Shown: piece after piece, positions 1-64,000 of the stretch | How the letters are laid out: each line of letters starts with the position of its first letter | Numbering within the stretch: position 1 is the first letter of the stretch | DNA from: Bifidobacteriaceae bacterium | Lineage (GTDB): Bacteria > Actinomycetota > Actinomycetes > Actinomycetales > WQXJ01 | Reading direction: 5' to 3' | Assembly (NCBI GenBank): GCA_031281585.1 | Contig: JAITFE010000143.1 | Span: forward strand, 1-64,000 | Length of the DNA stretch: 64,000 nucleotides | Position numbers and translations under genes: made by a program | Notes under the pieces: generated by a model | What the model was told of the DNA's origin: nothing | The model's input: only the letters and a program-made list of their open reading frames with translations | The model's database searches: none

Positions 1-89
1 TCGGCGGTGCGGTGGAACAGCCAGGCCCAGATCGGGTTGGTGATCAGGGCCAGGGTGGCCCCCAGGGCGCCCCCGGCCACCCACTCCAT
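1..89 (-). CDS. Start of an unidentified gene, cut by the window edge
   Basis: An open frame begins with ATG at base 89 and runs off the left edge, giving 29 visible residues (MEWVAGGALGATLALITNPI and on). The stretch is hydrophobic (GALGATLALI, then PIWAWLF), which suggests an N-terminal membrane segment. It follows pstB on the same strand after about 40 bases, so it may be the last cistron of the pst operon. In-frame GTG codons just upstream (bases 93-101) could be the real start, and no strong ribosome binding site is seen. The family is not recognisable from so short a piece. Confidence 0.4.
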   Translation of the reverse strand, partial: MEWVAGGALGATLALITNPIWAWLFHRTA

Positions 90-130
90 GGCCACTGGCA
101 CGGTACCCACTTTAGGCGCGGGGAGGTTGC

Positions 131-1054
131 TCAGCCAAACCGGCCGTCAATGTAATCCCTGGTGGCGGTCACCTTCGGGGCGGAGAAGATTTCGGCCGTG
201 GGACCGGATTCGACCAGGCGGCCCGGCTGTCCGGCGCTGGCCAGCGAGAAGAACGCCGTCACGTCGGAGATCCGGTTGGCTTGGGCCATGTTGTGCGTCA
301 CCACCACCACCGTGTAGTCGCGGGCCAAGTCCCGCATCAACTCCTCGATCGCCAGGGTGGAGATCGGGTCCAGGGCGGAGCACGGTTCGTCCATCAGCAC
401 CACGTCCGGTTGGACGGCGATCGCGCGGGCTATGCAAAGCCGCTGCTGCTGCCCGCCGGACAGCGAGTCGCCGGACTTCTTCAGCCTGTCCTTGACCTCG
501 TCCCACAGGTGCGCCCTGGTCAAGCACCGCTCCACCAGCTCGTCGGCGGCCTCTCCCCTGGGGCGGGCGCCCCGGATGATCAGCCCGGCTAGAACGTTGT
601 CCTTGATCGACATGGCTGGGAACGGGTTCGGCTTCTGGAAGACCATGCCGACCTTGGAGCGGACCGAGACCGGGTCGATCCCCTTGCTGTAGAGGTCCAC
701 TCCGTCCAGTTTGACGGAGCCGACCGCCCGCGCTCCGGGGATGACCTCGTGCATGCGGTTGATCGCCCGCAGCAAGGTCGACTTGCCGCAGCCCGACGGG
801 CCAATGAAGGCGGTCACAGCGCGTCCCGGTATTTCCAAGGACACGTCGGCCACGGCCAAATGCGACCCGTAATAGCAAGAGACAGTGTCGATCGACATTG
901 AGCCGACCGCCTTCGGCAGGGGCGGCGCGGGCACGGCTGTGGCCGCCGGTCCCGTGCCCGCCCCTGCCACGGCCGGCCCCGGGGCGGCGGGGCGGACCGT
1001 TATCTGGCCTGCGCTCTGGCCTGCTTTGATCGAATTGGGGACCGTGGCGGTCAT
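131..1054 (-). CDS. pstB: Phosphate ABC transporter ATP-binding protein PstB
   Basis: This is the ATPase that drives high-affinity phosphate import by the PstSCAB complex at the cytoplasmic face of the membrane. The 307-residue product has Walker [10 protein letters not shown] at about 85-93, the signature LSGGQQQR at about 198-205, Walker B VVLMDEP at about 218-224 and the H-loop VTHNMAQ at about 252-258. About 52 Ala/Pro-rich residues precede the ABC domain, which is longer than usual for PstB (about 250-260 residues). I chose the upstream ATG because it overlaps the pstA stop (ATGA) and has GAGGAG in front. An internal ATG at base 898 would give a standard-length protein but lacks a binding site. 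Confidence 0.96.
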
Positions 1055-1983
1055 CGATTTCTCCTCAGTTTGGCGATTTGCGGGGGTAAGGCGCGGGCGG
1101 CGAGTTGCAGCGCCACCACCACGGCCATCAACACCAGGGCGCCCGCCCAGGCGCGCTGGTCGTAGGCGGCCGTGTCCAGGCCCTTGGAAGACCATTGCGT
1201 GTAGATGAAGACCGGCAGGGTGGCCATGCGCCCCTCCGCCAGGTTGTAGTTCATGGCGTCCGTGAAGCCCGCCACCAGCAGCAGCGGCGCCGTTTCGCCG
1301 ATGATTCGGGCCACCCCGAGCACCGCCCCGGCCGTCAGGCCGGGCAAGGCTGTCGGCAGGACGATCTTGCGGATCACCCGCCAGCGCGGCGACCCGAGCG
1401 CCAGCCCCGCCTCCCGCAAGTCGCCGGGCACCAACCGGAGCACCTCCTCCGAAGCGCGCACCACCACCGGGATCATGATCATGGCCAAGGCGACCGCGCC
1501 GGCCAGGCCGGAGCGCGTGCCCGGTCCGAGGAGCAGGGAAAACAAGGCGTAGGCGGCCAGACCCGCCACAATGGACGGGATGGACACCATAATGTCCACG
1601 GCTCGGCGCGTGAGCGACGCCAACCGGGTTTGGTCGCCGTATTCGGTGAGGTAGATGGCCGCGCTCACGCCCAACGGGATCGCGATCGCGGCGGTCGCGG
1701 CCGTGATCAGGAGCGTGCCGGTGAGGGCGTGCAGCAAACCGCCGCCCTGTCCCACCACGCCGCGCATCGAGTTGCTGAACAAAGCCAAGTCGAGACGCTC
1801 GCTGCCCCGTTGGATCGCCGCCCAGATGACCAGCGTCAGGGGCACGGCCGTGAGCACGGCCGCGCCCACCACCGCGCCGGTGGCCAGCGCGTTCTTGCTC
1901 CGGCGGCGCCAAGTCGGGCGGGAGGCGCGAAGTGTCGTGGCGGCATCGGCGGACGTTTCTCGCCGGGTCAACGTCAACGTCAC
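1051..1983 (-). CDS. pstA: Phosphate ABC transporter permease PstA
   Basis: One of the two membrane permeases of the Pst phosphate importer, 310 residues with about six hydrophobic segments. The permease loop that docks on PstB is visible as [25 protein letters not shown], in two parts at about 205-230, followed by [11 protein letters not shown], which is typical of PstA. The GTG start overlaps the pstC stop (GTGA), and the stop overlaps the pstB start (ATGA), so the three genes are probably translationally coupled. An in-frame extension exists upstream but would lie wholly within pstC. Confidence 0.95.
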
Positions 1984-2948
1984 TTGGCCACCCCCTTCTT
2001 GGCGAAGCGGCGGCCGACAATCGAGACCACCAACGAGATGGCGAACAGCACTAGCCCAAGCCCAATCAGGGCGCTGACCTTGGAGCCGGTCGACTCCGGG
2101 AAGGCCGACGCGATGAACGCGGCGATGGTGGGCGGATTCTCCGAGGAGATCAGGTTGACCGAGATCAGACCGGGTGTGGCGCTGAGGACCATGGCGACCG
2201 CCATCGTCTCGCCGAGCGCCCGGCCCAATCCCAGCATGCCCCCGGCCACGATCCCCGAGCGGGCGACGGGCAGCACGGCCGTGCGGACCATCTCCCAACG
2301 GGTCGCACCCAGGGCGTAGGCGGCCTCGATCAGGGGGGGCGGGGTGAGGGCGAAGCTTTCGCGGCACATCGCCGCCATGATCGGCAGAATCATCACCGCT
2401 ACCACCAGACCGGCCGTCAGGACCGTCCGTCCGGTCACCGACGGGTCGCCGGAGAAGAAGGGCAACCAGCCCAGATGGCCGTGCAGCCACTCATAGAGCG
2501 GGACCATGGCCGGGGCTAGAACCATCAACCCCCACAGGCCGAAAACCACCGAGGGTACGGCCGCGAGCAAGTCCAGGACCGCGCCCAAGAACCGCCCAAA
2601 GCGGGGAGACGGGGCGTAGATCGTCGAGGCCAGGGCCACTCCGATCGCGGGCAGCGCGGCGAAGGCCAAGGCGATCACCGCGACCCAGGCCGATCCGAAC
2701 GCCAAGGGCGCGGCCAGGGAGAAGAAGTCAGTCGCATGGGCGGGCAGGTCGCCCGCGCCCGCGAAGAAAGCCGGCCCGCCCTTGATCACCAGGAAGGTCA
2801 GGACTCCGGCCAACACGAGCGCGACAGCGATGGCCGCCCCCCTCATCGCGCCCCGGAAACCGCGTTCCCCGGACGCGCCCACGCCGGCCGGGATCCCCCC
2901 GTGGACCCGGCCGGCGGCTGGGGCTAGCTCAAGAGCCGATGCGTTCAA
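1980..2948 (-). CDS. pstC: Phosphate ABC transporter permease PstC
   Basis: Second permease of the Pst complex, about 322 residues, with an N-terminal tail, a first membrane segment ([17 protein letters not shown]) and a permease core ending in the docking loop [19 protein letters not shown] and [13 protein letters not shown], which marks PstC. The start is uncertain. The TTG at 2948 overlaps the end of pstS by 20 bases, while an ATG at 2846 would remove 34 residues and begin just before the first membrane helix. The gene lies between pstS and pstA in the usual pstSCAB order. Confidence 0.93.
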
Positions 2949-4056
2949 CCGCCGCGCTCACTTTCGCGCTGAGGCCCTCCTCGGAGGTCAGCGGCGCCGA
3001 ACCGGCGTTCGCGGCGGCGGCCTGCTGGCCCGCGTCCGAGGTGACGTACTTGAAGTAGGCGGACACCAGCTTGGCGGTGTTGGCGTCTTGGTACTTTTCA
3101 CACGCGACCAGGTAGCTGACCAGGATCAGCGGGTAGGCGCCCGCCGCCTCGGTGGTGCGGTTCAATTCGTAGACCACGTCGCCTTCGCCCCGGCCGGTCT
3201 CCAGGCTTGACTCGGAGACGGCTTTGGCGGCCCCCTCCGGCGAGGCTTTGACCCACTGGTCCGCCACCTTGATGGACGCCCAGCTCAGCGCCTTGGCCTG
3301 GCCCGCGTCCACGTAGCCGATGGTGCCGTTGCCGGCGGTCAGCGCTCCGACCATGCCCTGGGTTTTCTCCGCGCCTTCGCCGCCGGCCTCAGGCCACTCC
3401 TCGGTCTCCCCGGCGGTCCACGCCTCCGGCGCGGTCGCGGCCAGGTAGTCGGTGAAGTTCCCGGTGGTCCCCGACTTGTCGGACCGGTGGACCGGGCTGA
3501 TCTTGAGATCCGGCAACTGGGCGTCGGGGTTGTCCTTGGCGATGGCCGGGTCGTTCCAGTTGGCGATCTTCCCGGTGAAGATGTCCGCTATCACGTTTGG
3601 CGCCAGGTTGAGGGAGTCGACTCCCTCCAAGTTGAAGGCCACCACAATCGGCGAGATGTAGACCGGCACCTCGACCAAGGCCGAATCGGCGGCGCAGGAG
3701 GCATGTCCGCCCTGGGCCTCATCCGCTTTGAACGGGGCGTCCGTGCCGACAAAGCCCAGGCCGCCAGCCGTGAACTGCTCGCGGCCGGGGCCGGAGCCCG
3801 CTGGCTCGTAATTCACGGTGACGCCGTTCTGGAGACCGACAAAGCCGGCCCGCCACGCTTCTTGGGCGGCGCTCTGGGAGGAGGCCCCCGCGCCGTTCAG
3901 CTCGCCCGTGAGTTGTTCTTGGGCGGGACCGGACGAGTTGCCGGCGGCCCCGCCGCCCGGCTGGTCTTCATTCGCGGCGCATCCAGCCAACGCGGCCAAG
4001 ATCACGCCTGCGGCGGTGGCCGTGGCGGCCACCTTCTTCGCATTGCCTAGCTTCAT
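2929..4056 (-). CDS. pstS: Phosphate-binding lipoprotein PstS
   Basis: Extracellular phosphate-binding component of the Pst importer, 375 residues. The N-terminus is a lipoprotein signal with basic residues (MKLGNAKK), a hydrophobic core and the lipobox LAGC, so the mature protein should be lipid-anchored at Cys. Phosphate-binding elements typical of PstS are present: GAGASSQSAA near the start of the mature part, SGPGREQF and RSDKSGTTGNF. I took the ATG preceded by AAAGAGGG rather than an upstream codon 30 bases earlier, because the signal peptide then has a normal length. A PHO-box-like triple repeat lies about 75 bases upstream, consistent with induction by phosphate starvation. Confidence 0.95.
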   Translation of the reverse strand: MKLGNAKKVAATATAAGVILAALAGCAANEDQPGGGAAGNSSGPAQEQLTGELNGAGASSQSAAQEAWRAGFVGLQNGVTVNYEPAGSGPGREQFTAGGLGFVGTDAPFKADEAQGGHASCAADSALVEVPVYISPIVVAFNLEGVDSLNLAPNVIADIFTGKIANWNDPAIAKDNPDAQLPDLKISPVHRSDKSGTTGNFTDYLAATAPEAWTAGETEEWPEAGGEGAEKTQGMVGALTAGNGTIGYVDAGQAKALSWASIKVADQWVKASPEGAAKAVSESSLETGRGEGDVVYELNRTTEAAGAYPLILVSYLVACEKYQDANTAKLVSAYFKYVTSDAGQQAAAANAGSAPLTSEEGLSAKVSAAVERIGS

Positions 4057-4129
4057 TAGGCCCTCTTTCGTTTCTGCTCTGGTCATTTCAGAAACGACGC
4101 TAGGGGGCCAGCCCTAACTGACGGGGCGA

Positions 4130-4162
4130 TTCAGGTAAACGCAGGGTGAACGCAAGGAGAAC
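4130..4162 (-). promoter_or_regulatory. PHO box: three 11-bp direct repeats upstream of pstS
   Basis: Read on the minus strand, three consecutive 11-bp units are GTTCTCCTTGC, GTTCACCCTGC and GTTTACCTGAA. This fits the actinobacterial PhoP-binding PHO box, built from 11-nt direct repeats with a GTTCACC core. It ends about 74 bases before the pstS start codon, where a response regulator could activate the promoter. Binding by PhoP is inferred. No phoR/phoP genes are in the window. Confidence 0.75.
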
Positions 4163-4246
4163 ACTTGGCTGCGCCCGGCCTCGGAGCCCGGCCTCAGCCT
4201 GCTCCAACGACCCGGTGTCGCGAGTGAACCGGACTATCGAGCGCGC

Positions 4247-4392
4247 CTTCGGCCCCACGCTGCAAGAAGCCTTGCGGCACCGACCTCATATTGCAAGCAA
4301 ACCCCGGTTTGGCTTGCATCTTCGGCCCCACGCTGCAAGAGAACTTGCAGCGTCAGCCTCATATTGCAAGCAAACCGGGGTTTGCCTTGCAC
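4247..4392. repeat. Two tandem copies of a 73-bp hairpin-forming repeat
   Basis: Two head-to-tail 73-bp units (first unit 4247-4319, second 4320-4392) agree at 61 of 73 positions. Each unit holds two inverted repeats. One is CGCTGCAAG, a 4-base loop and CTTGCAGCG (perfect in the second unit at 4331-4352, imperfect in the first). The other is GCAAGCAAACC with an 11-bp arm carrying a single bulge (4293-4317 and 4366-4390). The 2-base loop is CC in one copy and GG in the other, while the stem is kept. The block lies between rplQ and the pst operon and has no convincing coding frame. It may be a duplicated structured RNA, a terminator/insulator or a REP-like element. Confidence 0.8.
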
Positions 4393-4396
4393 TTTC

Positions 4397-4414
4397 CGGG
4401 GCGCTGGCGCCCCG
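4397..4414 (-). terminator. Hairpin after rplQ
   Basis: CGGGGCGC and GCGCCCCG form an 8-bp GC-only stem with a very tight loop, starting 9 bases beyond the rplQ stop codon. There is no T-run, so it may work as a 3' stabiliser or a weak terminator at the end of the ribosomal supercluster together with the 73-bp repeats next to it. Confidence 0.5.
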
Positions 4415-4423
4415 ACGCCCGGA

Positions 4424-5125
4424 TCAGGCCTCGTCGTCCTTCGGATCCCGTGCCAACTCGGCCTTGATGGCGTCTTCTTCGGCCTGCTCCTGAAGGAGTT
4501 CGGCCGAGTCCGCCATGTCTCCCACCTCGGGCGACTCGTTCGCCTCGGCCAAAGGCTCGGCCGATTCGACCGCCCCTTCGGGGTCCGGCTCCACGCCCTC
4601 CAGAGGGTCGGCCGCATCGGCCGCGTCAGCGTTCGACACGTCGGCTGCCTCGGCCACCTCGGCGTCGGAACCCTCGGGCGCGTCCTGGTCGACGGCATCG
4701 GCGGCCGTGTCGTCGCCTGCCGCCTCGCGGGCCGCGGCGGCCTTCTTCTTCTTGGCCTTCGGCTGGACCGGGTCCATGACCAACTCGATCACGGCCATCG
4801 GCGCGCTGTCGCCCTTGCGGGGGTTCAGCTTGACAATGCGGGTGTAACCGCCCGGGCGGTCGGCCATCGCCGGGCCGATCTCCGTGAACAGGAAATGGAC
4901 CACGGACTTGTCGCGGATGGTCCGCATGACGCGGCGCCGCGCGGCCAAATCCCCGCGCTTGGCGAAGGTGATCAGCCGCTCGGCCTGCGGCCGCAGCCGC
5001 CTGGCCTTGGCCAGCGTTGTCGTGATCGAATGGTGTTCAAAGAGCTGCGTGGCCAGATTGGCCAGAATCAGCCGCTCGTGCGCCGGACCGCCGCCCAGCC
5101 GGGCTCCCTTGGTCGGAGTAGGCAT
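4424..5125 (-). CDS. rplQ: Ribosomal protein L17 with a long acidic tail
   Basis: Large-subunit protein L17, last gene of the alpha operon. The first ~120 residues are a standard L17 ([12 protein letters not shown] start, then [14 protein letters not shown] and [17 protein letters not shown]). After a lysine-rich stretch ([11 protein letters not shown]) there are about 105 further residues, almost all Ala, Glu, Asp, Ser and Pro, with no hydrophobic core, so the protein is 233 residues rather than the usual 120-ish of non-actinobacterial L17. The tail looks disordered and strongly acidic. It follows rpoA by 21 bases. Confidence 0.96.
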
Positions 5126-5146
5126 CTCAAATCTCCTAAAGAATGG

Positions 5147-6148
5147 TCAGAAACTGGCGTCGTCCTCGCTGAACTCGGGCGTGGTGCCCAGTCCAATCGA
5201 GTCGAACTCGAGCGGCGAATCCTTCAGCGACAACCCCAGCGAGGTCAGCTTCTCCTTGACCTCGTTGATCGACTTGGCGCCGAAATTGCGGATGTCCAAC
5301 AAGTCTTCCTCCGAGCGCGCCACCAGTTCACCGACGGTGTGGATCCCCTCGCGCTTGAGGCAGTTGTAGGACCGGATGGTCAGGTCGAGGTCTTCGACCG
5401 GGAGGGCTAGATCGGCGGCCAGGGCCGCGTCGGTCGGGCTGGGCCCGATCTCCACGCCTTCGGCCTCCGGGTTGAGCTCGCGGGCAAGCCCGAACAATTC
5501 GGTCAGGGTCTTGCCGGCCGAGGCCATGGCGCTGCGCGGCGTGATGGCCTTCTTGGTCTCAACGTCAATGATCAAGCGGTCGAAGTCCGTGTGCTGCTCC
5601 ACGCGGGTGGCCTCGACCTTGTAGCCCACCTTTAGGACGGGCGAATAGATCGAGTCGATCGGGATGCGCCCGATCTCCGCGTCGATCGACTTGTTCTGCA
5701 CGGCCGAGACATAGCCCCGCCCGCGCTCAACCGTCAGTTCGATCTCCAGCTTGCCCTTGGCGTTCAGCGTGGCGATGTGCAGGTCCAGGTTGTGGACCTC
5801 CACGCCGGCCGGCGGGGTGATGTCAGCGGCGGTCACCTCGCCCGGACCCTGTTTGCGCAGGTACATCACCACGGGGCTGTCATGCTCCGAGGAGACCACC
5901 AGGTTCTTCAGGGACAGGATGATCTCGGTGACATCCTCTTTCACGCCCGGCACCGTGGAAAACTCGTGGAGCACGCCGTCAATCCGGATCGACGTCACCG
6001 CCGAACCGGGGATCGAGGACAGCAAAGTCCGCCTCAGCGAGTTTCCCAGGGTGTAGCCGAAACCCGGCTCCAGGGGCTCAATGACAAAACGCGACCGGAA
6101 CTGGGAAACCGGCTCTTCGGTCAGAGTGGGTCGTTGTGCGATTAGCAC
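5147..6148 (-). CDS. rpoA: RNA polymerase alpha subunit RpoA
   Basis: Alpha subunit, which dimerises to nucleate RNA polymerase assembly and contacts activators through its C-terminal domain. The 333 residues begin with GTG ([11 protein letters not shown]), the N-terminus usual in actinobacteria. The dimerisation domain contains [20 protein letters not shown], and the C-terminal domain (about 245-315) carries [11 protein letters not shown] and [10 protein letters not shown]. It sits between rpsK and rplQ. Many bacteria have rpsD between rpsK and rpoA, but it is absent here, as in several other actinobacteria. Confidence 0.97.
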
Positions 6149-6284
6149 TGCTTGTTCTTCCTTGTCTCGGGGCCCCCGCTATTTGAGGTCCCGCTTCGTG
6201 GTGAGAGCCGCGCGGCCTCGGTCCGCCGCGCGGTCTTGGCACGGCATCGTCCAAAATCTTTGCCCGATGCCGTCCGGTTGGGTC

Positions 6285-6686
6285 CTAAACCCGGCGCCGC
6301 TTGGGGGGCCGGGCGCCGTTGTGGGCCTGCGGGGTCACGTCCGTGATCGACCCGACTTCCAGGCCCGCGGCTTGGAGCGAGCGGATGGCGGTCTCACGGC
6401 CGGAGCCGGGGCCCTTGACGAACACGTCGACCTTCTTGACCCCGTGGTCCTGGGCGCGCCTGGCGGCCTGGTCCGCGGCCAGTTGGGCGGCGAAGGGCGT
6501 CGACTTGCGCGAGCCCTTGAAACCGACCTGGCCGGACGAGGCCCAGGCCAGCACGGCCCCGGACTGATCCGTGATCGACACGATCGTGTTGTTGAAGGTT
6601 GACTTGATGTGCGCGTGTCCGTGCGGGACGTTCTTCTTGTCCTTGCGCCGGACCTTCCGCGCTCCTTGACGAGTCTTGGGGGGCAT
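6285..6686 (-). CDS. rpsK: Ribosomal protein S11
   Basis: Small-subunit platform protein S11, 133 residues, a normal length. Diagnostic segments are [19 protein letters not shown] and [12 protein letters not shown], plus the basic C-terminus PKRRRV. It lies between rpsM and rpoA in the alpha operon. About 136 bases separate it from rpoA, where rpsD would sit in many other genomes. Confidence 0.97.
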
Positions 6687-6763
6687 GTTCTGCCTGTCTC
6701 CTTGCTTGCTTGATCGCTGCTTGCTTTGTTGGGCGTGCTCGGCGGATAACGTTCCGCGCCCAG

Positions 6764-7144
6764 TTACTTCTTGCCGGCCTTCTTCTTGCCGGCCACTGTG
6801 CGCTTGCGGCCCTTTCGGGTGCGCGCGTTGGTCTTGGTCCGCTGCCCGTGGACAGGCAGGCCCCGGCGGTGCCGGATGCCCTGGTAGGAGCCGATCTCCA
6901 CCTTGCGGCGGATGTCAGCCTGGATTTCGCGCCGAAGGTCGCCCTCGACGCGGTAGTTGGCTTCGATGTAATCCCTGAGCGCCACCAGGTCTTGATCGGT
7001 CAGGTCTTTGACCCGTGTGTCCGGGTTCACCCCGGTGGCTTTGAGGGTTTCGGTGGCGCGGGTCCGGCCCACGCCGAAGATGTAGGTGAGAGCGATTTCG
7101 ACGCGCTTTTCACGCGGCAAATCGACACCGACTAGACGAGCCAT
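6764..7144 (-). CDS. rpsM: Ribosomal protein S13
   Basis: Small-subunit head protein S13, 126 residues, with the start [20 protein letters not shown], the helix-hairpin-helix region GVGRTRA and the basic tail [18 protein letters not shown]. The tail ends in a lysine-rich run (GKKKAGKK). It is the second gene of the alpha operon, after rpmJ. Confidence 0.97.
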
Positions 7145-7298
7145 GAGGCTTCACTCCCTAAAGAGTCAGTGGAGGTCTGGACCCATCGCCTCTCGCAGCG
7201 GTTCGTCTTAGCTGACGAGCCCCGGCCTCCAACCGGGGGTGGCCGCGCGGTCCAGGTGGGCGCGCGGTGGCGGTGGGTCTTTGGTTATGTGCGCCCGG

Positions 7299-7412
7299 TC
7301 AGCCTTGACGCTGCTTGTGGCGCGGGTTTTCGCAGATTACCATCACGGTGCCGTGGCGCCGGATGACCTTGCACTTCTCGCAGATCCTTTTGACGGATGG
7401 TTTGACCTTCAC
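7299..7412 (-). CDS. rpmJ: Ribosomal protein L36
   Basis: A 37-residue protein encoded by a short frame starting at GTG ([20 protein letters not shown]). It carries the C-x2-C-x12-C-x4-H zinc pattern of the zinc-binding L36 type: CEKC, then VICENPRH. It stands 12 bases after infA and before rpsM, the standard infA-rpmJ-rpsM order. The zinc-binding form fits growth without zinc-starvation replacement. Confidence 0.95.
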
Positions 7413-7424
7413 GTTCTTCAACTC

Positions 7425-7646
7425 CTACTTGTAGCGGTAGACAATGCGGCCACGGTCCAAGTCGTAGGGGCTGAGCTCCACCACCACGCGGTCCTCAGGC
7501 AGGATCCTGATGTAGTGCTGGCGCATCTTGCCCGAGATATGGGCCAGAACACGGTGTCCGTTCGTCAACTCGACGCGAAACATCGCGTTCGGTAGAGCCT
7601 CGACCACGGTGCCCTCGATCTCGATAACACCTTCCTTCTTGGCCAT
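7425..7646 (-). CDS. infA: Translation initiation factor IF-1
   Basis: IF-1, a single OB-fold protein that occupies the ribosomal A site during initiation. It has 73 residues, as expected, including [20 protein letters not shown], the conserved [12 protein letters not shown] and the C-terminal [12 protein letters not shown]. The ATG at 7646 has GGAGGAAT directly in front and gives the standard N-terminus. A longer frame upstream has no resemblance to IF-1. A 255-base gap with no gene that I can support separates it from map. Confidence 0.97.
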
Positions 7647-7901
7647 ATTCCTCCGCTGTTTTCCTCCGCTAGTGCCTGGTTGGTGGTGATTGCGCGCGTG
7701 GCAAGATGGCCCGTCAGGGCCAAGGCGCACAGGTCCAACGGGATAGTCTACGCCATCCCCGCAACTGCTCTTGCCCATCCGTCGCCGCTTCTCCCTCGCT
7801 GGGAGGCCTGGCGCCGGTCCGGCGACCCGCCCGCCTCCCCGTGCGCCTCTGGGCGGAAGCCGAAGACGGCGACTTCGCCATTCTGGCTAGAAGAGGTCTG
7901 G

Positions 7902-8726
7902 CTAGAGGGGGGCTATTTCGACGCCGCGGGCGGCTAGTTCCGCTTTGCCGCCGTCTGGCGCCGTCAGCACCCAAATGCCGTCTGGGGTGCGGGCCACCGT
8001 GTGCTCCCAGTGGGCCGCCCTTGAGGCGTCGACCGTGCGGACGGTCCAGCCGTCCGCGTCGACCGAGGTGGCGATCGAGCCTTCGACCACCATCGGCTCA
8101 ATAGCCAAGACCAAGCCGGGGCGGATCCTAGGGCCGCGTTCCCGCCCGGCGAAGTTAATCACGTCCGGGGCCATGTGCATGGCGGTGCCTATCCCGTGGC
8201 CCACGTATTCGCGCAGAATCCCAAAGGACGGCTCGGATTCCCGGACGGAGGCCTCGATGGCGCGGCCGATCTGGCCCACATGCTCCGCGCGCGCGAAGGC
8301 TGCGATCCCGTCCCACAGGGCCGCCCGTGTCGCCTCGATCAGGACCTCCGAACGGGGGTCGACCTGGCCCACTCCCACCGTGATGGCCGCGTCGGAATGC
8401 CACCCGTTCAGTTCCGCCCCGCAGTCGATCGACACCACGTCGCCCGGTCGCAGCACTTGATCCTCCGGGATGCCGTGCACCACAACGTCGTTGACGGAGA
8501 AGCAGATCGAGCCCGGATAGCCCTCATAGCCCAGGAAGTTCGGGATGGCCCCGGCCGCCCGGATAACGGCCTCCGCCACCGCGTCCACCTCGCGGGCCAC
8601 CGCGCCGGGGACCAGCGCTTCCCGCACGGCCGCCAAGGCCGCAGCCGTGATCAGCCCGGAGGCGCGCATCTTGCGAATCTGGTTCGGCGTCTTCAACTCG
8701 ATGCGTTCGCGCCGCAACAAGGTCAA
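7902..8726 (-). CDS. map: Methionine aminopeptidase, type I
   Basis: Removes the initiator methionine from new proteins. The product is 274 residues. All metal ligands and the catalytic histidines of the type I family can be placed: the H in VVVHGIP, D in SIDCG, D in HSDAA, H in YVGHGIG, H in AMHMAP, E in AIEPM and E in WEHTV. The TTG start overlaps the adk stop (TTGA). It is part of secY-adk-map-infA, the usual distal spc arrangement. Confidence 0.95.
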   Translation of the reverse strand: MTLLRRERIELKTPNQIRKMRASGLITAAALAAVREALVPGAVAREVDAVAEAVIRAAGAIPNFLGYEGYPGSICFSVNDVVVHGIPEDQVLRPGDVVSIDCGAELNGWHSDAAITVGVGQVDPRSEVLIEATRAALWDGIAAFARAEHVGQIGRAIEASVRESEPSFGILREYVGHGIGTAMHMAPDVINFAGRERGPRIRPGLVLAIEPMVVEGSIATSVDADGWTVRTVDASRAAHWEHTVARTPDGIWVLTAPDGGKAELAARGVEIAPL

Positions 8727-9316
8727 GCCGGGGCCCCCGGCTCCCTGAGCTCCAGCACGTGGGTTATCCGCGCCGTCACCTCCGCGACTGTTCCAACCGC
8801 GTCCACCGGCAAGAGCAGCCCGGCTTCGCGGTAGACCTCGATGATCGGCTCCGTCTCGCGGTGGTAGACGGCCAACCGTTGGCGGATGACCGGCTCCGTG
8901 TCATCGGGCCGGCCCTCGATCAAAGCCCGCTTCAGAAGGCGGTCCACGATCAACTCTTCGGGCAACTCCAGCGACAACGCCCCGGAAAGCGACCAGCCTT
9001 GGGCGGACAGGATCTCCTCCAGCACCGCCACCTGGGGGACGTTGCGGGGGTAGCCGTCCAAGATGAAGCCTGGGACGGCATCGGCGGCGGCCAGCCGGGA
9101 CTTCACCATCGCGTTGGTGACCCGGTCCGGGACCAGGTGGCCTTGGGCTATGTAGGTCTGGGCCTCAACGCCCAAAGCGGTGCCGCGGGCCATCTGGTCG
9201 CGGAACAGCGCGCCGGTCGAAACGGTCGGAATCCCCAGCCGGGCGGCCAGCAAGTCGCCTTGCGTGCCTTTGCCGGAGCCCGGAGGGCCCAGCAGCACCA
9301 GCCGGCGACCGGTCAC
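8723..9316 (-). CDS. adk: Adenylate kinase
   Basis: Converts AMP and ATP to two ADP in the cytosol. It has 197 residues, with the P-loop GPPGSGKGTQ near the N-terminus, the AMP-binding STGALFRDQMA, DGYPRNVPQ and the arginine region RPDDTEPVIRQRL. The LID segment is the short form without zinc cysteines, as is common in actinobacteria. The GTG start overlaps the secY stop (GTGA), and its own stop overlaps map, so secY, adk and map are likely made together. Confidence 0.96.
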   Translation of the reverse strand: MTGRRLVLLGPPGSGKGTQGDLLAARLGIPTVSTGALFRDQMARGTALGVEAQTYIAQGHLVPDRVTNAMVKSRLAAADAVPGFILDGYPRNVPQVAVLEEILSAQGWSLSGALSLELPEELIVDRLLKRALIEGRPDDTEPVIRQRLAVYHRETEPIIEVYREAGLLLPVDAVGTVAEVTARITHVLELREPGAPA

Positions 9317-10617
9317 CTCAAGAAGCCCTCATAGTGACGCTGCTGGAGTTGCGACTCGATCTGTTTGACCGTGTCCAGGCCGACGCCCACAATGATCAGC
9401 AATGTGGTGCCGCCGAAGGGCAAGTTCTGGTTGATCCCCATGAAGCCGAACAAAACCTGTGGGATCAAAGCGACCATGGCCAGGTAGATCGAGCCGGGGG
9501 TGGTGATGCGGTTGATCACATAGGCCAAGTATTCGGCGGTCGGCCGACCCGCGCGGATGCCCGGAATGAAACCGCCGTACTTCTTCATGTTGTCCGCCAC
9601 CTCTTCGGGGTTGAAGGTGATGGCGGTGTAGAAGAAGCAGAAGAAGATGGTCAACGCCGCGTACAGGATCATGTAGAGCGCGTCGGTCTGCCCCAGGTTC
9701 ATCTGGATCCATTGCACAACCGGGTTCGACTGATCGGAGACGAACTGGGTGATCATGGACGGCATGGTCAACAGCGAGGAGGAGAAGATGATCGGGATGA
9801 CGCCGGCCGTGTTGATCTTGATCGGGATGTACGTGGTGGAGCCGCCGTAGGTCCGGCGCCCAACCATCCGCTTGGCGTATTGGACCCGGATGCGCCGTTG
9901 GGATTGCTCCACGAACACGATCGCGCCGATCACGCCCACGAACACCACCAGCACCACGATGAAGTTGGTGACGCCGCCGCTGGAGGATCCCAGAATCTGG
10001 CCCATGGAGCCGGGGAAGCCTGCCACGATCGAGGTGAAGATCAGCAACGACATGCCGTTGCCGACCCCTTTCTCGGTGATCAGTTCGCCCAGCCACATGA
10101 TCAGGCCGGTGCCGGCGGTCATGGTGATGATCATCAAGGCCACGGTCCAGGGCGTGTCCGGATCGATGATCTTGGTGTCCGTGCCCGTCTGGCCAAACAG
10201 CGCGCCACTGCGGGCGGTCGTGATGACGGCGGTGGACTGCAGAATGGCCAAAGCGATGGTCAGGTAGCGGGTGTACTGAGTCAGCTTGGTCTGCCCGGAT
10301 TGGCCCTCTTTGTGCAGCGCCTCAAACCTCGGGATGACCACCCGCAGCAATTGCACAATGATGCTGGCCGTGATGTACGGCATGATCCCCAACGCGAACA
10401 CCGACAGTTGCAGCAGGCCGCCGCCGGAGAACAGGTTGATCAGGCCCAGCAGGTCGTTTCCCGAAGCCTGCTTCTGGATCGAGTTGATCGCCGCGTAATC
10501 CACGCCCGGCGTGGGGATAAACGAGCCCAGCCGAAACAGAACCATGATGCCGATGGTGAACAGCAGCTTGCGGCGCAGGTCGGGCGTCCTGAACGCCTTG
10601 GCGAATGTTCCTAGCAC
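9313..10617 (-). CDS. secY: Protein translocase channel SecY
   Basis: Central pore subunit of the Sec export channel, 434 residues with about ten hydrophobic segments. Recognisable parts are the N-terminal FRTPDLRRKLLFTIGIM, the plug region GGGLLQLSVFALGIMPYI, GNGMSLLIF and the C-terminal PFGGTTLLIIVGVGLDTVKQ. The GTG start follows GGGAGGA. Its position after rplO is the standard one. Confidence 0.97.
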   Translation of the reverse strand: MLGTFAKAFRTPDLRRKLLFTIGIMVLFRLGSFIPTPGVDYAAINSIQKQASGNDLLGLINLFSGGGLLQLSVFALGIMPYITASIIVQLLRVVIPRFEALHKEGQSGQTKLTQYTRYLTIALAILQSTAVITTARSGALFGQTGTDTKIIDPDTPWTVALMIITMTAGTGLIMWLGELITEKGVGNGMSLLIFTSIVAGFPGSMGQILGSSSGGVTNFIVVLVVFVGVIGAIVFVEQSQRRIRVQYAKRMVGRRTYGGSTTYIPIKINTAGVIPIIFSSSLLTMPSMITQFVSDQSNPVVQWIQMNLGQTDALYMILYAALTIFFCFFYTAITFNPEEVADNMKKYGGFIPGIRAGRPTAEYLAYVINRITTPGSIYLAMVALIPQVLFGFMGINQNLPFGGTTLLIIVGVGLDTVKQIESQLQQRHYEGFLR

Positions 10618-10692
10618 GGGGGTCCTCCCTCAAGGATGGGGCCAGCCATGATCTACGCGCCCGTTCGGTCGGTGATCATGGCTCGTCCCACT

Positions 10693-11502
10693 CTAGCTGT
10701 TGACGCTGCCGCCTGCGGCCAGGATCTTCTCCTTGGCCGAGCCCGACAGCGCTTCGACACTGACTTCCAGTTTGACGCCGATCTCGCCGTCGCCCAGCAC
10801 CTTTACCGGGTAGCCGTCCCTGACGACTCCCCGCGCCACCAGGTCTTCCGAGGTGACCTGCCCGCCGTCCGGGTACAGTTCGGCGAGGCGGCCCAGATTG
10901 ACCACCTGGTATTCGGTGCGGAACGGGTTCTTGAAACCGCGCAGCTTGGGCAGCCGCATGTGCAGCGGCATCTGCCCGCCTTCGAGCCGCGCCGGGACGT
11001 TCTTGCGCGCCTTGGTTCCTTTGGTGCCGCGCCCAGCGGTCTTGCCCTTGGATCCCTCACCGCGCCCCACCCGGGTCTTGGCCTTCTTGGAGCCCGGCGC
11101 CGGACGCAGATGGTGCACTTTGAGCACGTGGCTCTTGGGCCCTCTGGGGGTCGCCGCAACTTCCTCGGCCTCATCCTCGACCGATTCGGCTGCCTTTTCG
11201 GTCTTTTCAGCCTTTTCAGTCTTCGCAGCCGCCGATGCCGTCGCGTCGGCCTCGGTCGCCTCTGCCTTTTCTGCTTTGGCCGGCTTGGCGGCCTTGGCCT
11301 TGTCCGCTTTGGCGGGCTTTTCGCCGCCGACTGGTTCCCCAGCCTCTCCAGCCTTTTCAGCCTTGGCGGCTTTGGCTTCCTCGGCCTTCTCCGGCTTGTC
11401 GGCCTTTTCAGCCTTGGCCGGCTTGGCGGCCTTCGGGGCTTTCGCCGGCTTGGCGGCTTCGGCTTCCTCGGCCGCCTTCGCCAGGTCCTTGTCTTCAGCC
11501 AT
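10693..11502 (-). CDS. rplO: Ribosomal protein L15 with a 120-residue Ala/Lys-rich extension
   Basis: The C-terminal ~145 residues are a complete L15 ([20 protein letters not shown] at about 125-144, [26 protein letters not shown]). In front lie about 120 residues made largely of Ala, Lys, Glu and Pro, with recurring PAKAEKA-like units such as AKPAKAEKA at 26-34 and 72-80, and a more acidic end. The resulting 269 residues compare with roughly 145-160 for ordinary L15. The ATG start is the first in the frame and follows rpmD by only two bases, so the extension appears to be truly translated. Its composition resembles histone-H1-like tails. Its role is unknown. Confidence 0.94.
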
Positions 11503-11504
11503 GG

Positions 11505-11687
11505 TCAGTCAATCTCCTCAACTTTCACCAGGTGCGCCACGGTCCGAACCATTCCGCGCACTGAGGGGGTCTCAGTCCGCTCGACGGTTTGGCCAATCTT
11601 CCTCAGACCCAGGGTGCGCAGCGTCTCACGCTGGTTTTGCCGTCCCCCAATGCCGGACTTGATCTGTGTGATCCTCAAAGTCGTCAT
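11505..11687 (-). CDS. rpmD: Ribosomal protein L30
   Basis: Large-subunit protein L30, 60 residues, with the family pattern [20 protein letters not shown] and [20 protein letters not shown]. The ATG overlaps the rpsE stop (ATGA), and rplO follows immediately. Confidence 0.96.
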
Positions 11688-12343
11688 GATTTCTCCTTCG
11701 CGCTCGCAACGCCAGCGGCCTGCGCCCGCAGAAGCGGGGCCGGCGCCACATCTTCCAGCGGCAGGCCGCGCCGGACCGCCACCGATTGAGGCTCTTCGAG
11801 CGCTTTCAACGCCGCCACGGTCGCGTGGGCAATGTTGATCGCGTTGGATGACCCGAGCGACTTCGACAGCACGTCATGCACGCCCGCGCACTCGAGCACC
11901 GCCCGGACCGGGCCGCCCGCGATCACGCCGGTGCCCGGCGCGGCGGGACGCAAGTAGACCGACCCGGCTGCCGCCTGACCCTGGATGGGATGCGGGATGG
12001 TCTTTTGGATGCGCGGCACCTTGAAGAACGACTTCTTGGCCTCCTCCACGCCCTTGGCGATCGCGGCCGGAACTTCCTTGGCTTTGCCGTAGCCCACGCC
12101 GACCGTTCCGTCGCCGTCTCCCACCACCACTAGGGCGGTGAAGGAGAACCGGCGGCCGCCCTTGACGACCTTGGCGACCCGGTTGATCGAGACAACCCGC
12201 TCCAGGAACTGGTTGCGGTCGTCTTCGCCGCGCCCGCCCCGCCGCTGGTCGCGCCGACCGGAATCGCGCCGACCGCCGCCCTGGCGGTCCTGGCCGTCGC
12301 GGCGGTCATTCGACTCCCCGCCCACTCGCTGCTCGCCAGCCAT
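11684..12343 (-). CDS. rpsE: Ribosomal protein S5 with an Arg/Gly/Asp-rich N-terminus
   Basis: Small-subunit protein S5, 219 residues. The core starts at about residue 46 ([20 protein letters not shown]) and includes [20 protein letters not shown] and [13 protein letters not shown]. The first ~45 residues are almost only Arg, Asp, Gly and Gln ([16 protein letters not shown]...), a low-complexity RNA-binding-like tail. Short versions of this tail are common in actinobacterial S5. Confidence 0.96.
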
Positions 12344-12449
12344 CAGATGCTCTGCCTTCCGTCGTTCTGCTTCATCTGCGCTTTCTTTTCGGTGCCCTGG
12401 GTGGGACCGGCCAGCCGGTCCGAACGCGGGGTTGCCACGCCGCCGGTGC

Positions 12450-12815
12450 TCACAGCTTCAAACCGCCCTCGCGGGCGCCGTCCGCGACGGCGGCCACCCG
12501 GCCGTGGTACTTGTGACCGGCGCGGTCGAACACCACCGCCTCGATCCCGGCTTCCTTGGCCCGCTCGGCGATCAGCTCGCCGACGCGCTTGGCCTTTGCG
12601 GTCTTGTCCGCTTTCGACTCCCTCAGGTCGGCTTCCATGGTCGAGGCCGAAACCAGGGTGTGTCCCACCGAATCGTCAATGACCTGCGCCAACATGTGGC
12701 GGGCTGAGCGGGTGACAACCAAGCGGGGACGCCCGGGGGTGCCCTTGACCAGCTTGCGCACCCGGCGGTGCCGCTTGGCCCGCTGGACGGAACGAGATAC
12801 CGTCGCCATGCTCAC
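12450..12815 (-). CDS. rplR: Ribosomal protein L18
   Basis: Large-subunit 5S rRNA-binding protein L18, 121 residues, with [29 protein letters not shown] and the C-terminal [20 protein letters not shown]. Two starts are possible. The GTG at 12815 overlaps the rplF stop and lies 7 bases after GGAAAGG. An ATG two codons later (12809) would give the more usual MATVSRS N-terminus. Confidence 0.95.
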
Positions 12816-13354
12816 TTACCAGCCTTTCCAACCTTGCGGCGGACAACTTCGCCTTGGTAACGCACGCCTTTGCCCTTGTACGGCTCGGGTTTGCGCAGTT
12901 TGCGGATATTCGCGGCGACCTCGCCGACTTGCTCCTTGTCGATCCCCGAGACCGAGAAGCGGGTCGGGATGTCGACGGTGAACGTGATCCCCTCGGGGGC
13001 CTTCACGAACACTGGGTGCGAGAAACCGAGCGAAAACTCCAGGTCGGCATCCCTGGCCACCACACGGTAGCCGGTGCCCACGATCTCCAACACCTTGGTG
13101 TAGCCGTCGGTCACCCCTGTCACCATGTTGGCCACCAAGGTGCGCGAAAGCCCGTGCATTGAACGGGAGCGGCGCTCCTCGTCCGGCACGGTCACCACCA
13201 CGGCCCCGGCCTCGTCCCGCGTCACGGAGACCGGCTCCGGCAACTCGCGGCTGAGGGTGCCCTTGGGACCCTTGACCGTCACTCTGCGGCCGTCGATCGT
13301 CACGTCCACCCCGGCCGGAACCGGAACCGGCAGCTTGCCAATACGCGATGTCAT
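12812..13354 (-). CDS. rplF: Ribosomal protein L6
   Basis: Large-subunit protein L6 near the sarcin-ricin loop, 180 residues, the normal length. It starts [18 protein letters not shown] and ends with [20 protein letters not shown], the most conserved L6 segment. The stop overlaps the rplR start by 4 bases. Confidence 0.97.
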
Positions 13355-13366
13355 TTTGCCTTCCTC

Positions 13367-13765
13367 CTACCAGACGTAGGCGAGGACTTCCCCGCCCACG
13401 CCTTTCTTGGCCGCTTGCCGGTCAGTCAACAGGCCCGATGACGTCGACAGAATCGCGATTCCCAGTCCGCCCAGCACTCGCGGCAAGTTGGTCGACTTGG
13501 CGTAGACGCGCAGGCCGGGCTTGGAGATCCGGCGCACCCCGGCCAGCGCCCGCTGGCGGTTGGCGCCGTACTTCAACTCGACCCGCAGAGTCGCGCCCAC
13601 CGGCGCCTCCTCCTTGGACCAGGCCGCAATGTACCCCTCCTGCTGGAGGATCTGGGCAATCCCAGCCTTCATCTTCGAGTACGGCATCTCCACGCTTTCG
13701 TGGTGCGCCGCGTTGGCGTTGCGGATGCGGGTCAGCATGTCCGCAATCGGATCGGTCATTGTCAT
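13367..13765 (-). CDS. rpsH: Ribosomal protein S8
   Basis: Small-subunit protein S8, 132 residues, beginning [18 protein letters not shown] as in other actinobacteria. The C-terminus [20 protein letters not shown] is the rRNA-binding part. S8 also binds its own mRNA in E. coli; no such site was sought here. Confidence 0.97.
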
Positions 13766-13847
13766 GTGGGTGTCCCCACCTTCCTCGCCCCGGTTTCCCG
13801 CGCGGCGCCCGCTGCGCGGGGGCCGCCAGGACCTGTGGCGTAGTTGA

Positions 13848-14033
13848 TTACCAGCTGGACTTCGTTACTCCGGGCAGTTCGCCGCGGTGCGTCAACTCGC
13901 GCAGACACACCCGGCACAGCCCAAACTTGCGGTAGACGCTGCGCGGCCGGCCGCAGCGGTTGCAGCGCGTGTACCCCCGCACCTTGAACTTCGGGGTGCG
14001 GGCGGCTTTGACGATGAGAGCCTTCTTAGCCAA
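13848..14033 (-). CDS. rpsN: Ribosomal protein S14, zinc-binding type
   Basis: A 61-residue S14 of the short zinc (C+) type with two Cys pairs, CNRC and CRVC, and the motif [13 protein letters not shown]. The start is TTG, one base after the rplE stop, preceded by AAGGAG. This is the usual housekeeping form within the spc operon. Confidence 0.96.
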
Positions 14034-14034
14034 A

Positions 14035-14637
14035 TCAGTTCTCCTTGAATGGGAAGCCGAGCTGCTTCAGCAGCGCCCGGCCCTGGTCGTCAGTGGTCGC
14101 GGTGGTCACCAGTGTGATGTCCATGCCCCGAACCCGGTCAATGTGGTCTTGGTCGATCTCATGGAAGACCGATTGCTCTGTCAATCCGAAGGTGTAGTTG
14201 CCCTGGCCGTCGAACTGCCGATCGCTGAGCCCGCGGAAGTCGCGGATGCGGGGCAGCGCGATCGTCAACAAACGGTCGCAGAACTCCCACATGCGGTCGC
14301 CCCGCAATGTGACGTGAGCCCCGATCGGCATGCCCTCGCGCAGTTTGAACTGCGCGATCGACTTCCGCGCCTTGGTCACGGTCGGCTTCTGACCGGTGAT
14401 CAGCGCCAGATCGGCAACCGCCCCGTCAATCAGCTTCGAGTCCCGCGCGGCCTCCCCCACGCCCATGTTGACCACGATCTTGGTCAGTTTGGGCACCTGG
14501 TTGATGTTCGCCAGGCCGAACTGCTCCCGCAAGGCGGGAACGATCTGCTCGCGGTAGCGAACCTTCAGGCGAGGCGGCGTGCGAACCGACTCGGCGGCAT
14601 CGGACACCTTGGCGGCCTCTTTCGTCTTGCTGGCCAT
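14035..14637 (-). CDS. rplE: Ribosomal protein L5
   Basis: 5S rRNA-binding protein L5, 200 residues. Conserved pieces include [46 protein letters not shown] and DIPLVTT-like [10 protein letters not shown]. About 20 extra residues ([16 protein letters not shown]...) precede the core. rplX lies three bases upstream. Confidence 0.97.
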
Positions 14638-14640
14638 CGG

Positions 14641-14982
14641 CTAAAGCTCCTTACCCGACTTCTTGGCGTAACGGACGCGAACCTGGCGTAGGCGGCCGTC
14701 GCGCTCGACTGTCTCAATGCGGTGCCCAACGCGGGTGGGCTCGCGGGTCTCCGGGTCCACCACCATCACGTTGGAGACGTGGATCGGTGCCTCAATGGTC
14801 TCCCGGCCGCCGGTCTTGGCGCCACGCGCCGACTGGCCCACCTTGGTGTGCTTGATCACCCGGTTGACCCCCTCGACGATCAGGCGGTCGGAGTCCTTCA
14901 AGACCTCCAAGACGCGGCCCTGTTTGCCGGCGTCCCGTCCAGAGATCACCTGGACCAAGTCGTGCTTCTTGATTTTGGCCAT
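14641..14982 (-). CDS. rplX: Ribosomal protein L24
   Basis: Assembly-initiating large-subunit protein L24, 113 residues, with a KOW motif ([20 protein letters not shown]) and [11 protein letters not shown] chose the ATG (MAKIKKHDL) with GGAGG ten bases ahead. A GTG two codons earlier overlaps the rplN stop but sits too close to that binding site. Confidence 0.96.
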
Positions 14983-14984
14983 GG

Positions 14985-15353
14985 TCACAACACCTCCGGG
15001 GCCAGCGAAATGATCTTCATAAACCGCTTCTCCCGCAGTTCCCGGCCCACCGGGCCGAAGATGCGGGTGCCGCGCGGTTCGCCATCCGGCTTCAGGATGA
15101 CCGCGGCGTTCTCGTCAAAACGAATGTAGCTGCCGTCCGGGCGGCGGCGTTCCTTCGTCACCCGCACCACGACCGCCTTGACGACATCGCCTTTGCGGAC
15201 GTTGCCGCCCGGGATGGCATCCTTGACCGTCGCCACGATGGTGTCCCCGATCGACGCGTAACGCCGGCCGGAGCCGCCCAACACCCGAATGCAGAGGATT
15301 TCCTTGGCTCCGGTGTTGTCCGCCACTTTCAGGCGCGTTTCTTGTTGAATCAT
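14985..15353 (-). CDS. rplN: Ribosomal protein L14
   Basis: Large-subunit protein L14, 122 residues, exactly the usual length. It starts [20 protein letters not shown] and contains the signature [16 protein letters not shown] and FDENAAVIL. It opens the spc operon, after rpsQ. Confidence 0.98.
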
Positions 15354-15371
15354 GGTTCCAAACCCTCCTGG

Positions 15372-15650
15372 CTACTTGGCCTTCTCGAGAATCTCCACCA
15401 CGCGCCAGCGCTTTGTGGCGCTGAGCGGGCGGGTCTCCATGATCAACACCAAGTCCCCCACGCCGGCCGTCTCGGCCTCGTCATGGGCTTTGACCTTGGA
15501 GACGCGGGTCATGACCTTGCCGTAAAGCGGGTGCTTGACCCGGTCCTCAAGGCGGACCACGACCGTCTTGGTCATCTTGTCGCTGACCACCACCCCGCGC
15601 CGCGTCTTGCGGTGCGAGGTCCTGGCCGGAGCTTCGGTCTCACTAGTCAC
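15372..15650 (-). CDS. rpsQ: Ribosomal protein S17
   Basis: Small-subunit protein S17, 92 residues, with [20 protein letters not shown] and the signature [18 protein letters not shown]. The GTG start overlaps the rpmC stop by four bases. Confidence 0.97.
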
Positions 15651-15907
15651 TTCTTCTCAGCCTCCACATTCGAGGTCGGCGCGGTGCGGATGCCCAGCTC
15701 GCGTTCGCGCAGAACGGTGTAGATGCGGGCGAGGTCCCTCTTGACGGCCTTGAGGCGGCCATGGGATTCGAGTTGGCCGGTGGCGGACGCGAAACGCAAG
15801 TTGAACAGTTCCTCCTTGGCCCGGCCCAGTTCCGCCACGAGGCGTTCGTTGTCGAGCAGGTCCAGCTTGTCCGGCATCAGGTCTTTAGAGCCGACTGCCA
15901 TGATCAT
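15647..15907 (-). CDS. rpmC: Ribosomal protein L29
   Basis: Large-subunit protein L29 at the exit tunnel, 86 residues, with [20 protein letters not shown] and [14 protein letters not shown]. The ATG at 15907 overlaps the rplP stop and has GAGGG six bases upstream; another in-frame ATG is two codons in. Confidence 0.96.
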
Positions 15908-16320
15908 TCACCACCCTCTCGGCGGATAAAACGACACTTCATGGGGAGTTTGTGCATGGCCCGGCTCATAGCCTCCCGGGCCAACGCCTCCGGCACGCCC
16001 GCCAGTTCGAAAACCACCCGGCCGGGCTTGATGTTGGCCACCCACCATTCGGGTGAGCCCTTGCCGGAACCCATCCGGGTCTCGGCTGGTTTCTTGGTCA
16101 GCGGCCGGTCCGGGAAAACGTTGATCCAGACCTTGCCGCCGCGCTTGACGTGGCGGGTCATGGCGATACGAGCGGCCTCGATCTGACGGTTCGTCAGGTA
16201 CGCCGCTTCCAGCGCCTGGATCCCGAAGTCGCCAAACGCGATGGTGGTGCCGCCCTTGGCGCGGCCCGACCGCTTCGGGTGGTGCTGCTTGCGGTGCTTG
16301 ATGCGACGAGGGATGAGCAT
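15904..16320 (-). CDS. rplP: Ribosomal protein L16
   Basis: Large-subunit protein L16 near the peptidyl transferase centre, 138 residues. It contains [39 protein letters not shown] and the signature [12 protein letters not shown]. rpsC ends three bases upstream. Confidence 0.98.
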
Positions 16321-16323
16321 GAC

Positions 16324-17142
16324 TCAGGCCTCCGTTCCACTCGCGGCGCCCACTGGCGCCTGATCGGCTGACTGACGGGGGGCGCCATCGGAGCGACGGC
16401 CACGGGGACGGTCGCCCCGGTCGCCTCTGTCGCCCCGGTCACCGCGCTCACCCCGGCCGCGAGCCGGCCTGGGCGCCGCCGCCTGCTGGCGGGCGAATTC
16501 GCGTTCGGTCATGTCGCCCTTGTAGATCCACACCTTCACGCCGATCCGCCCAAAGGTGGTGCGGGCCTCGAAGAAGCCGTAGTCAATGTTGGCGCGCAGA
16601 GTGTGCAGCGGCACGCGGCCTTCCCGGTAGAACTCCGACCGGGACATTTCCGCGCCGCCCAAACGGCCCGAGCACTGCACCCTCACGCCTTTGGCGCCAG
16701 CGCGCTGCGCGGACTGCAAGCCCTTGCGCATGGCCCGGCGGAACGACACGCGGCTGGCCAGCTGTTCGGCAATGCCCTGTGCCACCAGTTGCGCGTTCAG
16801 CTCGGGGTTCTTGACCTCGAGAATGTTCAGCTGAACCTGCTTGCCCGTCAGCTTCTCCAACTCGCCCCGGATCCGGTCCGCCTCGGCACCCCGCCGGCCA
16901 ATCACAATGCCGGGCCGGGCGGTGTGGATGTCGATCCGGACGCGGTCGCGGCTGCGCTCGATCTCCACTTTGGCCACGCCGGCGCGCTCCAGCCCGGTGG
17001 CCATCAGCCGCCGGATCTGGATGTCTTCACGCACATAGTCGCGGTAGCGCTGACCGGCCTTCGTCGAATCGGCGAACCACCGCGAGCGGTGGTCGGTGGT
17101 GATCCCCAGGCGGAAACCCAGCGGGTTGACCTTCTGTCCCAC
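16324..17142 (-). CDS. rpsC: Ribosomal protein S3 with a GDR-repeat tail
   Basis: Small-subunit protein S3, 272 residues. The KH-domain region (about 40-110) and the C-terminal S3 domain ([20 protein letters not shown]) are complete. Beyond about residue 220 comes an Arg/Gly/Asp-rich tail with four consecutive GDR units ([20 protein letters not shown]) and a final Ala/Gln-rich part, longer than typical S3. The GTG start shares one base with the rplV stop (TAGTG). Confidence 0.96.
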
Positions 17143-17708
17143 TAGCGGGTCCTCCCCTTCTTCAATGCCCTCTGCTTGTTTGGTTGGCTGGACGGCTTAT
17201 GGCCGGGCAGGTAGCGCGGCTTGAATCCGGTCTCATCGGCCTGCCGGATCACCATGGTGATGTGGCTGGTCCGCTTCAGCACGCGGTCCGCGCGACCTTT
17301 GGCCCTGGGCCGGAAACGCTTCATGGTGGGGCCCTCGTCAACGTACGCCTCGGCCACGTAGAGCCTCTCCCGGTTGGTGTCCAAACCGGCCTGGTCGCGT
17401 TTGTCGGTCAACGAGTAGATGGCCGACTGAAGCACCTTGCGCACCGGCAGGCTGGCCGCCTGCGGCGCGAACTTGAGCGTGGTGATGGCGTCATTGGCGT
17501 CCATCCCGCGCACCAGGTCCACAACCCGGCGCGCCTTCATGGGCGTCACCCTGACGTAGCGGGCGCTGGCTTTGCCTGCGGTCAGGTCGACCACCTGTTT
17601 GTGGGCGGCCTTGCGCGCCCGCTTGCGGTCCAGCCTTGAGGATTGGGTGAGTTCCACCACGTCGCCCTCGGACCGCTTGCGGCCGGACTTGTCGGAGTCG
17701 GGGCTCAT
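17142..17708 (-). CDS. rplV: Ribosomal protein L22
   Basis: Large-subunit protein L22, which lines the exit tunnel. The 188 residues comprise a polar N-terminal extension of about 45 residues, the L22 core ([20 protein letters not shown] from about 48) and a basic C-terminus ([18 protein letters not shown]). The ATG at 17708 shares its last base with the rpsS stop (TGATG). A longer frame upstream lies entirely within rpsS and is not used. Confidence 0.96.
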
Positions 17709-17989
17709 CAGCGGCGCCGTCCCTTCTTGTCGTCTTTCTCGTGGCCGCGGAAAGTGCGCGTGGGCGCGAACTCGCCCAGCTTGTGGCCCACCATCGATTC
17801 GGTCACGAAGACCGGCACATGCTTGCGGCCGTCGTGGACGGCGAAGGTGTGGCCCAAGAAATCGGGCGTGATCATTGAGCGGCGCGACCAAGTCTTGATC
17901 ACGGTCTTCAGGCCCTTGGCGTTGTGTTCGTCGACCTTCTTTTGAAGGTGATCGTCAACGAAGGGACCCTTCTTGAGGCTGCGAGGCAT
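17708..17989 (-). CDS. rpsS: Ribosomal protein S19
   Basis: Small-subunit head protein S19, 93 residues, starting [15 protein letters not shown] and containing the signature [18 protein letters not shown]. It lies between rplB and rplV as in all S10 operons. Confidence 0.98.
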
Positions 17990-18020
17990 CTGTTTCTTAT
18001 CTCCCTATCGACGCTTCAGA

Positions 18021-18857
<837 letters not shown>

Positions 18858-18875
18858 GTCGGTCTACCTTCGCTT

Positions 18876-19184
18876 TCAGGAGATCGGCGCGCCGAAGATG
18901 TCGATGGTGCCCTCGCGCAAGGTCACAACCGCCCGCTTGGTCGACTTGCGCCGGCCTTCCCCGTAACGGGTCCGGCGGGTCTTGCCCTGGCGGTTCAGAG
19001 TGTTGACCGAGGCGACCTTCACGTCGAAGATCTTCTCGATCGCGATCTTGATCTCGGTCTTGTTGGCCGTGGGCGCCACGATGAACGTGTACTTGCCCTC
19101 GTCGATCAGACCGTAGCTCTTCTCCGAGACGACCGGCTTGATGATGATGTCCCTGGGGTTCTTCTGCAGGGCGATCTTGCTCAT
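18876..19184 (-). CDS. rplW: Ribosomal protein L23
   Basis: Exit-tunnel protein L23, a docking site for trigger factor and SRP, 102 residues. It contains [18 protein letters not shown] and [20 protein letters not shown]. The ATG overlaps the rplD stop (ATGA). Confidence 0.97.
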
Positions 19185-19861
19185 TCCGCTTCCTCCTTCG
19201 CTGGCTCGTCTGGCTGGTCCGCCGGCTCCAGGCCGGACTTCGGGCCGGCCAAGAACTCCGCCAAGGCGTCGGCTGTGAAAACCACATCGTCAGACACCAT
19301 GACGTCATAGGTGTTGAGCTGGCCGGCGGTCAGCCAGTGCACGTCCGGCAGGTTGCGCACCGACAGCCGTGAGAGCGTGTCTTCGCTGGTGATCACCACC
19401 AGCACCCGCCTGCGGTCGGTCAGCTTGGCGAGGACCGCCGCCGCCGCCTTGGTGGACGGCTCATCGCCGTCCACAAAACCCGTCACCACGTGCACGCGGT
19501 CATGGCGGGCGCGGTCCGACAACGCCCCGAGCAGCGCCGCCGCCTTCATCTTCTTCGGGGTCCGCTGCGAATAGTCGCGGGGCTGCGGTCCATGGACCAC
19601 GCCGCCGCCAACGAACTGCGGAGCCCTGGTCGAACCCTGACGGGCCCGGCCGGTTCCCTTCTGCCGGTACGGCTTGCGGCCGCCGCCGGAGACCATGCCA
19701 CGGGTCTTGGTGGCGTGGGTGCCTTGGCGGGCCGCCGCCCACTGGGCCACCACGACCTGGTGGATCAACGGGACGTTCGTCTGAACGTCGAAGACGGCAT
19801 CGGGCAAATCTGCTTTGCCGGCCTTCTCGCCGGCGGGGTTCAACACTTTGACGGTCGGCAT
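19181..19861 (-). CDS. rplD: Ribosomal protein L4
   Basis: Large-subunit protein L4, 226 residues. The rRNA-binding loop [20 protein letters not shown] and [19 protein letters not shown] are clear. The C-terminus ends with a short acidic stretch ([13 protein letters not shown]). I used the ATG five bases after rplC, and frames further upstream are inside rplC. In E. coli L4 represses its own operon; nothing comparable can be read here. Confidence 0.97.
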
Positions 19862-19866
19862 CTGAC

Positions 19867-20529
19867 TCAGGCTCCCTTCACGGCCGAGCGCACCAGCACA
19901 ACGCCGCCCCTGGGGCCGGGCACGGCGCCTTTGACCAGGATCAGGCCTTTGTCCGTGTCGACCGCGTGGACCAGCAGGCCCAACGTGGTTTGACGGGCGT
20001 TGCCCATTCGGCCGGCCATGCGCATGCCTTTCAGAACACGGGCTGGCGTGGCGCAAGCGCCGATCGAGCCGGGCTTGCGGTGGTTCCGGTGGGAGCCGTG
20101 CGAGGCGCCCACGCCCGCGAACCCGTGCCGCTTCATGACGCCGGCGGTGCCTTTGCCCTTCGTGGTGCCGGCCACGTCTACGCGCTGCCCCGCCTCGAAC
20201 ACCTCGGCGGTCAATTCCTGGCCCGGCTTGTAAGAGTCGGAATCAGCCAGCCTGACCTCCGCCAGGTAGCGGCGCGGGTCAACCTTCGCCTTGTCGAAAT
20301 GGCCCTGCATGGGCTGGGTGACGCGCCTGGCCTTGGCCTCGCCATAGCCCAGTTGGACGGCGCTGTAGCCGTCCACTTCCTCGGTGCGCACCTGCGTCAC
20401 CACGTTCGTGCCCACCTCGATCACGGTCAGGGGCACCACTCGGCCTTCGGCGTCCCACGCCTGGGTCATGCCGAGCTTGGTGCCCAGCAGCGCCGCCGTG
20501 GGGCGTACTTTCTGGGAAACGGTAGTCAT
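19867..20529 (-). CDS. rplC: Ribosomal protein L3
   Basis: Large-subunit assembly protein L3, 220 residues, with [39 protein letters not shown] and [20 protein letters not shown]. The glutamine modified in E. coli L3 lies in the latter region, but the modification cannot be judged here. It follows rpsJ. Confidence 0.97.
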
Positions 20530-20553
20530 CTTGTCGTCAGTCCTCGCCCGTCG

Positions 20554-20862
20554 CTACAGCTTGATCTCGATGTTCACATCCGCCGGCAGGTCCAGCCGCA
20601 TCAGGCTGTCAACCGCCTTGGGGGTGGGGTCAATGATGTCAATCAGCCGCTTGTGCGTCCTCATTTCGAAGTGCTCGCGGCTGTCTTTGTACTTGTGGGG
20701 GGACCGGATCACGCAGTAGACGTTCTTCTCGGTCGGCAGCGGCACCGGGCCAACCACGGTTGCGCCCGCGCGCGTCACGGTCTCCACAATTTTCCGCGCC
20801 GACGAGTCGATGACCTGGTGGTCATACGACTTCAGCCGTATCCGGATCTTCTGTCCAGCCAT
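20554..20862 (-). CDS. rpsJ: Ribosomal protein S10
   Basis: First gene of the S10 operon, 102 residues, the normal length, with [19 protein letters not shown] and the signature [21 protein letters not shown]10 (NusE) also takes part in transcription antitermination. The ATG at 20862 has GGAG at a suitable distance, whereas an ATG four codons earlier lies on top of that site. Confidence 0.97.
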
Positions 20863-21254
20863 GGCGTGACCCATCTCCTACGTTTCGTTCCCGATTATGG
20901 TTTGACCGCCCCCCGCGCTCGGGCGTGTCGCGCGTTGGGCCCATGGCTCCGCCGCGCATTCGCCTGGATCGAGGGTTTGGTCTCGGCCCCAGCGCCCCCG
21001 CAGGGCGGGTTCGCGCAGGCCGACGGCCGCCTGGCCGGTGCCAGGCAACCGGACTATCTTGCCAGATTCCAGCCCGGTTGTGAAATCGGCTCGGCGGTTC
21101 GTCCCGCCGCCGCCCGCATCGCCGGTGTGGGGCCGCCGCCGCTCTGCCCGATGCCGTTCGGCCGGCCCGCGAATCGCCTTGCCCTGGCTTTTGTTGCCTT
21201 GGCTTTTGTTGCCCTGGCTCTTGACGGGGGCGCCAGCCAACCGGTCCTTGCGCC
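20863..21254 (-). other. Leader region before the S10 operon, no gene seen
   Basis: About 390 bases separate rpsJ from the terminator of the next gene upstream. The minus-strand frames here are rich in Gly and Arg and resemble no known family. A 15-bp unit (TTTTGTTGCCYTGGC on the plus strand) is repeated about three times near 21180-21230. A promoter for the S10 operon must lie here or further upstream, but I cannot point to a convincing -35/-10 pair. A CATAAT hexamer near 20893-20898 (minus strand) is the only -10-like element close to the gene. Confidence 0.4.
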
Positions 21255-21287
21255 AAAAGGCGGGCCAACCGTTTCGGTTGACCCGCC
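21255..21287 (-). terminator. Rho-independent-type terminator of the EF-Tu domain II-like gene
   Basis: On the minus strand GGCGGGTCAACCG and CGGTTGGCCCGCC form a 13-bp stem (one G-U pair) with an AAA loop, followed by TTTT. It begins 28 bases after the stop codon of the upstream gene. It separates that gene from the S10 operon, so rpsJ probably has its own promoter. Confidence 0.8.
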
Positions 21288-21314
21288 TCAGGTCTTGGCG
21301 CCAGCCCGGCGCGG

Positions 21315-21662
21315 CTAGGCCGCCAGCGGCGAATACTCTCTGGGCACCCGCTCGCGCAGTTCCTTGTGCCTCTCGCCGCCTTGGTGCGTCGCCAGCATGC
21401 CCGGCCCAATGTGGCCCGGCGTCAGCTCCGTCACCAGCAGCGTGCAGACGAAGCCTTCCTCGACTTCTTCCACGCGTTCGCCGTTGATGACGATGGCTTC
21501 GATCTTCCCGTGCCGCCTGGCGTGCAGGCCATGTATGTCAATCGCCTGGCCGGCGCCGATTCTTCCTAACTCGACCAATCCCGAGATCGCCGTCCCCTTG
21601 TCCTCAAACAAGAAGACCTGTTCGATCTCGAACTGGAATTCTGAGGGCTGTGTCTCTTCCAC
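21315..21662 (-). CDS. Free-standing EF-Tu domain II-like protein
   Basis: A 115-residue protein with no G-domain. Residues ~14-95 line up by eye with domain II of the EF-Tu encoded next door. EQVFLFEDKGTAISGLVELG matches [25 protein letters not shown] matches EILGL, and LLVTELTPGHIGPGMLA matches [17 protein letters not shown]. The GTG start follows GAGGAG. The gene has its own terminator, so it is a monocistronic or small unit between tuf and rpsJ. Small proteins of this fold occur in other bacteria, but their function is not established as far as I know. Binding of RNA, tRNA ends or a translation factor is a guess. It could also be a decayed GTPase, but the intact frame, start site and terminator argue against that. 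Confidence 0.65.
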   Translation of the reverse strand: MEETQPSEFQFEIEQVFLFEDKGTAISGLVELGRIGAGQAIDIHGLHARRHGKIEAIVINGERVEEVEEGFVCTLLVTELTPGHIGPGMLATHQGGERHKELRERVPREYSPLAA

Positions 21663-21814
21663 TATTCGCTCCTCTCTGAGCCTGACAGGATATGTCTCAA
21701 TCCTAGCTGGCTCTCCCGGCCCCCGATGGACCGAAGGTTGTGTTCCGTCAGGAACGACGGTAGTACCCGTGCCTGGGAATCGACTGGACCCGGCCCGGCC
21801 TGTCCGCGCGGCGT

Positions 21815-22555
21815 TCAGGCCAGGCCCATGACCAGGTTGACCGCGGCGGCGAGGATGACCGTGCCGAACAGATAGGACAGCAGCGCGTGGCGCAGAATGT
21901 CGCGGCGGATGGGCTGGCTCGTGATGCCCGTGTCGGAGACTTGGTAGGCCATGCCCACGGTGAAGGCCACATAGGCGAAGTCGAGGTAGGACGGCAGTTG
22001 GTTGGAGTTGAAGTCAATCCCGCACCCATGGCGGTGATACAGGCGGGCATAACGCAGGGTGTAGAGGGTGTGGATGACCGCCCAGCTCAGCGCCACCGAC
22101 ACAAGGCCGCCAATGGCGTGCGCCACTTGCGCGCCGGCCGAGGCACGCGAGCCCGCCAGCACGTAGACCACGTCCGCGAGCGACACCAGCGCCGCGACCA
22201 CCAGCATCAAGTCCATGGTCCGGCGGCCCGGGTCGTCTTCGGTGGCGTGCGCGGCGGTTTGACGTCCGTCAAGCCGCATGATGCTTCCCCAGACGCCGGC
22301 CAAATAGGCCACCGACACCGTTCCCCAGGCACCGATCAGCGCGTAGGCCCAAGTCGTCAAGAACCCAAGGCCCACTCCGGCCAGCGCCCCAACCGAGACC
22401 AACACCGCCGCCGACCGCTCGGCCCTGTGAACGCGCCGCCGGCCCGGACGTCCCGGATACGGCCCCGCTGATGGATGCGGGTAGCGGTTGGGCGGGTGCG
22501 GGGGCCGGTGGCGCCGCCACGAACCCGTTGCCCCCGTGGAACCGCTCGAGCCCAC
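21815..22555 (-). CDS. DUF1345-family membrane protein
   Basis: The C-terminal ~200 residues match DUF1345: several hydrophobic segments, HTLYTLRYARLYH, GIDFNSNQLPSYLDFAYVAF, GMAYQVSDTGITS and a final LLSYLFGTVILAAAVNLVMG. The family is an inner-membrane protein of unknown function with about six membrane spans. The start is uncertain. I took GTG at 22555, which has GGAG nine bases upstream and gives 246 residues. The frame stays open to 22750, but that upstream part is only Gly/Arg/Pro-rich. The gene sits between tuf and the EF-Tu domain II-like gene, where actinobacteria usually run straight from tuf to rpsJ. Confidence 0.75.
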   Translation of the reverse strand: MGSSGSTGATGSWRRHRPPHPPNRYPHPSAGPYPGRPGRRRVHRAERSAAVLVSVGALAGVGLGFLTTWAYALIGAWGTVSVAYLAGVWGSIMRLDGRQTAAHATEDDPGRRTMDLMLVVAALVSLADVVYVLAGSRASAGAQVAHAIGGLVSVALSWAVIHTLYTLRYARLYHRHGCGIDFNSNQLPSYLDFAYVAFTVGMAYQVSDTGITSQPIRRDILRHALLSYLFGTVILAAAVNLVMGLA

Positions 22556-22896
22556 GGCACCCGCTCCGGCCTGGGCAGGCCCGAAGCTCTGATGAGACGA
22601 TTGATCGCCCTGTCCGGCACGGCCGGCCCGGCCACCGCCACCGGCGCGTCTGCCCTGGCAGTCCCGGCGGCGCCCGGGGGCGCCGCCCGTCCGGTACACG
22701 CAGCCCCACGGATAATCAGACGCCATCCGATCACCCGAAGCCCCAGCCATGGCACCAGTTTCCGCGCCTTCGGAGCACGGCGACCTATGGTGTAGATCAC
22801 ATCTCGCCAGTTGAGAACCGCCAGTTGCGGCGGTTCACGGGCACGTGTTCCAAGCCGCCCGAGGGGAACCGGGTCGCCGGGCGTCGCCGCGCGATG

Positions 22897-22950
22897 TGTG
22901 TCCCCATCTTTCGAAGAAATCACCGTCCCCGATTTGATGGAGGGGACACA
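22897..22950. repeat. Inverted repeat with GGGGACACA arms
   Basis: TGTGTCCCC (22897-22905) and GGGGACACA (22942-22950) are perfect inverted arms around a 36-base centre that itself contains GTCCCCGATTT. Arms of this GGGGAC type are typical of scattered palindromic REP/MITE-like elements in high-GC genomes. The remaining part of the 22556-23028 gap shows no supported gene apart from this and the tuf terminator. Confidence 0.5.
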
Positions 22951-22991
22951 AGAAGAAGGGCCGGGCGGGTTTTCACCTGCCCGGCCCTTTT
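22951..22991 (-). terminator. tuf terminator
   Basis: On the minus strand AAAAGGGCCGGGC, a 12-base loop and GCCCGGCCCTTCTTCTT form a 9-bp GC stem with A/T flanks. It begins about 40 bases after the tuf stop codon and is oriented to end the str operon transcript. Confidence 0.8.
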
Positions 22992-23028
22992 CGGCCGGAG
23001 CGCGCGTCGCCGCGCGTTCGGAGCCTGA

Positions 23029-24219
<1,191 letters not shown>

Positions 24220-24260
24220 TAGGTCCCTCCTAAGGACTTGGGTAGTTGTACCTGACGGGG

Positions 24261-24300
24261 CCTCTCTGGGCCGGGCTTGTGGCCCGGCCGATCCGAGAGG
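24261..24300 (-). promoter_or_regulatory. Two-tier hairpin in the fusA-tuf spacer
   Basis: An inner 8-bp stem (GGCCGGGC/GCCCGGCC around a 5-base loop) is enclosed by an outer stem CCTCTC/GAGAGG, separated by a small internal loop. There is no T-run, so it is more likely an mRNA processing or attenuation structure than a terminator. It lies about 40 bases ahead of the tuf start codon. Confidence 0.5.
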
Positions 24301-24368
24301 GCGACGTGTGGGTCTTCTACGGGTCGTTTCCTATCTATTGTGTACTACTCTCATAACCCCTTAGGACT

Positions 24369-26471
24369 TCACTCGCCCCGGGTCTTCTTGATGATCTCCT
24401 CAGCAACGCTTCGGGGAACTTCAGCATAGCTATCGAACTGCATCGTGTAGACCGCGCGCCCCTGGGTCTTGGAGCGCAAGTCGCCGACATAGCCGAACAT
24501 TGTGGACAGCGGCACGTGGGCACGCACCACCTTAACGCCGGAGGCGTCCTCCATCAATTGGATCTGGCCGCGCCGGGAGTTCAGGTCGCCAATGACTTCG
24601 CCCATGTATTTCTCTGGGGTCCGCACTTCGACGTCCATGATCGGTTCCAGCAGGGCCGGGTCGGCTTTCCTGGCGCCCTCGCGGAACACCATTGAGCCGG
24701 CAATCTTGAAGGCCATCTCCGATGAGTCCACTTCATGATACTGGCCGTCGAGCAGTGTCGCTTTGACGCCCACCACGGGATAGCCGGCCAACGGGCCGGA
24801 ACTCATCGCGTCGAGGATGCCCGCCTCCACCGAGGGGATGTACTCCCGCGGCACGCGGCCGCCCACAACCTTGTTCTCAAACTCGAAGGTCGCCTCGCCG
24901 TCCAACGGCAGCGGCTCGAAGGCCACCTGAACCTTGGCGTACTGCCCGGAGCCGCCGGTCTGCTTCTTGTGGGTGTAGTCGACCTTGTCGACCCTGCGCC
25001 GAATGGTCTCGCGGTAGGCGACCTCCGGCTTGCCAATGTTGGCTTCGACCTTGAATTCGCGCCGCATCCGGTCCACCAGCACGTCGAGGTGCAGTTCGCC
25101 CATGCCCGCGATGATCGTCTGGCCGGTGTCCGGGTTCAAAGACACCCGGAAAGTCGGGTCCTCTTCGGCCAGCTTCTGGATCGCGGTGGACAGCTTCTCC
25201 TGGTCGCTCTTCGAATTCGGCTCGATCGCGACCTGGATCACCGGCTCCGGGAAGGTCATGGACTCCAGGATGATCGGGTGGGTCTGGTCGCACAGGGTGT
25301 CGCCGGTCGTGGTGTCCTTCAGGCCGATCACCGCGTAGATGTGTCCGGCGGTGATGTCCGGCACCGGGTTTTCCTTGTTGGAGTGCATCTGGAACAACTT
25401 GCCGACACGTTCCCGGCGGCCCTTCGTGGAGTTCAGCACCTGGGCGCCGGTGACCACGTGCCCGGAATAGACCCGGACATAGGTGAGCTTGCCGTAGAAC
25501 GGATGGGCCACCACCTTGAACGCCAACGCGGCGAACGGCTCCTTGGCCGACGGCTCGCGCACCATCTGGACCGCCTGGTCCTTCGGGTCGAAGCCGATCA
25601 TGGGCGGCACTTCCAGCGGAGAGGGCAAGAACTCAATGACCGCGTCCAGCATGGGCTGGACGCCCTTGTTCTTGAACGCCGAGCCGCAGAAGACCGGGAA
25701 AATGTCGCCCGCCACGGTCATCTTGCGAATGCCCTGACGCAATTCCGCGACCGAGAGCTCGCCGGTCTCCAAGTACTTCTCCAACAGTTCGTCGGAAGCT
25801 TCCGCCACAACCTCGACCAGCTTCGCCCGGTACTCGTTGGCCTGGTCCACCAGGTCGGCGGGAATCGCCTCGACTTTGTAGTCCTCGCCCTTTTGGACTT
25901 CGCCCTCCCAGGTCAGCGCCCGCAGTTCGAGCAGGTCGACAACGCCCCGGAACGTCGACTCGGCGCCAATCGGCAGTTGCATGACGAGCGGCTTGGCGCC
26001 CAACCGGTCCACAATGGTGTTCACGGTGTAGAAGAAGTCCGCGCCGATCTTGTCCATCTTGTTGACGAAGCAGATGCGCGGCACGTTGTATTTGTCGGCC
26101 TGCCGCCAGACGGTCTCCGACTGGGGCTCCACGCCCTCCTTGCCGTCGAACACCGCCACGGCCCCGTCCAGGACGCGCAGCGAGCGCTCCACCTCCACGG
26201 TGAAGTCGACGTGCCCGGGCGTGTCGATGATGTTGATCTGGTGGTCCTTCCAGAAACACGTGGTCGCGGCCGAGGTGATCGTGATGCCGCGTTCCTGCTC
26301 CTGCTCCATCCAGTCCATGGTGGACGCGCCGTCGTGGGTTTCGCCGATCTTGTAGTTGATGCCGGTGTAGAACAAGATCCGCTCAGTCACGGTGGTCTTG
26401 CCAGCATCGATGTGTGCCATGATGCCGATGTTGCGGACCTGCTTGAGGTCGGTCAGCACGTCGAGTGCCAC
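24369..26471 (-). CDS. fusA: Elongation factor G
   Basis: Translocation GTPase, 700 residues. G-domain motifs are [22 protein letters not shown] and NKMD, all near the N-terminus. Downstream are the EF-G domain II/III/IV features, such as [14 protein letters not shown] and [14 protein letters not shown]. The C-terminal [21 protein letters not shown] is characteristic. The GTG start follows AAGGA. About 200 bases without a supported gene separate it from rpsG. Confidence 0.98.
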
Positions 26472-26669
26472 GGGTTTTCCTTATCTCTCTTGCTATTCAC
26501 TTCGTCTACTCCCTCTTCCCGGCAAGCGCAAGCCGCCGATGCCGTCTGGCCAACTCCCAGCCCCGCAGCCGGTCTTTGGGGGCTCCCCTGCCCGAACCCC
26601 CCTGACGCGAGCCGACGCCGGGAGCAGCCACACGGCATCGGGCAACGTTTGGCGCCCCAGGCGCCGCCG

Positions 26670-27140
26670 CTACCAGCGGTAGTGCGCGAACGCCCGGTTG
26701 GCCTCGGCCATCTTGTGGGTGTCCTCGCGACGCTTGACGGCCGCGCCCAAACCATTGGAGGCGTCGAGGATCTCGTTCATCAGCCTGAGCGTCATGGTCT
26801 TCTCCCGCCGCGCCCGCGAGTAGCCGACCAGCCAGCGCAGCGCCAACGTGGTGGCGCGGGCGGGCTTGACCTCGACCGGCACCTGGTAGGTCGCGCCGCC
26901 AACCCGGCGCGACTTGACTTCCAACGACGGACGGATGTTGTCCAATGCCCGCTTCAGCAGCGTGACCGCGTCCGCGTCGGTCTTCTCGGCGGCGCCGCTC
27001 AGCGCGCCGTAGACAATGGACTGCGCGATGGTCTTCTTGCCGTCCAGCAACACCTTGTTGACCAGTTGGGTCACCAGCGGGCTGTCGTAGACGGGGTCTT
27101 GGACCAACGGGCGCCTGGGCGCCGGTCCCTTGCGCGGCAT
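26670..27140 (-). CDS. rpsG: Ribosomal protein S7
   Basis: Small-subunit head protein S7, 156 residues, with [40 protein letters not shown] and the signature [17 protein letters not shown]. The ATG shares a base with the rpsL stop (TAATG). A longer frame extends into rpsL and is not used. Confidence 0.98.
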
Positions 27141-27514
27141 TAGCTCTTCTCCTTCTTCGCCCCGTAGCGCGAGCGCGCCTGCTGGCGTCCGCGCACCCCC
27201 TGGGTGTCCAACGCCCCGCGCACAATCTTGTACCGCACGCCGGGCAGATCCCGGACGCGGCCGCCGCGGACCAACACGATCGAGTGCTCCTGCAGGTTGT
27301 GGCCCACTCCCGGAATGTAAGCGGTCACCTCGACGCCGTTCGACAGCCGCACGCGCGCCACCTTGCGCAGCGCCGAGTTCGGCTTCTTCGGGGTCGTGGT
27401 GTACACGCGCGTGCAAACGCCACGCCTTTGGGGGGACCCCTTCAGGGCCGGGGTCTTGGTCTTCCCCGCCTTGGCGGTCCGGCCTTTACGGACCAACTGC
27501 TGGATAGTGGGCAC
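27140..27514 (-). CDS. rpsL: Ribosomal protein S12
   Basis: Decoding-centre protein S12, 124 residues. The segment [19 protein letters not shown] keeps the lysine whose mutation gives streptomycin resistance, so the susceptible-type residue is present. [20 protein letters not shown] is the second conserved block. The start is GTG. It is the first gene of the str operon. Confidence 0.98.
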
Positions 27515-27602
27515 TAGGACTCCATCTAGGTTTTACTCGGAAGTGGTTGGAGGGCGCGTCAGCATGACACTATGAGCCCGCGAGGCGGACACACGGAGGA
27601 TT

Positions 27603-27632
27603 AGGGTACATCGCGGGGCGTGCCAGCGTCAA
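27603..27632 (-). promoter_or_regulatory. Candidate promoter of rpsL-rpsG-fusA-tuf
   Basis: On the minus strand TTGACG and TACCCT are spaced by 18 bases, a reasonable sigma-A-type match. They lie about 90 bases ahead of the rpsL start, just after the end of the PAS gene. This allows the str operon to be expressed independently of rpoBC. Confidence 0.6.
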
Positions 27633-27678
27633 AATGACTTGTCGCCGGCCCGCCCGCCGGGCAAACCCTCGGCTTTGG

Positions 27679-29112
27679 TCAGCGGCGCGCAAACGCCTCG
27701 GCGAGCGGGCCGGATCGGCGCGATCCATACAGGGCCGGGCCGGTCGGATCCGTCGGGATGGCCAGCAGGTGCCGGGCGGCCTGGGAGATCTGGTCGATCG
27801 GCGATTGAACGGCCGACCGGTCGAAGGGACGGGCCTCGGCCGCGCACTGGGCGGCCAGCGCCCGGAAGGACGCCAACTCCTCGTGACCACGCGACAGCCT
27901 GAGGTCGATCGGCCCGACAAACGGGCCAAGCGTGCGCGACATGCCGTAACGGGGCACTTGGATGCGCCACGCCGCCAGCAGCTTTTGGAACTGCCCGAAC
28001 TCGACCGAGCAGGCGTCCACCTCCCCCGCAACCTGCCGCAGCGCCGACGCGGCCATTCCCAGGCGGCCGGCCAGGGCGTCCACGCCGTCCGACAGGGCCT
28101 GGCAGAGCAGCGGCACGTAGCTGAGGCCGTCCGGCGGGGCCAAGCCGTCCAGCACCTCGATGGCGAAGTTGATCACCATGTCGTCATGCAGATGGGCCAA
28201 GGCGATCAGGAACCGCAGTTCCATCACTTTGCCCCGCACTTCGCCGAGCCGGGCGGTCAGCGGCCTGATCGCGCGGTCCACACCGCCGCCCAGGCAGTCC
28301 ATGGCGCGCGCGGTCGAGGCCAGAATTGGCGCATGGGCTTCGACTTGCGCGGAGGCGTTCGAAGCCACCGTCGTCACCCCGGCCAAGTCCGCCAGCGTGC
28401 CGGAGAGCTCCCCGGCCACGGAGCCGAGCGCCTCGGCCAGGCTCTGGAGCGAGTCAAGGCGCCCCAGGATCTCTCCCAGGCGGTCGCGCAGGAACAAGGC
28501 CGCCCGCAAGATGTCCGCCACCTCGCCCGTGGCGTCCGGCCTGGCCAGGCGCTCATGCGACGCCGCCACCCGGGCCGTCGACTCGGCCGGCAGCGCCGCG
28601 AACATGAAGTCGTCGTAGGAGGCGAAGCCGGCTTTGGCCAGGAGCCTTGAAAGGTGGCCGAGGCCCACCGCCGCGCTTTCAGCCCGGCTTTGGCCCGCCC
28701 GCCGGGCCGCGTCCTCCAGCGCCGCGGAGGCCTCATACAGGTCCGATGCCGTCTGCCACAGTTTGTCCGCGCATGGGGTGGCGCGCACGGACAGGAAGCC
28801 GTCGCCCAGGGGCGTGATGGTGGCAAACACCCAGTACGTGTACCCGTCTTTCGCCAAGTTGCGCACATAGGCCGCGAACGGCCGACGCGCCAGGATTGTG
28901 TCCCACATCAGCCGGAAGGCGCCGCCCGGCATGCCCGGGTGGCGGATCAGGTTGTGGGGCGCTCCCATCAATTCGCCTTGGTCGAAAGCCGACAGGCGCT
29001 GGAAGACGCTGTTGGCGCCTGTGATGACGCCCTTGCGGTCCGTCGTTGAGAAGAACAGGTCGTCAATCCCGACCACCCTGAAACGTCCGTTGGGTCGCTC
29101 CCGCCGGTCCAT
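27679..29112 (-). CDS. PAS-domain sensor protein, paralogue of the one next to pilB
   Basis: A 477-residue soluble protein. Residues ~14-125 form a PAS domain of the Aer/energy-taxis kind (DDLFFSTTDRKGVITGANSV, LMGAPHNLIRHPGMPGGAFR, YVRNLAKDGYTYWVFATITP). The rest is a long helical region without the classical methyl-accepting hairpin that I can recognise. It matches the protein at 41046-42467 over its whole length, including HLHDDMVINFA and FQKLLAAWRIQVPRYG. The ATG preceded by AAAGGGGG was chosen over an upstream frame rich in Ala. It stands between rpoC and rpsL, which are usually neighbours. The ligand (perhaps FAD or haem) and the output are unknown. Confidence 0.8.
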   Translation of the reverse strand: MDRRERPNGRFRVVGIDDLFFSTTDRKGVITGANSVFQRLSAFDQGELMGAPHNLIRHPGMPGGAFRLMWDTILARRPFAAYVRNLAKDGYTYWVFATITPLGDGFLSVRATPCADKLWQTASDLYEASAALEDAARRAGQSRAESAAVGLGHLSRLLAKAGFASYDDFMFAALPAESTARVAASHERLARPDATGEVADILRAALFLRDRLGEILGRLDSLQSLAEALGSVAGELSGTLADLAGVTTVASNASAQVEAHAPILASTARAMDCLGGGVDRAIRPLTARLGEVRGKVMELRFLIALAHLHDDMVINFAIEVLDGLAPPDGLSYVPLLCQALSDGVDALAGRLGMAASALRQVAGEVDACSVEFGQFQKLLAAWRIQVPRYGMSRTLGPFVGPIDLRLSRGHEELASFRALAAQCAAEARPFDRSAVQSPIDQISQAARHLLAIPTDPTGPALYGSRRSGPLAEAFARR

Positions 29113-29286
29113 GTCGCCCCCTTTGAAATCGCATTCGCTTTGCTCAGGCGAAGCCCTGGTCAGGGTGCGAGCTGTCTTCGCAGGGGCTGGGCGCGCGCCT
29201 TTCGACACGATGCGCACAGCCGCTGCGGCCACCGACACGGTCCCCCGACGTCAGTAATTCTACCCGCCAAAGCCGGGGACGGTGCC

Positions 29287-29350
29287 ACAGAAAACGGAGA
29301 CGGCGCCTATTTTCCCGTGGCGGGAAATAGGCGCCGTCCCCGTTTTCTGT
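29287..29350 (-). terminator. Long inverted repeat 5 bases after rpoC
   Basis: Two arms of about 29 bases (ACAGAAAACGG-A-GACGGCGCCTATT... and its complement) pair almost completely, with one substitution and one extra T, around a 4-base loop. It can act as a terminator for rpoBC. Its arms contain the GGGGACGGCGCC...GAAAATAGG wording common to palindromic REP/MITE-like repeats, so it may have arrived as such an element. Confidence 0.75.
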
Positions 29351-29354
29351 CGGG

Positions 29355-33233
<3,879 letters not shown>

Positions 33234-33284
33234 GTCAGTCCCTGCTTCCTTATGTACTAGCTGTACTGGCTGAAAAAGTTCTGG

Positions 33285-36200
33285 TCAGATCTCGTCGATC
33301 GAGGAGGCGTCCGGCCGGCGGGCCAGGTCAATGCCCAGCTCCTCCGCCGCCCGGTAGACCTCGTCATCCGAGTCCCGCATCTCGATGGTGGTGCCGTCCG
33401 CGGACATGACGTCCACGTTCAGGCAGAGCGACTTCATCTCTTGCATCAACACCCGGAAGGACTCCGGAATGCCCGGTTCGTGGACATTCTCGCCCTTGAC
33501 GATCGCCTCGTAGACCTTGACGCGACCCACCACGTCGTCAGACTTGATGGTCAGCAACTCCTGCAAGGCGTAGGCGGCGCCGTACGCCTCCAACGCCCAC
33601 ACCTCCATCTCGCCGAACCGCTGCCCGCCGAACTGGGCTTTGCCGCCCAACGGCTGCTGGGTGATCATTGAGTAAGGGCCGGTCGACCGGGCGTGGATCT
33701 TGTCGTCCACCAAGTGGTGCAGCTTCAAGATGTACATCTCGCCGACCGCCACCGGCTCTGGGAACGGCTCGCCGGAGCGGCCGTCGAACAAAGTCGCCTT
33801 GCCATTCTGGTCCACCAGACGCTGGCCGTCGCGGTTGGGCGTGGTGCAGCCAAGCAACCCCGTCAACTCATCCTCCTGCACGCCATCGAACACCGGCGTG
33901 GCGATCGGCTGGCCGGGGTGGCCCTCCATCATCTTCTCGGTGAACCGCTTGGCCCATTCGGCGCTCGCGTCGTCGATCTTCCAACCCTGCGACGCGATCC
34001 AACCCATGTGCAGTTCCAGGACCTGGCCCACATTCATGCGGCCGGGCACGCCCAGAGGGTTCAAGATGACGTCAACCGGGGTGCCGTCCGCGAGGAACGG
34101 CATGTCCTCCACCGGGAGGATCTTCGAGATGACGCCCTTGTTGCCGTGGCGGCCCGCCAGCTTGTCGCCGTCGGTGATCTTGCGGCGTTGGGCAATGTGG
34201 ACCCGGACAACCTGGTTGACCCCGGGGGCCAACTCGTCGCCATCGTCCCTTGAAAACTCCCTGACGCCGATCACCGTGCCGGATTCGCCGTGCGGCACCT
34301 TCAGCGACGTGTCCCGCACCTCGCGGGCCTTCTCGCCGAAGATCGCCCGCAGCAGGCGCTCCTCCGGGGTCAACTCGGTTTCGCCCTTCGGCGTCACCTT
34401 GCCCACCAGCACGTCGCCGGCCTGGACTTCCGCGCCGATCCGGATGATCCCGCGTTCGTCCAAGTCCGCCAACGACTCCTCGGAGGCGTTGGGGATGTCG
34501 CGGGTGATCTCCTCCGGCCCCAGCTTGGTGTCCCGTGCGTCCACCTCATGCTCCTCGATGTGGATCGAGGAGAGCACGTCATCTTGGACCAGGCGCTTCG
34601 ACAGGATGATCGCGTCCTCGTAGTTGTGGCCCTCCCAGCTCATGAAGGCCACCTTGAGGTTGCGTCCCAACGCCAACTCGCCCAAGTCGGTGGCGGGGCC
34701 GTCCGCCAGCACCTGGCCGGCCTTGATCTGATCGCCTTCCTCCACCACGACGCGCTGGTTGTAGCTGGTGCCCTGGTTGGACCGCTGGAACTTGGCCACC
34801 CGGTAGACCCGGTCGGTGCCGTCGTTGTTGGACACCACAACCGAGTCCGCAGAGACCTCCTGGACCACGCCATCCTTTTCGGCGATGATCACGTCCCCCG
34901 CGTCGATCGCGGCCCGCAGCTCCATGCCGGTGCCCACCAGCGGCGCCTCCGACCGCAACAGCGGCACCGCCTGGCGCTGCATGTTGGCGCCCATCAACGC
35001 GCGGTTCGCGTCATCGTGTTCCAAGAACGGGATCATGGCGGTGGCCACGGACACCATCTGCCTGGGCGAGACGTCCATGTAGGCGATCTCGTCCGGGTGG
35101 ATGAACTCGACCTCGCCGCCCCTGGTTCGCGCCAGAACCCGGTCCTCGGCGAACGATCCGTCCGGGCCCAGAGGCGCGTTGGCCTGCGCGATCACGTAAC
35201 GGTCCTCGTCATCGGCCGTCAAATAGCGGACCTCGTCGGTGACGCGCCCATCCGTCACAACCCGATACGGCGTCTCAATGAAACCGTACGGGTTGATCCG
35301 CCCATAGGTGGCCAACGAGCCGATCAGACCGATGTTCGGGCCTTCAGGCGTCTCGATTGGGCACATGCGGCCGTAGTGGGACGGGTGAACGTCCCGGACC
35401 TCCATGCCCGCCCGGTCGCGGCTGAGGCCGCCGGGGCCAAGCGCGGACAGCCGCCGCTTGTGGGTCAGCCCGGCCAGCGGGTTGTTCTGATCCATGAACT
35501 GCGACAGCTGCGACGTGCCGAAGAACTCCTTGATCGAAGCGACGACCGGCCGGATGTTGATCAGCGTCTGCGGTGTGATCGCCTCCACATCCTGGGTGGT
35601 CATGCGCTCGCGCACCACCCGTTCCATCCTGGACAGGCCCGTCCGGACCTGGTTCTGGATCAACTCCCCCACCGCGCGGATGCGGCGGTTGCCGAAGTGG
35701 TCAATGTCGTCCGTCTCAATCCGGATCGTGGTCGCGCCGGTGTCCAATTCCTTGGCCCCGGCGTGCAACGCCGCCAGATACTTGATCGTGGCGATGATGT
35801 CTTCCACCCGCAAGGTCGAAGACCGGGTGTCGGTCGGCAACCCCAGCTTGCGGTTGACCTTGTAACGCCCGACCTTCGCCAAGTCGTAACGCTTGGAGTT
35901 GAGGTAGAACGTGTCCAGCAGGTTGCGGCCCGCCTCCGCCGTGGGCGGCTCGCCCGGGCGGATCTTGCGGTAGATGTCGACCAGCGCGTCCTCTTGCGTT
36001 TCCACATGATCGCGCTCAAGCGTCTCCAAGACCGTGGGGAAGTCGCGGAACTGAGCCCTGATCTCCTCTTCGGTCACGCCGAGGGCCTTCAGGAAGACCG
36101 TCACCGACTGCTTGCGCTTGCGGTCGATCCGAACGCCCACGGTGTCCCGCTTGTCGATCTCAAACTCCAGCCAAGCGCCCCGCGAGGGGATGATCTTGGC

Positions 36201-36770
36201 GGAGTAGATGTCCTTGTCGGAGGACTTGTCCTGGCCCCTCTCGAAGTACACCCCAGGCGAGCGGACCAGTTGCGAGACAACCACCCGCTCCGTGCCGTTG
36301 ATGATGAAGGTGCCGCGGTCCGTCATGAGCGGGAAATCGCCCATGAAGACCGTCTGCGACTTGATCTCGCCGGTGTTGTAGTTCTGGAACTCCGCCGTCA
36401 CGAACAACGGCGCGGCGTAGGTGAAGTCCTTCTCCTTGCATTGCTCGGCCGTCCACTTGGGCGGCTCGAAGCGGCTCTCCTTGAAGTTCAGCGCCATGGT
36501 CTCGTTGAAGTCCTCGATGGGGCTGATCTCCGTGAAGATCTCTTCCAAACCAGCCACCTCGGGCACTCCGCCGACGCCTTCGGCTTGAGCCGCCGCCAGC
36601 CGGGCACGCCAGTGCTCGTTGCCGATCAGCCAGTCGAAGGAGTCCCGCTGGAGACCCAAGAGATCTGGTACTTCTAATGGTTCGTGGATCTTGGCGAATG
36701 AAATCCTTCCCGATCCACCTAGGGGTGCGTTAGCGTCTACTGTTGAACGTGGGATGCGCGAGGCAGCCAA
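33285..36770 (-). CDS. rpoB: RNA polymerase beta subunit RpoB
   Basis: Second catalytic subunit, about 1161 residues. The rifampicin region ([20 protein letters not shown], then [10 protein letters not shown]) keeps the Asp, His and Ser positions of susceptible enzymes, so no resistance change is seen. The switch region [20 protein letters not shown] and [20 protein letters not shown] are intact. I chose the TTG at 36770 because GGGAGGGA precedes it and it gives the N-terminus (M)AASR... close to other actinobacterial RpoB. A TTG at 36818 would add 16 residues without a binding site. Confidence 0.97.
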
Positions 36771-36858
36771 GGTCCCTCCCGGAGTCAAAAAAGCACGCGG
36801 CGCAGCGCTGGGTCTCAAACGTTAAATGGGCATGAGGCACAGAACGGCGCAAGGAGCT

Positions 36859-36887
36859 AGCTTACACCGCAACCCAAGGCTTGTCCA
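36859..36887 (-). promoter_or_regulatory. Promoter of rpoBC
   Basis: On the minus strand TGGACA, 17 bases and TAAGCT form a strong sigma-A-type promoter. It lies about 90 bases before the rpoB start and after the pilC stop, so rpoBC need not depend on the pilus operon. Confidence 0.75.
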
Positions 36888-36999
36888 GCGCCGTTTCCCG
36901 CAGCAAGCCTTGAGCATTGTGCCGACAGCGATCACTTCCGCGGGCGTGGCTGACCGGTTGCCCGATGCCGCCCGGTCACCTTGGCCATGCTTGGACCAG

Positions 37000-38220
37000 C
37001 TACAGCGCGGCACCCGTTGTGAGCTGGAAGATCGGCAAATACAGCGCGATCAAGATGCTGCCGACGATCGCACCCACAACCGCGATCAGGACCGGCTCAA
37101 TGATTGAGGTGATCGAGGCCGTGGCGGCCGTGACCTCTTCGTCGTAGAACTCGGCCACCTTGTCGAGCATCTGGTCCAGAGCGCCAGCCTCCTCGCCAAC
37201 CGCGACCATGTGGGCGATCATGGCCCCGAAGACCGGTTCGGTGGCGATCGCCTTCCCGAGCCCGATCCCGTTCATGACCTGAACCTTGACCCGCTCCACC
37301 GCTTCGGTCACCACGACGTTGCCGGCGGTCTCCCCGACGATTTCCAACGTCTGGACGATCGGCACGCCGACAGCGCTCATGGTGGCGATGGACCGCGACA
37401 GCCGGGCAAGGGCAACTTTCAGCAGCAAGCCGCCAACGATCGGAGTCTTCAGTTTGATCGGGTCGAGCTTCATCCGAACCGACAGGTCGTTCTTGTGTCG
37501 GTTCCACCACCAGACAAAGAAGATGATTCCAGCCAGCAGCGGGATGCCCGCGATCTTCAAGAACTCCGAGAGCTTGACCAGGATCAGGGTCGGCAGCGGC
37601 AACTCCTTGCCCACGCCCTCAAAAATCCCCTGGAAGACGGGCACGATGAACAACAACATGATCACCACGATGATCGCGGCGAAGACCAGCACCACTGCCG
37701 GATAGACCATTGCCGAAGTGACCGCCCTGCGCAGCCGCAATTCGGACTCCATCTGCTCCGCCACCGACAGCAACACGGTGTCGAGGAAGCCGCCGGCCTC
37801 GCCGGCCTTGATCATGGCAATTGTCACAGGCGAGAACACCCGCGGGTGCTTGGCCATGGCCTCGCCGAGCGACGAGCCGGTCTCCACGTCGCCGGCGACT
37901 TCGCGCAGCACCGCGGTCAACGCCGGAGACCCCGCCTGCTCAATGATGGCGTTTAGGGAGTTGAACAGCGACAGGCCAGCGTTGACCATGGTGGCCAGCT
38001 GCCGCATGGCGACGGCCACGTCTTTGGGCTTCGCCCGGTCGCCGCCCAGTTTGATCTCCATGTTGAGGCCGCTCTTGGAAACCTCATCGATGGCGATCGG
38101 CGTCAGGCCGTTCTCCCGCAGGTGGCGCGCAACCGTCTGCTGGTCGGGTCCGTCGATCTTGCCGGAACGGGTCGAGCCGTCGGCTATGACGGTGTACTCA
38201 AAGGTCTTGACTCCGGCCAT
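37000..38220 (-). CDS. pilC: Type IV pilus inner-membrane platform protein PilC
   Basis: Polytopic platform protein on which the PilB and PilT motors act. It has 406 residues with two GspF/PilC repeats, each containing a soluble helical bundle and ending in membrane segments (AMVYPAVVLVFAAIIVVIML near 165-185; ITSIIEPVLIAVVGAIVGSI near 370-390). The motif MIKAGEAGGFLDTVL and its second-repeat counterpart MVAVGEEAGALDQML mark the family. It is the last pilus gene, six bases after pilT. Confidence 0.96.
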   Translation of the reverse strand: MAGVKTFEYTVIADGSTRSGKIDGPDQQTVARHLRENGLTPIAIDEVSKSGLNMEIKLGGDRAKPKDVAVAMRQLATMVNAGLSLFNSLNAIIEQAGSPALTAVLREVAGDVETGSSLGEAMAKHPRVFSPVTIAMIKAGEAGGFLDTVLLSVAEQMESELRLRRAVTSAMVYPAVVLVFAAIIVVIMLLFIVPVFQGIFEGVGKELPLPTLILVKLSEFLKIAGIPLLAGIIFFVWWWNRHKNDLSVRMKLDPIKLKTPIVGGLLLKVALARLSRSIATMSAVGVPIVQTLEIVGETAGNVVVTEAVERVKVQVMNGIGLGKAIATEPVFGAMIAHMVAVGEEAGALDQMLDKVAEFYDEEVTAATASITSIIEPVLIAVVGAIVGSILIALYLPIFQLTTGAAL

Positions 38221-38226
38221 GGGAGG

Positions 38227-39369
38227 TCACATCCTTCCAAATGGACTATTCAGTCCGGCAGCACCCTGCGGAACGCGAGTGGTGCGGCCGAGGAGGCGGG
38301 CGAACTCTTCGGGCGAGCGGGCCGTTTCCAGTCCCTCCTCGAAGGTGATGTCGCCTTGGCGGACCAGGTCCGCCAGCGACTGGTCGAGGGTGTGCATGCC
38401 CTCGTCTTTGCCCGAGTGCAGGGCAGAGTAGATCTGGTGCAGTTTGTTCTCGCGGATCATGGCCCGGATCGCCGGAGTCGCGCGCAAGAGTTCGGTGGCC
38501 ACCACCCGCCCGCGGCCGTCGGCGCGGCGGCACAGCGTCTGCGACAGCACACCTTGGATGGTGATGGCCAACTGGGCGCGAATCTGATCCTGCTGGAACG
38601 AGTCGAACTGGTCGACCATCCGGTTGATCGATTGGGCCACACCCTGGGTGTGCAGCGTGGCGAACACCAGGTGGCCGGTCTCAGCAGCACGCAGCGCGAT
38701 CTCCATGGTCTCCTTGTCCCGCATCTCGCCCACCAGGATGATGTCGGGGTCTTGCCTCAGAGCGTGCTTCAAGGCCTCGGAGAAGGAGAGCGTGTCCACC
38801 CCCACTTCGCGCTGCGCCACCAGGCAGCGGTTGGAGGTGTGTTGGAACTCGATCGGGTCCTCGATCGTCAAAATGTGACCCGAACGGGTGCGGTTGGCCA
38901 GGTCGATGATGGCTGCCAGGGTGGTGGACTTGCCAGAGCCGGTCGGCCCGCAAACCAGTACCAAGCCGCGCGGCAGGCCGGAGAAGGTCTTGACCACACC
39001 AGGGATGCGCAGTTCTTCCAGGGGAAGGATTTTGTCCGGGATGACCCGGAAAGCGGCCGAGATGGAACCGCGGTCCCAGAACAGGTTGCAACGGAACATG
39101 CGCCCTGAGGGCACCTGGTAGGAGTAGTCCAGCTCAAGATCGTGTTCGAACCGCTCTTGCTGGTTCCGGTTGATCATCCCCATCAACTGCTCGTAAAGTG
39201 CGTCCTCACCCGGGGCCGTGTAGCCCGGCAGCGGTGTGAGGTTGCCAGACTGGCGGATGACGGGCGGCAACAGCGCCGTCAGGTGCAAGTCGGAGGCACC
39301 CAAGGCGGCTGCCTCTTCAAGCGCTTGAACCAGGTCCAGTCCCGTTACGGCGGGATACGCTTCAGTCAT
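38227..39369 (-). CDS. pilT: Type IV pilus retraction ATPase PilT
   Basis: Hexameric motor that disassembles the pilus and powers retraction. The 380 residues contain Walker A GPTGSGKST at about 142-150, the Asp box TIEDPIEF, Walker B DPDIILVGEMRD and the His box GHLVFATLHTQ. The PilT-type C-terminal region is present (LLRATPAIRAMIRENKLHQI, similar to the AIRNLIRE motif needed for retraction). Three bases separate it from pilB. A retraction motor implies dynamic pili (twitching, DNA uptake or adhesion). Confidence 0.95.
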   Translation of the reverse strand: MTEAYPAVTGLDLVQALEEAAALGASDLHLTALLPPVIRQSGNLTPLPGYTAPGEDALYEQLMGMINRNQQERFEHDLELDYSYQVPSGRMFRCNLFWDRGSISAAFRVIPDKILPLEELRIPGVVKTFSGLPRGLVLVCGPTGSGKSTTLAAIIDLANRTRSGHILTIEDPIEFQHTSNRCLVAQREVGVDTLSFSEALKHALRQDPDIILVGEMRDKETMEIALRAAETGHLVFATLHTQGVAQSINRMVDQFDSFQQDQIRAQLAITIQGVLSQTLCRRADGRGRVVATELLRATPAIRAMIRENKLHQIYSALHSGKDEGMHTLDQSLADLVRQGDITFEEGLETARSPEEFARLLGRTTRVPQGAAGLNSPFGRM

Positions 39370-39372
39370 CGC

Positions 39373-41049
39373 TCATGCCACCACCCTCAGTAGTTCCTCC
39401 ACAGAAGTCATGCCTTTGGCCACTTTGGCCCAACCGTCTTGTCGCAGCGAAATCATGCCTTGTTGGGCCGCCAATTCGTTGAGTTCTCGGGTGGACTTGC
39501 GCAGCGCGGTCATGTGTTCCAATTCTTTGGACATGTTCATGATCTCGTGGACCGCCATGCGGCCCTTGTAGCCCGTGTTGGCGCACGCCGAGCAACCAGC
39601 TGGCCGGTAAAGCTGGGTTGGCGGCGGCTCCTTGAAAACCCAGTCCTCCGTGAGCACCTTCCGTTCCGCCTCCGTCACGGCGAAGGGCTGACGGCACCGT
39701 TCGCACAGCCGACGAGCCAGGCGCTGGGCCACCACGCAGTCCAGAGCCGAAGCCACCAAGAACGGCTCAATGCCCATCTCAGTCAACCGTGTGACCGCCG
39801 AAGGGGCGTCATTGGTGTGGAGAGTGGACAGCACCAAGTGGCCGGTCAGTGCGGCCTCGACGGCGATCTTCGCGGTCTCACCGTCACGGATTTCCCCCAC
39901 GAGCACCACATCCGGATCGGCCCGCAAGATCGAGCGCAACGCCGAGGCAAAAGTCAGACCGGCCTTCGGGTTGACTTGGATCTGGTTGATGCCGGACATC
40001 CTGTATTCGACTGGGTCCTCAATCGTGATGATGTTGACCTCCGGACGGGAGATCTCTCGAATGGCGGCGTACAGGGTGGTTGACTTGCCGGAACCCGTCG
40101 GGCCGGTGGCGAGAATCATGCCGTAGGGCTTGGTATACGAGGCCTTGAACTTGTTGAACGAATCATCTGAAAACGACAGCTTGCGCAAATCGACTTCAAC
40201 GGCCGAAGTGTTCAGAATACGCATGACGACTTTCTCGCCCCAGACAGTCGGCAACGTTGCGACGCGAAGGTCCACGTTGCCGCCGTCGACCTCGATCGAA
40301 ATACGGCCGTCTTGGGGCTTGCGCCGCTCGGCGATGTCGATGTTCGACATGATCTTGATGCGGGAAATGACTTGCGATTGGATCGACTTGGGGGCGTTCT
40401 GCATTTCATGAAGAACGCCGTCGATCCGGTAGCGAACTCTCAGGTCGTGCTCCTCCGGTTCCAGGTGGATGTCCGAGCAGCCGTCGTGAATCGCTTGGGA
40501 AATCAGCAGATGCACCCACCGGACGACAGGGGAATCCTCCGCGACGACTTCGGTCACCGAGACGAGGTCTCTTTGCTCCTCGCGCGCGACCGAGTCGATG
40601 GTCTGCCCGATCGAGTCGATCTCCGAATCTGAACGGACCCACCGCTTGATGGCCCGCTCCAGGGCGCTGCGCTGCGCGACCACCGGTGCGACAGCGGAGC
40701 CAAGATAAGACCGCACGTCGTCAAGCGCGACAATATTGCCCGGCTCAGCCATGGCCAGCAGCACCGTGTCGCCCTCGCGGGCCACTGGCAAGAGCAAGTG
40801 GCGGCGGCAAATCGCCGCGGGGACCGAGACGGCCACACGGGCGTCAACCGGATAAACGTCAATGTCGATAAAGCGCAGCCCCGCCGCCTCGGCGAGCACC
40901 GGGATGAGGTCCTCTTCCGTCAGCACGCCGGATGAGACCAGCGCCTGCCCCAGGGTCACACCCTCCAAGCTCTGTTGACGAACTGCCTGGTCAAGCTGGT
41001 CCTTGGAGACCAAGCCCCGGGACAGCAGGGTTTGCTCTAGTGCGCTCAT
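39373..41049 (-). CDS. pilB: Type IV pilus extension ATPase PilB
   Basis: Motor for pilus assembly, 558 residues. An N-terminal GspE/MshEN-like domain (about 1-150; the start SALEQTLLSRGLVSKDQL is typical) is followed by the ATPase core with Walker A GPTGSGKST, IEDPVEYRM, Walker B DPDVVLVGEIRD and GHLVLSTLHTND. A four-cysteine zinc element follows (CERC and CSAC). MshEN-type N-termini can bind cyclic di-GMP; whether this one does is open. Its ATG overlaps the stop of the PAS gene (ATGA), tying pilB translation to the sensor module. Confidence 0.96.
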   Translation of the reverse strand: MSALEQTLLSRGLVSKDQLDQAVRQQSLEGVTLGQALVSSGVLTEEDLIPVLAEAAGLRFIDIDVYPVDARVAVSVPAAICRRHLLLPVAREGDTVLLAMAEPGNIVALDDVRSYLGSAVAPVVAQRSALERAIKRWVRSDSEIDSIGQTIDSVAREEQRDLVSVTEVVAEDSPVVRWVHLLISQAIHDGCSDIHLEPEEHDLRVRYRIDGVLHEMQNAPKSIQSQVISRIKIMSNIDIAERRKPQDGRISIEVDGGNVDLRVATLPTVWGEKVVMRILNTSAVEVDLRKLSFSDDSFNKFKASYTKPYGMILATGPTGSGKSTTLYAAIREISRPEVNIITIEDPVEYRMSGINQIQVNPKAGLTFASALRSILRADPDVVLVGEIRDGETAKIAVEAALTGHLVLSTLHTNDAPSAVTRLTEMGIEPFLVASALDCVVAQRLARRLCERCRQPFAVTEAERKVLTEDWVFKEPPPTQLYRPAGCSACANTGYKGRMAVHEIMNMSKELEHMTALRKSTRELNELAAQQGMISLRQDGWAKVAKGMTSVEELLRVVA

Positions 41050-42467
41050 CTGACACCCCTTGGCATGACCAGGCCCATCGAATTGAAGACGGCCTGAGTG
41101 TGGTCGTAGTTGTCGCTGATCAAGTGCCGGGCGGTCGCGTTGATGCGGCCCAGGATCTCCTCCAGGGGGGCCCGGTCAAACGGCCGGGCCTCATCCACGC
41201 AGGCCTTGGCGAGGGAGCGCAACGAACTGAGCTCCTCGTGGGACTTGTGGAGGCGCTCGTCAATCGGCCCGACCAACGGCCCAAGCTGGGCCGACACGCC
41301 GTACTTGGGCACTTGGATGCGCCAAGCGGACAGGAACTTTTGGAACTGGCCCAGGCTGGCGCCGGCGGATTCGACGTGGCGGCCCACGTCGGTCAAGACC
41401 TGCTGGGCGCCTTCCAGGCCCGACGAAACCGCCTCCACGTCATCGGCCAACGCGTAGCACAGCAGCGGCACGTACAGGAAACCTTCGGGCGGCGCGAAAC
41501 CGTCCAGGTTCTCCAGGGCGAAGTTGATGACCATGTCGTTGTGCAACTGGGCCAGGGCGATCCGGAAGCGCAACTCCATCACGCCCAGCCGCACCTGTGA
41601 GAGCCGCTCCGGAAGCGGGGTCACCACATGCTCGGCGCCAGCCCCGACCTGGGTCATGGCGTTGGCGGTCGAGACCAGGATCGGCGCGTGCCCTGCCACC
41701 CGCTGGGAGGCGTCCAAAGCGACTTGGGTGACTTGCGCCAAAGTCGCCACCGTCCCGCCAAGCTGTTGCGATCCGCCCTGCAGCGCCTCAGCCAGGCGTT
41801 GCAGCGAATCCAAGCGGCCAAGCAGTTCGCCGATCAACTCGTCCATCGCGACCGCGTTGTTGAGAATGTCGGCGATGTCGCCGTGCGCCTCGGGACGGTA
41901 GGTCCGCCGGGCGGACAACGACACCCGCGTCTGGGTTTCGGCCGGCAAAGCGGTGTACATGAACTCGTCATAGGACGGGAAGCCCGCGTCCGCCAGCATT
42001 CCCGCCAAAGCGACCAGACCCGCCGTGGCCGTCTGCGACCGGTTGGCGCCGTTCCGCTTGGCCTCCTCCTCGATCGGCAGAGCCTGGCCGTACAGCGAGA
42101 GCGCCGCGTTCCAAAGCGGCTCGAAGCGGGGGGAGGACCGAACAGACAAGAACCCGCTGCCCATAGGCGTGACCGTCGCAAACACCTGGTAGTCGAAACC
42201 GTCCTTGGCCAGGTTCTTGACGTATGCGGCGAACGGTTTGCCGCCCAGCAACGTGTCCCACATCAGCTTGAAGGCGCCACCCGGCATCAACGGGTTGCGG
42301 ATTAAGTTGTGCGGTGCTCCCATCAGTTCGTTTCGCGGGAAGGCCGAGAGCCGGGCGAACACCGAGTTGGCCGCCGTGATGACGCCCTTTCGGTCGGTGC
42401 AGGAGAAGAACAACTCGTCAACTCCAACACGCCGTTCTTGCCCGATCCGGGCTTTGCGATCAAGCAT
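41046..42467 (-). CDS. PAS-domain sensor protein coupled to pilB
   Basis: A 473-residue protein with a PAS domain at ~16-125 (DELFFSCTDRKGVITAANSV, ELMGAPHNLIRNPLMPGGAF, YVKNLAKDGFDYQVFATVTP), similar to the sensing domain of Aer. A long, mainly helical part follows (LHNDMVINFALENLDGF, FLSAWRIQVPKYGVSAQLGP). No transmembrane segment and no clear chemoreceptor signalling tip are seen. The ATG overlaps the GTPase gene by eight bases and its stop overlaps pilB. A likely role is to bring a redox, light or metabolite signal to the GTPase module or directly to PilB. Its paralogue is at 27679-29112. Confidence 0.82.
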   Translation of the reverse strand: MLDRKARIGQERRVGVDELFFSCTDRKGVITAANSVFARLSAFPRNELMGAPHNLIRNPLMPGGAFKLMWDTLLGGKPFAAYVKNLAKDGFDYQVFATVTPMGSGFLSVRSSPRFEPLWNAALSLYGQALPIEEEAKRNGANRSQTATAGLVALAGMLADAGFPSYDEFMYTALPAETQTRVSLSARRTYRPEAHGDIADILNNAVAMDELIGELLGRLDSLQRLAEALQGGSQQLGGTVATLAQVTQVALDASQRVAGHAPILVSTANAMTQVGAGAEHVVTPLPERLSQVRLGVMELRFRIALAQLHNDMVINFALENLDGFAPPEGFLYVPLLCYALADDVEAVSSGLEGAQQVLTDVGRHVESAGASLGQFQKFLSAWRIQVPKYGVSAQLGPLVGPIDERLHKSHEELSSLRSLAKACVDEARPFDRAPLEEILGRINATARHLISDNYDHTQAVFNSMGLVMPRGVR

Positions 42468-43065
42468 TGCGCAACCTATCCATTGCCACGCGCACCACTG
42501 CGACCAGCGCCTGCTTCGCGGCTTCGCGGGAACGCGCATCCGAATACATGACCGGGATATCGGGGCCCACGGCCAACGCGTCGCGCACATCCTCGAGCGT
42601 GTGACGGGCAATCCCGTCGAAGCAGTTGACCACCACGACGAATGGGATCCCGCGGGATTCGAAGTAGTCCACGGCCGTGAAGCCCTGGTCCAACCGGTCG
42701 GTGTCCACCAGCACGACCGCGCCGATGGCGCCGCGGACCAAGTCATCCCACATGAAGAGGAAGCGCTCCTGGCCCGGCGTGCCGAACAGATACAGCCAAA
42801 GGGAATCGCCCAGCGCGATGCGGCCAAAGTCCATGGCCACCGTGGTGGTTTCCTTCTGGGCCGCCCGCCGTCCCGCGTCATCCACTCCCAGGGAGTGTTC
42901 CGTCATGTCGGCTTCGGTGTTCAACGGCTCAATATCCGAAACCGCGCCAATGAACGTGGTCTTGCCAACGGCGAAGCCGCCGGCCACCACGATTTTGACG
43001 ACTGTCGGAGGCTTGGGCCGCGTCACGGTAGCGCCTTGGCTCGGCTCATAGTTTGGATATTGCAT
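42460..43065 (-). CDS. Small GTPase of the conservon type (CvnD-like)
   Basis: A 201-residue Ras-like GTPase of the actinobacterial Cvn 'ATP/GTP-binding' family. Walker A GGFAVGKTT is at 29-37, a Thr-rich switch I region (KETTTVAMDFGRI) follows, the switch II FGTPGQERFLFMW has Gln, and the base-recognition element is NCFDG, typical of this family instead of NKxD. It overlaps the DUF742 gene by 20 bases and the PAS gene by eight. In Streptomyces such GTPases act with the Roadblock and kinase-like partners of the conservon. Here the neighbours are pilus motors. Confidence 0.92.
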   Translation of the reverse strand: MQYPNYEPSQGATVTRPKPPTVVKIVVAGGFAVGKTTFIGAVSDIEPLNTEADMTEHSLGVDDAGRRAAQKETTTVAMDFGRIALGDSLWLYLFGTPGQERFLFMWDDLVRGAIGAVVLVDTDRLDQGFTAVDYFESRGIPFVVVVNCFDGIARHTLEDVRDALAVGPDIPVMYSDARSREAAKQALVAVVRVAMDRLRNA

Positions 43066-43708
43066 TTAGAACACTCTCCAGTAGCTCCAGGGTTTGTTCG
43101 CGTGAGACGGGCCCGCCCGAACCCACGCCGCCGCCGCCGCCCGCCATGGTGTCATGCACCACCAGGACGCCAGCCTCAGCTAGATCGGAAACAAGCACCT
43201 TGACAACACCCACCGGCAGTTTCAGGTGCGCGGAAACTTCGGCCACGGTCAAGTACGTGGTGGCGATCTGCCGCACGATGGCGGCTTCCTCGGGCGACAG
43301 GGTTTTGCCCGTGTCCGCCAGCCACTGTTCGTTGGCGACTTCGAGAATTGACTCAAGGCGGGTGCTGGTGCTGCCCTTGGTCCGCCCGCCGGTCACCACG
43401 AAGGGCCTGACCGAGGCGACGTCTTCGACGGACAGCGACACCTTCGCCTCGTCTTCGATCCGGCGCCGGGGCCGCTTGCGCGGCGAGGCGGGGACCGACG
43501 GGCGCGGGGCACGCGCCTCGGCCGGGTGGCTGGCCGCCGGCGCGGATCGCGGGTGGACGGGGGCCGTCCGGGCCACGGGGGCGCCGGCCGGTGGGATGTC
43601 GGTCTTGGCTGGGGAAGCGAGCGATTCGAACGTTCGCTCAGCCAAGCCGCTCGAGTCGGCGTCCGTCCGTCTGGGGACGGGGCGCCGCTGCGCGGGAGAT
43701 GGCATCAT
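43046..43708 (-). CDS. DUF742 protein (CvnC-like)
   Basis: About 220 residues. The C-terminal ~115 are DUF742 (VRPFVVTGGRTKGSTSTRLE, TVAEVSAHLKLPVGVVKVLV with winged-helix character, DLAEAGVLVVHD). The N-terminal ~100 are Pro/Ala/Arg-rich and ought to be unstructured. In conservons this protein is the third component, of unclear biochemical role. The start is one of two adjacent ATG codons overlapping the cvnB-like stop. Frames further upstream lie within the Roadblock gene. Confidence 0.88.
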   Translation of the reverse strand: MMPSPAQRRPVPRRTDADSSGLAERTFESLASPAKTDIPPAGAPVARTAPVHPRSAPAASHPAEARAPRPSVPASPRKRPRRRIEDEAKVSLSVEDVASVRPFVVTGGRTKGSTSTRLESILEVANEQWLADTGKTLSPEEAAIVRQIATTYLTVAEVSAHLKLPVGVVKVLVSDLAEAGVLVVHDTMAGGGGGVGSGGPVSREQTLELLESVLNAISKL

Positions 43709-44160
43709 CGGCCACCCCGCACGGTGCCGGTTGTCGGCAGGGCGTCCCGCATTTCGGCGATTAGCTGCGGCGTCAAGAAGGACTCGGCGCGGCCCACCAG
43801 AGTCGCCATCTCGTAGCCAACCAGGCCCACGTCGGAATCCGGTTCGCACAGCACCGCCAACACCGATCCATAGGAGATCGACATCAGCATGACGAAGCCT
43901 TCCTCGTATTCGATGACCGATTGGCGGTCCCGACCTATGCCAAGTTCGCGTCCCGCGCCGCGGGCCAACGACGACATGCCGGAGCAGATCGCCGCCATAA
44001 TGTCGCCGACGGTCCTGTCGGCGCCGCCGGACATGGTCATCAGCAAGCCGTCGGCGCTGACCACAACGCCGAGCCGGGCTCCCGGGGTCGAGCGCACAAA
44101 CGAGTCAAGGAGCCAGGTCAGATCCTGCCTATTCTCCCCGGTCTGGTAGTTGGTCGTCAT
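43705..44160 (-). CDS. Roadblock/LC7-domain protein (CvnB-like)
   Basis: A 151-residue Roadblock/LC7 protein (LTWLLDSFVRSTPGARLGVV, VSADGLLMTMSGG, IEYEEGFVMLMSISYGSVLA). Proteins of this fold regulate small GTPases, for example MglB with MglA. It is preceded by AAGGAGA and followed without a gap by the DUF742 gene. Within the conservon it is expected to contact the GTPase or the kinase-like protein. Confidence 0.92.
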   Translation of the reverse strand: MTTNYQTGENRQDLTWLLDSFVRSTPGARLGVVVSADGLLMTMSGGADRTVGDIMAAICSGMSSLARGAGRELGIGRDRQSVIEYEEGFVMLMSISYGSVLAVLCEPDSDVGLVGYEMATLVGRAESFLTPQLIAEMRDALPTTGTVRGGR

Positions 44161-44230
44161 CTGAGTTCTCCTTGGATGGACATGGGAATAAGTTCAGTCT
44201 TTGATTCGTGATGATGGATCATGGCGGACC

Positions 44231-46810
44231 TCACCCCTTGCCCGCCGGGGCGCGGGCGTCGCTCCGCCCGCGGCGGGTGCCAATTTGGAAGGATGAGAGG
44301 GCGTTGCGGATCTTCTCCGCGTCGCGGGCCTTCGGGGGCGCCAGAGGAGCCGAGGCCGGGGCCGGCAGGACCGTTTGGCCGGTCTGCCGACGCGCCAGGC
44401 TGGAGGCCGGCTTAGATTCGGTGCGTTCGGGCTTGTAGGCGTTGATCCCCGCGAGCTCGGCCAGGGCCTCCTCTTGGATGGACGCCTTCAGGGCGATGGC
44501 CGACCCGACAATCGACCCGCTCGCGTCGGGAATCCCAGCGGGGCCGCCACCCGGCACCATGGTGCCGCCGGGGCGGAATCCGGGCGACGCGCCGGTCGGC
44601 GCGGGCACCACGGGGGACGTGGGGGCGCCGGGCCGCAAGCTGCCCGGCACGCCGGGCTGCGCCGCAGGCGCCATCACTCCAGGTTGGAACCCGGTTTGGA
44701 CGCCGACTGGGGCCGGCACGCCTGGAGCGGCCCCAGGCCGAGGCCCGGCCGGAGCCGACACGGGCCGAGCCGCCACCGGTGCGGTGCCTGCGGCCCCCGC
44801 CGGGGACCGTTTGGGCAACCCCGACGGCGTGGCAGCCGGGCCGCCTGGCGCGTATGCCGGCGGCGCGACGGCCCCCGCAGGCGCGACCGGTCGCATTCGT
44901 CCCGGTGGAGCCGTGGTGTGCGGGGGGCTGACGCCTGGAGAAGCCGGGACGGGCGGGAACGATTCGCCCGCCGGAGCCTTGCCCGCGACCGGTCGCCGCC
45001 TTACGGGTGGCGCGGCCGGGGTTCCAGGAGCTGTGGGCGCTCCCGCCGTGGTGTTGGCCTCACGCCCCGCCGGCCGGGCTGCTCCCGCCGGGGCGCCTCC
45101 GAAAGGGAACGGCGCTGGCGGCTCGGCACCACCCGGCGGTTGGGTTGGTCCGGTGGCGGTCGTATGAGGGGCCTCCGATGCCGTCGTCGCAGTGGTCGCC
45201 GAGTGGCGCGGCAACGACGCCGAGGGGTTGGCCGAGGCTCCCAACGGGGAGAATCGGGCGCCCAAAGGCACGATCGAGTCCGCCCGGCCAGCGCCCGTCT
45301 CCGCCGCCGAGGCGCTTGGCCCGGCCCCCGCAGGGCCCGTCGGTTTCGCTGCGGACCCGGACGGACCCGACGACGCGGAGGCGGCCGGCGTGGCCGCTGG
45401 GGGAGCTGTCGCGGTTCGTTCGGGCCGCCCTCCCGCACCCTGGGCGCGCGCGCCACGACGCGGCAAGCCCGCGCCTGTCGGAGCGTCCATTCGCACAGGC
45501 TGGAAGGATTCCTCCGGCGCCGAAGGCTCCGTGGCGGCCGAAGGCTCCAGCTTTGGCTGCGGCGGCAAGGTCGGCTGCGCAGGCGGCACTTCGGACGACT
45601 CCACCGGTGCTGGGCGATCGTCCACAAGTTGACCGGGAATGCGCACAATGGCAGTGGTGCCGGTGCCGTCCTCTCCCTGACCGGGGGCGAAGCTAACGGC
45701 CGCGCCCAGCCGCGACGCCAGTCGCGCGACCACGGCCACGCCCAGGCGGCCGTGCGTCAAGTCGTCCGGGTTGCCGCCGGCCTGCATCATCTTGTTGGCG
45801 GCGGCCAGTTCCTGCGGGCTCATGCCGACGCCTGAATCCGAAATTGTCAACAGCACGTCGCCTGAATGGTTGGAGCTCCCGACCTCCACTGCCGTGCCCT
45901 CCGGGCTGAAGGACGTCGCATTCTCCAACAACTCCGCGATCAAGTGTGCGGCTGGCACCACCGCATACGCCCGGATCATGGGATCCCATTCGAGGGAGAT
46001 CCGGATCCGCTCGTAATGCTCGATCTGCGAGGACGCCGTGCGGATGACGTCCGACACGGACAGGGCCTCTCGCACCGACCGCTCCGGGTCCCGTCCTGCC
46101 AGAATCATCTGCGCCTCGGAGCCACGCCGCATCCGGGCCATCAGGTTGTCCAGGGCGAATAGCGAGAACAACTTGTCCGGGTCGGTCTCCGACTGCTCCA
46201 GTTCGTCCAGGATCTTCAGCGCCCTCCCGACCAGCGAAATCTCACGCCGGGCGGCGGTGTTGAGCGCCTTCGGCAGGGCCTCGCCACTGGTGGGAGCGGG
46301 TGCCCGTGGCGGCGGAGCCGTCGGCACGGGCAACTCGGGAGCGGAGACCACCACGGCCTCCGCCTCCGCCGGAACGACCACCGGCTCCGGCGCTACCGGC
46401 TGCTCAGGCGGCGGCTGCACCTGCGACTGCGGTACCTGAGCCTGCGGCGGATACGCCGGAACGGGTTGGGCGGGCGGCAGTTCGGCCGGAACGGCCGCGA
46501 ATGGGGCCTGGTCGGGAAGCGCCTGCGGCGGCGGCCCGTAGCCGGCGGGCACTCCTGGCGGCAAACCTGGCACCGCCTGCGGAGCGGGTGCGGGCGGCGG
46601 AGCCGCCGCCCGCACCTGCTGGAGCTGCGCGGCCAACTCCGCCACCGCCGATCGCAGCGACTTCACGCCCGACCGGATCGCCACCAGCACAATGACCCCG
46701 ATCAAAACAAGGACAGCTAGAAGTACGCCGATCTGCTCCAAATTTGGGAAGCTGGCAAAGTCGGTGAGCTGTTCCAGCCCAACCGCAGCCAGAGGATTGG
46801 ATGTTCGCAT
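44231..46810 (-). CDS. Sensor-kinase-like protein of the conservon (CvnA-like)
   Basis: An 859-residue membrane-anchored protein. One membrane helix at ~28-46 is followed by a Pro/Ala/Gln-rich linker to ~175, a dimerisation-type helical region (~180-245) and a HATPase domain at ~280-395 with N box ELLENATSFSP, G1 DSGVGMSP and G2 HGRLGVAV. About 460 further residues are Pro/Ala-rich. In related proteins I recall the helical region as LDHLATRMRR, with a candidate phospho-acceptor His. Here it reads LDNLMARMRR, with Asn222. The large extracellular sensor domain of many CvnA proteins is missing. ATP binding seems retained, but autophosphorylation is doubtful. Confidence 0.87.
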   Translation of the reverse strand: MRTSNPLAAVGLEQLTDFASFPNLEQIGVLLAVLVLIGVIVLVAIRSGVKSLRSAVAELAAQLQQVRAAAPPPAPAPQAVPGLPPGVPAGYGPPPQALPDQAPFAAVPAELPPAQPVPAYPPQAQVPQSQVQPPPEQPVAPEPVVVPAEAEAVVVSAPELPVPTAPPPRAPAPTSGEALPKALNTAARREISLVGRALKILDELEQSETDPDKLFSLFALDNLMARMRRGSEAQMILAGRDPERSVREALSVSDVIRTASSQIEHYERIRISLEWDPMIRAYAVVPAAHLIAELLENATSFSPEGTAVEVGSSNHSGDVLLTISDSGVGMSPQELAAANKMMQAGGNPDDLTHGRLGVAVVARLASRLGAAVSFAPGQGEDGTGTTAIVRIPGQLVDDRPAPVESSEVPPAQPTLPPQPKLEPSAATEPSAPEESFQPVRMDAPTGAGLPRRGARAQGAGGRPERTATAPPAATPAASASSGPSGSAAKPTGPAGAGPSASAAETGAGRADSIVPLGARFSPLGASANPSASLPRHSATTATTASEAPHTTATGPTQPPGGAEPPAPFPFGGAPAGAARPAGREANTTAGAPTAPGTPAAPPVRRRPVAGKAPAGESFPPVPASPGVSPPHTTAPPGRMRPVAPAGAVAPPAYAPGGPAATPSGLPKRSPAGAAGTAPVAARPVSAPAGPRPGAAPGVPAPVGVQTGFQPGVMAPAAQPGVPGSLRPGAPTSPVVPAPTGASPGFRPGGTMVPGGGPAGIPDASGSIVGSAIALKASIQEEALAELAGINAYKPERTESKPASSLARRQTGQTVLPAPASAPLAPPKARDAEKIRNALSSFQIGTRRGRSDARAPAGKG

Positions 46811-46888
46811 CAGGTGCTCATTTTCCCTTCCATACGTCGTTCACAGGCGTTGTGGACGAATCTGTAGTCGGATCAGGTCGTTCCCGTC

Positions 46889-48829
46889 CTAAGGCCCTTC
46901 GCATAGACCTTCCAAGCACTCCTCAAGGCTGAAGCGCTTCAGCCATTTGCCCGAGGCACTCTTCTGGTTCAGGTCCATGCAGTAGTAGTCGACGCCGTTG
47001 TACTTGTTCTTGGGCAACGTGCCGGTGTCCTTAAACATGACCTGGTCGTCACTGGTCCATTTCGTGTAGCCAGGGGACTTCTGGTCACTGTACTGGCAGT
47101 CCTCGTACTGCGGCTCGCTGAACCAGACCCAGCGTGTGCGGGTCTCATTGAAGAAGCCTGGACGTCCCCAGTTCCCGCCGTGATGTCCCAGCGATCCGTG
47201 CTCGTGCCAGCCGCGGCCCCATTGCTTGCCGTAGGTGTCCCACCAAATCACGAAGCCTTGACCGGTCTGGAAATCCTTGACGTTCCGGGCCACAACGATG
47301 ATGGCGCCCGGATCGGGACTCTTGTAGGAGGAGACGATCTCAAACACCTCTGAGCCTCTGCCTGTGGAACCCTCGATCTTGCTTGGATAGCCTTCATAGC
47401 TTCGCACCGGAGCGCCCCAGCCGTACAGCGTGCCGTCGTCAGCCAAAGCGGTCACGGCGGTGAACGAACAGGAGAACTGCACAATGTTGGGCGGGGTGCC
47501 ATCCCATTGGACAAACCCTGGCGAGCGGTAGCAGTGATCTCTGGCAGCTGTGGTCGTCTCGGCGCAGCGCCGCCCGACGGCTCCCCAGTCATTGACTGTG
47601 CCGTCTTCGATTTTTCCGTCGTTCCGGCCCCATGTCAGCATCCGGCCGGTGGACAAGAGCGCCGCCCCAAAACCGATTCCCGAGTGGACTTGGACGATGT
47701 ATTCGCTGGGGCTGTTCTCCCGGAACCATGGCTCCAACGCCACCGATTTCACCGCGATCTGGCCTTCGCCCTCGGGGTAGTCGTTGTAGTTGACGCCGGG
47801 CCTGCCCGAATACTCGGCTGGGTGGTCGCCTTCCGCGCGCTCCCATGGTGATCCCAGGGTTCCGCTCGCGTTGCCGCCGAAGTACCAAACCTGACCGTTT
47901 TTCAGCATCACCCAATACGTCTGGTAGCCGCCTTCAAGTTGGTCCGGCTGGTTGCCCTCTACCGTCACATCGAAGTCCGCCGGGAACCGCACCTGCACCG
48001 CTCCCCACCTGTTCTTGCCGTCGGTCAGGTCGGTGAGGTCTCCCGTGCCGACGCCTCCGTAGTTGTAGCCGCCCCAGGAGTAAATCAGGCCACTCTTGGT
48101 GACAGCAGCGCCGCTCATTTCCGTACTCGACAGGAGCTCCACAGGATCATTCTGACCCAGCAACGGCTTGCCGCAGTTCTCCTTGATGACGGCCTTGCCC
48201 TTCGCGTCCTTGCCCCAGCAGCTGTCATCCCAAGCCGCGCCGATCCGCAGTCTCTGCGGAGGCCAGGAGGCGCCGGTGGCCTTGCCGTACTTCGCGTTAC
48301 CCGTGTCCGAGTTCCTGACGGCGTTCGAACCACCGGTGCCGTCGCGATTCGCGTATGAACCCCAGCCCCAAACGTAGCCGGCCGTGTCGACGGCGTTGAA
48401 GTTGTAGATGCCTCCGGTCACTTCCTTGATGGCCTTGGAGGGCAAACCCTCGACCGTCGTGGGAGCTCGGTTGTCCGGCTCGCCCCAATCTGTGGACAGG
48501 CAGGACGCGTCGTCGCGCGAGCCTTTGACGCCCAGCGCTCCGCACACGCCCCAACCCCACAGGTACAACTCGCCGTCCAGGATGGTGACGCCCGCCTGCA
48601 GCGTGCGGCGGTCCTTCCGCGACTCACCGGTGACAGCAGTTGTCTTCGGCAGCACGGCCGGCTGGATAACCGGCGTCAACGCCTCCGGTGCCCGTGCGGC
48701 TTGGGCACCGGTTTCGGCGCCGCCGATAGTCGTCACCACCAAGGCACCCACCGCCGTCGTGGTGGCAATCACGGTCCAGATTCTTTGCGCCCGCAGGGCT
48801 CGGCCGGTGCGGACCTTGTTGTTAGCCAT
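46889..48829 (-). CDS. Secreted RCC1-like beta-propeller protein in the pilus operon
   Basis: A 646-residue exported protein with a basic N-terminus and a hydrophobic segment at ~18-40, likely a signal peptide or anchor. It then has at least six repeats with the RCC1 feel (LYLWGWGVCGALG, YVWGWGSYANRDG, IYSWGGYNYGGVGTGD, VWYFGGNASGTLGS, MLTWGRNDGK, LYGWGAPV). Many Cys and aromatic residues follow in the C-terminal ~150 residues (e.g. YEDCQYSD, YYCMDLNQ). The ATG follows GGGAGGGAG and overlaps the pilO-like gene by eight bases, so it belongs to the pilus operon. It may be a pilus-associated adhesin or tip component. I know of no characterised pilus protein of this type. Confidence 0.75.
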   Translation of the reverse strand: MANNKVRTGRALRAQRIWTVIATTTAVGALVVTTIGGAETGAQAARAPEALTPVIQPAVLPKTTAVTGESRKDRRTLQAGVTILDGELYLWGWGVCGALGVKGSRDDASCLSTDWGEPDNRAPTTVEGLPSKAIKEVTGGIYNFNAVDTAGYVWGWGSYANRDGTGGSNAVRNSDTGNAKYGKATGASWPPQRLRIGAAWDDSCWGKDAKGKAVIKENCGKPLLGQNDPVELLSSTEMSGAAVTKSGLIYSWGGYNYGGVGTGDLTDLTDGKNRWGAVQVRFPADFDVTVEGNQPDQLEGGYQTYWVMLKNGQVWYFGGNASGTLGSPWERAEGDHPAEYSGRPGVNYNDYPEGEGQIAVKSVALEPWFRENSPSEYIVQVHSGIGFGAALLSTGRMLTWGRNDGKIEDGTVNDWGAVGRRCAETTTAARDHCYRSPGFVQWDGTPPNIVQFSCSFTAVTALADDGTLYGWGAPVRSYEGYPSKIEGSTGRGSEVFEIVSSYKSPDPGAIIVVARNVKDFQTGQGFVIWWDTYGKQWGRGWHEHGSLGHHGGNWGRPGFFNETRTRWVWFSEPQYEDCQYSDQKSPGYTKWTSDDQVMFKDTGTLPKNKYNGVDYYCMDLNQKSASGKWLKRFSLEECLEGLCEGP

Positions 48830-49496
48830 TGCTCCCTCCCTCAGTCGAAGAGTCGGGTATTTTGTCTGCCGGTACAAGGGCGTAGGTGTACCCAATGATC
48901 GTATACTCGGCGACGTTGGTCAGCCCGTTGGCGTCCGCCGTCTCCGAATCGCCTGTCATCTGCACATCTGTGACCGAAAATAGACGGCCCTCGTCTGCCT
49001 GCAGCATCGCGAGGAACTTCTGCGTCTGTTCCAGCACACCCTCAATCTCAATTGTGAACTTGTATTGGTAGAGGTTTGCCGGGGGTTGGGGCACTACCGG
49101 CGCTTCTTGGCTGTCTGGTCCCTTGGGCAACGGAGCGGCCACGGTTACCGCAACCGGCATGTCGCTCGCCACAGACTTGACCGTGGCCCCCGATTCCTGT
49201 GCGAGGTTCCACAGGTCGTCAGTGAACTCGGCGAGCTCAAGATCGGTTGGGAACTGGCTCCTTTTCGCCTCAAGCTCTGCCTTCTTCTCGTCAAGGTGTT
49301 TAGCGTCTTCGGCCAGCTTGTTGAGTTCGGCCTGTGCCTGCTCGTTTTCAGACTCGGCGTCTTCGGCCTTGGTGATGGCCTCGCTCCGCGCTTCCAACGC
49401 GGGAGCGTAGAGCAGGAAGTACGTGCCCACGGCCAATGCCAGGGCCAGCAGCGCGACTAGCGCCAGTATTGCCGTAGATCGCTGGTTGCCTCTCAT
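48822..49496 (-). CDS. pilO: PilO-like pilus alignment protein
   Basis: A 224-residue bitopic membrane protein with a short cytoplasmic start, a membrane helix (~10-30, ILALVALLALALAVGTYFLL), a coiled coil (~35-80, rich in Glu/Lys/Ala) and a periplasm-facing alpha/beta domain with YKFTIEIEGVLEQTQKFLAM, the ferredoxin-like pattern of PilO. With PilM and PilN it forms the inner-membrane alignment complex. The start ATG overlaps the pilN stop (TGATG). Confidence 0.85.
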   Translation of the reverse strand: MRGNQRSTAILALVALLALALAVGTYFLLYAPALEARSEAITKAEDAESENEQAQAELNKLAEDAKHLDEKKAELEAKRSQFPTDLELAEFTDDLWNLAQESGATVKSVASDMPVAVTVAAPLPKGPDSQEAPVVPQPPANLYQYKFTIEIEGVLEQTQKFLAMLQADEGRLFSVTDVQMTGDSETADANGLTNVAEYTIIGYTYALVPADKIPDSSTEGGSNG

Positions 49497-50260
49497 CAGT
49501 CCGTCTTCCCTTCCTCCGTTGTGGTCCCGGCTCCCTGAGCTTGGGCGGTCAGTAGCCACTCTTGGAAATCCTTCGGGAACAGTTCGTTGCCGACCAAACC
49601 CACCAGGTTGATTTGGGCCGAGCACGTCGCCGTCCAGACCTCGCCTCTCGGAGTCTCTCGCTTGGTGGCGGCGCTGTAGGTGCCGAATTCCAGGCCGGGA
49701 ATAGAGTTGAAACCGCGCACCCAGGCTGACACGCCAGGCATGTCCGGCACATCCAACATGATGGTGGCCGAGCCGATGGCGGCGGGCGCCAAGACATTTC
49801 CTGAACTGCTCATTGTCTTGCCAGCCGACATGCCCTGGAGCGTAATGCTGGAAACGACGGAGCCATCCGGCACGTTGTCGAACATGGCGTAAATCAATTC
49901 GGGCCAACGGATCTCGTATGACACAGCCACCATAAGGGCGTCCCCGGTCGCTTTCAACTCTTCGTTGATCTTGATGACCTCCGCGTACTGCTCCTTCTCC
50001 TCGGCCAAGCGCTGGGCCTCCGATTCGGCTTTGGCGAGCCGCGAGTCAGCGGCGCCTTTCCAGATGCTGACGCCAACATATCCAGCGACCAAGACCAAGA
50101 CGACCAGCGCCAGAGCGACTAGCGCCTTGACCTGAAGGGCCCGCCCGGCTTGGCGGTTGGCCACATAGGCCGGCAGAAGATTGACCGCCGGGACCCGTGG
50201 CCGTGTCGCCATGGCGCTGCCCAAGCCGACGCCGGGCGCGGTGGGTGGGTTCTTGCTCAT
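49496..50260 (-). CDS. pilN: PilN-like pilus alignment protein
   Basis: A 254-residue bitopic protein. The cytoplasmic N-terminus carries VPAVNLLPAYVANRQAGR, matching the INLLP motif by which PilN binds PilM. A membrane helix (~45-66) and a coiled coil (~70-105) follow, then a PilN-type domain (WPELIYAMFDNVPDGSVVSS). The start overlaps pilM (ATGA) and the stop overlaps pilO. Confidence 0.88.
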   Translation of the reverse strand: MSKNPPTAPGVGLGSAMATRPRVPAVNLLPAYVANRQAGRALQVKALVALALVVLVLVAGYVGVSIWKGAADSRLAKAESEAQRLAEEKEQYAEVIKINEELKATGDALMVAVSYEIRWPELIYAMFDNVPDGSVVSSITLQGMSAGKTMSSSGNVLAPAAIGSATIMLDVPDMPGVSAWVRGFNSIPGLEFGTYSAATKRETPRGEVWTATCSAQINLVGLVGNELFPKDFQEWLLTAQAQGAGTTTEEGKTD

Positions 50261-51303
50261 GCCGCCCCTCCCATCGCCAGGCCCACCGCCACGGGTAGCG
50301 ACATCCGCTGTTCAGGCGTCATCGCCTTGGCAGAACGTTCGACCGTGAAGTTCGAGTCCAGAGCCGAGAAGGAAGCCGGCAGCCTGAGCGCCGTTGAAAT
50401 GTACTGGCCCAGTCCGTTCAACATGCCTCCCCGACCCGAGATGACCACGTGCTCGACCGCGTGTCCAGAAGACTGGCTGTAGAAGGAGAACGTCCTGGCA
50501 ACCTGTTCCACCAACGCCTGGCACTTCTCGGCGATCACGGCAAAGGCCCCGTGGGCCTGCTCGTTGCCTTCGCCTGGGTTCATCAAAGCCACTTCAATCT
50601 TCAATCGTTCCGCGTGCGGTTCTGGGATCGCTATGGTCCGCGCGATCTGGTCAGTAATCAGTCTGCCACCTGTCGGCAAAATCCGCATTATCGCGGGCTC
50701 GCCATTTTGGGCCACAACCACTGTTGTCATATCCGCGCCGACGTCCACCAGGCCGACAATGGAGTGTTGGAACTGTCCCCGCGCCAAAGCACGCACCAAA
50801 GCGAAGGCCGCCAGATCGACCCGAACGGGCCGCAGCCCCGCCGCCAAGACGGCGTCCACGTTGTGCTCGATCGTCTCGTTAGGGGCCGCCACCAGCAGGC
50901 CGCTGACCTGGCCCTCCGCCTCTACGAGTGGATAAAAGTCGAGTTGGCATTCATCGACCGGCACCATGATCAGGTCTTGAACCGTGAACGGCAGGGCAAG
51001 ACGGAGTGATGCAAGCGGAGCCGAGGGCAGCGTCGCATCGCGCACCACAACTCTTTGCCCGCCCAGCCCGATGACCACATCTTTGCTCGCGAAACGCTGC
51101 GCGTTCCAAAGGTTCTTGAGGGCGGCGGACACGTCAGCGACCCGAACAACCTCACCGTCCCGGACGGCATCGGGCACCAAATCGACCTCGGCGTAGCGTT
51201 GGATCGCCGCAGAGCCGAGCGGATTGCCGGTATCGAAAGCTAACTCGACGGCCCGCAACTGGGTGTCGCCAATGTCCAGCCCAACGACTTGGGTTCTCGC
51301 CAT
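50257..51303 (-). CDS. pilM: PilM, actin-like pilus protein
   Basis: Cytoplasmic actin-fold protein of 348 residues that binds the PilN tail and links the alignment complex to the motors. The ATP-binding phosphate-1 loop VGLDIGDTQLRAVEL is at the N-terminus, the phosphate-2 segment VGLVDVGADMTTVVV at ~185-200, and the adenosine region VISGRGGMLNGL at ~300. It follows the prepilin peptidase gene by 37 bases. Confidence 0.93.
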   Translation of the reverse strand: MARTQVVGLDIGDTQLRAVELAFDTGNPLGSAAIQRYAEVDLVPDAVRDGEVVRVADVSAALKNLWNAQRFASKDVVIGLGGQRVVVRDATLPSAPLASLRLALPFTVQDLIMVPVDECQLDFYPLVEAEGQVSGLLVAAPNETIEHNVDAVLAAGLRPVRVDLAAFALVRALARGQFQHSIVGLVDVGADMTTVVVAQNGEPAIMRILPTGGRLITDQIARTIAIPEPHAERLKIEVALMNPGEGNEQAHGAFAVIAEKCQALVEQVARTFSFYSQSSGHAVEHVVISGRGGMLNGLGQYISTALRLPASFSALDSNFTVERSAKAMTPEQRMSLPVAVGLAMGGAA

Positions 51304-51340
51304 CGCATCGCCTTTCTAGTAATCCGACCTGTCTAAATCT

Positions 51341-52138
51341 TCAAACCTGCATCAATTGACGATACAGGTCCCACACGGGTCCACCGACCGCGCAGCCCAA
51401 TGCCGCTCCAGCGCACATCCAAGGGCCGAACGGAATAGCGGTGCGCCGCCCTCCGTGAGTCTTGATCATCACGCCAATTCCCCACACCGCGCCAAGCAAG
51501 AACGCGCCGAACGCCCCAACCGCCAGCGGGCCCCAGCCTTGGTAGGCCAAAACCAGGCCGATCAGTCCCGCCAGCTTGACATCGCCCCATCCCATGCCTT
51601 GGGGCTTTACGAAGTGCACAACACCGTAAACCGCCATTAGACCGAGGCCGCCGATCCCAGCCCGGAGCAAGGCCGGCCAATCGCCTGACAGCCAACTGCC
51701 GAAGGCGAGCAGAACCGCCAGCACCGGATAAGACGGCTTCACTATGGCATCAGGGAGCCGCCCAGTTCTAGCGTCGATCGCTGTCAGCGCAACCGCGATC
51801 GCGGCGGCATACAGGTAGGCCGGAACGGCGGCGAATGGCTGAACAAGCAACGCCACCAACGCAAACAGCGCCGCCGTCGAGGCCTCCACCAATGGGTATA
51901 GCTTCGAGATCGGCTCGCCGCACGAACGGCAGCGTCCCCGCAGGATCAGCCAGGACAACAGCGGAATGTTGTCTCTGGCCGTCACCTGTTGACCGCATTT
52001 TGGGCAGGCCGAACGCGGCCACAGGCTGGCCCCCTCTGGCACACGAGTGATGACGACCGTCAAGAAGGAGCCGATGACCAGTCCCAGCAGACCACCCGCG
52101 ACCCCTTTGGCGATTGCGTCGAGCGTTTCAAGGGTCAC
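51341..52138 (-). CDS. pilD: Prepilin peptidase / N-methyltransferase PilD
   Basis: Membrane aspartyl protease (A24 family) that cleaves prepilins after Gly and methylates the new N-terminus. Residues ~45-73 hold the cytosolic zinc cysteines (CPKC, CRSC). The catalytic aspartates are D122 in TAIDARTG and D186 in GMGWGDVKLAG (the GxGD motif). Eight or so hydrophobic segments are present. The GTG start directly follows the TAA of the upstream minor pilin gene. Its substrates are encoded next to it: two major and three minor prepilins. Confidence 0.95.
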   Translation of the reverse strand: MTLETLDAIAKGVAGGLLGLVIGSFLTVVITRVPEGASLWPRSACPKCGQQVTARDNIPLLSWLILRGRCRSCGEPISKLYPLVEASTAALFALVALLVQPFAAVPAYLYAAAIAVALTAIDARTGRLPDAIVKPSYPVLAVLLAFGSWLSGDWPALLRAGIGGLGLMAVYGVVHFVKPQGMGWGDVKLAGLIGLVLAYQGWGPLAVGAFGAFLLGAVWGIGVMIKTHGGRRTAIPFGPWMCAGAALGCAVGGPVWDLYRQLMQV

Positions 52139-54073
52139 TTACGGGGCCTTCTCAACGAACGCGCTGGGAATCGCCTTCTCCTGGTAGGCGATCACCCATG
52201 TGCCGCTCTGCAAGGGCTCAAACAGAAGCGGTCGTTTCTCATTCAGCTTCTCGTTGTACTTGTACTGCTTGGCGTAGCCGTTGAGCGGGGTGGTCGAGGC
52301 CCCCGCAGTCTCTTCCGCCATCACCCCGCGGAAGTTTTGCGCAATCGATCCAACCACGGTGAGCGTGCCGAGATATCCGCCGTATTTCCAGTTCTGCAGA
52401 CGGAAGCTGCCAGTCCCGGCGATGATGGCGGCTTCGATCCGCAAATCGCCTGTCGGCCAGCCCGAGGCGCGCTCTGGTGCCGAAGGCACCTGCCAAATGA
52501 ACTTGTTGGGATCGCCAGGGTATGGGGAGGCGGCGTACTTCTCCAGCACGGGATTGTAGATTTGCACCGATTCGGATGCCATCACACCGATCAAGTCCTC
52601 GGCGTCATTGACAGTGGTGAGGTCCCCCGTGATGACGACTGACGAATCCGCCCACATTGTGATGGTGCCCTTCACTTCCCCTTCCACCCAGAGATTGCCT
52701 TGGTTCGCGTACATGTCCTCCATCTTCATTGCCAACTCGATCTCATAGGTTGAGTTCGCCGCAGGTGCCCACAAGTCGTCGTAGGCCTCGACGTAGCTGC
52801 CCAGCGGCAGCTCCTGTCCGCTTGGACCGCCGATCGCGCCGTGTTCGATTTTCTTTGACAGGTCAGGGTGGGCCGCCGCGTCTAGATCACGCACGTAAAT
52901 CAAACTGCCGTCGGGGATTGGCAACGTGACCCCCGCGTCAAGCTCCGCGGCGGTGCCACACCGACCCGTCGTTGCCGCATCGGGGTTGTCCGTGTACCTG
53001 GACCACACCGTCATTGTGCCGTCGTTCTTGAAGATGATCCTAGTGGGACCGTCGTAAGCGCAACCGCGGTTGGCGATCTCGTCGAGCACAGCCGGATCAG
53101 ACTTGGGCGGAAGTTCGGGCAAGAACTCTCTCTCCGCGATACTGGGAGGCACGTGAAAATCAGCGCTGCCATTGACGCAAGTATTCCAAGTGGATGGCAC
53201 GCTCGCATCGGCTACGCAACGCGTGTCGGATGTGGTGAAGTCGCTCAGGAAATGCGCCCCGTTCGACTTGATCGTGTCATTCGAGTGAACCGGGCCGTCC
53301 AGGTAGTCCCACTCTCTAAAACTCGGCTCCAGGCAATCCCGCGGGTAGCCCTCGTCGGTTCGATCCTGCCTGGCCGGTCTGGTGCCCGCGTCAACCTGGT
53401 ACTTGTAGCCCAGCTCGGCAAGAGTGGTGGCCGACGGGTACCCGGCACCGCACACATTCATGTTGGCGCCACGGGTGGGATAGGCCGTGTAATCTGACGG
53501 GTCAACGAGTTCGTAGTCCGACAGATAGAGGTACTGTTTGGAACTGGCACGCTCGATACGCGCCTTGACCGAACGCACCACGCCCTGGGACCTCCCCGTC
53601 GACAGCACCTCAGCGCTCATCGGAATGGCGCTATAGTCAAGCACAGTGTAGTGGAATTCTTGCGACGCCTGTGCGCTGGAGTCGTCGTACTTGTAGAATC
53701 TCGCGTATTCCTCCGTCCAGCCGCAATCAGTCGCGAAGTGGTCCTGCTCGGCGGATGCTCCCGTGTTCTTTCCACCCACGGCCGGGTTCCTGCAGTAGCC
53801 GGTATCCAGGGTTTTCGTCGCCGCCACTTCGTTCAGGTAATCAGGGTTCTCACGCAAACGGGCGAGCAAGTCGTTCACTCCGGACTGTGCCGCAGCCAGC
53901 GCCAGATCGTTGTCCTGCTCGAAGCGCGACGCCTTCGTCGAGGCCGCCAGATAAGCCAACGAGCCCAACACGATCACGGTCAGGATGGTGAAGGAGGCCA
54001 GCACGGCCACCATGGTGATGCCTGCGTCCCTGCCGCGGCGGTGCCGCGCGCGGCGGGTCAAATAGCTTCTCAT
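52139..54073 (-). CDS. PilX-like minor pilin with a very large ectodomain
   Basis: A 644-residue protein whose N-terminus resembles PilX-type minor pilins: basic residues (TRRARHRRGRDAG), then ITMVAVLASFTILTVIVLGS as the pilin-like helix, with an amide/acidic residue missing at position +5. The ~600-residue exterior is rich in Asp, Tyr and Cys (about eight Cys), with no domain I can name. The ATG at 54073 shares a base with the preceding stop and has GGAAG at a proper distance. An ATG five codons earlier is possible. It is much larger than typical PilX (about 150-200 residues), suggesting a tip-located binding domain. Confidence 0.78.
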   Translation of the reverse strand: MRSYLTRRARHRRGRDAGITMVAVLASFTILTVIVLGSLAYLAASTKASRFEQDNDLALAAAQSGVNDLLARLRENPDYLNEVAATKTLDTGYCRNPAVGGKNTGASAEQDHFATDCGWTEEYARFYKYDDSSAQASQEFHYTVLDYSAIPMSAEVLSTGRSQGVVRSVKARIERASSKQYLYLSDYELVDPSDYTAYPTRGANMNVCGAGYPSATTLAELGYKYQVDAGTRPARQDRTDEGYPRDCLEPSFREWDYLDGPVHSNDTIKSNGAHFLSDFTTSDTRCVADASVPSTWNTCVNGSADFHVPPSIAEREFLPELPPKSDPAVLDEIANRGCAYDGPTRIIFKNDGTMTVWSRYTDNPDAATTGRCGTAAELDAGVTLPIPDGSLIYVRDLDAAAHPDLSKKIEHGAIGGPSGQELPLGSYVEAYDDLWAPAANSTYEIELAMKMEDMYANQGNLWVEGEVKGTITMWADSSVVITGDLTTVNDAEDLIGVMASESVQIYNPVLEKYAASPYPGDPNKFIWQVPSAPERASGWPTGDLRIEAAIIAGTGSFRLQNWKYGGYLGTLTVVGSIAQNFRGVMAEETAGASTTPLNGYAKQYKYNEKLNEKRPLLFEPLQSGTWVIAYQEKAIPSAFVEKAP

Positions 54074-54816
54074 CAGAGTTTCTTCCATTCTTCGACCGTG
54101 AATCGTTTGAAAACTGTCGCCTGAATGCTCTTGTCGCTGCCTTTCCCGCTGTCCGGCCCGATCACCGTGATCATCATTTCGACTGCCTCAATATTGCCGA
54201 TTTCCGAAGCCGAGACGCTGGGCGCGCCTGGCTTGAGCACCCCGCCGTCTTTCACGAAGTAGGTAAAGATGGGGTCCGTGTCCTTGACCCCGCTCGCCAC
54301 CACCAAGTCTTCGAACAAGTTGTTGGGGCAATCGGGGGCACCCTTGGTGCACAAGACCGAGGAGTTGTCAGCCAGGATCTTCGGAGACTGAACGCAGCGA
54401 TGAAGCACCCCTGGATCATCGCCGGGCGAGCCCCAACAAGTCTGGCCCAACACCACCCGCACGGAGCTGACACGCTTGCCCTCGGTGTCTCCAGTGACCG
54501 GCAGAGCCGCTGTGAACTTCATTTCCTGCGGCTCGGCTACGGCGAAGACCGTGTCACCCGCCCCGGCCGACCGGGGCAACGCCGCGTAGCTCAGCGCGTC
54601 GCTCAGCCAGATGCTGGTCTGCCTGATGCCGTCCACGCGCGACTGGCGAATCAGGTTCTTCGCGTCGTGTTTCATCATTGAGATCATGACCATGCCAACC
54701 AGACCCAGCACCATTGTTCCGATCAGGAGCACCGTGAGCAGTTCGGTCAAGGACATGCCCCTGTCGTCACCCGGCCGCCGAAGCCTGGCCGCCAGCCGCA
54801 AGGCCAAGCGCTTCAC
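54073..54816 (-). CDS. Minor prepilin, PilW-like
   Basis: A 247-residue prepilin with a 20-residue basic leader ending in DDRG, followed by MSLTELLTVLLIG with Glu at +5, the signature processed by PilD. The globular part has a Cys pair (QTCWGSP and HRCVQSP, plus CTKGAPDC). The GTG start overlaps the previous gene (GTGA). It is likely part of the minor-pilin priming complex together with its two neighbours. Confidence 0.85.
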   Translation of the reverse strand: MKRLALRLAARLRRPGDDRGMSLTELLTVLLIGTMVLGLVGMVMISMMKHDAKNLIRQSRVDGIRQTSIWLSDALSYAALPRSAGAGDTVFAVAEPQEMKFTAALPVTGDTEGKRVSSVRVVLGQTCWGSPGDDPGVLHRCVQSPKILADNSSVLCTKGAPDCPNNLFEDLVVASGVKDTDPIFTYFVKDGGVLKPGAPSVSASEIGNIEAVEMMITVIGPDSGKGSDKSIQATVFKRFTVEEWKKL

Positions 54817-55907
54817 AAGCTCACCTCCTTGCTCGGGTTGGGGCCGGGCACCAGGGTGACGGTCGCCTTGGATACTCCGCCGATGTCAATCGAATAGTCG
54901 CCCGGCGCCAAGCCGGTGAAGGTGGCCACGCCACCCACCAGGCTCGCTTGCCGCGCGGTGCCACCGAGCGCGAACAGTGGACGGGCTTGCACGAATTGGA
55001 CCGATTCTGGCGCGTTGGGGACAACCACTGTCAGGCTCGCCGCCTCGTTGTAGTCCTCAAACTTGACCGACGTGTTGGCACCGGGCTGCACGGGTGCCGG
55101 CTGACTCGGGTTAACCTGGCCATTTGGGTAGACGAACGAGCTTCCCCCTTGGTATCCCAACAGGGTGACCGTGTAGTCCGAGCCGGTCGGCGACGCGGGC
55201 ACCACCGTGAACACCGCGCAGCCGGCGGCATTCGTTATCTGCGGTCCGGTCAACACCTGCGGTCCCGTGACCTCCACCTGTACGCCCTGGATGGGACCGG
55301 CGCCACTGTGGTCTTCGCCCTTTACGAAGACGCTGATTTGGCTTTGCCCGGGGCTCAACGCCGACGGGGCGTTCCTGTGGGGCGGGAAGACCTTCGACGC
55401 GACATGCGGTCGCGTGCCCGCGCTGGCACCCTCCCAGCTAACGGTGACGGTCACCAGCGTGCCCTTGGCGGTCTGCGTGGCCGAACCACTCGGGTCACAA
55501 GGCGAATTCACCTCGGTGATATATGTGGACGCCGTGCGCACTACTTTGTAGCGCTGACCGTCCACACCAAAGGCGTACACCGCGTGGCCTGTGTCCATCG
55601 ACGCCGGCAAATTCGGGTTCACCGCCGGGTTAACGGCCGGATCCAGGAGCTGATTGGCACCGTTGGGTGAGCCGGTGATCCGTTCCGCCGCATAGTCCAG
55701 CTCTCTTTGGGCCAGCCCAGCGGCGGTGATGCGGGCCCTGTTGTCGGCGCTGGCGGCGGTGCCGCTGGTAATGGCCGTCATCACGGCAATGGAGAAAACC
55801 GCGATAAGAATGACCGACACCATCACTTCCACCAAGGTGGCACCGTCATCCTTGCGCGGAGAGCCGACGGGCGTCCTTACCGGTCGGCGGGGGGCGGCTT
55901 GTGGCAC
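54813..55907 (-). CDS. Minor prepilin, PilV-like, with an Ig/Cna-B-like C-terminal part
   Basis: About 364 residues. The leader ends in KDDG, then ATLVEVMVSVILIAVFSIAV with Glu at +5. After a pilin globular domain to ~190 come ~170 residues that look like beta-sandwich modules (GVQVEVTGPQVLTGP, AAGCAVFTVVPASPTGSDYT, ATFTGLAPGDYSIDIGG), typical of carboxypeptidase-regulatory/Cna-B folds. I chose the GTG at 55907 with AAAGGGG ahead. A GTG eight codons earlier has no binding site. A promoter (55967-55996) precedes it, so this gene opens the main pilus-conservon operon. Confidence 0.83.
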   Translation of the reverse strand: MPQAAPRRPVRTPVGSPRKDDGATLVEVMVSVILIAVFSIAVMTAITSGTAASADNRARITAAGLAQRELDYAAERITGSPNGANQLLDPAVNPAVNPNLPASMDTGHAVYAFGVDGQRYKVVRTASTYITEVNSPCDPSGSATQTAKGTLVTVTVSWEGASAGTRPHVASKVFPPHRNAPSALSPGQSQISVFVKGEDHSGAGPIQGVQVEVTGPQVLTGPQITNAAGCAVFTVVPASPTGSDYTVTLLGYQGGSSFVYPNGQVNPSQPAPVQPGANTSVKFEDYNEAASLTVVVPNAPESVQFVQARPLFALGGTARQASLVGGVATFTGLAPGDYSIDIGGVSKATVTLVPGPNPSKEVSL

Positions 55908-55966
55908 CTTCAGCCCCTTTCTGATTGGCACCGTTTTCTAAGTCTACGTGCGGGCGAACTCAATCA

Positions 55967-55996
55967 ACTATAGATGTGGGCCGGACACACGATCAA
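55967..55996 (-). promoter_or_regulatory. Candidate promoter of the minor pilin/pilus operon
   Basis: On the minus strand TTGATC, 18 bases and TATAGT. It lies about 60 bases before the PilV-like start and directly downstream of the pilA1 terminator, a logical start of a separate transcription unit. Confidence 0.6.
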
Positions 55997-56031
55997 TGGT
56001 ACAGGCGTTTGCAAGGCCGAAACAACCGCTA

Positions 56032-56066
56032 GTGGGCCGTCCGCGTTTGTCTCGCGGACGGCCCAC
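56032..56066 (-). terminator. Terminator between the major pilin and the pilus operon
   Basis: GTGGGCCGTCCGCG and CGCGGACGGCCCAC form a perfect 14-bp stem with a 7-base loop. It stands about 75 bases after the first major pilin gene. Read on the minus strand it is followed by a T-containing stretch. It would limit read-through from the abundant pilin mRNA into the assembly genes. Confidence 0.85.
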
Positions 56067-56141
56067 CACTCGGCTAGGAGCCACAGTGGGTGGTGAGCGG
56101 GGGTTCCCCCGCAGCATCCCCAACGGGCTCTAAGGGTGATC

Positions 56142-56666
56142 TCACGGGCAAGTCGCGGCAGTAATCGCAGTAGCGGTGCTGGCCTCTTGCTCGCCGAACA
56201 GGCCCTTCGTCGCCGTCACCTTATAGCTCTTGACCTTGCCGTTCTTGTTGAACGCGGCGAAGCACCAATCCGTCTTGTCGGCACCAGAAGTCCTCCAGTT
56301 CACTTCCGAGCCGGTCGCGCCTGTGATGGTATCCGCCAGGCCCGGAGGCAGCGGGGTCACCAGCGTGTCCTTGTCCACTGGGTCGCCGGACTTCGCAACG
56401 AGGTGGATTCCTGGATAAGCGGCTGATGCCGGCTCGATTTGGATGTGGGGTGCCGAGTAGTTGCCAGTCCACCAGGCGGCCAGTTCCTTGCCCATCGTCT
56501 CCACGATGGCTTCAGTCTTGGCGTCCTCCGCCTTTGCCCTCTGCGAGAGGAACAGCGGGATGGCGATCGCCGCCAGAATGCCCATGATGATGACAACGAT
56601 CAGCAACTCGACCAGCGAGAAGCCTTCGTCGTTTTCCTTCTTGCTCTGCCAAATCCACTTGGCCAT
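56142..56666 (-). CDS. pilA: Major type IV pilin, copy 1
   Basis: A 174-residue prepilin with a 15-residue leader (ending ENDEG), then FSLVELLIVVIIMGILAAIA with Glu at +5, i.e. a type IVa pilin N-terminus. The head domain has the Cys pair in DWCF and AATCP, probably a C-terminal disulfide loop. The ATG is preceded by GGAAGG. It is followed by its own terminator. From F16 for 34 residues it is identical to the second pilin, after which the two diverge. Confidence 0.95.
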   Translation of the reverse strand: MAKWIWQSKKENDEGFSLVELLIVVIIMGILAAIAIPLFLSQRAKAEDAKTEAIVETMGKELAAWWTGNYSAPHIQIEPASAAYPGIHLVAKSGDPVDKDTLVTPLPPGLADTITGATGSEVNWRTSGADKTDWCFAAFNKNGKVKSYKVTATKGLFGEQEASTATAITAATCP

Positions 56667-57398
56667 TGTCTTGCCTTCCGTTTGTTTGTTTCTGCGGCCT
56701 GACCCAGATGGCGGGGCCCGCCATTGGGGAGACTTTGAGGAGCTGGGTCCTCCCGCCACGCGGATTGCGACCGACTCCGAAGCTTGCGACTGCCACCCGG
56801 CTTTCCCAGCCCGACAGTGCATTTCGTTTTCGACCACTTCCCCGGTTGCGGTGCTGGTTCGATGTTAGGCACCACTGAGCCAACTCAGCAAGTTTGCCAA
56901 TCCGTGCCCCGCCAGTTCCGTAGACAACCAACGAAACGGCTGTTGACCTGCGAAGACGCATCGAAGTGGGGCCGTTCCCCTGGCCCCCCAACAGCCTAAT
57001 CCGGGACAAACGTCCTAGAGTAGCTTTTGTTTATCCCATTAAAACGCTGCTAACCGATCAGGTGGATCCAGCCTCTGGCCTAACCGATTGATCTCAGGCA
57101 ATTGGTGTTTGGCCAGGTCGGGCCGCGTTGTTTCGGCACCCACCACTGGGCGAGGGGCGCCAGCGGGGCCGCCAAAGGTCGCCGCGACGGAAGCGTTGAG
57201 CCATAGCGCCGTTCACTTTGGGCCTAGTTTCGCGCAGTACAACTACGAAAAGCTGCCGCCTTCGGCCAATCAAAGGACTGTGGGGTAACCAGACGTTAAC
57301 AATTCATGTTGCATGAAGCGTTCATTCGGAGAGGAATTCTGGTGCCACACGACGCAAAGGGCTAAGTAGATCTACGCAGATTTGTGACCGGGCTCACA
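56667..57398 (-). other. Long spacer between the two pilin genes
   Basis: No gene can be supported here. The middle part (about 57005-57060 and 57290-57380) is visibly more AT-rich than its surroundings. On the minus strand TACTCT near 57018 with TTTTAA 16 bases upstream is a weak promoter candidate for pilA copy 1, which would leave a leader of about 350 bases. A short inverted repeat TGTGA/TCACA (57384-57398) follows the second pilin gene. The long leader could hold regulatory RNA, but I recognise no riboswitch. Confidence 0.4.
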
Positions 57399-57917
57399 CT
57401 ATGCGCACTTGTTCGCAGCGCTTCCGTCTGTGCCCTGAACGCTGCTCGTGGCGGTGACCCAGAATCCGCCTTCCTTGCCACGCGGGTTGTACGCCCAGAA
57501 ACACCAGTCCTGTCGACTGGTTCCCTTCACCTTCCACATGGTGTTGTCCGTGTTGCCGTTTAGATCGATCGCAACATGGTCGCTGACCGGGGCAATCAAC
57601 GTCGAGTAGAAGTTCGAGGTGGTGATGGTCGACACTCCGTTGGGTAGCAGATGCCAAGTGCGTTCGCCCGCAGTCCACGTGCTGACCAAGAGGACCGTAG
57701 GGGGGTTGGAGTATTCCGTCCAATACGTGGCCAGTTCCCGTCCCACCACCACCACGTCATTGCGGGTCGAGGCGTCCTCCGCCTTCGCCCGCTGTGACAA
57801 GAACAGCGGTATGGCGATCGCCGCCAGGATTCCCATGATGATGACCACAATCAACAGTTCGACCAATGAGAAGCCTCGGTCCCGGCTGGTCCTGGCCCGC
57901 CAAATCTCGTTTGCCAT
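57399..57917 (-). CDS. Major type IV pilin, copy 2
   Basis: A 172-residue prepilin with a 15-residue leader (ending SRDRG) and FSLVELLIVVIIMGILAAIA with Glu at +5, the same as copy 1. The head differs except around DWCFWAYN and the C-terminal Cys (NKCA). The ATG has GGGAGGC in front, and a promoter candidate lies about 190 bases upstream. The pair probably arose by duplication with conservation of the helix and diversification of the exposed part. Confidence 0.93.
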   Translation of the reverse strand: MANEIWRARTSRDRGFSLVELLIVVIIMGILAAIAIPLFLSQRAKAEDASTRNDVVVVGRELATYWTEYSNPPTVLLVSTWTAGERTWHLLPNGVSTITTSNFYSTLIAPVSDHVAIDLNGNTDNTMWKVKGTSRQDWCFWAYNPRGKEGGFWVTATSSVQGTDGSAANKCA

Positions 57918-58104
57918 TGTCCCGCCTCCCGTCCGTTCTTGTCCTGTTCGGCGGAGTTGGAACCCTCCGCCAGTTCGCCTGCATCTTCCACCGCCGACAC
58001 GAGCCAACCCGATGCAATTCGGCGGGACGGGACAAGATGACTTGCTTCGAGAAGACTGGGCCGGAACGTGTTTGGTCAACTCCGCGCCAGCGCTGCTGGT
58101 CCTG

Positions 58105-58134
58105 ATACTAGGAGCACCGGGCGGGAATAGACAA
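58105..58134 (-). promoter_or_regulatory. Candidate promoter of the upstream pilin gene
   Basis: TTGTCT, 18 bases and TAGTAT on the minus strand, about 190 bases before pilin copy 2. The rest of the 57918-58430 gap shows no supported gene. Confidence 0.5.
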
Positions 58135-58283
58135 GCCATGGCATTTCATGGGGGCTGCGGCGCCTCCAGCCGGCTCAACAGGATTTACCAGGGAGAATGC
58201 TCGCGTTAGCCGCGTAGGCTGGCGGTTTTCGACGGTTGGCTGGGACCAATGGCCTGGTGGCGGATTTCTTTAATCACATAAAA

Positions 58284-58314
58284 GACCCCTAATGCGGCTG
58301 AAATCTGAGGGGTT
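58284..58314 (-). terminator. Terminator-like hairpin after the surface-protein operon
   Basis: On the minus strand ACCCCT and AGGGGT pair around a 17-base loop and are followed by CTTTTATG. It lies about 115 bases downstream of the LPNTG gene and before the pilin promoter, fitting the end of the surface-protein transcript. Confidence 0.5.
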
Positions 58315-58430
58315 CCGGTTTGTTGGGCCAAGACCCCGGCAGCAACTGGCCTCCGGGTGTTTGGGCTTGAGCGCGGCCCCCACGTTGGACCCGAACTTAG
58401 GGGACCGGGAGTTGCCGTGCGTGGAGGTGT

Positions 58431-58844
58431 TCAGGTCTGAAGACGGCCGCGGGGGTGGTGTGGCGTTCCGGCGCGCCGTCTTGCGAATGCGCTCAGGGCG
58501 GAGCCGAGGGCGACAGCGGTCAACGCCAGGCTGGCCCACAAGGCGGCGTCGAAGCCCGTGTTGGGTAGTTCCCCGCCCGCGTCGCGGCCCGCGTCGGTCC
58601 GCGACGGGCCCGGCACCACCGGCGACTGGCCGCCGGTGGGGTGTTCGGAGGGCGGAGGGGTCGAGGCGGGCGTGGGAGACAAGTCGCGCGGGCTGGCGGC
58701 GGGGGTGATCACCACACCGACCACCACCGCGCCCGGGTCGTCCTCCGCCAACGCCGCGTCGGCCCACGCCGCAGCAGCAAACACTAACCCGAGGCCAATC
58801 AAGGCGGCCGCACAGGCCGGCGCCGGACGCCTTGGCCCTCTCAC
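58431..58844 (-). CDS. Small LPXTG cell-wall-anchored protein
   Basis: A 137-residue exported protein with a signal peptide ([21 protein letters not shown]), a short Pro/Ser/Thr-rich middle, the sortase motif LPNTG at ~93-97, a hydrophobic helix and a basic tail (AFARRRAG). It should be covalently attached to peptidoglycan by a sortase, which is not encoded in this window. The GTG start overlaps the upstream gene (GTGA). The tiny exposed part resembles the small LPXTG member (CscD) of lactobacillar cell-surface clusters. Confidence 0.85.
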   Translation of the reverse strand: MRGPRRPAPACAAALIGLGLVFAAAAWADAALAEDDPGAVVVGVVITPAASPRDLSPTPASTPPPSEHPTGGQSPVVPGPSRTDAGRDAGGELPNTGFDAALWASLALTAVALGSALSAFARRRAGTPHHPRGRLQT

Positions 58845-60178
58845 CGCCGGTCGTCTCCTCGGGGCGCCGGTGCCCAGCCGACCCGGCCGGGGCCGCCGGC
58901 CTTTGGCCCTCCCTGCACGGGCGGGCGCTCAACGGCCTTCTCGGCGCCGGAGGCGGCGGACGCGCCGCCGTTCCCCGCCGCAGCGGTCTCCCCGACGGGT
59001 TTCCCCGTCCTCGACGCGCTTTCCGGGCCCGGCTCCGCCCTTGACGCGCTTTCCGGGTCCGGCTCCGCCTTTGACGCGTTCTCCGGGCCCGGCTCCGCCC
59101 CTGCCTGTGCCTGGGCGGCCTTCGCCCGCTCGTCGGCGCGGGCGCGTTCCAAGAGCGCGGCCAGACGCCGCCTCGAGCGCGCACGGCCGGCCAGCGCCGA
59201 CCAGACGATCAACCCGGCCCCGGCCAACACCGCCAACTGCGGCCACGGCATCGCCCAAAAGCGTGCCTTTGCGCCCACCGGTCCCAGCTCCGGCGGCTCC
59301 ACGCCCTCCAAAGAGAGCACCTCCGGGACCGCCTGAACCGCCGCGCCGACCGAAAACCAAGGCCACACACCGTCCACCGCCACCTCGACGCGGCGCGACT
59401 CGCCCGGCAACAACTCGACCCGCGGCGCGTCCGGGGCCGGCCAATACGCGCTACCGCCGCCCGCCTCGACGCGCCCGGTCACGTACAGCCGGGCGTTGCC
59501 CGTGTTCGTCAAATCAAACGCCAACGCCAACTCGCCGGCCCGGAACGGATTCCACGACAAGTCGTACGACCCGTTCACCGCGTCGACCTTGAGACCCGGC
59601 ACCAGCTCACCGGTCACTCGCGTCATGACCCTGATCCCGAACCGCGACACCACGCCAACCCCCGGCTGCGCGTCCGCACCGGCGTTAGAAGACACCAATG
59701 CCGCGGCGATCCCCGCAGCGTGGTCTCCGGGCTCGGCGTCCGCCGGCACCCGGATGGTGAACGGCACGACCACCGTCTCCCCCGCGGGAACCTCCACCGT
59801 GGCCGGCGCGTCAATCCACGTCCCGGCGTCCACCGACGCCGACGGGTCGGCCAACATGTTGAACCGACCCGCCTGCGTGAAATAGCCGTCCGCCGCCTGC
59901 AGCAAGAACTGGGCGTCCCGATCGGCCGACAAGTTCGACACCGCTATCCGCTCAGTCGCGCTCCCGCCCGGATCCAGATCCAACTCAAACCAACGCCGCC
60001 CGTCCGGGCCGGACTCCCCAGAGGGGGCCACCGACCAACTCACAGTCGCGTCCTCGCCAGCAGACGGATCTGCCTCTTCGGCAAGCGCCGGGCAAGCCCA
60101 CAAGGGCGACGCCACGCCGAGCGCGATCAGGCCGACCCACCGAGCGGGGACGCGCGTCCGGGCCGGGCCGGTCAGCAC
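58841..60178 (-). CDS. DUF916-like (WxL-associated) surface protein
   Basis: A 445-residue membrane-anchored exported protein. A signal peptide ends near ACPALA. Two Ig-like beta domains follow, with FELDLDPGGSATERIAVSNL, VVPFTIRVPADAEPGDHAAG and SRFGIRVMTRVTG, as in DUF916 proteins of WxL systems. Then come a membrane helix (~310-330) and an Ala/Glu-rich cytoplasmic-side tail with three 10-residue repeats. The start is GTG. The protein would hold a WxL-like partner on the cell surface, and such a partner is the next gene upstream. Confidence 0.78.
   Translation of the reverse strand: MLTGPARTRVPARWVGLIALGVASPLWACPALAEEADPSAGEDATVSWSVAPSGESGPDGRRWFELDLDPGGSATERIAVSNLSADRDAQFLLQAADGYFTQAGRFNMLADPSASVDAGTWIDAPATVEVPAGETVVVPFTIRVPADAEPGDHAAGIAAALVSSNAGADAQPGVGVVSRFGIRVMTRVTGELVPGLKVDAVNGSYDLSWNPFRAGELALAFDLTNTGNARLYVTGRVEAGGGSAYWPAPDAPRVELLPGESRRVEVAVDGVWPWFSVGAAVQAVPEVLSLEGVEPPELGPVGAKARFWAMPWPQLAVLAGAGLIVWSALAGRARSRRRLAALLERARADERAKAAQAQAGAEPGPENASKAEPDPESASRAEPGPESASRTGKPVGETAAAGNGGASAASGAEKAVERPPVQGGPKAGGPGRVGWAPAPRGDDRR
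59013..59102. repeat. Three 30-bp tandem repeats inside the DUF916-like gene
   Basis: Three consecutive 30-bp units beginning GACGCG(C/T)T(T/C)TCCGGG differ at only a few positions and encode the 10-residue repeats AEPGPENASK, AEPDPESASR and AEPGPESASR. Such in-frame repeats can change copy number. Confidence 0.85.
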
Positions 60179-60193
60179 CGACCTGCCCCCGGC

Positions 60194-60817
60194 CTATTCG
60201 AACAGGGTTAGCGTCAGTGTCGACTGGTAGGAGCCGGCCGGCACCGTCGGGGCGGTCTTGAGCACCAACCCGGCGGAGGCCTTCCACTGTCCGGGCGCCT
60301 GCGCCGCCGAGGAGCCGACCACGTCCGCCAAAAGATCCGACCCGTCCGTCAGACCCGGCCCCGCCGGGGTGTCAAGCGACGTGGCCACCAGCACGCCGCG
60401 GGACACCTCCGTCGAGTCGCCGGCCGTGATAACCGGCTCCCAGCCGAACTGAGCCGCCGGAATCGGGGCTATCCCGGAGCCGGGAGTGGTCTCGGCGAAG
60501 TCGCTCGCCACACCCAGCACATACCAATACGCGCCAGGGTCGATCGCGGCCGGGTCGCGGCTGTCGGTCACAGTCACCACCGGCAAACTCCCCGTGAACT
60601 CCCGCACCACAGTCGGATGCGAGCCCGTCTCCGTCAGAGCCACCTCCGTGCCGGCCACGCTCATCGCCAACACCCCCGGCGCCGCCAACGCCGAGATCTC
60701 CGCCTTCACCGCCACGTCGTCCGCGTCCTGCTCGGTGTCCGCGAACGCCAGCGAACCCACACCCGTCAACAACAACCCGCCCAAACCAGCGGCAGCCAAC
60801 CTGAAAACCTTCCTCAC
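60194..60817 (-). CDS. WxL-like secreted protein
   Basis: A 207-residue exported protein with a signal peptide (MRKVFRLAAAGLGGLLLTGV...AFA) and a beta-rich mature part. TGSLPVVTVTDSRDP, the YWYVLGVASDF segment and the final VPAGSYQSTLTLTLFE follow the outline of WxL domains, although the W-x-L triplets themselves are altered (WYV and LTL). I chose GTG at 60817 because the signal peptide then starts properly. A GTG three codons earlier is possible. It is 15 bases upstream of the DUF916-like gene. Confidence 0.65.
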   Translation of the reverse strand: MRKVFRLAAAGLGGLLLTGVGSLAFADTEQDADDVAVKAEISALAAPGVLAMSVAGTEVALTETGSHPTVVREFTGSLPVVTVTDSRDPAAIDPGAYWYVLGVASDFAETTPGSGIAPIPAAQFGWEPVITAGDSTEVSRGVLVATSLDTPAGPGLTDGSDLLADVVGSSAAQAPGQWKASAGLVLKTAPTVPAGSYQSTLTLTLFE

Positions 60818-60908
60818 GCCAAACACATCCCTTCGTATGCTGCTAGGACGCCAGCGGCGCCACACGCCCGGCCCGACGAACCCCGGACCAAAACAAACCC
60901 ACGCGCGC

Positions 60909-62462
60909 TCACGCGCACGCAGACCCCGAATAAGAGGCTGAAACCTCGCCCGTCAACGCGCTAGAACCCAAGCCGACACCCGAAACCGTCACCGAACCCG
61001 GCCCGTACTCCTTCACACGAGTCGTGAACGACTGAGAACCCGACTTCCCCGGCGCGATCGAGTCAAACACGCTCACCCCGTAAACCGACGAAATCGTCAA
61101 CCTCGCCGGAACGCCCACCGTGTCGTTGAAAGCCGTCACCGTCAAAAACGCCTTACCCCCCATACACCGATGAGCCACCGACACACGCAAATCCAACGAC
61201 GGCTCCGACGACCCGCCTGTGATCCGCGCTATGGCGTTAGCGTCTTCCTCCAAGGCGATCGGCTGATTGTCGTAGAGCACCTGGACCGGCCAATTCCCGG
61301 CCTTGGTGCCGGTGAAAGACGCCTGGTAAATGCCGGTTGGCCGCCCCTCGTCGTATTCCTCTTCTTCCGGCACTTCGGCGAATTCGCCGAAGACAAGCCC
61401 CGAACCGGCCGGGCCGGACACCGTCAGCTTGGACAAGTCGGGTAGGGCCGGAGCTCCGGTCGAAGACGAGAACCGCACTTCCACCAGGCCGGAGTTCGTT
61501 CCGCCAGCGGCGACTTCCTCAGCGGAAACGCTGTAGAAGGTCCGCTCCGCCTCGACATCCGGCGCGGACAGGAACGCCAAGATGCTCTCCGACAGATAGG
61601 ATTCCTCCTCCTCGCCGTACCGTTCGACTGGTTCGCCGTCCACGTCGACCCAGAAAACGCAAACCTTGGTCGGGGTCATGGACGGCGGATAGTTCGGATC
61701 GCCCTCAACGCTGAACCGCAGTTTCCCGTCGGCGCCCGTTCGGCCCCAAAAGACCTCATAGTCCGGGGTCGCAGTCGCACTGCCCTCGGGCCTGACCGCG
61801 ACCAGGCACGGGGTGGCCCAGGTGTCGTGAAGGAAATTGAACAACACGTGCGCGCCGGGCACGGGGGTGACTCCGTCGTCTGCGAAAGCGCTCACCTCGA
61901 TCTGGTAGCTGCCGTTGATGGGAACCCACGACGGCTTACCGGCCGGGTCGCCTGGGGGATTCGACGGCGTGATGACCACAGTCGTCTTTGACGGATCAGC
62001 CACCAGTTCCCCTTCTTCCACCCAGGCGATTTCCAGGGGCGAATTTGACAGGTACTGGTGATTGCCGATGTACGCTGACACCTCGCATACGCCAACCTGC
62101 TCCGCTTCGACCCACACCCACCCTTGACCCAGTTCGTCGGTCTCAGCGGTGAACGTCGTGTCTTCTCCATCAAGCAGGCCTTCGCAGTCTTCGCCGCCGA
62201 TTTCGAGGACGGCCTCCGCCTCTTCCACAGGCTGGCCGGACTGATCCCTGATGGTGACGACCAGAGCGTAGCTCTCGCCTTCGAGGATAGGGCCACGCGG
62301 GAACACGTCGATTGTTGAGGTGGCCGCAGACGGAGCGCCCGCAGCGGTCAGAATCCCCCCGTCAGCTCGCGCAGTCCCTGCGCTTTGGATGGCTGCTGCG
62401 CCAACGAGTCCGGCGACAGCGATTACGGTAATTCCACTTAGAAAAAGTCTTGTGGCTCGCAT
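60909..62462 (-). CDS. Secreted protein with Ig-like domains
   Basis: A 517-residue exported protein with a signal peptide ending near TARA, then repeated beta-sandwich modules: YALVVTIRDQSGQPVEEAEA and IEVSAFADDGVTPVPGAHVL are typical Big/invasin-like segments ('Q-P-V' turns). No LPXTG motif or C-terminal membrane helix is present, so it may be released or held by partners. Acidic linkers (GEEEESYLSES, VPEEEEYDEG) occur. It is the first gene of the surface operon, separated by about 90 bases from the WxL-like gene. Confidence 0.75.
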   Translation of the reverse strand: MRATRLFLSGITVIAVAGLVGAAAIQSAGTARADGGILTAAGAPSAATSTIDVFPRGPILEGESYALVVTIRDQSGQPVEEAEAVLEIGGEDCEGLLDGEDTTFTAETDELGQGWVWVEAEQVGVCEVSAYIGNHQYLSNSPLEIAWVEEGELVADPSKTTVVITPSNPPGDPAGKPSWVPINGSYQIEVSAFADDGVTPVPGAHVLFNFLHDTWATPCLVAVRPEGSATATPDYEVFWGRTGADGKLRFSVEGDPNYPPSMTPTKVCVFWVDVDGEPVERYGEEEESYLSESILAFLSAPDVEAERTFYSVSAEEVAAGGTNSGLVEVRFSSSTGAPALPDLSKLTVSGPAGSGLVFGEFAEVPEEEEYDEGRPTGIYQASFTGTKAGNWPVQVLYDNQPIALEEDANAIARITGGSSEPSLDLRVSVAHRCMGGKAFLTVTAFNDTVGVPARLTISSVYGVSVFDSIAPGKSGSQSFTTRVKEYGPGSVTVSGVGLGSSALTGEVSASYSGSACA

Positions 62463-62641
62463 GGTATTCGTCCATTTCAGGCTCGATCAATGGGGCTTTA
62501 GTCACTATACACGCTCAGGGCGGGTCTCACGGGGGCGCATGCGTGCAAATCATGGCACAGGGTCGTTTCGGCAGATGTCACGGGCCGACGTGATGAGCGG
62601 GTGTTCTGGACGGACCGGCCGCCGGACGCCAAGCTAGAGGC
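62463..62641. promoter_or_regulatory. Divergent promoter region
   Basis: A spacer of 179 bases between the minus-strand surface operon and the plus-strand kinase gene must hold both promoters. A TATAGT hexamer on the minus strand at 62504-62509 could be the -10 of the surface operon, but no good -35 accompanies it. Nothing convincing was seen for the kinase. Its GAGG sits only two bases before the ATG. Confidence 0.35.
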
Positions 62642-64000
62642 ATGGCCTTACCCGTCCAAACACAAGCCGAACCGATTCCGCTGCGGCGACGAGCCGCCCA
62701 AGGGCTCCGGAACCTGCTGACCGTCTACCCGGCCTGGGAGCCCACTCTGGCAACAATGGTGCGCAATCTGGCGGCGGTGGTCAGCGTTGGCGCGGTGACC
62801 ATGGCGACGGCCAACGGGCTGCTGTCGCTGGGGCCAGCCGCCGTGGTGATCAACCTGGTTATACCGGTCGTGATCCTGGTGGCGGTGGTGCACATACGCA
62901 ACACAGGGCGGTTCACGGGCGCGTTTATCGCCATGATTGTGTTGATTTTCTTGATCATCTTCCCGATCGCGTTCTTCGTTAGTGGCGGGGTGGACGGCCC
63001 GGTCCCCTACTACTTCTTCATTGGGGTGGCGGTGACCGCGCTCATGCTGCAGGGGCTGCGTGTTTACCTGGCGCTGGGCCTTGAGATTTCAGTGTTCGTG
63101 GGTTGCATGCAGTTTTCGATGACGCACCCGTGGTCCGTCATCCGGTTGCCGGAGAGCCGCCTCGCGGACACCCTCCCGATCTGCCTGGCGACGGTCGCCG
63201 TGGCGATCGCGTTGGCGGTGCATTCGGTCTACCGCTTCTACTTGCGCACGGCTCTGCAATTGGAGGGCTCCAACGAGCGGCTGGTCGACGCGGGGAAGAA
63301 CAAGGACGCCTTCTTGGCTATGGCTGCGCACGAGCTCAAGACCCCCATGGCGATCATGTCCACCCACGCCCAGGAGGTTGTGCACATCCTGGCCGCGATA
63401 CCGGAGCCCCCGCCCGCATTGCAACTGGCGCGGCGAGACGTGGAGATCATAGTCAGCCAAGCCGAGTCCCTGTCCGCGATGGTCTCCCAGCTGCTCGACA
63501 TCAGCCGCATCAATGACGGCCGCCTGGTGCTGTCGCTCCGGCCGCTCTCACTGGCCCAAGTCATCCAGGCCACTATGGCCGAATGCGCCCCGATCTGCGC
63601 TCAGAACGGAAACCAGCTGCTGTTGGCGAGGGGGGGCGCCCAACCCCGCGTGATCGGCGACGCCGCCCGGCTGGGCCGAGTGCTGGTCAACCTGATCGCC
63701 AACGCCACCCGCCACACTCAGGGCGGCACCATCACGCTGTCCGTCACCAAAGACGAGCGCTTTGCCTGCGTCAGCGTCGAGGACACCGGCGAGGGCATGT
63801 CCCCTGAGGCCGTGGAGGCCGCCATCAAAGGCGAGGGACCGGCCGCCGCCTCATACAAGCGGCTCCCCTCGCCCCCGGCCCCCAACGCCGCCCTAGAACG
63901 CCTCCAAGCCGACGATGCCGACCAGCCCAGCCCCGCTTTCCCGTCGCCTCCCAGCCCCGCTCACGTCGCCAACGCCGCCGTTCTCCCGTCGACCGCACCC
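62642..64000 (+). CDS. Membrane histidine kinase, cut by the window end
   Basis: At least 453 residues on the plus strand, the only gene here in that direction. Five or six hydrophobic segments in the first ~205 residues form a membrane sensor domain. The H box AMAAHELKTPMAIM has His at ~230, the N box VNLIANATRHTQGG is at ~350 and G1 VEDTGEGMSP at ~380. From ~395 the frame becomes Pro/Ala/Ser-rich (PSPPAPNAALERL, FPSPPSPAH) instead of reaching the G2 glycines, so either a long insertion separates G1 and G2 or G2 is lost. The frame is open to the last base. The start could also be a later ATG near residue 40. Confidence 0.85.
   Translation, partial: MALPVQTQAEPIPLRRRAAQGLRNLLTVYPAWEPTLATMVRNLAAVVSVGAVTMATANGLLSLGPAAVVINLVIPVVILVAVVHIRNTGRFTGAFIAMIVLIFLIIFPIAFFVSGGVDGPVPYYFFIGVAVTALMLQGLRVYLALGLEISVFVGCMQFSMTHPWSVIRLPESRLADTLPICLATVAVAIALAVHSVYRFYLRTALQLEGSNERLVDAGKNKDAFLAMAAHELKTPMAIMSTHAQEVVHILAAIPEPPPALQLARRDVEIIVSQAESLSAMVSQLLDISRINDGRLVLSLRPLSLAQVIQATMAECAPICAQNGNQLLLARGGAQPRVIGDAARLGRVLVNLIANATRHTQGGTITLSVTKDERFACVSVEDTGEGMSPEAVEAAIKGEGPAAASYKRLPSPPAPNAALERLQADDADQPSPAFPSPPSPAHVANAAVLPSTAP

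Follow-up and report, generated by a model that had tools for sequence, protein, structure and literature searches.

The signal path and the outputs of conservons are described as poorly understood. In Myxococcus, MglA, a relative of the conservon GTPase CvnD, reportedly controls type IV pili. According to PMC13343842, autophosphorylation of CvnA8 of Streptomyces coelicolor requires H183, an accessory gene (cvnE or cvnF) comes after cvnD in systems whose CvnA has no sensor, and CvnF8 binds CvnA8 and stimulates it. In the aerotaxis receptor Aer, the FAD contacts include H53, R57, M69, W70, N85, and R115, and a Gly at position 28 is favourable (PMC9668731). Here, we describe a conservon-derived gene module that lies, together with a gene for an Aer-type PAS protein, inside a type IVa pilus operon. 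A full-text search of open-access papers treating both conservons and type IV pili returned no description of such an operon in the parts of those papers that were accessible.

The operon is located in a 64-kb stretch of DNA, which as a whole is referred to as the window. It runs along the minus strand from the prepilins at ~58 kb to pilC at 37.0 kb, with rpoB and rpoC beyond pilC. The gene order is prepilins, PilD, PilM, PilN, PilO, RCC1-repeat protein, CvnA, CvnB, CvnC, CvnD, PAS protein, PilB, PilT, and PilC, as follows:

57399..57923 (start approximate), minus strand: type IV prepilin (N_methyl, 1.5e-8)
56142..56663 (start approximate), minus strand: type IV prepilin (N_methyl, 3.3e-7)
52139..55931, minus strand: three minor pilin-like genes (54813-55931, 54073-54816, and 52139-54088) with N-terminal hydrophobic pilin motifs
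51341..52138, minus strand: PilD prepilin peptidase (A24_N_bact, 1.8e-32; Peptidase_A24, 8.5e-12)
50257..51303, minus strand: PilM (PilM_2, 1.3e-39)
49496..50260, minus strand: PilN by position, between PilM and PilO, with one N-terminal transmembrane (TM) segment and no Pfam PilN match
48822..49496, minus strand: PilO, by position (PilO, 0.0058, below the cut-off)
46889..48829, minus strand: secreted RCC1-repeat protein (RCC1-like, 1.2e-26; N-terminal hydrophobic segment)
44231..46810, minus strand: CvnA-like probable pseudo-kinase (one TM helix, LDNL for LDHL in the DHp, HATPase, Pro-rich tail with LPxR)
43705..44160, minus strand: CvnB, Roadblock/LC7, predicted GAP (Robl_LC7, 2.7e-16)
43046..43708, minus strand: CvnC, DUF742, predicted GEF (DUF742, 3.5e-23)
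42460..43065, minus strand: CvnD, Ras-like GTPase of the conservon (MglA Group 2) family (domain searches, tree)
41046..42467, minus strand: Aer-type PAS protein with a helical C-terminal part, in the CvnE/CvnF position (Aer PAS 8dik, 1.4e-18)
39373..41049, minus strand: PilB extension ATPase (T2SSE, 1.6e-140; MshEN, 2.4e-19)
38227..39369, minus strand: PilT retraction ATPase (T2SSE, 2e-45)
37000..38220, minus strand: PilC platform protein (T2SSF, 5e-57)

Domain searches identified the type IVa pilus components PilB, PilT, PilC, PilD, PilM, and prepilins; the minor pilin-like genes gave weak PilV-like and PilW-like matches, and their order is retained across the genus of the window (g1). The same searches agree with an earlier, sequence-only reading of this DNA, which had placed CvnA-like, Roadblock, DUF742, and GTPase genes on one strand within the pilus operon, and the overlaps of 4, 20, 8, and 4 bases that it reported are exact. 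Its gene list omitted the PAS gene and the RCC1-repeat gene. The PAS gene (42467-41046) lies between the GTPase gene and pilB, and its two ends form the 8- and 4-base overlaps. CvnA overlaps neither of its neighbours, being separated from them by gaps of ~78 and ~70 bases. The RCC1-repeat gene (46889-48829) is fast-evolving; its product is possibly a pilus-associated beta-propeller, located at the tip or on the surface. Upstream of the prepilins, the 58841-62462 region encodes exported proteins, of which one contains a WxL-interacting-protein-like domain and another contains invasin/Ig-like domains. Since ComEC is encoded in the genome, DNA uptake is one possible role of the pilus.

The presence of four syntenic genes, cvnA-cvnB-cvnC-cvnD, gives the module the makeup of a conservon. 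CvnD is a P-loop GTPase with G1 (GGFAVGKT), G3 (GTPGQ), and G4 (NCFD) motifs, while CvnB and CvnC would act as GAP and GEF, respectively, by analogy with their mycobacterial homologues. The genome contains a single Roadblock gene and a single DUF742 gene. In a tree of 85 CvnDs, built from conservon CvnDs only and without a non-conservon MglA outgroup, g1 CvnDs grouped on a long stem with an Actinomycetales conservon clade (support 99-100) that includes Cellulomonas, Oerskovia, Kineococcus, Demequinaceae, and others. Conservons of this clade are ordinary stand-alone operons, and flanks of up to 10 kb per side contained no convincing pilus gene; four CvnAs of these conservons, when scanned, all contained HAMP, with a recognisable NIT sensor domain in two. 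The g1 genes are thus true conservon relatives that came to be placed beside pilB.

A GTPase switch acting on the pilus, as the sequence-only reading had proposed, would be the most economical reading of this arrangement, but nothing in the sequence favours the polarity that it had also suggested over activity. MglA reportedly activates polar pili via SgmX, which we count in favour of a switch of the Myxococcus kind, where CvnD and CvnB would place the pilus machine at the pole and have no redox role. The homology of CvnD and CvnB to MglA and MglB, stated in PMC4316618, points in the same direction. However, the operon shows no polarity partner, and the surrounding CvnA, CvnC, and PAS genes form the context of a conservon. 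We therefore consider a purely polar role improbable.

For the "CvnA-like kinase" of the sequence-only reading, the family holds, but the kinase activity is doubtful. The protein has a HATPase_c match (1.9e-11), and in g1 the LPxR motif, found in all 101 ordinary stretches, occurs 46 to 49 residues past the core. The DHp motif LDHL has its His in 93 of 93 ordinary CvnA rows; no other His is invariant across the aligned core, so this residue most likely corresponds to H183 in CvnA8. At this position, the window and five other aligned g1 loci have Asn, whereas the sister genus g4 has Arg. CvnA of g1 retains the ATP-site Asn and Asp and has one TM helix, with neither a sensor nor a HAMP domain recognisable in domain searches. 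Since the phospho-acceptor His is replaced, g1 CvnA is probably a pseudo-kinase rather than a kinase; with HATPase and LPxR kept, it would be conservon-derived without being a canonical conservon kinase.

The first 115 residues of the operon PAS protein match the PAS domain of Aer in a PDB search (8dik, 1.4e-18). The protein is soluble, with no Pfam match and no TM segment. All of H53, R57, M69, W70, N85, and R115 of Aer, as well as G28, are kept in the window protein, in its paralogue PAS2, and in nine other g1 loci; T27 is replaced by Lys, and H58 and D60 also differ. FAD binding is a good prediction. A structure predicted from a three-sequence alignment had pLDDT below 40 in the PAS part and gave only generic helical-bundle matches. 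PAS2 (27679-29238 of the window) is 57% identical to the operon protein, keeps all FAD contacts, and is encoded right after rpoC. PAS relatives adjoin rpoC in another family too (f3), and the operon copy may be a duplicate of the rpoC-side neighbour. Full-length PAS-plus-helical proteins without a Pfam family are also encoded away from pilus genes in several Actinomycetales families (L012-L031).

Located directly after cvnD and paired with a sensor-less CvnA, the PAS gene occupies the place of cvnE and cvnF, although Pfam searches found neither the GAF domain of CvnF nor the cytochrome P450 domain of CvnE in its product. CheW was not found in the window's genome, which leaves no ordinary chemotaxis route for the protein. 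It is likely the input of the G-protein module. In the main alternative, it would be an effector of CvnD-GTP that in turn acts on the pilus machine, with CvnA receiving its input from elsewhere, for example, from the pilus itself. PMC4316618 provides a precedent: the GTPase MfpB, in its GTP form, binds MfpA, whose gene directly follows a mycobacterial conservon; the position of the PAS gene between cvnD and pilB, overlapping both, would also suit an effector. The retained FAD contacts favour sensing, though a sensor domain could also be part of an effector, and no other sensor is visible in CvnA. On this evidence, an effector role is unlikely, and we retain the reading of the PAS protein as the input.

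To follow the linkage, ten genomes of g1, a genus of uncultured Actinomycetales, were sampled, the window's genome among them. The order CvnA-B-C-D-PAS-PilB is identical in every g1 genome covering the region; on contigs of sufficient length, PilB is followed by PilT, PilC, and rpoB, and CvnA is preceded by PilM, N, O, and RCC1. The 20/8/4-base overlap series recurs in eight of the nine other g1 loci, the ninth not having it intact because its PAS frame is broken, possibly through an assembly error. In one g1 genome, at 2355-3934 of L076 (G112:C466), a frame break that includes an in-frame TGA divides the PAS gene, and the assembly could be in error there. In the G228 assembly (contamination, 7%), the complete module is present twice, in slightly different versions (L074 and L075) on two contigs, probably from two strains. 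The order is kept across g1 although synonymous divergence ranges from about 0.5 to over 2, and its recurrence despite such divergence indicates that the linkage is more than chance. Pairwise dN/dS values in six pairs, at dS of about 0.6 to over 2, were 0.004 to 0.042 for CvnB and 0.007 to 0.051 for CvnD. In each pair, these two genes had the lowest values among the operon genes compared, below those of PilB and PilT. The conservon core in the g1 pilus operon is under very strong purifying selection.

In an rpoB tree, the sister genus g4 lies just outside g1, together with g2 and g3. Three g4 genomes were sampled (loci L082-L084) as far as their contigs extend. PilM-N-O and PilB are retained in their operon, along with remnants of CvnA and PAS, and RCC1 is present in two of the three loci (L082 and L084). 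CvnB, CvnC, and CvnD are absent from the operon and were not found elsewhere in the three genomes. The CvnA remnant has no LPxR and no HATPase detectable in Pfam; in all three loci, it has lost the ATP-site Asn and Asp, and the PAS remnant has lost H53, R57, W70, N85, and R115. In the simplest history, the common ancestor would have had the module in its pilus operon, and g4 would have lost the GTPase genes, with the ATP and FAD sites decaying thereafter. This history represents one event, the direction of which we infer. That the loss of CvnBCD is accompanied by decay of both sites ties the FAD site, the ATP site, and the GTPase into one chain.

The linkage is confined to g1, is decayed in g4, and does not generalise across Actinomycetota. 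The gene order is thus not a peculiarity of one genome, the outcome that would have counted against the sequence-only reading, but its conservation ends at the genus. No conservon-pilus linkage was seen in 80 named loci of the best CvnD matches, except the g1 locus L160, nor was any pilus linkage seen in 20 conservon neighbourhoods. Of 147 PilM-positive genomes from other orders of the phylum, 10 had a DUF742 gene, but in none of the 147 was it near PilM, a count in which fragmented assemblies could hide cases; in three genomes it shared a contig with PilM at a distance of more than 250 kb, and in the rest it was on a different contig. In genus f16/g44, a conservon lies ~22 to 24 kb from PilM; this was not counted as linkage, since the intervening genes, judged by eye, are of housekeeping type and the proximity was taken as incidental. 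Co-occurrence of the CvnD clade with PilM gave a Fisher p of ~5e-6 (22 with both, 5 and 15 with a single one, and 39 with neither). In kinship-corrected pairs, which have little power, the median p was 0.25 to 0.5, and the association was not used as evidence.

One genus and a decayed sister form amount, in effect, to a single recruitment and a single loss. Such a distribution would fit a conservon that landed in the pilus operon by chance, regulates something else, like stand-alone conservons, and stays there by shared descent; the stand-alone state of the same CvnD clade elsewhere and the missing corrected co-occurrence with PilM also fit this explanation. It accounts less well for order and overlaps retained at high synonymous divergence, for the remodelling of CvnA and its neighbourhood (sensor and HAMP absent, His changed to Asn, PAS in the operon), and for the CvnA and PAS remnants that stay in the g4 pilus operon although the GTPase genes are gone. 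Chance relocation is thus rather unlikely.

The explanation that we prefer, holding it to be evenly poised between true and false, is that a redox-responsive conservon was captured by a type IVa pilus operon, with a signal path from FAD-PAS through CvnA, CvnB/CvnC, and CvnD to the pilus. The soluble Aer-type PAS protein would read the redox or energy state of the cell via FAD and act on membrane-anchored, ATP-bound CvnA. Since CvnA would bind ATP but would have lost histidine phosphotransfer, the signal would pass as a conformational change rather than by phosphotransfer. CvnA would then set the balance between CvnB (GAP) and CvnC (GEF) and hence the GTP state of CvnD, and CvnD-GTP would tune pilus assembly or retraction through either the PilB/PilT/PilC motor and platform or the PilM/N/O complex. 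We favour the motor as the probable target, since its genes follow directly with overlapping frames. FAD binding, the direction of signalling, the GAP and GEF roles, and the pilus as target are the steps that we infer. The narrower proposal of redox-responsive movement, in which FAD-PAS feeds a Ras-like GTPase via a pseudo-kinase, with neither His phosphotransfer nor chemotaxis proteins, and the GTPase directly gates a Gram-positive pilus motor, is a tentative one.

From the operon itself, the pilus can be read as the likely output and the FAD redox state as the likely input, which makes both directly testable. Overall, the data suggest that a G protein may tie pilus activity to energy state in these Gram-positives. 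If so, the control of type IV pili by small GTPases, as in Myxococcus and Bdellovibrio, would extend to a Gram-positive lineage, where the pilus-GTPase link looks like an independent recruitment, and a CvnA without phospho-histidine would make kinase chemistry dispensable in at least one G-protein system.

Compared to the Cvn8 and Cvn9 conservons of Streptomyces coelicolor, the g1 module has the same cvnA-B-C-D order and protein families, the LPxR after the CvnA core, and a CvnD of the conservon clade. It differs in being part of a pilus operon, in a CvnA that lacks the sensor, HAMP, and the invariant DHp His, and in an accessory place held by a PAS protein instead of a P450 (CvnE) or GAF (CvnF) protein. 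The PAS protein resembles the CvnF8-type accessory sensor in its position after cvnD and its sensor-less CvnA partner; unlike CvnF8, it is of the Aer rather than the GAF kind and cannot act by stimulating His autophosphorylation. With the Aer receptor of E. coli, it shares a PAS domain with the main FAD contacts, but no TM, HAMP, or chemoreceptor signalling domain was detected in it, and the genome shows no CheW. The Mfp conservon of mycobacteria (MfpB/MfpA) is likewise a single one, and a functional gene immediately follows its cvnD; MfpA, however, acts on DNA gyrase, while in g1 cvnD is followed by the PAS protein and the pilus motor. Finally, in MglA/MglB of Myxococcus xanthus, as in g1, a Ras-like GTPase and a Roadblock protein are linked to type IVa pili, whereas the g1 CvnD belongs to the conservon group and its genes lie inside the pilus operon, together with CvnA, CvnC, and PAS.

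Follow-up and report, generated by a model that had tools for sequence, protein, structure and literature searches.

The crystal structure of E. coli Aer (PDB 8dik) places FAD in contact with H53, R57, M69, W70, N85 and R115, plus T27 (PMC9668731), and in the CetB/CetA energy-taxis pair of Campylobacter an Aer-like PAS protein is separate from its membrane partner CetA, a real chemoreceptor (PMC2628428). Among conservons, which are Ras-like G-protein circuits, the accessories CvnE (a P450) and CvnF (a GAF protein) accompany CvnA proteins devoid of sensor domains; CvnF8 binds CvnA8 and raises its ATPase activity and autophosphorylation, for both of which H183 of CvnA8 is essential (mBio 2026, PMC13343842). 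MfpA, encoded right after a mycobacterial conservon, binds the GTP-bound form of its GTPase (PMC4316618). In Myxococcus, the Ras-like GTPase MglA and the roadblock protein MglB are linked to the pilus motor. To our knowledge, few conservons have an established output, and how CvnA hands its signal on to the GTPase is not settled. Among the open-access papers searched, two treat conservons together with type IV pili, and neither describes a conservon-PAS-pil linkage.

In this study, we analysed a locus in which such elements meet. It lies in a stretch of 64,000 nt from a Bifidobacteriaceae bacterium, referred to as the window, and comprises the following features:

27679..29112, minus strand: PAS2, full-length paralogue 57% identical to PAS1, between rpoC and rpsL
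37000..38220, minus strand: PilC platform protein (sequence, position, synteny)
38227..39369, minus strand: PilT retraction ATPase (sequence, position, synteny)
39373..41049, minus strand: PilB extension ATPase with MshEN / c-di-GMP motif
41046..42467, minus strand: PAS1, soluble protein of 473 aa, Aer-type PAS plus helical output domain (Aer PAS homology; AF2 model)
41046..41049, minus strand: pilB start and PAS1 stop sharing 4 nt (ATGA), as in Cellulomonas
41064..41912, minus strand: C-terminal helical domain of PAS1, residues 186-468, proposed derivative of an MCP signalling domain without the tip
41499..41570, minus strand: family signature in the helical domain, residues 300-323, RFRIALAQLHNDMVINFALENLDG (alignments A1, A3, A6)
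42123..42422, minus strand: PAS domain of PAS1, residues 16-115, with FAD-contact residues H53, R57, M69, W70, N85, R110 (Aer contacts from PMC9668731)
42460..42467, minus strand: 8-nt overlap of PAS1 start and GTPase stop (ATGCTTGA), kept in Cellulomonas
42460..43065, minus strand: CvnD-type small GTPase (PF03029, E=1.4e-26)
43046..43849, minus strand: CvnC-type DUF742 protein, start uncertain (PF05331, E=5.8e-23)
43705..44160, minus strand: CvnB-type roadblock protein (PF03259, E=2.7e-16)
44231..46810, minus strand: CvnA-type kinase-like protein with a single TM and without a sensor domain; retains the ATP-binding motifs; LDH of DHp replaced by LDN
48822..51303, minus strand: alignment-complex genes pilM, pilN and pilO (PilM_2, E=1.3e-39; PilN and PilO assigned from their position and weak matches)

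The canonical conservon order (CvnA, roadblock, DUF742 and GTPase genes) is present, followed downstream of PAS1 by pilB, pilT, pilC and rpoB, and preceded further upstream of the cvn genes by pilO, pilN, pilM, a prepilin peptidase gene and pilins. Between pilO and cvnA there is a gene (window positions 46889-48895, minus strand) whose product has RCC1 repeats and what looks like a signal or TM segment; the gene is retained in the sister genus and possibly encodes a pilus-associated surface protein.

The PAS1 reading frame opens with ATG at position 42467 and closes with TGA at 41046. The GTPase stop codon at 42460-42462 gives the 8-nt overlap with the PAS1 start, and the pilB ATG at 41047-41049 gives the 4-nt overlap with the PAS1 TGA, in agreement with the ORF, start and stop coordinates of the original prediction, which had a PAS gene overlapping the GTPase gene and pilB by these lengths. 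In Cellulomonas the 8-nt GTPase/PAS overlaps read GTGGCTGA and GTGCGTGA and the 4-nt PAS/pilB overlaps GTGA and ATGA, all in register with PAS1, and among congeners the PAS1 frame is 87-95% identical. Since the frame is kept in congeners and both overlaps recur in Cellulomonas, the overlaps go beyond chance. In one congener (G001, L035:2517-3934) a frameshift or an assembly error interrupts the PAS1 frame around residue 201, and the adjoining cvn and pil genes stay open.

Residues 16-115 of PAS1 matched the PAS domain of E. coli Aer (8dik) in phmmer with E=1.4e-18, and 8dik was also the top Foldseek match of the predicted model (E=3.5e-7), so that two methods bear out the Aer-like character claimed for this domain; the best fold matches overall were flavin PAS domains of Aer, NifL and MmoS. 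Besides the shared PAS fold, PAS1 keeps H53, R57, M69, W70, N85 and the equivalent of R115 (R110), i.e. all Aer contacts checked except T27, which is replaced by K27. In the family alignment H53, R57, W70 and N85 were found in 55/55 homologues and R110 in 54/55. An intact Aer RHPDMP loop is absent from PAS1, where RNPLMP stands instead (H58N, D60L). Because the pocket residues are conserved, and despite the T27K, H58N and D60L departures, FAD binding by PAS1 is a well-founded prediction. The residue set fits the FAD contacts of Aer, and the input is likely flavin/redox rather than haem or light; of the redox, oxygen or light signal suggested earlier, the redox part thus gains from the retained contacts and the flavin PAS fold matches, and light, like haem, fits less well.

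The remainder of the protein is a different matter. AlphaFold2, supplied with 55 homologues, modelled PAS1 with mean pLDDT 91.2 and pTM 0.89 (mean pLDDT 90.0 for the isolated C-terminal half) and confidently predicted a bundle of long helices for the C-terminal ~290 residues. With the isolated helical domain Foldseek returned nothing at E<=0.001, with TM <0.5, hence no close solved fold. Pfam, NCBIfam and PDB sequence searches of PAS1 gave no catalytic output domain, Pfam and NCBIfam detected no kinase, cyclase or MCP domain outside the PAS domain, and PF00015, which would reveal a CheA/CheW-binding hairpin tip, had no match; the earlier statement that kinase, cyclase and chemoreceptor tip are missing was thereby upheld. 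Scattered matches of PAS1 to NifL, MCE, XopAE and tape measure proteins were rejected as PAS-level or coiled-coil matches only.

As to the origin of the helical domain, its PDB profile matches to MCPs (E ~1e-10) were discounted, since designed helical bundles score alongside. Divergent homologues from Bdellovibrionales, Acidobacteria and Planctomycetes (alignment A5) retain a recognisable, degenerate MCP tip, e.g. LISLNALVGSCRLERGGEGLSVVTEDLARLS; they match the MCP tip in register (prob 90, E=1.5e-6) as well as the actinobacterial helical domain (prob 97, E=9e-11). From this bridge we infer that the output domain of PAS1 is probably a chemoreceptor signalling domain that lost its CheA/CheW tip. 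Convergent coiled-coil similarity is a possible explanation of the likeness, given that coiled-coil composition is able to mimic MCP similarity and that direct profile comparison of the actinobacterial domain with MCP signalling domains yielded prob 1 only. CheW genes occur near a few loci of Bdellovibrionales and other distant PAS homologues. In the host genome no MCP or CheW gene was found, with control searches positive, and this excludes a classical chemotaxis output for PAS1.

PAS1 differs from E. coli Aer in having no TM, HAMP or intact MCP tip and in its host having no CheA/CheW system. It resembles CetB/CetA in that the Aer-like PAS is separate from the membrane partner, whereas the partner proposed for PAS1 is a CvnA pseudo-kinase instead of a chemoreceptor, and PAS1 carries a helical output domain of its own. 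A CetB/CetA-like arrangement, in which a 175-190-aa Aer-like PAS gene overlaps or adjoins a gene for an MCP signalling domain, was seen in many Micrococcales (L044-L049, L142).

The order cvnA-B-C-D-PAS-pilB-pilT-pilC is kept in the window genus, Cellulomonas sp. ACRRI and C. pakistanensis, so a comparative search did recover the association with Cvn and pil genes as a conserved one, in congeners as well as in two Cellulomonas. Close relatives of the window genus are Bifidobacteriaceae-labelled MAGs; going by the isolate codes, we take these relatives to be termite-gut MAGs. The Cellulomonas pil-linked PAS proteins, ~45% identical to PAS1, form one clade with PAS1 and PAS2 in a maximum-likelihood tree (100/99), in which PAS2 is nested among the pil-linked proteins as the sister of PAS1. 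Two Corynebacterium loci (L099, L104) likewise have a PAS homologue between rpoC and rpsG, a placement for which no reason is apparent.

Forty CvnD loci and about fifty pilB loci were inspected in the host's order. Ordinary conservons and ordinary pil operons are unlinked there and linkage is rare; a module at every pilB of the order was rejected, as most inspected pilB loci do not have it. Within the inspected pilB loci it was confined to the window genus, C. pakistanensis and, in a form without PAS, the Cellulomonas-type genome G219, and some 40 other pilB loci of the order had no PAS homologue. In G219 (L210, C1:725200-738700) cvnABCD leads straight into pilB-pilT-pilC-pilM and a PAS gene is missing; this is a second pil system, additional to the common one. 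Since its cvnABCD-pilB set has a sensor-less CvnA and its genome contains no full-length PAS homologue elsewhere, PAS is dispensable in G219. Most full-length relatives of PAS1 stand alone, away from any Cvn or pil gene, in Actinomyces, Corynebacterium, Cutibacterium and others, which indicates that the PAS family is older than the Cvn-pil wiring and may have another partner. Among 80 loci of solo homologues no recurrent neighbour was shared beyond local synteny, apart from some CheW genes. In genome G049 (L051:8822-9742) a roadblock gene is followed after 4 nt by a short Aer-like PAS gene, and no pil gene is near.

The CvnA proteins encoded by the pil-linked loci depart from the common type. 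Ordinary CvnAs have two TM segments flanking a sensor region of ~300 residues (21/21 inspected) and LDH in the DHp helix (20/21), whereas those of the window genus, two Cellulomonas and G219 have one TM and no sensor region, lack the conserved DHp histidine in all seven sequences (LDN/IDN, 7/7) and keep the N, G1 and G2 ATP-binding motifs. H183 of CvnA8 probably corresponds to the LDH histidine, because in the CvnA alignment, which was made without CvnA8, no other DHp histidine is strongly conserved. In that case autophosphorylation at this position is closed to pil-linked CvnA, which would have to signal allosterically.

PAS1 is encoded next to cvnD and alongside a sensor-less CvnA, as CvnE/CvnF accessories are, and like CvnF8 and CvnE it is a soluble accessory just after cvnD. 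Neither a GAF nor a P450 domain was found in PAS1, which has a PAS and a proposed MCP-derived helical domain instead; at most it is a functional analogue of CvnE/CvnF, and not an orthologue of either. Moreover, Cvn8 controls gene expression, whereas the PAS1 system sits on pilBTC. With a predicted input as in Aer/CetB and a proposed circuit role as in CvnF/CvnE, PAS1 is a full member of none of these families.

Which component PAS1 contacts can be approached from its neighbours in other contexts. In the sister genus the locus reads pilMNO-RCC1-CvnA-like-PAS-pilB-pilT-pilC, with no roadblock, DUF742 or GTPase gene beside the CvnA-like and PAS genes, and genomes G011 and G015 of this genus had no CvnD at E 1e-40. 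At a third type of locus (C100 in the host genome, with equivalents in about nine other genomes) a PAS homologue lies 9-61 nt behind a CvnA-like gene whose product has a diverged CvnA ATPase at its C-terminus (hhalign prob 98.4, E=7e-15); these loci contain neither GTPase nor pil genes, and 1/10 (L056) is without a clear upstream ATPase. At one of them (L057:1949-6950) the divergent PAS gene lies behind genes for two TM proteins, one sensor-like and the other a CvnA-like pseudo-ATPase. Sister-genus and C100-type PAS proteins have lost the FAD contacts, and the motifs of the paired CvnA-like ATPases are eroded; the correlated decay of pocket and ATPase motifs, seen in two lineages only, fits a working pair. 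The CvnA-type ATPase is the constant neighbour, as no other one is shared by the contexts that have PAS, and this matches the partnership demonstrated for CvnF8 and CvnA8 (PMC13343842). CvnA is therefore better supported as the contact of PAS1 than the GTPase or PilB. Direct hand-over of the signal to either of the latter, as originally suggested, is possible but less supported, as CvnA-like and PAS pairs persist without a GTPase and, elsewhere, without pilB.

We propose that PAS1 is an FAD-redox accessory sensor of a pil-dedicated conservon, with a chemoreceptor-derived output that has no tip, acting through CvnA on CvnB/C/D and PilB/PilT, and we give this reading about an even chance. The observations behind it are the gene order with its overlaps, the PAS homology, the conserved FAD contacts, the loss of the tip, the lack of Che proteins and, in CvnA, the loss of sensor and histidine; FAD occupancy, the CvnA partnership, the direction of the signal and control of PilB are its inferred components. 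On the strength of the conserved pocket residues, the PAS domain would bind FAD and read the cellular redox state. The output half, a former chemoreceptor signalling domain deprived of its tip, would now serve as a helical interaction bundle and allosterically regulate the ATP-binding domain of the sensor-less, histidine-less CvnA, as the gene pairs and the CvnF8 precedent suggest. Judging by general conservon knowledge and operon linkage, CvnA would bias the roadblock/DUF742 pair CvnB/C, this pair would determine the nucleotide state of CvnD, and the GTPase in turn would control the adjacent PilB/PilT machine. A second input to the pilus motor via c-di-GMP is likely, since PilB carries the MshEN/c-di-GMP motif.

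Three other readings have to be weighed against action through CvnA. PilB itself might be the target of PAS1, which would then be a redox-dependent co-factor of the extension motor in addition to c-di-GMP acting via MshEN; in the window genus and in Cellulomonas pilB comes directly after PAS with the conserved overlap of 4 nt, and in the sister genus PAS is directly upstream of pilB with no CvnB/C/D. Yet CvnA-like and PAS genes are paired in places without pilB, cvnABCD-pilB exists without PAS, and the ~40 further inspected pilB loci do not have a PAS homologue, which makes this reading unlikely. That PAS1 is an effector or regulator of CvnD, in the manner of MfpA, appears quite improbable to us: its gene comes straight after cvnD, the 8-nt overlap being conserved, and MfpA is a precedent for an effector in the post-cvnD slot, but PAS homologues keep their CvnA-like neighbour in genomes that yielded no CvnD at E 1e-40, and most PAS relatives have no CvnD gene nearby. 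The direct-effector role suggested earlier thus keeps its redox input and loses ground on hand-over to the GTPase or PilB, as G219 has cvnABCD-pilB without PAS.

PAS1 could, finally, be a recent local insertion of a widespread solo PAS protein, with its true partner elsewhere and the operon only co-expressing it with pili. The many solo homologues without Cvn or pil genes and the PAS2 paralogue between rpoC and rpsL agree with this; the identical slot and two overlaps in two families, with PAS proteins ~45% identical, and the single clade of pil-linked PAS proteins do not, and we regard such an insertion as a rather poor prospect. Within the reading preferred here, action through CvnA, a more far-reaching version is tentative and to our mind somewhat doubtful, namely that an aerotaxis receptor deprived of its tip was re-plumbed to a Ras-like G-protein circuit, giving Che-independent and phosphotransfer-independent redox control of actinobacterial type IV pili.

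The operon structure ties a conservon GTPase to a defined machine, PilB/PilT. Owing to this link, a readable cofactor of the apparent sensor and a CvnA without the histidine, redox as input and pili as output of the G-protein become directly testable, and with the histidine-less CvnA it can be asked if signalling by CvnA is possible without phosphorylation. Obtained results share with Myxococcus MglA/MglB the association of a Ras-like GTPase and a roadblock protein with the pilus motor and differ in that the GTPase is of conservon type (Group 2), accompanied by CvnA and CvnC, encoded within the pil operon and found in an actinobacterium, with no Frz/RomR. In actinobacteria the Cvn-pil system would be a counterpart of pilus control by MglA, and PAS1 may offer an example of a chemoreceptor reused outside chemotaxis.

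Follow-up and report, generated by a model that had tools for sequence, protein, structure and literature searches.

A stand-alone, exported RCC1-type propeller in the type IV pilus operon of a Bifidobacteriaceae bacterium, a candidate tip adhesin

A type IV pilus operon of a Bifidobacteriaceae bacterium encodes, immediately after its pilO-like gene, a protein with an export-type N-terminus and a predicted seven-bladed propeller of the RCC1 type. The most likely reading, with a rough probability of 0.6, is that this protein is a stand-alone exported accessory of a type IVa-like pilus, namely an adhesin borne at the tip by the complex of minor pilins; the evidence favors this reading without proving it. 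The gene lies in a window of 64,000 nucleotides (the whole stretch of DNA analyzed here) from a 3.98 Mb draft genome (G000). Among named relatives, the closest to this genome are metagenome-derived assemblies that were deposited as "Bifidobacteriaceae bacterium" and that, from their sample naming, presumably come from termite guts. A stand-alone RCC1 propeller in an actinobacterial pilus operon is new, and an RCC1 propeller in a pilus has already been published in the form of PilX2, which is discussed below.

On the minus strand, the order of features is two pilins, a hairpin, the PilV-like, PilW-like and PilX-like minor pilins, PilD, PilM, PilN, PilO and the propeller, followed by a kinase-like protein, Roadblock, DUF742, GTPase, a conserved protein lacking a Pfam match, PilB, PilT, and PilC (Table 1). 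That the propeller gene forms part of a pilus operon, as a first-pass annotation of this DNA had proposed, is borne out by Pfam matches of pilus neighbors and by the retention of its position in relatives. It should be noted that the names PilV, PilW, and PilX are based on position and prepilin-like N-termini, not on strong family matches. The true start of PilO is probably near 49499, given the membrane-anchored N-terminus (MRGNQ...) and the pilN stop. The hairpin directly follows the pilin gene at 56142..56837 and precedes the operon of minor pilins, an arrangement that would be expected if this pilin were the major one and highly expressed.

Table 1. Features of the pilus operon, in the order of the minus strand (positions are those of the window)
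Feature	Position	Strand	Basis or remark
Pilin, candidate major pilin	57399..58139	minus	PF07963 E 2.5e-8
Pilin, candidate major pilin	56142..56837	minus	PF07963 E 5e-7
Strong terminator-like hairpin, sixteen pairs	56030..56068	minus	between pilin 56142 and PilV-like gene
Weak promoter-like site	55996-55967	minus	after terminator-like hairpin
PilV-like minor pilin, 372 aa	54813..55931	minus	PF07963 E 3.8e-4, 20.3 bits (cut-off 21.2)
PilW-like minor pilin	54073..54816	minus	GMSLTEL prepilin motif; no Pfam match
Large PilX/ComZ-like minor pilin, 649 aa	52139..54088	minus	GITMV, no Glu5; helix in model; ComZ match
PilD prepilin peptidase	51341..52138	minus	PF06750 E 1.8e-32, PF01478 E 8.5e-12
PilM	50257..51303	minus	PF11104 E 1.3e-39
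PilN-like	49496..50260	minus	position and conservation; no Pfam PilN match
PilO-like ORF	48822..49907	minus	PF04350 E 0.04, weak
RCC1-type seven-bladed propeller protein, 646 aa	46889..48829	minus	Pfam, model, sequence; export-type N-terminus about residues 1-47, propeller about residues 72-640
HATPase_c sensor-kinase-like, 859 aa	44231..46810	minus	PF02518 E 1.9e-11; 78 bases past propeller gene
Roadblock/LC7 protein	43705..44160	minus	PF03259 E 2.7e-16
DUF742 protein	43046..43849	minus	PF05331 E 5.8e-23
Small GTPase, ATP_bind_1 family	42460..43065	minus	PF03029 E 1.4e-26
Conserved protein, about 600 residues	41046..42881	minus	no Pfam match; true start inside ORF
PilB extension ATPase	39373..41049	minus	PF00437 and PF05157
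PilT retraction ATPase	38227..39369	minus	PF00437
PilC platform protein	37000..38220	minus	PF00482

The propeller gene had been placed correctly by the first-pass annotation, which named no strand: its ATG, at 48829, is preceded just 5' by GGAGGG, and the overlap with the pilO-like ORF that had been claimed comes to 8 bases. The gap that separates the propeller gene from the kinase-like gene contained no terminator-like site. Among Pfam families, the protein matched the RCC1-like domain PF25390 (E 1e-26, 94.6 bits, below the curated cut-off of 150), RCC1_2 (PF13540; 31.1 bits, above the cut-off of 22), and PF00415 (21.3 bits; cut-off 21.7). A match to PF25390 was also obtained for 19 of 19 aligned relatives. 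The Pfam scan returned no domain besides RCC1, and a search of NCBIfam with the protein returned no match. With 13 WG dipeptides and seven blades, the earlier description of "at least six WGxG-type repeats" is a fair one.

The structure prediction that the first-pass annotation had called for yielded a seven-bladed RCC1 propeller. The AlphaFold2 model, built on a 19-row alignment (the window protein and 18 of 21 loci, with L072, L073, and L074 left out), has a pLDDT of 74.5 and a pTM of 0.81 and displays seven strand triplets, grouped at residues 79-92, 134-157, 230-254, 295-318, 378-401, 449-472, and 517-540, with less distinct fourth strands. The top Foldseek matches of the model were UVR8, HERC2, RPGR, and RCC1, and structural alignment with VIA-align gave a Z of 25.0 for UVR8 (rmsd 3.0 over 344 aligned residues), 20.9 for RCC1 in its complex with Ran, and 19.6 for BLIP-II. 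RCC1 chains were also recovered by profile from sequence alone. A propeller profile comprised 12 rows picked by length; for several relatives, start codons were chosen by hand. The model contains no long N-terminal pilin helix, residues 1-63 being of low confidence. As modeled, the chain is thus not a pilin-propeller fusion of the PilX2 type, and the helix-bearing pilin is a separate gene.

The N-terminus of the window protein carries a charge of +5, followed by a hydrophobic stretch (mean KD 1.79) and by A-x-A sites whose last residues are 44 and 47; beyond it, neither a further hydrophobic segment nor an LPxTG motif was found. All 14 of the propeller rows examined share an N-terminus of net positive charge with a hydrophobic stretch and, after it, A-x-A sites, and LPxTG was seen in none of them, two rows being uninformative on this point as they end short of the C-terminus. 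Judged by composition, this N-terminus supports the earlier claim that the protein is exported. The signal is likely to be cleaved. It is also possible that it serves as an uncleaved membrane anchor, since the hydrophobicity of the stretch is modest and the A-x-A sites follow only at some distance. In the absence of a cell-wall anchor from the complete rows, something else must hold the propeller.

The link between the propeller and the pilus is strong. A total of 14 of the 99 relatives searched gave a propeller match, including 13 from the home family (the window genome among them) and a weak, broken match in G079. PilB is encoded by 14 of the 18 home-family genomes, and the propeller is present in 13 of the 14 genomes with PilB and in none of the four without it. 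When the 22 home-family contigs with a propeller match were considered (a weak match on G015:C216 was left out of this tally), a pil or pilin gene was present on 16 and the kinase gene alone on one (G006:C279); no pilus gene was seen in the inspected parts of G001:C403, G001:C464, G007:C172, and G009:C24, these contigs being short or cut at the propeller gene. The propeller gene follows pilO on nine home-family contigs (G000:C143, which is that of the window, G004:C19, G001:C491, G009:C309, G002:C27, G006:C57, G015:C68, G011:C120, and G003:C104) and in two Cellulomonas (L067 and L068). The order in L042 is pilV, pilW, pilX, pilN, pilO, propeller. Smaller second clusters place the propeller beside minor pilins, in the orders propeller-pilV-pilW-pilX (L039), pilV-pilW-pilX-propeller (L049), and pilX-propeller (L048).

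Sequence divergence points in the same direction. In G004, G001, G002, and G003, respectively, the best tblastn segments of the propeller are 70, 58, 38, and 39% identical to the window protein, and those of the three minor pilins are 63-66, 45-51, 40-42, and 41-43% identical. By the same measure, the GTPase is 99% identical in G004 and 96% in G002, and across home-genus genomes Roadblock and GTPase, where present, are 96-100% identical. The propeller therefore diverges like the minor pilins and unlike the GTPase, indicating that it travels and changes with the minor pilins.

Outside the home family, the distribution is narrow. PilM is encoded by 89 of the 248 genomes of the order, and a profile search of 80 pilM loci (that of G017 and 79 from beyond the home family) detected no RCC1 ORF; 73 of these loci are usable, as they continue for 6 kb or more beyond pilM and so cover the region of the propeller slot. 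The same profile found distant RCC1 paralogues, which served as positive controls, in L052, L053, L072, L074, L198, and L200, and missed a weak 57-residue match with a stop in L022. The search for this gene beside pilO in other actinobacteria that had been suggested in the first pass was consequently positive for the home family and two Cellulomonas and negative for the 73 usable loci of the order, so that the pilus works without a propeller elsewhere in the order. Further, G017, a home-family genome with PilB, encodes the kinase directly after pilO with no propeller, indicating that the propeller is dispensable. A class-wide profile search recovered the window genome alone (1 of 296), this being a weak search with few candidates scored per genome in its first pass. 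Within one Cellulomonas genus, 5 of 81 genomes carry a propeller relative, two in a pilus locus and three, with relatives that are more distant, in SipW-type loci. The presence of the propeller in the pilus operon is thus lineage-restricted and not general for actinobacterial pili. In several of 12 representative loci, the place after pilO is taken by a protein that has a single hydrophobic segment and a length of about 200-340 residues, located before a gene that, from its sequence, we take to be aroC; in a locus from another family (L115:12438-16556), it is occupied by a 1372-residue exported protein. The position after pilO may be an exchangeable slot.

These observations bear on an alternative in which the propeller, anchored in the membrane or loosely bound outside it by PilO, would be an assembly factor that aids the start of the filament or its passage through the wall. 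The direct overlap with pilO in a conserved order, the potential of the N-terminus to act as an uncleaved anchor, and the occupation of the same slot in several other families by a short protein with one hydrophobic segment are all compatible with such a function. However, the empty usable loci of the order and the loss in G017 show that the propeller is no core assembly part, its divergence follows that of the minor pilins, and it also occurs beside minor pilins where pilO is lacking; an assembly function is accordingly considered unlikely.

Relatives of the propeller were also found in a second context. Small exported proteins of a similar kind lie near the propeller relatives of three Cellulomonas, of Leucobacter sp. 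7(1), and of a paralogue on contig C130 of the window genome. One of the small exported proteins of C130 matches a SipW-type signal model just below the cut-off, and a SipW-like signal peptidase is present in the Leucobacter and C130 loci. Exported RCC1 relatives adjoin SipW-type signal proteins in L053:8551-12103, L072:7147-12287, and L198-L200, with SipW-like peptidases in L053 and L072. The SipW-type loci of propeller-clade relatives contain no pilus genes. In a tree of 18 rows (two very distant paralogues and one near-duplicate row were excluded), the Leucobacter and Cellulomonas rows of SipW context group with the two Cellulomonas pilus rows with 99/99 support. One propeller stock appears to be in use in two types of surface structure; as the tree is rooted by midpoint alone, it gives no direction between the pilus and SipW contexts.

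The occurrence of clade relatives in non-pilus loci, together with an export signal and no wall anchor, would also suit a binding protein that is released freely, whether lectin-like or inhibitory as BLIP-II is, and that is only co-expressed with pili. BLIP-II of Streptomyces is a secreted RCC1-type protein, and it is among the fold matches of the model. Free secretion nevertheless makes it hard to explain why the propeller co-occurs with PilB as described above and why it is repeatedly adjacent to minor pilins, and it is regarded as improbable.

The operon also contains a GTPase module. The set of kinase, Roadblock, DUF742, and GTPase (42460-46810) lies inside the pilus operon before pilB and is also found in a pilus operon of Cellulomonas, which suggests GTPase control of the pilus; MglA/MglB of Myxococcus exert comparable control. 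The conserved protein between GTPase and pilB occupies this position in the home genus and in Cellulomonas and is divergent in genus g3. The gene order in g3 (L045 and L046) is pilO, propeller, kinase, the divergent form of that protein, and pilB, with no Roadblock, DUF742, or GTPase in between; g3 is the only case of a true loss of the GTPase module beside the propeller. In Cellulomonas IC4_254, the propeller adjoins pilO, and the module, kinase included, sits before pilB some 13 kb away, at the opposite end of the operon. An RCC1 fold encoded in one operon with a small GTPase about 4 kb downstream could call to mind a nucleotide-exchange factor acting as RCC1 does on Ran, but this function is rejected as very improbable given the export-type N-terminus (by composition) in every row examined, the separation of propeller and GTPase in g3 and IC4_254, and the near-constancy of the GTPase (96-99%) where the propeller drops to 38-70% identity. 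The preference of the first-pass annotation for an adhesin over GTPase exchange is therefore supported, g3 having kept the propeller without the module.

The large PilX-like pilin is proposed as the partner of the propeller. Its N-terminus is prepilin-like (GITMV) and lacks Glu5. In related systems, minor pilins lacking this residue occur at the tip of the filament. The model of this pilin (pLDDT 66.7) comprises a 59-residue N-terminal helix (residues 22-80) and a large beta-rich part, and its only PDB matches at E <0.001 were three chains of ComZ from Thermus thermophilus (6qvi). The best of these has an E of 7.7e-7 but a TM-score, by target, of 0.25, so that the resemblance is significant yet loose, and the model is a modest one. 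ComZ of Thermus has a tip and DNA role. The PilX_N profile matched weakly in three of nine members of the PilX-like family and gave no match for the window's own member. The pilin is present in 12 of the 18 home-family genomes; the L054 frame has a stop near its end, and the part before the stop was used.

Under the tip adhesin reading, the following sequence of events can be envisaged. The propeller would be translated with the pilus genes, presumably from a single transcript, as the pilO overlap and the lack of a terminator before the next gene suggest. It would then be exported by Sec through its N-terminal signal, a step supported by the sequence, and would fold outside the cell and bind to the tip complex of minor pilins, above all to the large PilX/ComZ-like pilin; gene neighborhood and matching divergence argue for this step. 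Finally, as PilB and PilT lengthen and shorten the filament, a variable face of the propeller might, by analogy with PilX2 and PilY1, attach to a partner or to some surface. Flagellates, other bacteria, and gut fibre are guesses at the ligand.

Saccharibacteria are epibionts whose known hosts are actinobacteria. In one of them, Nanosynbacter lyticus TM7x, the minor pilin PilX2 bears a C-terminal seven-bladed RCC1 propeller; according to the accessible text of that report, deletion of pilX2 lowered the bound hosts from about 10.6% to 4.6% with thin pili still present, and the authors proposed an adhesin and likened it to PilY1 (PMC12206443). Compared by description only, the two share a seven-bladed RCC1-type propeller of a type IV pilus with a proposed adhesin role, but in PilX2 the propeller is fused to a pilin and belongs to another phylum, whereas here the propeller is exported as a protein of its own and the large pilin is encoded by another gene nearby. 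Exported RCC1 proteins are, moreover, described in the available text on Bifidobacterium asteroides (PMC3447821), and together with the Saccharibacteria pilus (PMC12206443) they indicate that "unexpected", the word used in the first-pass annotation, was an overstatement. Like BLIP-II, the B. asteroides proteins represent secreted actinobacterial RCC1 repeats; as far as that text describes them, they differ in having an LPxTG-type signal and a Listeria-Bacteroides repeat (PMC3447821), while the present protein has neither LPxTG nor a non-RCC1 domain and is tied to pili. In Streptococcus sanguinis, the modular minor pilins PilB and PilC likewise bring adhesion-type domains to the type IV pili of a monoderm, although, in the parts of the review consulted, these domains are fused to pilins and have other folds (von Willebrand A, lectin-like; PMC6916266).

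PilY1/PilC (PF05567) resembles the present protein in being a non-pilin exported propeller encoded with minor pilins, for which a comparable role is proposed here, and differs in that the present propeller is, by sequence, of the RCC1 type and not of the PilY1 type. The propeller gave no match to PF05567 at E 0.1, and its 19 relatives gave none at E 0.01; membership in the PilY1 family was therefore rejected. A search of genomes with PF05567 found nothing in 16 of 16, but the control was likewise without a match, and the absence of PilY1 does not follow. The 50 rows of VIA-align included no PilY1 structure and have no bearing on a difference in fold.

Among the open-access papers that literature searches listed, none describes a type IV pilus operon of an actinobacterium with an RCC1 protein as a gene of its own, most subscription papers and all bioRxiv preprints lying outside this literature. 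The accessible text of a paper on termite Bifidobacteriaceae (PMC11707648) contains neither RCC1 nor such a pilus, and that of another mentions an annotated RTX protein with RCC1 repeats with no relation to pili (PMC5941755). In the portion seen of a review, adhesion by type IV pili of single-membrane bacteria is called poorly understood, and the actinobacterial pili described as studied are of the Flp/Tad type (PMC6916266). A propeller that is no pilin itself but is conserved, exported, and linked to minor pilins provides a concrete and deletable candidate for the sticky part, and the propeller-bearing relatives in Cellulomonas are likely cultivable. If the propellers of Saccharibacteria and actinobacteria share a job, RCC1 propellers would be a recurring pilus head, fused or separate depending on the phylum. 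A broader scenario, put forward tentatively and as somewhat doubtful, is that the type IV pili of actinobacteria without a recognized PilY1 possess a tip module split into two parts, an RCC1 propeller on its own and a large ComZ/PilX-like pilin that lacks Glu5, as the counterpart of the fused PilX2 of Saccharibacteria, and that propellers of this one stock have passed, as interchangeable adhesive heads, between such pili and surface-fibre loci of the SipW type.

The window genome encodes a third RCC1 gene (L052:8644-10737; 697 aa). By eye, its product has no export-type N-terminus, and the gene adjoins one whose product is large, exported, and, also by eye, RTX-like in its C-terminal region.
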